DNA from: a virus
Length of the DNA: 21,001 bases
Direction: 5' to 3' (one strand)
IMG/VR virus record: IMGVR_UViG_3300010885_034150
Span: 1 to 21,001 of that record
This document shows positions 1 through 21,001 of this stretch, one piece after another; within the stretch, counting starts at the first letter, position 1, and each line of letters opens with the position of its first letter. The notes beneath the pieces are model-generated. The model saw only the letters and a program-made list of their open reading frames with translations, was not told where the DNA came from and did no database searches. The position numbers and the translations under genes are program-made.

Positions 1-14
1 TACTTTGTACTGAC

Positions 15-43
15 TTGACCAAAAATACATGAAGTGCTATAAT
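15..43 (+). promoter_or_regulatory. sigma70 promoter with extended -10
   Basis: A -35 box TTGACC (15-20) is followed after exactly 17 nt by a perfect -10 box TATAAT (38-43), which is preceded by TGC and so is an extended -10. It lies 27 nt before the ATG at 71 and would start RNA near 50. It should be read directly by the host housekeeping RNA polymerase, which suggests early or immediate expression of the small gene downstream. The same layout recurs at 399-427. Confidence 0.85.
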
Positions 44-70
44 TAACACTTAAACAACAAAGGAGCCACT

Positions 71-361
71 ATGTTAGCATTTGCCCCGCAAACACAAAAG
101 CAATTTAACGCATTGTTACAGTATGTAAATAAAAACAGGCCTGCTATTGAGTCACGCAAAACAACAGAATATAAACAGGCAGTAGCCAATGTGCGCGAGA
201 TAATGCGGGCATATTTTGCAGTTAATCCTCCTAAACTAACTGCTTTTTGTCCGTGGAAACATTTGGGCACAAGAGATATGTGTGTGCAAATAGCAGAAAA
301 ATACAGTATCCCAATATGGGATATACGGGGAGAGGCAAACCCGTATACCCACAGTAATTAA
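71..361 (+). CDS. small unknown protein, probably early (96 aa)
   Basis: I do not recognise this protein. It is 96 aa, mildly basic and mostly helical in appearance in the first half, with no signal peptide or membrane segment. The start is well supported by AGGAG at 61-65, 5 nt before the ATG. It is a self-contained unit: its own strong sigma70 promoter upstream and a rho-independent terminator immediately after its stop. That arrangement is typical of early phage genes that act on host functions, but this is inference from context only. Confidence 0.75.
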   Translation: MLAFAPQTQKQFNALLQYVNKNRPAIESRKTTEYKQAVANVREIMRAYFAVNPPKLTAFCPWKHLGTRDMCVQIAEKYSIPIWDIRGEANPYTHSN

Positions 362-366
362 TAGTC

Positions 367-396
367 AAAACCCGTCATTTTGGCGGGTTTTCTTTT
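367..396 (+). terminator. rho-independent terminator
   Basis: AAAACCCGTC and GGCGGGTTTT form a 10-bp stem (one T-G pair) around an ATTTT loop, followed by TCTTTT. It starts 6 nt after the stop codon at 361 and ends just before the next promoter, so it insulates the two early-type units. Confidence 0.85.
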
Positions 397-398
397 GG

Positions 399-427
399 TT
401 GACAATAATTACCAAAACTGCTATAAT
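399..427 (+). promoter_or_regulatory. consensus sigma70 promoter with extended -10
   Basis: A perfect -35 TTGACA (399-404), a 17-nt spacer and a perfect TATAAT (422-427) preceded by TGC make an extended -10 promoter. It is among the strongest sigma70 promoters one could write and shares the nine-base TGCTATAAT with the promoter at 15-43. It drives the 379-aa unknown gene and probably the radical-SAM gene that overlaps its end. Confidence 0.9.
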
Positions 428-456
428 TACACTAATTGAACAAAGGAGCTGACACA

Positions 457-1596
457 ATGATTGCACACACCCGCGTTAAAGCACTGAATCCCCGTAGCCC
501 TGACACCAAATTTATGGGTCAGGAGCCCACTTGGGAGGTGCAGCCACGACCAGAATTGCGAACCGGGCTGATGTCAGCTGCGTTCACCTGGTACAATTAC
601 TTTTACAATAAAAAAGACGCTAGGGATATGATTGTTTCATATCTGGAACAGCATGGTCGTCGGGCAGATATCAAGCGTCTACGCAGTGTCAGTGACAGCA
701 CCATTGTGTTGACAGCCGCCTGGCTGTGCCGTATGAGTGTAGTGGGATTGGAATTAACTGATGCTGAGTCAGCCAAACTACAATTGTTGTTGGAACAGAC
801 CATGGGCTCTCGACCGCAAGATGTAACAGAAGTGGATCCCGGTGCTGCCAGCGCAGTCAAATTGACCATTCAAGACCGTCTGCGTGACCGAGTGATTGAA
901 TGTGCCGGCGAGCTGGAAGGCATGTTTGACGACTTCATTGCCGCTGGCGCCAAGATGAGTGCAGACTGGAAACCCATCGCACAGATCCGCGGCATGAATG
1001 TGGCACCACAAATGGTCAAGGACATTGCTGAAATTTGGCAACGAAAGCTGCCGGAGTTTGAAGCAGTAGTGGCTGGCAAAGATGCAGATCTAACCGAAGC
1101 CTACAGTCATCTCAGCAAAATCCAGATGCGCAACATAATCAAGTTTTGCGAAGCAGTGGTCAGCGACTGCGGTGCGTATGTGCAAATCAAGAAAGTTGAA
1201 CGCAAACCCCGTGCAGTCAAAGCCGTTGCGCCGGAAAAACGAGCCGCAAAATTCAAACATCAGCTTGAGTTTGCAGAACTCAAACTCAAAGGACTTCCAG
1301 CTGCAAGTCTTGTTGAAAAAACCGAAGCATGGTTGTACGACACCAAAAAGCGTAAACTTATCCATGTGGTAGCAGACAGTCATGTGGGCACATTCACTGT
1401 AAAAAGCAACAGTATCATTGGGTTCTCCACCGTGGAAAGCCAACAACGCACTGTACGCAAGCCAGCTGACATTCTAAAAGCAATGAGTACCGCTGGCAAG
1501 CCAGCAGCTAGGAAGATATACAAAGATCTTACCACAGCCGAAACAGTGTTCAACGGTCGCGGCACAGAGAATTTGATCATTCTAAAAGCGTGGTAG
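457..1596 (+). CDS. conserved-looking phage protein of unknown function (379 aa)
   Basis: I cannot name this protein. The start is placed at ATG 457 because AAAGGAG (442-448) lies 8 nt upstream; an in-frame TTG at 436 has no ribosome site. The first two thirds are helical, with an aromatic stretch (FTWYNYFYNKKDARD) near residues 45-60. A Lys/Arg-rich linker around residues 245-265 follows. The last 90 or so residues form a compact beta-rich module beginning EAWLYDTKKRKL and containing a VRKPADIL segment. The basic linker could bind nucleic acid, but no catalytic motif is visible. It is driven by a consensus host-type promoter, so early expression is likely. Its last 7 bases overlap the radical-SAM gene if the GTG start of that gene is used. 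Confidence 0.85.
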   Translation: MIAHTRVKALNPRSPDTKFMGQEPTWEVQPRPELRTGLMSAAFTWYNYFYNKKDARDMIVSYLEQHGRRADIKRLRSVSDSTIVLTAAWLCRMSVVGLELTDAESAKLQLLLEQTMGSRPQDVTEVDPGAASAVKLTIQDRLRDRVIECAGELEGMFDDFIAAGAKMSADWKPIAQIRGMNVAPQMVKDIAEIWQRKLPEFEAVVAGKDADLTEAYSHLSKIQMRNIIKFCEAVVSDCGAYVQIKKVERKPRAVKAVAPEKRAAKFKHQLEFAELKLKGLPAASLVEKTEAWLYDTKKRKLIHVVADSHVGTFTVKSNSIIGFSTVESQQRTVRKPADILKAMSTAGKPAARKIYKDLTTAETVFNGRGTENLIILKAW

Positions 1597-2492
1597 ATAA
1601 GTACTGCATGCACCAAATCCCCAACAAAGTAGATTTCTACATTACCAATGTCTGTAATTTAACTTGCAATCGTTGTAATCGATTCAACAATTATAATTTT
1701 GCCGGTTGGCAACGCTGGTCAGACTATGAAACAACCTACGAGTCCTGGGGTCGGTTGGTAGATCTTACGGCAATTACCATCATGGGCGGGGAACCTTTTT
1801 TGAATCCCTCTTTGAAAGATTGGGTCGAAGGACTTAACCGCATTTTTGGAATCGAAGTACAGGTGCTTACCAATGGCACACGATTCCGCCAAAATAAAGA
1901 TCTCTACCAAAGTCTGTTATATCGTTCGCCCAAAAATGGAGTTTCGAATCACATTGGGGTTAGCTTACACAATGTTAAAGATTTCGAAGACTACATGAAA
2001 CAAGACATTTTAGATTTTCTTGAAGGGCCCGTGGCGATTTATGGAAAAGATGATCCAATGAATCTGTGGGAGTCTGACTGGCTTTTTCGAGATACAAACG
2101 GCATTATGGTCAATGTGTATATCAGCAATAATTTTGGCAATGCCGCTATAACCCAAAATCAATACAACCGTTTTGTGTTGCACAACAATGATGTTGAACA
2201 AGCTCATGACAATTGTGCTTTTGTCAAATGGAAAAGTTATCACTTTATTCGTGGAAAATTATACAAATGCGGACCAGTGGCACTCATGCCTGAGTTTGAT
2301 CAACAACATAACTTTGACATCAGCGACGATGATCGCCAACTGTTAAACTCATATCAGTCGCTGTCAGTGGATAATTTTGAAAACTATCACTCTGAATTTT
2401 TTACTAATCTTGATAAACCTATAGCACAATGCAAATTTTGCCCTACACAATATGATGCACAGATCATTTACCCGTTGAGAAAAGGGCTTTGA
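1590..2492 (+). CDS. radical SAM protein with C-terminal twitch-like Cys set
   Basis: Radical-SAM enzymes use a [4Fe-4S] cluster to cleave S-adenosylmethionine and start radical chemistry. Residues here are numbered from GTG 1590. The cluster motif CX3CX2C is C22, C26, C29, and the SAM-binding GGEP motif is at 66-69. Four further cysteines near the end (C209, C227, C281, C284) look like an auxiliary-cluster (twitch or SPASM type) domain, typical of peptide- or protein-modifying members. The start is uncertain: GTG 1590 overlaps the previous gene by 7 nt, and ATG 1608 is possible; neither has a clear Shine-Dalgarno. Hand counts of four 60-base lines give 33-37% GC, lower than later genes, suggesting a different origin. 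The substrate is unknown and no precursor peptide is obvious beside it. A second radical-SAM gene is at 16210. Confidence 0.85.
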   Translation: MVDKYCMHQIPNKVDFYITNVCNLTCNRCNRFNNYNFAGWQRWSDYETTYESWGRLVDLTAITIMGGEPFLNPSLKDWVEGLNRIFGIEVQVLTNGTRFRQNKDLYQSLLYRSPKNGVSNHIGVSLHNVKDFEDYMKQDILDFLEGPVAIYGKDDPMNLWESDWLFRDTNGIMVNVYISNNFGNAAITQNQYNRFVLHNNDVEQAHDNCAFVKWKSYHFIRGKLYKCGPVALMPEFDQQHNFDISDDDRQLLNSYQSLSVDNFENYHSEFFTNLDKPIAQCKFCPTQYDAQIIYPLRKGL

Positions 2493-2537
2493 TACAAGTG
2501 CCAAGTGGTCATCTAAAGCAATTGATGCAATAATTTA

Positions 2538-2545
2538 AATAAATA
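2538..2545 (+). promoter_or_regulatory. putative T4-type late promoter box
   Basis: AATAAATA matches 7 of 8 bases of the T4 late consensus TATAAATA. It lies 20 nt before the neck gene ATG, with the Shine-Dalgarno in between, as expected for a late transcript start near 2551. It is a motif match only. Confidence 0.55.
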
Positions 2546-2548
2546 ACT

Positions 2549-2563
2549 AGGAACGGAGTTCCT
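2549..2563 (+). promoter_or_regulatory. small hairpin holding the ribosome binding site of the neck gene
   Basis: AGGAAC (2549-2554) and GTTCCT (2558-2563) are a perfect inverted repeat around a GGA loop. The Shine-Dalgarno GGAG (2555-2558) sits in the loop and first stem base, and the ATG at 2566 follows 2 nt after the hairpin. This could tune translation of the neck protein. A 6-bp stem with a 3-nt loop is short, so formation in RNA is not certain. Confidence 0.45.
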
Positions 2564-2565
2564 AC

Positions 2566-3336
2566 ATGGCCATCGAAGTCGAAACCAGTCTTAACACACT
2601 AAAACAAAATCTCATTGAATATGTGCGCCTGCAACTGGGCTCACAAATTATTGATCTCGAGCTGGATGCAGAGCACTACGAATCCGCGTACCAACGCACT
2701 CTGGGCGTGTATCGTCAGCGAGCACAGAATGCCTACGAAGAAAGCTACAGTTACTTGGAACTGGTAGATGGTGTGGCAATCTACGATTTGCCTCAGGAAG
2801 TTATTCAAGTCAAACAAATTTTCCGAAGAACATTTGGAAATTCTCAAGGCCCGTTTGCATCAAACTTTGATCCATTTGCACAGGCTCAAATGAGCGTGTA
2901 CCTTATGAACTTCAATGTGGCCGGTGGACTTGCCACATACGACTTTTACAGCCAATATGTAGAATTGGCCGCCAGAATGTTTGGCGGTTACATGAACTTT
3001 ACCTGGAATCCGGTTACTAAAAAACTGCAACTGATTCGCGATCCCAACGGGTCTGGTGAAAATGTGCTGCTGTGGACCTACAACCTAAAACCAGAATTCA
3101 ATTTGCTGCGTGACTTTCAAATATCACAATGGATTCGCGACTACATGGTGGCCAACTGTAAAATGATCATTGGTGAAGCCCGTGAAAAGTTTGGCACCAT
3201 TGCTGGTCCGCAGGGCGGCGGCACACTAAACGGTGCTGCAATGAAAAGCGAAGCACAGACACAAATGGATAATTTATTGGTGGATCTCAAGAACTATATA
3301 GATGGTTCCGAACCACTCAGTTGGGTAATTGGTTAA
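2566..3336 (+). CDS. 13: neck protein gp13-like
   Basis: This is the T4 gp13 type of head-to-tail neck protein, which forms a ring on the filled head below the portal and allows the tail to dock. At 256 aa it is shorter than T4 gp13 (309 aa). The N-terminal helix-rich part (LKQNLIEYVRLQLGS; ALVRGF is absent), the central ELVDGVAIYDLP...VKQIFRR segment and the C-terminal DFQISQWIRDYMVANCKMIIGE region with a KFG turn match the layout I know from gp13-like proteins of marine T4-like phages. The start is supported by GGAG 2555-2558. In T4 the next genes are 14 and 15; here they are absent and two DNA-metabolism genes follow. A late promoter box precedes it. Confidence 0.8.
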   Translation: MAIEVETSLNTLKQNLIEYVRLQLGSQIIDLELDAEHYESAYQRTLGVYRQRAQNAYEESYSYLELVDGVAIYDLPQEVIQVKQIFRRTFGNSQGPFASNFDPFAQAQMSVYLMNFNVAGGLATYDFYSQYVELAARMFGGYMNFTWNPVTKKLQLIRDPNGSGENVLLWTYNLKPEFNLLRDFQISQWIRDYMVANCKMIIGEAREKFGTIAGPQGGGTLNGAAMKSEAQTQMDNLLVDLKNYIDGSEPLSWVIG

Positions 3337-3340
3337 TAAA

Positions 3341-3365
3341 AGCGGTTGTTTGAACAAACGCTGCT
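3341..3365 (+). terminator. hairpin after the neck gene, possible terminator
   Basis: AGCGGT and GTTT pair with AAAC and GCTGCT-side bases to give about a 10-bp stem with one bulged T and a GAAC loop, starting 4 nt after the neck gene stop. There is no T-tract after it, so it is a poor intrinsic terminator and may instead protect the 3' end of the mRNA or act as a processing site. Confidence 0.35.
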
Positions 3366-3384
3366 AGGCAAATTGTCATAGATC

Positions 3385-3393
3385 TGTTATACT
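3385..3393 (+). promoter_or_regulatory. possible extended -10 promoter for the exonuclease gene
   Basis: TGTTATACT is an extended -10 (TGN plus TATACT at 3388-3393). No good -35 lies 17 nt upstream. Transcription would begin near 3399-3400, at the ATG of the next gene itself, implying a leaderless or almost leaderless message. No Shine-Dalgarno precedes that ATG. Confidence 0.4.
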
Positions 3394-3399
3394 ATCAGT

Positions 3400-3924
3400 A
3401 TGGCAGACTTAATGATCGATCTTGAAGGACTTGGTACAGGTCCCGACACCACAATACTAACCATAGCCGCCCAGAGCTTTGACCCGTTAGGCACAGGTTA
3501 TCACCAACGGCATTACTATGCTCGCATTGATCTTGAAAGTCAATCCGCTCGCAGTATACAGCAAGACACTATAGACTGGTGGGCAACTCAACCCGCAGCA
3601 GCTCGTGACGAAGCATTCAATGAAGCAGACCGTATTCCATTAGATCAAGCACTGGACAAGCTGGGCAAACTGATATGGCAGAGCAAGCGTATATGGGCGC
3701 AAGGTCCTACATACGATATGAATATTCTTGAACATGCATATAAAAGTTACAGCAAACCCCTGCCGTGGTTGTTTTATGTAGTGCGTGATAGTCGTACTGT
3801 GTTTGGCCTATGGCCCGAGTTGCCCAAGCCTCCCACTAGCCATCATGCTTTGGAAGATTGTCGTAGACAAATTGCCATGTTGCAGTCAACCCTACAACAT
3901 CTAAATGTAAAGGAATTATCATGA
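3400..3924 (+). CDS. dexA: DexA/DnaQ-like 3'-5' exonuclease
   Basis: This is a DEDDh-family 3'-5' exonuclease resembling T4 exonuclease A (DexA) and the Rv2179c-like domain. The metal-binding residues are visible: D7 and E9 in MIDLEG (Exo I), D106 in GPTYDMN (Exo II), and H148 or H149 with D153 in SHHALEDC (Exo III). At 174 aa it holds only the nuclease domain (T4 DexA is 227 aa). The start at 3400 keeps the usual short M-x-D-L lead-in before the MIDLE strand, but has no Shine-Dalgarno. The stop overlaps the kinase start (ATGA), so the two are translationally coupled. A likely role is trimming DNA 3' ends in replication or recombination or degrading host nucleic acid. It could also act on RNA, since some relatives do. 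Confidence 0.85.
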   Translation: MADLMIDLEGLGTGPDTTILTIAAQSFDPLGTGYHQRHYYARIDLESQSARSIQQDTIDWWATQPAAARDEAFNEADRIPLDQALDKLGKLIWQSKRIWAQGPTYDMNILEHAYKSYSKPLPWLFYVVRDSRTVFGLWPELPKPPTSHHALEDCRRQIAMLQSTLQHLNVKELS

Positions 3925-4583
3925 TCATTGGCGTATGCGGATTCATTGGGTCCGGCAAAGACACTGTTGCAGATTATCTAGTCAACTTTCACGAATTTCG
4001 AAGAGAGAGTTTTGCCAACACATTAAAAGATGCAGTAGCCGCAGTGTTTGGGTGGGACAGAACCATGCTGGAAGGGCGTACCAAGCAGGCCCGCGAATGG
4101 CGTGAGCAAGTGGATCCGTGGTGGGCTGCACGATTAAAAATGCCAGAGCTTACTCCTCGTTTGATGCTACAAATCTGGGGTACAGAAGTGTGCCGTAGAG
4201 GATTTCATGATGATATCTGGATTGCTGCTCTGGAAAATAAATTACGCCACAGCAAAGACCACATTGTTATCAGTGATTGCCGTTTTCCTAATGAAATCAA
4301 ATCAATCAAAGCAGTTGGCGGCATTGTTGTGCGGGTAGTGCGTGGGCCTGAGCCCGAGTGGTTGGAACATGCTAAAAATTACATGAGCGGAAATCGTCAC
4401 CCGGGGTGGGCACTGGGGCAACGACATTTGGAGATGGCCAATATCCACGCCAGCGAATATTCCTGGGTAAACGCCAAGTTTGATGCAGTGTTAGCCAACA
4501 ACAGCACTATAGATGACTTGTACAGTCAAGTCAATGATCTGGCGCTAAGTCACCTGGTGCCCAAGGCAAATCCGACTTTTTAA
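3921..4583 (+). CDS. 1: deoxynucleoside monophosphate kinase gp1-like
   Basis: This matches T4 gp1, the dNMP kinase that phosphorylates dTMP, dGMP and hydroxymethyl-dCMP to diphosphates for phage DNA synthesis in the cytoplasm. The P-loop GFIGSGKDT is at residues 7-15. It is followed by the conserved RESFANTLKDAVAAVFGW and REWREQVDPWW segments, the LQIWGTEVCRRGFHDDIWI region (about residues 84-107) and VISDCRFPNE. Length is 220 aa against 241 in T4. The start overlaps the exonuclease stop and has AAGGAA upstream. Its final 53 bases overlap the end of the antisense HNH-like gene. Without a modified-base pathway in the window, its actual substrate range cannot be told. Confidence 0.9.
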   Translation: MIIGVCGFIGSGKDTVADYLVNFHEFRRESFANTLKDAVAAVFGWDRTMLEGRTKQAREWREQVDPWWAARLKMPELTPRLMLQIWGTEVCRRGFHDDIWIAALENKLRHSKDHIVISDCRFPNEIKSIKAVGGIVVRVVRGPEPEWLEHAKNYMSGNRHPGWALGQRHLEMANIHASEYSWVNAKFDAVLANNSTIDDLYSQVNDLALSHLVPKANPTF

Positions 4584-4878
4584 TTTCGACCGTGCAATTT
4601 AAACATATGGTCTTTAAATTGGTTGCATTGGTATTGTGCAGATTACTGTCGGCATGATACACCAACAGCTGAGCTGAGTATTTTGATTTGAAACCACATT
4701 TGTCACAGGTGGTTTTTTTCTTGTAGCCAGCTGATTGCCATCGAGCCACTGGCGGCTTGATACGGCGTTTTTTCTTAATACATTGATCGCATCGCGTTCT
4801 ATGGTGTGCCATACCGTTGCGATAATAGTTAATGGCGCACAATCTCTGATTACAAGCAGTACAAATTGGTCTTTCCAT
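4531..4878 (-). CDS. Cys-rich HNH-like zinc protein, antisense
   Basis: This 115-aa protein has four CxxC pairs: C6/C9, C30/C33, C58/C61 and C92/C95. The second half (TCDKCG, then VYHADSN around residues 73-79, then NLKTICLNC) looks like a zinc-stabilised HNH nuclease fold, with H75 and N82/N87 in plausible positions. Similar small proteins occur next to structural genes in marine T4-like phages as I know them. It could be a DNA-nicking HNH enzyme, a free-standing mobile endonuclease, or only a zinc-binding regulator. It is the only minus-strand gene in the window and overlaps the kinase tail to tail. Its ATG lacks a close Shine-Dalgarno and sits 4 nt after a GATAAATA box. Confidence 0.8.
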   Translation of the reverse strand: MERPICTACNQRLCAINYYRNGMAHHRTRCDQCIKKKRRIKPPVARWQSAGYKKKTTCDKCGFKSKYSAQLLVYHADSNLHNTNATNLKTICLNCTVEIKKSDLPWAPGDLAPDH

Positions 4879-4892
4879 GATATATTTATCAT
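4877..4892 (-). promoter_or_regulatory. late-type box inside an inverted repeat at the start of the HNH-like gene
   Basis: On the minus strand, GATAAATA (4890-4883) is followed by TATC and the ATG at 4878. The whole site is a perfect 6-bp inverted repeat (ATGATA, 4-nt loop, TATCAT). This is the same TAAATA-N4-ATG arrangement as at 10944, 16210 and 18973 on the other strand. It may be a late promoter giving a leaderless message. Confidence 0.45.
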
Positions 4893-4940
4893 AAAACCTT
4901 TCCTAAAGGACAACATCACGGCGGTTTTTCCGCGCAAGCG

Positions 4941-4948
4941 CTAAATAT
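4941..4948 (+). promoter_or_regulatory. putative late promoter box of the sheath gene
   Basis: CTAAATAT contains the TAAATA core (4942-4947) 26 nt before the sheath ATG. The Shine-Dalgarno AAAGGA (4961-4966) lies in between. The leader shares AACTAGGAA (4953-4961) with the neck gene leader (2545-2553). Confidence 0.4.
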
Positions 4949-4973
4949 TAGCAACTAGGAAAAGGACCATACC

Positions 4974-7900
4974 ATGGCATTAACATCACCAGGCGTAGAA
5001 GTAACGATCATTGACGAGAGTCAATATATCCCGTCGGCTACCAATTCAGTACCATATATTTTATTAGCCACTGCCCAGAACAAAGCCAGTGCAGCCGGAG
5101 TAGGCGTAGCACCGGGAACATTGGCAGCTAATGCTAATAGAGTATACTTAATTACAAGTCAGCGTGATTTGGCCGCCACATACGGTAATCCATTCTTCTA
5201 TAAAACAACTGCTGGTACACCAATCAATGGTTACGAGCTAAATGAATACGGACTGTTGGCTGCTTACTCTGCACTGGGTGCAAGTAATCGTGTGTATGTT
5301 CAGCGTGTTGACATTGACTTGACCGAGCTGACAGCGTCATTGACTCGTCCCACCGGATCGCCAAACAACGGCGCCTACTGGTTAGATACCACCAACTCAC
5401 AGTGGGGTATTTTTCAATGGAATCAAACCACTGGTGCGTTTACTGTGCAGACTCCGCTGGTAATTACAAGTACAACACAATTAGAAATTTCCAGCACAGT
5501 TCCTTTACAAACAGTTGGCAGTATTGGTGATTATGCTATCACTGCTGCCACTGCTGCTACAACATTTAACCCAGGTTATTACAAACGAGGCGGCCCAACA
5601 TCCGCACAGACCAGTGCTGTAGAATTGTCAGACCTGTACAACACCTGGGTGTTGATTGGCAGCGATGAATGGAAAACTTCGTGGCCCACAGTAGCTGGCA
5701 CATTGGCTCCAACATCGTTGACTGCTGGCAATACATTCACAGTGAATGACACTTTGATCACGGTGCCAGTCAGTCCCAACAACACAGTCGACGGCGTTGC
5801 AAATGCAATTAATGACGCAAATATCACAGGCGTGTACGCTGCCAACATTGGCGGTAGACTAAACATGTACGCTGATTCCTCTGCATCCAATGACGGCAGC
5901 ACAGGCGACGGTGGCATTGTTTCAATTGCAACAGGCGCAGGAACGCCGTTGACTACATTGGGCATCACTGCCGGTGACTCATATGCTCCGGCTTTCTTAA
6001 TTGCGCCAAGTTATGATGCACCACGATGGGGTTCCACACAAACTCAACCACATCCAACTGGCAGTGTATGGCAAAAGATTTCAGCTGTAAATCAAGGTGC
6101 TGCATTGTCTGTCAAAAAATTCAGCACTGCATTAGCATTGTTTGTTCAACAGGCCTGCCCGTTGTATACATCTAATCGATTGGCAACATATGATCTTGAT
6201 CCAAGTGGTGGCGGCACAAATATTCCAGCTGGATCTACAATTGGCCGAGTTGATTTACTCAACAACAACACTAGTGCTATAACCATATATGAACGATTTG
6301 CTACCGGTGCAACAGAGATTACCGGCGATGACGATACTCCTGGTCCGTTTGTCAATGGTAACACATTTACAATATCTGCCACACAACCCGGTACAAGTAC
6401 AGACACAAATGCCACTGCTACTGTGCTTGGTACTACCACTGCTGATTTTATTGCCGCAGTTAGTGCAGCAAACATTCCGTATGTTAGTGCTACTGCCAAC
6501 AGTGCAGGTGCAATTGTGTTTACACATGCCACTGGAGGACAAATAACTTTAACCAACGTAACAGGAACACCTGTTACTACTGCTGGATTTAATTCAACCG
6601 TGCGTGGATGTAGCATAGCTTATACCGATGGCGCTGCCACTGGATTGGTTTTATCTAACTGGGTTTCAGCCCCAACATTTACCTACACCGCCAGTAACGA
6701 TGCTCCAGATCAAGATCCAGCAGACGGTCGTTTATGGTATTACAGTGCTGTTGATCAAGTTGATATCATGATTCAAGACAACGGATCATGGCAAGGTTAT
6801 CAAAATGTAACCAACGACGTTCGTGGTTACGATTTGAGCAATACCAATGCCACTGGTCCTATTATCAGTGCCACTGCACCAGTTACACAAACTGACGAAT
6901 CTGAGTCTCCATTGGTGTACGGTGACTTGTGGATTGACACAAGTGATTTAGAAAACTATCCAGTGGTCAGTCGTTGGGAATCAGTCAGTGGACAAGACCA
7001 ATGGGTTGTGATTGACAACTCTGATCAGACCACACAAAGTGGTGTGTTGTTTGCCGATGCTCGTTGGGCAACAAACGGCACCACAGATCCTATCACAGGC
7101 GCCTTTCCAACAATTACTAGTTTATTAACCAGTGATTATTTAGATTTGGATGCTCCTACGCCAACACTATATCCACAAGGCATGTTGTTGTTCAACACAC
7201 GCCGTTCGGGATTCAATGTCAAGAGTTTCCAAGTAAACTACTTCAACTCTACCACATTTCCAGACGATGTATTATCAACCGAAACCAACGCATGGGTAAC
7301 AGCAAGCGGACTACGAGCCGACGGTTCTCCATACATGGGACGCCAAGCTCAACGAGCATTGATTGTTGCTGCTATGAAATCTGGTATTGACACCAATACT
7401 GATATTCGTGAAGAACAGCGTCAATTCAACTTGTTGGCAACACCTGCATATCCAGAACTGATGCCCAATATGATTGCACTGAACAATGAGCGCGGCAACA
7501 CTGGCTTTGTCATTGGCGACACTCCGTTGCGTTTAGATCCACAAGATATTTTAACTTGGGCAAGCAACAACAATGGACTGGGATTGCCCACTGGTGATGG
7601 CCTGATTGCCGGTAACCAGTACATGGGTGTGTTCTATCCAAGTTGCCAGACAACTGATTTGAGCGGAAGCCCAGTGGTAACTGCACCAAGTCACATGATG
7701 ATTAGAACAATTATCCGCAGTGACGAAGTGTCGTTCCCTTGGTTTGCACCAGCTGGCACACGCCGCGGTGTAGTTGACAATGCTTTACAACTTGGTTACA
7801 TCAATTCAGCAACAGGCGAGTTTGAGTCATTGGGTGTTCGTCAAGGCCTACGCGATGTATTGTATGAAAATGCAATCAATCCAATAACATTTATTCCAGG

Positions 7901-8279
7901 AGTTGGTATTACCAACTTTGGTAATAAAACAACAACTTCGATCACAAGTGCGCTGGATCGAATCAATGTGTCCCGTTTGGTTGCGTTTATCCGTGGTCGC
8001 TTAGATGTGATTGGCAAGCAGTATTTGTTTGAACCAAACGATCAAATCACTCGTAATCAGATCAAGAATGCCATCGACGGTCTGATGATTGACCTAGTTG
8101 CCAAGCGTGGTTTGTATGACTATTTGGTTGTGTGTGACTTGACAAACAATACGCCAGCTCGTATTGATCGTAACGAGTTGTATGTTGACATTGCGATTGA
8201 ACCGGTCAAGGCAGTTGAATTCATCTACATCCCAGTGCGAATCAAGAACACAGGAGAGATATCTGGCGTAGCTAGCTAA
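4974..8279 (+). CDS. 18: tail sheath protein gp18-like, enlarged (1101 aa)
   Basis: This is the contractile sheath subunit, which stacks around the tail tube and drives injection when it shortens. The N-terminus (ALTSPGVEVTIIDES, then a YGNPFFY and GYELNEYGLLAAY region to about residue 110) and the C-terminus (LDRINVSRLVAFIRGRLD, then YVDIAIEPVKAVEFIYIP) are typical of gp18 and hold the inter-subunit strands. T4 gp18 is 659 aa; the excess lies mainly between about residues 120 and 730. Within it are two stretches (252-332 and 460-540) built like the flagellin hook IN motif, and three Trp-rich 'G-x-W' modules (127-150, 577-608, 641-682). These are probably surface domains. The start is fixed by AAAGGA 7 nt upstream. 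A strong terminator follows. Confidence 0.93.
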   Translation: MALTSPGVEVTIIDESQYIPSATNSVPYILLATAQNKASAAGVGVAPGTLAANANRVYLITSQRDLAATYGNPFFYKTTAGTPINGYELNEYGLLAAYSALGASNRVYVQRVDIDLTELTASLTRPTGSPNNGAYWLDTTNSQWGIFQWNQTTGAFTVQTPLVITSTTQLEISSTVPLQTVGSIGDYAITAATAATTFNPGYYKRGGPTSAQTSAVELSDLYNTWVLIGSDEWKTSWPTVAGTLAPTSLTAGNTFTVNDTLITVPVSPNNTVDGVANAINDANITGVYAANIGGRLNMYADSSASNDGSTGDGGIVSIATGAGTPLTTLGITAGDSYAPAFLIAPSYDAPRWGSTQTQPHPTGSVWQKISAVNQGAALSVKKFSTALALFVQQACPLYTSNRLATYDLDPSGGGTNIPAGSTIGRVDLLNNNTSAITIYERFATGATEITGDDDTPGPFVNGNTFTISATQPGTSTDTNATATVLGTTTADFIAAVSAANIPYVSATANSAGAIVFTHATGGQITLTNVTGTPVTTAGFNSTVRGCSIAYTDGAATGLVLSNWVSAPTFTYTASNDAPDQDPADGRLWYYSAVDQVDIMIQDNGSWQGYQNVTNDVRGYDLSNTNATGPIISATAPVTQTDESESPLVYGDLWIDTSDLENYPVVSRWESVSGQDQWVVIDNSDQTTQSGVLFADARWATNGTTDPITGAFPTITSLLTSDYLDLDAPTPTLYPQGMLLFNTRRSGFNVKSFQVNYFNSTTFPDDVLSTETNAWVTASGLRADGSPYMGRQAQRALIVAAMKSGIDTNTDIREEQRQFNLLATPAYPELMPNMIALNNERGNTGFVIGDTPLRLDPQDILTWASNNNGLGLPTGDGLIAGNQYMGVFYPSCQTTDLSGSPVVTAPSHMMIRTIIRSDEVSFPWFAPAGTRRGVVDNALQLGYINSATGEFESLGVRQGLRDVLYENAINPITFIPGVGITNFGNKTTTSITSALDRINVSRLVAFIRGRLDVIGKQYLFEPNDQITRNQIKNAIDGLMIDLVAKRGLYDYLVVCDLTNNTPARIDRNELYVDIAIEPVKAVEFIYIPVRIKNTGEISGVAS

Positions 8280-8280
8280 G

Positions 8281-8305
8281 AAAAAAGGAGTGTCACTCCT
8301 TTTTT
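8281..8305 (+). terminator. strong rho-independent terminator after the sheath gene
   Basis: AAAAAAGGAGTG and CACTCCTTTTTT are perfect reverse complements around a single T, effectively a GGAG/CTCC-cored hairpin with an A-tract before and a six-T run after. It starts 1 nt after the sheath stop. The symmetric A and T runs suggest it could also work in the other direction. Confidence 0.85.
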
Positions 8306-8321
8306 GACCAGACTCAATCAC

Positions 8322-8329
8322 CATAAATA
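8322..8329 (+). promoter_or_regulatory. putative T4-type late promoter of the tail-tube operon
   Basis: CATAAATA matches 7 of 8 bases of TATAAATA and lies between the sheath terminator and the tube gene. The Shine-Dalgarno AGGAG (8339-8343) and ATG 8352 follow at normal spacing. Placement right after a terminator makes a promoter here necessary for high tube expression. Confidence 0.65.
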
Positions 8330-8351
8330 ACAGTATATAGGAGAACAACAA

Positions 8352-8996
8352 ATGGCCGTATCATCACTAAGTAAAATGACAGTTCCTTTGGCCAGCGACC
8401 AAAGTGCTTCGACGCAGGGCGTACTAATGCCCAAACTCAAATATCGCTTCAGAGTGTTATTTGAAAATTTTGGAGCCGCCAACAATGCTGCACCTGTAAC
8501 AGAATTAACCAAGCAGGTGATTGATTTTACCCGGCCAACTGTTAGTTTTGCACAAATTGATGTGCCAATTTACAATTCCACAATCAAACTGGCTGGCAAG
8601 CACACATGGAATGATATCACCTGCAACCTGCGTGATGATGCAGGAGCCAATGTGCAAAAACTTGTTGGCGAACAGCTACAGAAACAATTGGACTTTATGG
8701 AAATGGCCAGCGCCAGTGCCGGCATTGACTACAAATTCATTACCAAATTTGAAGTGCTGGACGGCGGCAATGGCGCAGTGGCACCAGTGGTACTTGAATC
8801 ATGGGAACTGTACGGTTGCTACTTGAAAGAAGTAAATTACAACGATGCCAACTATGCTTCCAGCGAAGCAATGACCATTGGATTGTCAATCACATTCGAC
8901 AATGCCAATCAAATTGTTGGTGGCGGCGTTGGTTCAGCAGGAACATTGGTTGGTAGAGCAGGAGACGTTGCTACTGGCGTAACCACTGGACTCTAA
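8352..8996 (+). CDS. 19: tail tube protein gp19-like
   Basis: This is the T4 gp19 type subunit of the rigid inner tail tube through which DNA passes. At 214 aa it is somewhat longer than T4 gp19 (163 aa). It shows the family layout: the N-terminal LMPKLKYRFRVLFENFG strand region, TKQVIDFTRPTVSFAQIDVPIYNSTIKLAGKHTWNDI in the middle, and a C-terminal SWELYGCYLKEVNY...AMTIGLSITFDNANQ beta strand. A clear AGGAG precedes the start. Its stop overlaps the next ATG (TAATG), so the following gene is coupled. Confidence 0.9.
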   Translation: MAVSSLSKMTVPLASDQSASTQGVLMPKLKYRFRVLFENFGAANNAAPVTELTKQVIDFTRPTVSFAQIDVPIYNSTIKLAGKHTWNDITCNLRDDAGANVQKLVGEQLQKQLDFMEMASASAGIDYKFITKFEVLDGGNGAVAPVVLESWELYGCYLKEVNYNDANYASSEAMTIGLSITFDNANQIVGGGVGSAGTLVGRAGDVATGVTTGL

Positions 8997-10120
8997 TGAG
9001 TTTTGGACAAGATTTTCTTAAAGGTTTTATTGGCGACAACGGGTTAAGAGATTACACCCACGCTAGTAAAACCTTTCGCACAAATGGATACCAACTTGCG
9101 CCCAAGCTCAAGTTTCTGTTCCATACATATTTCAATCTGAATCCACAAGTACCCGGCGTACAACAACTGTTGGGCAATGGCGATGTTACCAGCATAGGGT
9201 TATCTGTCAAAACAGTTGACTTACCCAGCTATCAAATCAGTGTTGATACACTAAACCAATACAATCGTAAACGCTTGGTACAAAGTAAAATTAAATATCA
9301 GCCCATTCAAATAACATTCAACGATGACGGCGGCGACCTAATTCGAAATTTGTGGTACAACTACTTCAACTACTACTACAAAGATCCAGTGAACAAGTAC
9401 GAAGGTGTTCCCAACACCAATGGCAACAGTGGGGATTTACAAACAACACCAGCAGGATTCAGTTACAACGCCAGCGACACCTACAGCAATCGTTTTGTAA
9501 ACGACTGGGGATACGCTGGTGAATCGTATTCAGATGGCACATTCACTGGTGGCGGCAAACCCGCATTTTTCAAAGACATTAAAATTTATGGCCTGAATCA
9601 ACACAAGTTTTCTGCGTATGTGTTGATAAATCCAATGATCACAGACTGGAAACATGACACCTACGACTACGGTCAAGACAACGGTACAATGACACACACT
9701 GTCACAGTGGATTACGAAACTGTAAAATATTATTCTGGTGCCATTGGTGCGTCACGCCCAGATACCAATGTGGTCGGATTTGCTGATCCAAACTATTACG
9801 ATCAAATTAGAAGTTCGTTGGCACGGCCCGGCAGTCAGGCCACTGTGTTGGGACAAGGCGGCTTGTTGGACGCAGGGGTGGGTATTATGGAAGACATTCA
9901 GGCCCTGGCGTCAGGTCAAGGAAGTCTAGCCAATGTGCTGGGCGGCGTACAAAAAGCTCTCAATGTGAATGCCACATTGAAACGGAACTCCATTGGCGAT
10001 TTGGTAAGAAACGATGCCAACACAATAAAACAAGATGTGCTGCGCAACAGCCTGCCAGGCGCAGTTAGAGCTGCTGCAAACTCAGCCAACAGTCAAATAT
10101 TTCCCAAAGCACCACGATAA
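8996..10120 (+). CDS. second tube-fold protein, gp19/gp54-like
   Basis: The protein carries the same signature strands as the tube protein: LAPKLKFLFHTYFNLNP near residue 35, VKTVDLPSYQISVDTLNQYNRKRLVQSKIKYQPIQITFNDD near 72-112, and a late TMTHTVTVDYETVKYYSG strand near 230-248. At 374 aa it is much longer than a tube subunit and has an extra tail of about 110 residues. In T4, gp54 and gp48 share the tube fold and cap the baseplate to start tube assembly, so a tube-initiator or tube-terminator role is the best guess. It sits in a TAATG-coupled run between gp19 and the next structural gene. The exact T4 counterpart cannot be settled here. Confidence 0.75.
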   Translation: MSFGQDFLKGFIGDNGLRDYTHASKTFRTNGYQLAPKLKFLFHTYFNLNPQVPGVQQLLGNGDVTSIGLSVKTVDLPSYQISVDTLNQYNRKRLVQSKIKYQPIQITFNDDGGDLIRNLWYNYFNYYYKDPVNKYEGVPNTNGNSGDLQTTPAGFSYNASDTYSNRFVNDWGYAGESYSDGTFTGGGKPAFFKDIKIYGLNQHKFSAYVLINPMITDWKHDTYDYGQDNGTMTHTVTVDYETVKYYSGAIGASRPDTNVVGFADPNYYDQIRSSLARPGSQATVLGQGGLLDAGVGIMEDIQALASGQGSLANVLGGVQKALNVNATLKRNSIGDLVRNDANTIKQDVLRNSLPGAVRAAANSANSQIFPKAPR

Positions 10121-10482
10121 TGGCTACCATTAACAATACAAACTACAACATAGATCTCACAGTCCGTGTGTTTGACGAATTTTACGGATTTGAATCTGTT
10201 GTTCCAGTGGATGAATGGGACGCTGTGCTTTCGTATTTTGAGTCAATTTATACCACAAAAGTAGCAGCAAAAAACTTTGCAACTGTTATATTCAGAGTGG
10301 CCAATGAACAAGGTGTATCTGCTATGACTCTGTTGACACAGATACAATCAGCAAGCGGTCCAGCAGAATTAGATATAACTATTGCGTACTATCTCAATAA
10401 CCTGCGCAGCAACAGTACTCTGTTGGGTGTGTCACAGCCTGTGCAGCCAAACTACTATCCAGCCCATAATGTCAGAGCATGA
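10120..10482 (+). CDS. unknown protein in the tail/head operon (120 aa)
   Basis: I do not recognise this 120-aa protein. It begins MATINNTNYNIDLTVRVFDEFYGFE and has an acidic, aromatic first half and a helical centre (FATVIFRVANEQGVSAMTLLTQIQ). It overlaps the genes on both sides: TAATG with the tube-like gene and ATGA with gp4. That coupling says it is made with the virion proteins, so it is probably a minor structural protein or an assembly chaperone. It has no signal peptide or membrane segment. Confidence 0.8.
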   Translation: MATINNTNYNIDLTVRVFDEFYGFESVVPVDEWDAVLSYFESIYTTKVAAKNFATVIFRVANEQGVSAMTLLTQIQSASGPAELDITIAYYLNNLRSNSTLLGVSQPVQPNYYPAHNVRA

Positions 10483-10910
10483 GCAAGTTTGCCCAAGGCC
10501 CCTACACTGTTAAAAATGCCGCCAAGTATGTGGGCAAAGGTGTGCCGCGTTACAGATCAGGCTGGGAGTTGGCATTTATGCGATTCCTTGACAATAACGA
10601 TCATGTGATGCAATGGGCTAGCGAATCAATTCAAATACCCTATCGTAATCCCATCACCGGCAAACAAAGCATATATGTTCCGGACTTTTTGATCACCTAT
10701 AGAACACGGCAAAACACCCTGATTGCCGAAGTGATTGAAATCAAACCCAAGAAACAAAGCGTGATTGAAAGCAAAATGAGCAACAACGACCGTATGGTAG
10801 TGGCTATCAACTACGCCAAATGGGACCAGGCCACCAAGTGGTGTGCTCGCAACGGATTGAAGTTTAGAGTAATCACAGAAGAAGACATGTTCCGCAACGG
10901 TGGAAAATAA
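10479..10910 (+). CDS. 4: head completion protein gp4-like
   Basis: This matches T4 gp4 (also called gp50/65), needed to finish DNA-filled heads before tail joining. At 143 aa it has nearly the T4 length (150 aa). The shared signature is YRSGWELAFMRFLD (residues 25-38), VMQWASESIQIPY (43-55), YVPDF (66-70) and VIEIKPKKQS (85-94). E30, D69, E87 and K89 together form a TnsA/PD-(D/E)XK-like nuclease site, so it may trim packaged DNA ends. The start overlaps the previous stop (ATGA). Confidence 0.92.
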   Translation: MSKFAQGPYTVKNAAKYVGKGVPRYRSGWELAFMRFLDNNDHVMQWASESIQIPYRNPITGKQSIYVPDFLITYRTRQNTLIAEVIEIKPKKQSVIESKMSNNDRMVVAINYAKWDQATKWCARNGLKFRVITEEDMFRNGGK

Positions 10911-10920
10911 GCTGCCCTAA

Positions 10921-10943
10921 ACCGTAGATGCGGTAAATACGGT
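10921..10943 (+). promoter_or_regulatory. late-type box in an inverted repeat abutting the gp16 start
   Basis: ACCGTA (10921-10926) and TACGGT (10938-10943) are a perfect inverted repeat whose right arm ends at the base before ATG 10944. The TAAATA core is at 10934-10939, exactly 4 nt before the ATG. There is no Shine-Dalgarno. See the TAAATA-N4-ATG finding. Confidence 0.45.
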
Positions 10944-11444
10944 ATGACACGCAAACTTGAAGACCTGTTCGATCTACCGGCCAGCACTGCTGATACAGAT
11001 GAAACTGTGACAGATATCGCTGCCACACAATACAGCATAACAGAAATTGATTCGGCCATTGACAAAATTGATGCAGCTCTGCCTGGCATCCGCGACCTTG
11101 AAACCAGCGACAAAGAAATGGATGATTTGGCTGTCAAAGCCACTGAAACATTTGATGATCTAATGGACCTCGGTATGCAGGTGGACAGTCGTTATGCCAG
11201 CGAAATATTTGCTGTGGCCGGTGCCATGCTGGGACATGCGCTCACTGCCAAAACAGCCAAAATGAACAAGAAATTAAAAATGATTCAGTTACAGTTACAA
11301 AAAGCCAAACTGGATCTTGACAAAGAAAAAGCTGCTGGTCACGACGATGAACCTGCTGCAACTGCCGAAGGACAAGTGCTGAGCCGCAATGATCTACTTG
11401 AGCGCTTGATTGGCACACGGGATCAAAAGAATAAACCTGCATAA
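10944..11444 (+). CDS. 16: probable small terminase subunit gp16-like
   Basis: The small terminase subunit forms a ring that recognises DNA and regulates the gp17 motor. This 166-aa protein (T4 gp16 is 164 aa) has the same plan: a disordered acidic N-terminus, a central helix pair (ETFDDLMDLGMQVDSRYASEIFAVAGAMLGHALTA, about 68-102) like the T4 segment preceding TNREILKLHKD, a Lys-rich coiled coil (about 104-132), and a C-terminal RNDLLERL helix. The assignment rests on this layout and the neighbourhood, not on a unique motif. It is unusual that gp17 is not directly next to it but 5.9 kb downstream. There is no Shine-Dalgarno; the ATG follows a TAAATA box by 4 nt. Confidence 0.65.
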   Translation: MTRKLEDLFDLPASTADTDETVTDIAATQYSITEIDSAIDKIDAALPGIRDLETSDKEMDDLAVKATETFDDLMDLGMQVDSRYASEIFAVAGAMLGHALTAKTAKMNKKLKMIQLQLQKAKLDLDKEKAAGHDDEPAATAEGQVLSRNDLLERLIGTRDQKNKPA

Positions 11445-11447
11445 ATA
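11440..11447 (+). promoter_or_regulatory. putative T4-type late promoter box
   Basis: CATAAATA, identical to the box at 8322-8329, overlaps the gp16-like stop and lies 17 nt before ATG 11465. AGGGA (11454-11458) is the ribosome site in between. Both sites have TATAGG a few bases further on. Confidence 0.6.
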
Positions 11448-11464
11448 TCATATAGGGATCAAAC

Positions 11465-12070
11465 ATGAAACACTTCAGAGAATATTTGTTAGAAAACGAA
11501 AGAGTATACAACTACCGCATTAAAATCGCCGGTGATACTCCCAAAGACTTTGTCAAGGCTCTTGAAGAAAAACTTCAACAGTTTGACATTGTTAAAATTT
11601 CTGCACCAAAAACAACACCAGTTATGGCCAAGTTGGCAGACTTTCCAGCGTTTGACAACGAAAGTTGCACACACATGGATGTGGAGTTTCGCTATCCAGC
11701 TATTGAACCACAGATACAGCAAATAGCACAATTGTTGGGACTTGACCCAAATCGTGTGCGTATGTTGACTGTGCCATACGAAAACAGCAATGATAAACTC
11801 ACTGCTGATGTGGAAGCACAAAACAAGGATTTACTAAATTCTCCTTACCCTGCTCCGGACGCTGAACAAAAGGCCTTGTACAAAGACTACTCAGCTGCAC
11901 CAATGGATCATGCAGTGTTAAAGAATACCTATCGCAGTGAATTCACAGTGGCTGGTGGCAAGACACCACCTGCTGTGACCACAAACAGTTTACCAATGGG
12001 CAACAAGAGCCCAATGACCTCGGTCAAGCGTCCACCACGGCCAGCAACTGGCTACAACCCAAGAGGATAA
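11465..12070 (+). CDS. probable virion protein with capsid-targeting-like leader (201 aa)
   Basis: I do not recognise the protein as a whole. Its N-terminus MKHFREYLLEN resembles the T4 internal-protein capsid-targeting sequence (MKTYQEFIAEA in IPIII): the aromatic residue is at 7 and the Glu of the (L/I)-x-E prohead-protease site is at 10. This suggests co-packaging in the prohead and cleavage after E10. The next 90 residues form an alpha/beta fold (YRIKIAGDTPKDFVKALEEKLQQFDIVKI, later ALLGLDPNRVRMLTVPY-like) that resembles a small ferredoxin-like fold. The last 100 residues are Pro-rich and probably disordered, ending RPATGYNPRG. It lies 4 nt from the next gene, so it is likely co-expressed. 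Confidence 0.8.
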   Translation: MKHFREYLLENERVYNYRIKIAGDTPKDFVKALEEKLQQFDIVKISAPKTTPVMAKLADFPAFDNESCTHMDVEFRYPAIEPQIQQIAQLLGLDPNRVRMLTVPYENSNDKLTADVEAQNKDLLNSPYPAPDAEQKALYKDYSAAPMDHAVLKNTYRSEFTVAGGKTPPAVTTNSLPMGNKSPMTSVKRPPRPATGYNPRG

Positions 12071-12074
12071 TACA

Positions 12075-14372
12075 ATGAGCTTTTTTCACAACCTAAACAA
12101 AACACTGGACAGCATTGCTGCCCGTCCTGAATCTGCACCATTGAACGAGCGTGACATGGGCAAGCACAACAACGCCACAACTGGTTTCAAAGCCGTGGCA
12201 GACAAAGCTGCCAAACAATATGGATCAAAAGCCGCAGGCGAGCGTGTGGCAGGTGCCCAATTCCAGAAGATGAAGAAAGCTGGCCAGTTGGAAGAAGAAG
12301 GCATGAGCCGTGCTGCCAAGGGTTATGAAAAGTATGGTAAACAGGGCATGGAAGCACTGGCCAAGGCCGGTCGCGAAGGCAAAGCTCTTGATCCAATCCG
12401 TGCCAAGTACAACAAGTATGACAATACCGAAGTAGACGAAGGCATGGGCATGACCGACGAAGGCAATGCTTTTAGCAAAGCAGTGGTTGATGCTAAAAAA
12501 GACGGCGTCCAACCGGGAGAAAAAATTCGTGTTGGCGGCAAGCAGTATCCAGTCAGAGAAACTGAAATGACTCCAAAACAAAAGTCGTTTGCTGCTTTAG
12601 CTCCTCCCAAAGACAAAATCACTTTTGCCGACAAAATTGCAGGCGCCAAAAAAGAAGTTGACGAAATGCTGGGCGATGTGGCTGCCGATGCTATGAAATC
12701 TGCAATGAATAGATCTAAGCCCGAAAGCACCCTTAATCAAGTTCGTGCTGGTATGCAAGGATCGGGACCACGAGCTAATAGTGCCCTTAATCAAGTTCGT
12801 GCTGGTATGCAACAACGCGGCGCTGGCATGAGCGCAGTTAACAAGATTGGCAATGCAGCACGTGGTCGAATCAATCAAATGGCCACAGGACAATCTGACA
12901 TGGACGAAGCCAGTGACGACAATGCATTTACTGCACACAAGCGAGCCCGTGCAGAAACTCCCAAAGTAGGAACAATCACTCATGGTTCCAAGCATGATGT
13001 AGAAGAAATTCCCGGTGGTCGCAGAGTTACTCGTCGCACTGATGCACAAGGTATCAGTGTTGGTGCCGATGATGGTCAAAGCAGCAGCGATGCTCCTCGT
13101 GGCCGCGGCCGACCAAAAGGTCCTGCCAAAGCACCTGAGCGTGTGACCGGTGGTGCTACCCGGCACAAAGGTGGTCGCAAAATGACCAAAGAAGGCGACG
13201 GGATGATGAAACACACCTTCGCTATATTAGATGACACACTGATTGATCAAATTGCCAATATGAACGGCGCCGAAGTTGATCCTGATGCCAGCAGTGTTGA
13301 AACTTATGATGAAAATACAGCTCGTCAATTGATAGCTTTTGCACAAAAAAATCCGCAAAGACTCAAACGTACTCAAACTATGAATACTGCTGGTATGCGA
13401 CCAATGGCTCGGCATTCGGGTGGATCTGGTTCGGGCCCTGAATACAATCTCAAGGAAGTAGGCAATGTCGACATTGCGGACCAAGGCGAATACGATCAAG
13501 AAGGCGAAATGGCCAAAGACAGCATCAAGACTGTGGTGCGCCATGCTCAAGCACTGGAAAAAATACTAGGCGACAACGACAACTTGCCAGAATGGGTACA
13601 ATCCAAGTTGGCCAAGATTGAAGGTATGATGACTGCTGTGGATGACTACATGCAGAATCAAGAAACTGATCAAGATGACGAAATGGCCATGGGCGAAGAA
13701 AAAACTTCCACTCGTGACAGCAGAGCCGAACGTGCCGGCAAGCGAGTCACCAAAGACATTGAGTATGATGAAAAGAAAAAAGACGGTATCCATGGCAAGA
13801 AGCGTGGCAGCGAAGACAGCAAGGCCGAAAAGGCCGGCAAGCGAGTGGCCAAAGACATCGAGCACGATGAAAAAGAAGACGACGAAAAAGAAGACAAGCC
13901 CAAAAAGTCCAAGAGCAAGTTCAAGTTTGGCGGCAGTGTTTATGAAAATCTAGACGCACAGTTGGAAACATTGATCAACGAAAGCATGAATGTCACTGTC
14001 AACATGGCCACAGGTGACGATGGCCAAGGCGACAACAGTATCACTGTCACTGCCAGCGGCGAAGATGCCATGACATTGGCTCAGTTGTTAAAGAGTGCTG
14101 GACTATCACAGAGTTCACATTTGGGTTGCTCCACTTGCGGTCAAAGCAGTTGCGGTTGCGAACAAGTGGATGAGAACAGCCCAGACTGGCCAACCAATAC
14201 CGAAACCAGCGACAATGCACTTCAGTATTCGGGTGGTTTAAACAAGCCCAAGTCAACTGGCCAAACAACTACTCCTGTGCTGGCAAGTCAATTGCGCAGA
14301 CAGGTCAGTATGGAAGAAAGTGTAAAGATTGAACGCAATTTGTTTGACCTATATAAAAATTTTGCAAAATAA
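12075..14372 (+). CDS. large modular acidic/basic virion-like protein (765 aa)
   Basis: I cannot assign a function. The protein is low-complexity and modular. A helical N-terminus contains a GMSRAAKGYEKYGKQGMEAL segment (about 76-95). A module EGNAFSKAVVDAKKDG...GEKIRVGGKQYPV lies near 128-160. Two copies of LNQVRAGMQ (220-228, 238-246) are followed by Arg/Gly-rich AT-hook-like GRGRPKGP. A helical module around residues 480-530 contains LPEWVQSKLAKIEGMM. Two copies of a 20-residue charged repeat (548-567, 581-600) precede an ETLINESMNVTVNM domain, a Cys cluster C685, C688, C693, C695 and a final helix. Modules of this kind occur in structural proteins of T4-like marine phages as I recall. It could be a head-core or DNA-associated protein; GRGRP favours DNA contact. 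AGAGGA precedes the start. Confidence 0.85.
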   Translation: MSFFHNLNKTLDSIAARPESAPLNERDMGKHNNATTGFKAVADKAAKQYGSKAAGERVAGAQFQKMKKAGQLEEEGMSRAAKGYEKYGKQGMEALAKAGREGKALDPIRAKYNKYDNTEVDEGMGMTDEGNAFSKAVVDAKKDGVQPGEKIRVGGKQYPVRETEMTPKQKSFAALAPPKDKITFADKIAGAKKEVDEMLGDVAADAMKSAMNRSKPESTLNQVRAGMQGSGPRANSALNQVRAGMQQRGAGMSAVNKIGNAARGRINQMATGQSDMDEASDDNAFTAHKRARAETPKVGTITHGSKHDVEEIPGGRRVTRRTDAQGISVGADDGQSSSDAPRGRGRPKGPAKAPERVTGGATRHKGGRKMTKEGDGMMKHTFAILDDTLIDQIANMNGAEVDPDASSVETYDENTARQLIAFAQKNPQRLKRTQTMNTAGMRPMARHSGGSGSGPEYNLKEVGNVDIADQGEYDQEGEMAKDSIKTVVRHAQALEKILGDNDNLPEWVQSKLAKIEGMMTAVDDYMQNQETDQDDEMAMGEEKTSTRDSRAERAGKRVTKDIEYDEKKKDGIHGKKRGSEDSKAEKAGKRVAKDIEHDEKEDDEKEDKPKKSKSKFKFGGSVYENLDAQLETLINESMNVTVNMATGDDGQGDNSITVTASGEDAMTLAQLLKSAGLSQSSHLGCSTCGQSSCGCEQVDENSPDWPTNTETSDNALQYSGGLNKPKSTGQTTTPVLASQLRRQVSMEESVKIERNLFDLYKNFAK
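12730..12812 (+). repeat. 29-bp perfect direct repeat within the 765-aa gene
   Basis: The same 29 bases occur at 12730-12758 and 12784-12812, a 54-bp period (18 codons), encoding LNQVRAGMQ twice. Perfect identity at third positions points to recent duplication. Confidence 0.9.
13716..13874 (+). repeat. imperfect 60-bp direct repeat within the 765-aa gene
   Basis: Units at 13716-13775 and 13815-13874 (99-bp period) encode D-S-x-A-E-x-A-G-K-R-V-x-K-D-I-E-x-D-E-K. They differ at about ten positions, so they are older than the repeat at 12730. The encoded unit is a highly charged helix. Confidence 0.85.
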
Positions 14373-14390
14373 TCAACAAAGGAAAACAAA

Positions 14391-14693
14391 ATGGCAACAC
14401 AAGTAGTCAATGCAGCAGGCAATGTATTATGGACGTCTGACAAGGCAGAAATTTCTGCGGTAACTGATGTTACATTTCAAGTGGGCATAACAGAACTTGG
14501 TAACACTGCCAACATCACCGGTAACTTGTATGCCAATGCAGTATCTGTGCCAGCTGGCACTTCAACACAGGCCTATGTTGGTGTGGGCAATCGACTTTAT
14601 CTCACTGGTACTACTTTTACTGCGGTAGCACTGGGAACAGAAAGTTCTGCTCAAGCCAGCATATACACTGGCCCATCTTACGGCGCTGTGTAA
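14391..14693 (+). CDS. small beta-rich unknown protein, probably virion (100 aa)
   Basis: I do not recognise it. It is rich in Ala, Thr, Val and Gly, has almost no Lys or Arg, and looks like an all-beta domain (NITGNLYANAVSVPAGTSTQAYVGVGNRLYLTGTTF). Such proteins in late phage operons are usually decoration, fibre or whisker domains. AAAGGA (14378-14383) is 7 nt before the ATG. A weak late-type box TATAAAAA is at 14352-14359. There is no signal peptide. Confidence 0.8.
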   Translation: MATQVVNAAGNVLWTSDKAEISAVTDVTFQVGITELGNTANITGNLYANAVSVPAGTSTQAYVGVGNRLYLTGTTFTAVALGTESSAQASIYTGPSYGAV

Positions 14694-14702
14694 CAGTATC
14701 AT

Positions 14703-15077
14703 ATGAGAGCTACAGAATTTGTTTTGGAAGCTCGCCGGGGCAAACTTACCAAGCGCAATCAATTTGCCAGTGTAGGTATAAACACATTTCACGACAGCGA
14801 ACGAGCCAACAGCGATTACACACTTAACCGTGTGATGATGGCAGTGGCCATGGCTGACGGCTCTGACACTCCCATTGATATGGATGCGTACAGTTGGGTT
14901 GGCAAAGAACGCACAGCTCACCCTTACACAGAAATAGAACAAAAAATGCTCAAACAGGCCTTTAAGGCCGCCGGGGCTGACTGGCAGGATCTAAACAAAG
15001 GTGATCTTGACAGTGAAGAACATCCTACTGTCAACGTCACTAGTCCTATACAAGCATTCAAAGGATACCCGCGATGA
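14703..15077 (+). CDS. leader-bearing paralog 1 of a tandem pair (124 aa)
   Basis: The function is unknown. It starts MRATEFVLEAR, which resembles the capsid-targeting and prohead-protease leader of T4 internal proteins, with Phe at 6 and Glu at 9 followed by Ala. The middle is helical (LNRVMMAVAMADG near 48-60, EIEQKMLKQAFKAAGADW near 83-100) and the end is SPIQAFKGYPR. The next gene has the same start and end motifs, so the two are probably a duplicated pair. It begins 9 nt after the previous stop with no Shine-Dalgarno, and its stop overlaps the next ATG (ATGA). An internal head protein is the best inference. Confidence 0.8.
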   Translation: MRATEFVLEARRGKLTKRNQFASVGINTFHDSERANSDYTLNRVMMAVAMADGSDTPIDMDAYSWVGKERTAHPYTEIEQKMLKQAFKAAGADWQDLNKGDLDSEEHPTVNVTSPIQAFKGYPR

Positions 15078-15460
15078 GAGCTCGTGAGTTCATTGTAGAA
15101 CAATCAACATTGCCTCCAGAGCAAGCAGATCCCATGAATCATGTGTTCATATTGCCTGGTGTAAAATCTAGCGACCCTTATCAAATCTATAGACTGGGTG
15201 TGGCCATGGCCCGTGCCAGAAGTGATGCAGGCACACAAGATCCAATACCCCACATGCCCGAGTGGTCACCACAAGCGGCATTTGGCGAAGATGCTGTGAT
15301 TGCAGGATTCAATGCCCTGGTTGAACCAGTGATTGATCAAGCATTAAAAATGGCCGGACTAGCCGCCAAAAAAGTTCAAGTAAGCACGCCAAACAGCCTG
15401 GAGCCTGCATCAGTCAATCATCAAAGTCCAGTAAACGGCTTTAAAGGCTATCCAAGATAA
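15074..15460 (+). CDS. leader-bearing paralog 2 of a tandem pair (128 aa)
   Basis: The function is unknown. The N-terminus MRAREFIVEQ fits the T4 prohead-protease rule better than its neighbour (I7-V8-E9). The body is more diverged, with YQIYRLGVAMARARSD near 37-52 and a helix ending ALKMAGLAAKK near 96-106. It ends SPVNGFKGYPR, matching the SPIQAFKGYPR end of paralog 1. It is translationally coupled on both sides (ATGA upstream, TAATG downstream). Confidence 0.8.
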   Translation: MRAREFIVEQSTLPPEQADPMNHVFILPGVKSSDPYQIYRLGVAMARARSDAGTQDPIPHMPEWSPQAAFGEDAVIAGFNALVEPVIDQALKMAGLAAKKVQVSTPNSLEPASVNHQSPVNGFKGYPR

Positions 15461-15738
15461 TGGCAAACCCGCCACCACCATACGACGACATCACAGGCAT
15501 AAGCCGTGCTGTGATGAAAGACAATGCACAAGTAACAATAGAAAACTACAACGGCAATGCCAGACCAGGCGAACTGGTGGTTGATCAAATTACTGATCAA
15601 GTGTTTATCGGCAATAGTTCGGGTGCATTAACACAAATTGCTGCCGGAATTACCAATGGTGGTAGTTCAGGACTTCCTGCAGGATTTTATCAATTGGCCT
15701 ACAACCCTACCACTGGTGAAATTGTTTATTATACTTAA
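15460..15738 (+). CDS. small fibre-like domain protein (92 aa)
   Basis: The segment NARPGELVVDQITDQVFIGNSSGALTQI (about 29-56) matches the beta-type module often found at the N-terminus of phage tail fibres and tropism determinants, where 'GEL-x-(V/I)-D-x-x-T-x-x-(V/L)-(F/Y)-(I/V)-G' is a recurring pattern. Here it stands alone in a 92-aa protein with a Pro-rich N-terminus (ANPPPPYDD) and a Gly-rich linker. It may be a small virion decoration or fibre-base protein. The start overlaps the previous stop (TAATG). Confidence 0.75.
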   Translation: MANPPPPYDDITGISRAVMKDNAQVTIENYNGNARPGELVVDQITDQVFIGNSSGALTQIAAGITNGGSSGLPAGFYQLAYNPTTGEIVYYT

Positions 15739-15747
15739 AATTTTAAA

Positions 15748-16191
15748 ATGAAAAAATTACTCCTACTCTTACTCTTACTCGTCGTACCTGTGCTGGCCAT
15801 GGCACAAGGCAAACAAAAACCTGGTGTCACATATGATGCAGTAATCACCAGAGTAATTGATGGTGACACCGTGGCGTTTCAAGCAGACTTTTTGCCTGCA
15901 CCACTCAAAAAAGAACTCAGTATTAGAGTGTACGGTGTAGACACTCCTGAAAAAGGCTTTAGAGCACAATGCCCTAGTGAAGCACAACGTGGAGAAGCTG
16001 CGTCAGCATTTACAAAACATGCTGTGGAATCTGCACAAAAACGTCAGGTTGTGCTGATGGACTGGGACAAGTATGGTGGACGAGTTCTAGGCGATGTACT
16101 ACTAAACGGACAAAGTTTGCGAGTCATGCTGATACAAAATGGATTTGCACGAGAATACTACGGCGAAGCCAAAACAAGTTGGTGCCAGTAA
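15748..16191 (+). CDS. secreted thermonuclease (SNase family)
   Basis: This is a staphylococcal-nuclease-type phosphodiesterase that cuts DNA and RNA with calcium. The catalytic set is complete: D40 in IDGDTV, R60, D65-T66-P67-E68 in VYGVDTPEKG, and R112 in YGGRVLGDV, equivalent to D21, R35, D40-E43 and R87 of the model enzyme. The N-terminus MKKLLLLLLLLVVPVLAMA is a signal peptide with a likely cut after AMA (residue 19), so the enzyme is exported to the periplasm or outside. C75 and C146 could form a disulfide. It sits among virion genes with no Shine-Dalgarno of its own, 9 nt after the previous stop. It may be a captured bacterial gene used to scavenge nucleotides or clear extracellular DNA. 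Confidence 0.92.
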   Translation: MKKLLLLLLLLVVPVLAMAQGKQKPGVTYDAVITRVIDGDTVAFQADFLPAPLKKELSIRVYGVDTPEKGFRAQCPSEAQRGEAASAFTKHAVESAQKRQVVLMDWDKYGGRVLGDVLLNGQSLRVMLIQNGFAREYYGEAKTSWCQ

Positions 16192-16195
16192 TACT

Positions 16196-16209
16196 CCTGT
16201 AAATACAGG
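16196..16209 (+). promoter_or_regulatory. late-type box in a palindrome abutting the second radical-SAM start
   Basis: CCTGTA, AA and TACAGG form a perfect 14-bp inverted repeat that ends at the base before ATG 16210. The TAAATA core (16200-16205) is exactly 4 nt before the ATG. This is the clearest case of the TAAATA-N4-ATG class. Confidence 0.5.
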
Positions 16210-17367
16210 ATGAGTAATTTTTACTGTGCTGCACCCTGGCGCGGCCTTCATATCAATCCGCGTGGCGACGTCAAAACCTGTTGTGCAGGTGACCCCAATA
16301 TGCTGGGCAACCTAAACACACAGACTATTGAACAGATCCTCAATGGTGATTTGATGACAGCAATTCGTGGCAGCATTGCGCAGGGTCAGTCTCATCAGTA
16401 CTGTTCAAACTGTGTGCAGGCCGAACGCCACGGCGGAGACTCCGAACGAGCCTGGCACAATCGTGATAATCCCAATTTTGATTTTGTCAAAGCCGGCGAC
16501 AAATATCACTATCCAGTTATTGTTGACATTCGGTGGAACACCACCTGTAATCTAAGTTGCAACTATTGCATGGAATATTGCAGTTCAAAATGGGCTTCGT
16601 TGAAAGGTATCCCGGTCAAGTCTGGTGCTAGACCCTACTATGAGCAGGTGTGCGACTTCATTGAGCAACACTATGAACACATCCACGAAGTGGCCTTGGT
16701 CGGTGGAGAACCGTTGTTGCTGCCAGAAAATAATCGCTTGCTGGATGTGATACCTAAAGATGCAGTTGTTACCTTGATTACCAATCTCACCGGCGATCTT
16801 GAAAACAACCGTATATTTCAGAAACTAGCAAAACGAAATCGTGTCGGCTGGAGCATGAGCTTTGACAATATTGGCCCAAGATTAGAATATGTTCGCTATG
16901 GTGCTGGATGGGATGAAATACAACGCAACCTTGGCTTGGTCAAAAATCTAATGACCACACAGGGACACTCGGGCGGCATACATGCAGTGTACAACATATA
17001 CAATGCCACACGAATTTGTGAACTGCGTGAGTTTGCTGAACAGACCGGAACCACGGTGCTGTGGCAAAACTTATTTCAGCCCGACTATCTTGATCCATTC
17101 TTGCATGGCCCTACAGTTGCTGCTGAAGCAATCGCTGAGATTGAACGCTTTTATGCCCTGGGCATTGCTACTGCTGCCGAACAGGTGTTCTTTGACCGTG
17201 CATTGCAGAGCTATCGTTCAGTGACTCAACCACAGCCCACCATTGAACATCGATTTGCAACACATATCCGAGAAATTGAAAATCAGTACCACCCAGACAC
17301 AAAAGGAAAGTTTGCCACGCTGTGGCCCGAACTGGCAAGCCTATGCAACCAACAGAGGAACTTGTAA
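16210..17367 (+). CDS. radical SAM protein with N-terminal twitch domain
   Basis: This 385-aa protein opens with an auxiliary-cluster (twitch-like) domain: C6 in FYCAAPWRGLHINPRG, C24/C25 in KTCCAG, and C65/C68 in YCSNC. A radical-SAM core follows, with CX3CX2C at C113, C117, C120 (CNLSCNYC) and GGEP at 165-168. The order, twitch before core, is the reverse of the protein at 1590. Such proteins usually modify peptides or proteins, but the substrate is unknown and no precursor is obvious nearby. Its stop is directly followed by the gp17 ATG, so it is probably co-expressed with the packaging motor late in infection. It has no usual Shine-Dalgarno (only CAGG immediately before the ATG). Confidence 0.88.
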   Translation: MSNFYCAAPWRGLHINPRGDVKTCCAGDPNMLGNLNTQTIEQILNGDLMTAIRGSIAQGQSHQYCSNCVQAERHGGDSERAWHNRDNPNFDFVKAGDKYHYPVIVDIRWNTTCNLSCNYCMEYCSSKWASLKGIPVKSGARPYYEQVCDFIEQHYEHIHEVALVGGEPLLLPENNRLLDVIPKDAVVTLITNLTGDLENNRIFQKLAKRNRVGWSMSFDNIGPRLEYVRYGAGWDEIQRNLGLVKNLMTTQGHSGGIHAVYNIYNATRICELREFAEQTGTTVLWQNLFQPDYLDPFLHGPTVAAEAIAEIERFYALGIATAAEQVFFDRALQSYRSVTQPQPTIEHRFATHIREIENQYHPDTKGKFATLWPELASLCNQQRNL

Positions 17368-18948
17368 ATGGCTATCCAAAGTAGTTTAGAAACATCGTTG
17401 GTCAAAGCCCCGCATCGTCGGCAAGCATTCACTGAAGCTGAAATCGTAGAATTCATGAACTGCGCTGATAGTGTGACTGGCCCGGCCTATTTTCTTGATC
17501 ATTATTTTTACATACAACATCCCACACGGGGAAAAATGCTGTATCATGCGTTTGAATATCAACAACGTCTGGTTGATGTGTACCACAACTATCGTTTCAG
17601 CATATCAATGATGCCGCGACAAACTGGTAAAAGTACCAGTGCAGCAGGTTACCTGCTGTGGTATGCAATGTTTGTTCCGGATTCGACCATTCTCATTGCA
17701 GCACACAAATACACCGGTGCCCAGGAGATCATGCAGCGTATCCGTTTTGCATACGAGCTGTGCCCGGATCATATTCGCGCCGGTGCCACCAGCTACAACA
17801 AAGGCAGTATAGACTTTGAAAATGGCAGTCGTATCATATCAGCTACCACAACTGAAACAACTGGTCGTGGTATGAGTATATCTCTGCTGTACGCTGACGA
17901 GTTTGCATTTGTGCGCCCTACCATTGCCAAAGAATTTTGGACCTCTATCAGTCCTACCTTGGCCACAGGTGGTAAAGCAATTATCACAAGTACGCCCAAC
18001 AGTGACGAAGATCAGTTTGCATTGTTGTGGAAAAGTGCTCTCAAGTGTGAAGACGAATACGGCAACCCAACTCCATTAGGCATAAATGGATTCAAAGCAT
18101 TCCGCAGTTTTTGGCAAGAGCATCCAGACCGTGACGAGGCCTGGGGTAAAAGTATGGAAGCACAGTTGGGTGTTGATCGATTCCGTCGAGAGATTGGATG
18201 CGAATTCATTATCAATGATGAAACACTGATTGCTCCGGCCATACTGGTTGATCTGCAAGGCCAGCAAGACCCACTGTTTAGAACCGGTCAAGTGCGCTGG
18301 TACAAGAGACCCGAAGCTGGCAAAATCTATGTAGTGGCACTGGATCCCAGTCTGGGCACCGGCAGTGATCCTGCAGCCATACAGGTGTTTGAAGCCAACA
18401 CAACTATACAGATAGCCGAATGGCGCCACAACAAAACTGCAATCCCAGCACAGATACGCATACTGGCGGATATTTGTAAATTTATAAATGAAACTGTGAA
18501 AGATTCCAAGAGCATATACTACAGCATAGAAAACAACACCATTGGTGAAGCAGCACTTATTTCTATTGCTGAATATGGTGAAGAAAACATTGAAGGGTAT
18601 TTCTTAAGCGATAACTCTGTGGCCGGCGGCGCAAGACGCATACGAAAAGGCTTCAACACCACGCACAAAAGTAAATTGTCGGCCTGTAACAAGTTAAAAA
18701 TTTTAGTAGAATCTAAAAAAATGCAAATCAACAGTGCGCCATTGATATCAGAACTAAAAACATTTGTGGCGCACGGCACCAGCTATGCTGCCAAGCCCGG
18801 CGAAACAGATGATTTAGTAATGGGCACAGTGCTGGCCGTTCGTATGATGATGCTGCTGCAAAACTACCACACTGAAATGGACTCGCAAATGCGTGATTTT
18901 GGCGACAGTATGGTGGAGCCAATGCCGTTTTTTGCCACATTCCGCTAA
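17368..18948 (+). CDS. 17: large terminase subunit gp17-like
   Basis: This is the DNA-packaging motor, an ATPase plus nuclease that pumps DNA into the prohead through the portal and cuts the concatemer. The ATPase has Walker A MPRQTGKST (82-90, K88), Walker B SLLYADE (172-178, D177-E178) and the coupling motif TSTPN (207-211). The RNase H-fold nuclease has its three acids in the T4 positions: D326 in VVALDPSLG, E388 in YYSIENN, and D481/D482 in ETDDLVMG. Length is 526 aa against 610 in T4. AGAGGA lies upstream inside the preceding gene and the ATG follows its stop directly. Confidence 0.96.
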   Translation: MAIQSSLETSLVKAPHRRQAFTEAEIVEFMNCADSVTGPAYFLDHYFYIQHPTRGKMLYHAFEYQQRLVDVYHNYRFSISMMPRQTGKSTSAAGYLLWYAMFVPDSTILIAAHKYTGAQEIMQRIRFAYELCPDHIRAGATSYNKGSIDFENGSRIISATTTETTGRGMSISLLYADEFAFVRPTIAKEFWTSISPTLATGGKAIITSTPNSDEDQFALLWKSALKCEDEYGNPTPLGINGFKAFRSFWQEHPDRDEAWGKSMEAQLGVDRFRREIGCEFIINDETLIAPAILVDLQGQQDPLFRTGQVRWYKRPEAGKIYVVALDPSLGTGSDPAAIQVFEANTTIQIAEWRHNKTAIPAQIRILADICKFINETVKDSKSIYYSIENNTIGEAALISIAEYGEENIEGYFLSDNSVAGGARRIRKGFNTTHKSKLSACNKLKILVESKKMQINSAPLISELKTFVAHGTSYAAKPGETDDLVMGTVLAVRMMMLLQNYHTEMDSQMRDFGDSMVEPMPFFATFR

Positions 18949-18960
18949 TGCTAAAACTTT

Positions 18961-18968
18961 AATAAATA
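18961..18968 (+). promoter_or_regulatory. putative late promoter box, 4 nt before ATG
   Basis: AATAAATA matches 7 of 8 bases of the T4 late consensus and ends 4 nt before ATG 18973. There is no Shine-Dalgarno and, unlike three similar sites, no inverted repeat. Confidence 0.5.
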
Positions 18969-18972
18969 CACT

Positions 18973-21001
18973 ATGGCACAAAATAATCCAGGACAACAAC
19001 TTTCAGACCTTTTGGTCACCCGCGGCTACGACCCAGAGATGCTGGATAGCGCAGGTAAAGCAGCGCCCTCTGCACAGGATGCTGAAATTTTCAGCTTTGA
19101 TTTTGTCACAGCAAATGGCACCAATCACGGATCAGTGGTTGTGATGCTGGGTGATGACAAAGAATTAACTGTGTTCAGCGGCGACAATGTTGGTCGTAAC
19201 ATGGACAGCGAAGACAAAACAGAATGGTACGATTTTCAACATCAATTGAAAAACTTTGCCACAAAGAATTTTATGACATTTGGCAGTCAAAATATCAACA
19301 AACTCAAATACAGCATGCAAGGGCAAGCAGCCCTTAAAGAAGGCTTGTGCGAAAGTTGGAACGGCACAAAGAATGTCAGTTGGAACGGCGGCCCAGACTC
19401 TGTACGACTGATGATACGGCACAAGCGCCCAATGGGCATTGACGAAGCCAGATTCCGGCAGGTAGAAAGCCTGTTTGTAGAAACCGCAGATGGTGAACGC
19501 CACCGGTTGTCATTCCGTAGTCTAGCTGGCGGCCGGGCCATGGTCGAACATGTGCGACAAGGCGGCAAGCCATATGACATGCGCGGACAACATATTTCCA
19601 ACATGGTTGAAGAACTCAATGTTCTAAGCCGTTTCCGCAGAGCCAGCAAAGGCCAAGTGTTTGAAGGTGACACAGCCAATTTGATAGCGGAAACCAACCG
19701 CTACTATGAAACAATGTGCCGAACTGTAAAGGGTCTGTCATCTAACAAAGGCTACAACAGCTATTTTGAAAACTGGAATCCCGGTGATGTCACCGAACAA
19801 GATTTGATCATTGAAGATATCAAAACATTATTCGTGCAAGAAACAATTGATTCACGAATTGAACAGGCCTTACCTATTCTGGCCCGCATACAACAACAAG
19901 GAACCGCTATGAAAGAAGCAAACATATTTGAAGCCTGGGCCGAACGCCTGTTAGAAGGCACATGGGCAACACCAAATACCCCTGAACAAAAACAACAGTT
20001 GATTGAGCTACTGTCACAAGAATTGCCAGTTGGGCCTGACGCTACCAATGCAACAGAACAGTTGTACAGTTTGTTTGGTGACGACGAATTGTTTGATCAG
20101 TTGCAAGAACTAGCTGAAAATGATCCTGACGCTGATGCTCGTGAAATAGTTATTGCTCGTATGACAGAGTTGGCCAACAGCGGATCAGATAATGATCTTA
20201 TGGAAGTACTTGCTGCGTTAGAACCCACAGTGCCTGAACCAGAAGCTGCGGCCAGCCCAGACGTCGTAGACACCCCGGCGCCAGCACCAGTGGCTGAAGG
20301 CCAAGGTCCAAGTGAAGCAGAACGATTGGATCATTACCATGATCTAAAAGCCAGCGGTATGGACCCCGATGCAGCCGAGGAAGAAGCATACGGCACAGAT
20401 GACTGGTATAACGACAGCATTGATGAACAAGACCCCATTGCCAGAATGATGGAAATGGCCGGCGTCCCAGTGGCAGAAGGCAAATGGGACCCATTTACTG
20501 GTGGCGACTATGGGCAGACTCCGCGCCCTCAGCAAGTTGGACAAGACACACAAGACACACAAGACACACAAGACACACAAGACAGTGATGCTGCCGCGCC
20601 TGACAAGAAAAAAGATCAAGAAGAGTGGGAAGCCATGTTGGATTACTATGGCACCAATGCGTTAGTTGCTCGAGCCTTAGGTGATTTGTATCAACAAACT
20701 CATGGTACTGGATATTACGATAGCGTTCTAACTCCTGTTAGATATATAGCCACTATTTCTAGCCGGATCACTCCAGAAAGTCCAGAACGAATTGAAACAA
20801 TAAGCGTTGGAAGTAAAAAAGAAGCACATGAACGTGCAAAAGGAAGAATAAACGGACGTGTGGTCAGCATAGAACGAGTTGACGACAAAGAAGATGAAGC
20901 AGGATTAATCACATTACCGGTGATGCTGGGACTTGGTCAACAAAAGAAAAAATGGATGCTACAGTTCCCTGACGAACGCTATGCACAAAAGTGGGCGTTC
21001 A
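18973..21001 (+). CDS. large acidic virion-like protein, cut by the window edge (at least 676 aa)
   Basis: The frame is open from ATG 18973 to the end of the window, so the C-terminus is missing. I do not recognise a named function. The first 300 residues form a mixed alpha/beta region (DKTEWYDFQHQLKNFATKNFMTFG near 78-101, RGQHISNMVEELNVLSRFRRASKGQVFEG near 205-233). A helix ANIFEAWAERLLEG (316-329) resembles an internal leader with an L-L-E prohead-protease-like site. An acidic part follows with ELPVGPDATNATEQLYSLFGDDELF (about 348-372), a Pro/Ala linker, RMMEMAGVPVAEG near 487-500, and the QDT repeat at 524-538. The last part becomes basic and folded. Its place after gp17 is where portal and head genes lie in T4, so a head-core or minor capsid role is plausible. 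Confidence 0.85.
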   Translation, partial: MAQNNPGQQLSDLLVTRGYDPEMLDSAGKAAPSAQDAEIFSFDFVTANGTNHGSVVVMLGDDKELTVFSGDNVGRNMDSEDKTEWYDFQHQLKNFATKNFMTFGSQNINKLKYSMQGQAALKEGLCESWNGTKNVSWNGGPDSVRLMIRHKRPMGIDEARFRQVESLFVETADGERHRLSFRSLAGGRAMVEHVRQGGKPYDMRGQHISNMVEELNVLSRFRRASKGQVFEGDTANLIAETNRYYETMCRTVKGLSSNKGYNSYFENWNPGDVTEQDLIIEDIKTLFVQETIDSRIEQALPILARIQQQGTAMKEANIFEAWAERLLEGTWATPNTPEQKQQLIELLSQELPVGPDATNATEQLYSLFGDDELFDQLQELAENDPDADAREIVIARMTELANSGSDNDLMEVLAALEPTVPEPEAAASPDVVDTPAPAPVAEGQGPSEAERLDHYHDLKASGMDPDAAEEEAYGTDDWYNDSIDEQDPIARMMEMAGVPVAEGKWDPFTGGDYGQTPRPQQVGQDTQDTQDTQDTQDSDAAAPDKKKDQEEWEAMLDYYGTNALVARALGDLYQQTHGTGYYDSVLTPVRYIATISSRITPESPERIETISVGSKKEAHERAKGRINGRVVSIERVDDKEDEAGLITLPVMLGLGQQKKKWMLQFPDERYAQKWAF
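20542..20586 (+). repeat. 9-bp in-frame tandem repeat (QDT)n
   Basis: Four perfect copies of CAAGACACA (20542-20577) and a fifth ending in AGT (20578-20586) encode QDTQDTQDTQDTQDS. The unit is a multiple of three, so slippage changes linker length without breaking the frame. Confidence 0.95.

Follow-up and report, generated by a model that had tools for sequence, protein, structure and literature searches.

The cI mRNA of phage lambda is leaderless, beginning at AUG. Lambda has been named as the first leaderless case (PMC3160421), and the leaderless genes of Deinococcus-Thermus and Actinobacteria have a -10 element, TANNNT, close to the open reading frame (PMC12340547, PMC3160421). The box of the T4 late promoter spans -13 to -6 (PMC1524935), and in the T4 genes e, soc, 49 and I-TevI the late promoter lies in the 5' arm of a hairpin which silences read-through mRNA (PMC3014915). 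Huge phages encoding bS21 have been described with a GC content of 31-34 % and Bacteroidetes hosts (PMC9723584). The locus described here belongs to a clade in which, very probably, T4-type late promoters adjoining the AUG give mRNAs that are leaderless (4-6 nt between box and AUG) or have a leader of 3 nt (7 nt between them), beside mRNAs led by a Shine-Dalgarno (SD) sequence.

The window, i.e. the whole stretch of 21,001 bases that was analysed, is a viral contig of a T4-related jumbo phage, relatives of which have genomes of about 340 kb. Its TerL shares 50 % identity with the TerL of Pseudomonas phage PA5oct and is also related to those of Atu_ph07 and Phosso, and its tail tube protein has matches in the same group. 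Among the sequences compared, the nearest relatives were IMG/VR contigs, one of them G001 (340 kb, TerL 96 % identical). The number of nucleotides between a TAAATA box and the start codon is hereafter called d; starts with d=4-7 form the short class and those with d=16-28 the SD-led class. Exactly four copies of TAAATANNNNATG are present in the window (4876-4888 on the minus strand; 10934-10946, 16200-16212 and 18963-18975 on the plus strand), compared with 0.26 expected by shuffling, and none of 100 shuffles had four; the original prediction had given the coordinates of these four starts correctly. Of the window's 12 TAAATA hexamers, d=4 accounts for four, and another five, including an overlapping pair, serve the four SD-led starts. 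The three inverted repeats with 6-bp arms reported earlier were found again, and the remaining late boxes, which had been placed 17-26 nt upstream of their genes, indeed lie at the distances listed here.

2536-2541, plus strand: second TAAATA box, overlapping that of gene 2566
2540-2545, plus strand: TAAATA late box, d=20, SD-led, head-tail adaptor gene 2566; in the 16-28 class in 4/4 relatives
4531-4878, minus strand: Cys-rich ORF of 115 amino acids, unknown family, no Pfam match; predicted leaderless late gene
4877-4892, unstranded: inverted repeat ATGATA/TATCAT, spanning box and ATG; fold z -2.57
4883-4888, minus strand: TAAATA late box, d=4 to the ATG of the antisense gene, short class; d=4 kept in 3/4 distinct relatives
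4942-4947, plus strand: TAAATA late box, d=26, SD-led, tail sheath gene 4974; in the 16-28 class in 4/4 relatives
8324-8329, plus strand: TAAATA late box, d=22, SD-led, tail tube gene 8352
10921-10943, unstranded: inverted repeat of ACCGTA (10921-10926) and TACGGT (10938-10943), adjoining the ATG; fold z -0.05
10934-10939, plus strand: TAAATA late box, d=4, short class
10944-11444, plus strand: ORF of 166 amino acids, phrog_16202, unknown function; predicted leaderless
11442-11447, plus strand: TAAATA late box, d=17, SD-led, gene 11465
16196-16209, unstranded: palindrome CCTGTA-AA-TACAGG with the box at its centre; fold z -1.99, compensated arms in relatives
16200-16205, plus strand: TAAATA late box, d=4, short class
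16210-17367, plus strand: radical SAM/SPASM protein; predicted leaderless
18963-18968, plus strand: TAAATA late box, d=4 in the window and d=7 in most relatives; predicted to give a leaderless mRNA or a 3-nt leader
18973-21001, plus strand: virion structural protein, phrog_13484, extending past the end of the window

Two radical SAM proteins (1590-2492 and 16210-17367, one with a SPASM domain) are encoded within the structural gene block, and at least 80 related contigs encode a relative of the protein of 16210-17367. The ORF at 10479-10910, within the tail and head gene block, matches a TnsA-like endonuclease N-terminal domain and has the same position as a PA5oct gene annotated as head closure; it is possibly a T4 gp4-like head completion nuclease. 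A short tandem repeat of CAAGACACA units at 20521-20590 encodes QDTQDTQDT in the 18973 protein.

The spacing was first measured in 158 sequences, consisting of 157 related loci and the window, in which an ATG was required to open an ORF of at least 60 codons. The distances from TAAATA to ATG had peaks at d=4 (184), d=5 (78) and d=7 (140), with 0-1 at each of d=8-12 and a second mode at 17-26 nt, counts which are not independent, the scanned sequences being mutually related. Control hexamers gave far lower counts and nothing comparable, save for words overlapping TAAATA. Because the 157 loci share genes, four whole genomes of relatives (317-364 kb) were also scanned, with gene starts taken from a simple ORF picker that calls by length. 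Starts with d=4-7, d=8-15 and d=16-28 numbered 25, 4 and 28 in G001, 24, 3 and 33 in G003, 33, 4 and 26 in G004, and 31, 5 and 34 in G007, respectively; the genome-wide enrichment of short spacing, on which the original prediction had staked its own refutation, was present. A spacing of exactly 4 nt, put forward as the rule, was replaced by 4-7 nt: the four sites in the window are real, but 4 is one value within the class and 5 is the commonest in the whole genomes. In an unbiased scan of hexamers 4-7 nt before ATG, TAAATA was found 104 times compared with 10.7 expected, and the 14 most enriched hexamers were all SD words but TAAATA, the phages' own SD words being AAGGAG-like. Each spacing class made up approximately 8 % of all genes in the four genomes. 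Judged by the box, about half of the predicted T4-type late promoters adjoin a start codon in this large group of freshwater giant phages.

Two other hexamers also occurred upstream of short-class starts in the four genomes: TAAGTA was present 17 times compared with 1.7 expected, with its peak at d=5, and TAATTA 8 times compared with 1.5. Both look like permitted variants of the late box. A look at several starts without the box, in the terminase, nuclease and radical SAM families, showed variants such as TAAGTA at some and neither box nor SD at others. At G001:258483-260016, two divergent short-class genes have a common intergenic region of 37 bp with two back-to-back TAAATA boxes.

The two classes differed at the start itself. 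An SD core was present within -20 to -4 at 4 of 113 short-class starts (4 %) compared with 85 of 121 SD-led starts (70 %), and the ratio of ATG to GTG plus TTG was 113:7 in the short class and 121:43 in the SD-led class. Leaderless gene classes are marked by a promoter box about 10 nt ahead of the start codon, a missing SD and a strong AUG preference, all of which the short class shows. Counting from the box, position 5 or 6 held the first A in 100 of the 121 SD-led promoters, which matches the published T4 geometry. At every d=4 site and at 36 of 40 d=5 sites, this first A belonged to the ATG itself; with a box at -13 to -6, as in T4, the +1 position of a d=5 site coincides with the A of the ATG. 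At d=7, 17 of 20 sites had the A at position 5, three bases ahead of the ATG, suggesting that these sites carry a 3-nt leader and that their AUG is not strictly 5'-terminal. A pyrimidine immediately preceded the ATG in 66-86 % of the short class compared with 51 % of the SD-led class, which fits the pyrimidine-purine start that would be expected. In-frame alternative starts with an SD were found for the 113 short-class genes twice upstream and never within 25 codons downstream, and with hardly any such starts, stop-codon overlap and wrong start choice were dropped as explanations.

Class membership was largely inherited. In ortholog pairs from the four genomes, 190 of 246 short-class genes stayed in the short class and 14 became SD-led, and 165 of 225 SD-led genes stayed SD-led, with 21 turning to the short class. 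Among distinct upstream regions, orthologs of gene 10944 had d=4-5 in 42/46 and those of gene 18973 d=4-7 in 89/89 (77 at d=7); the family of gene 16210 had d=4-7 in 59/145, some of these from distant paralogous matches. Orthologs of the SD-led genes 8352 and 11465 had d=16-28 in 25/25 and 42/42, respectively. TerL changes class, being SD-led in the window and boxed in some relatives. In a second set of loci, fetched with the PA5oct TerL, the short class was present down to 52 % TerL identity, so that its conservation spans 52-96 % identity.

Among the SD-led late genes of G001 are those for the portal, sheath, tube, adaptor, a large baseplate wedge protein, a head decoration or fibre protein and the endolysin. 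The short-class genes of the same genome include those for TerL, radical SAM, nuclease and homing endonuclease proteins, a small baseplate wedge protein, nucleotidyl and heptose transferase-like enzymes, a phosphoesterase and two virion proteins. Going by these gene names, the short class of G001 may be a channel of lower output. The G001 genome also contains, at approximately 101-112 kb (L163:1006-11767), an array of 30 tRNA genes together with a predicted permuted tmRNA (ARAGORN tmRNA*) with an unusual tag ending in SLAV.

A late sigma factor of the gp55 type (phrog_12791) was found in all seven clade genomes searched (E 2e-60 to 7e-73), as well as in PA5oct, Atu_ph07 and Phosso; its gene lies outside the 21-kb window fragment. 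bS21 is encoded by five of the seven clade genomes and by PA5oct, and is absent from G001 and G002. Where named, the best 80 bacterial matches of one clade bS21 were from Betaproteobacteria, mostly Burkholderiales, one being labelled only Proteobacteria, hinting at a host among the SD-using Burkholderiales; for the window the hint is indirect, its closest relative G001 lacking bS21. Burkholderiales use SD sequences. To our knowledge they are not noted for abundant leaderless mRNAs, which counts against the leaderless reading. bS21 was rejected as the cause of the leaderless class, being missing from G001 and G002 and present in PA5oct, which does not have the class. IF3 is phage-encoded in Phosso (L439) and Atu_ph07 (L440), in neither of which the N4 pattern is enriched, and was not found in the seven clade genomes, PA5oct or T4; as a cause, its pattern of presence and absence is suggestive at most.

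TAAATA would be a T4-type late promoter core, recognised by the gp55-like sigma and present in this clade in two conserved arrangements. A box 16-28 nt upstream would give a transcript with a short leader and an SD, and from a box 4-7 nt from the ATG the RNA would begin at the A 5-6 nt past the box. At d=4, d=5 and probably d=6 this would be the AUG itself, and at d=7 three bases before it, usually as ACT-ATG. The short-class mRNAs, without an SD, would be translated as leaderless messages. The two late modes of the original prediction, leaderless and SD-led, are strongly supported by the spacing, the SD and ATG biases, the position of the A, the orthologs and the late sigma.

The TAAATA beside the ATG might instead be an A/U-rich translation element, i.e. 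a standby site or an enhancer binding S1 or bS21, in polycistronic mRNA and no promoter. Nearly all sites lack an SD, 77 of 113 lie behind a gene on the same strand (median gap 17 nt) and bS21 is encoded by most of the clade genomes, as such an element would have it, but the identical hexamer is found 16-28 nt from the starts of the SD-led late class, no comparable enrichment is seen for other AT-rich hexamers, and the gap at 8-15 nt and the fixed position of the A suit a transcription start site, not a U-rich enhancer. Furthermore, 36 of 113 sites follow a neighbour on the opposite strand, where a promoter is needed, and we consider the translation element very unlikely. Chance or an artefact of gene-start annotation could be entertained from the window alone, with its four sites and short motifs, but the strong excess, the conservation over 52-96 % identity and the few alternative SD starts, together with the genome-wide scan, refute this, and its probability is negligible.

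The inverted repeats allow two readings of their own. As TAAATA itself is TA-AA-TA, the box can supply part of each 6-bp arm. Arms of at least 4 complementary bases across the box were found at 20 sites in the 16210 family compared with 8.0 by permutation, and at 17 compared with 9.8 in the 10944 family, in tests which ignore relatedness; no excess was found in the 18973 family, in the whole short class of the four genomes or in the SD-led class. The repeats are a gene-specific extra in two gene families and not a feature of the class, and the palindrome was dropped as a defining character. Co-variation of the arms between relatives, which had been suggested as a check, was supported in the 10944 and 16210 families and not in the 18973 family. 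In the 16210 family the arms vary and still pair (CCTG/CAGG, CCCG/CGGG, ACCG/CGGT, GCTG/CAGC), and mean fold z was -1.14 in this family and -0.90 in the 10944 family, both averaging greater stability than shuffles, compared with 0.31, 0.47 and -0.32 in others. Such pairing, and the T4 precedent with a late promoter within the 5' arm (PMC3014915), would fit RNA hairpins that block initiation in read-through mRNA until the late promoter drops the 5' arm. The stems are, however, short (4-6 bp), many orthologs lack them, and the fold of the window's copy at 10921-10943 does not surpass shuffles in stability. Hairpins are a plausible explanation to which we give somewhat less than an even chance, compatible with late promoters adjoining the AUG, and appear to be the most likely role of the repeats. 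In some leaderless genes a hairpin would then cover the start in read-through mRNA and be missing from the late-promoter RNA. The palindrome-binding regulator of the original prediction would likewise draw on the symmetric, compensated palindromes of the 16210 family, but the operator sequence of one regulator should be conserved, and the arms vary between relatives, besides being without excess in the class or in the 18973 family. This ranks it below the hairpin, and operators for a regulator of the leaderless class are very unlikely.

If late promoters do adjoin the AUG, gene finders which demand an SD can misplace such starts; a TAAATA-N(4-7)-ATG rule would correct them and would mark late genes in metagenomic phages. 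A wider and distinctly tentative proposal, which we regard as rather doubtful, is a two-channel late programme in this aquatic jumbo phage clade, with bulk structural proteins made from SD-led mRNAs, enzymes and low-copy parts from leaderless ones, a shift of ribosomes between them and silencing by hairpins. One late sigma would then feed both channels, the position of the promoter would set the translation class, and late in infection the phage would redistribute host ribosomes between the two channels.

A placement within the published clades of bS21/Bacteroidetes phages was rejected, since neither GC nor host affinity matches. The bS21-encoding huge phages resemble the clade in being large and from freshwater, with late-gene translation under possible phage control, but their GC and hosts are unlike the GC found and the hosts predicted here, and bS21 does not track the leaderless class of the clade. 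As no short class is present in the cultured relatives PA5oct and Atu_ph07, there is no experimental model at hand. PA5oct has 2, 7 and 33 starts at d=4-7, d=8-15 and d=16-28, respectively, Syn9 has 1, 0 and 18, and T4 has 1, 10 and 31, whereas the clade genomes have 24-33 short and 26-34 long spacings. The exact N4 pattern was absent from T4 and Syn9 and below the reversed control in PA5oct, Atu_ph07 and CBB.

With the T4 late promoters (TATAAATA, gp55/gp33/gp45) the clade has in common the core hexamer, the late-sigma family and the position upstream of structural genes, and its SD-led half is of the ordinary T4 style. T4 late transcription is a textbook system, to which a leaderless late class would be new; no prior report of leaderless T4-like late genes was found in the open-access literature, most subscription journals lying outside the search. 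In T4 e, soc, 49 and I-TevI, as in the clade repeats, the inverted repeat at the start overlaps the late promoter, and the late RNA would lose the 5' arm; the T4 hairpins hide the SD and/or AUG, whereas in the clade there is no SD, the 3' arm adjoins the AUG and two families only are involved. The leaderless genes of Deinococcus-Thermus and Actinobacteria likewise have a promoter element against the start codon, no SD, and a second motif class (GGAG) elsewhere, but they use the housekeeping sigma of the cell, whereas the clade would use a phage late sigma, for late genes only, in a seemingly SD-using proteobacterial host. The clade would show a phage choosing the route of initiation by promoter placement alone in such a host. 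In lambda a single repressor gene, cI, is leaderless, whereas in the clade about 25-33 late genes per genome are predicted to be so.
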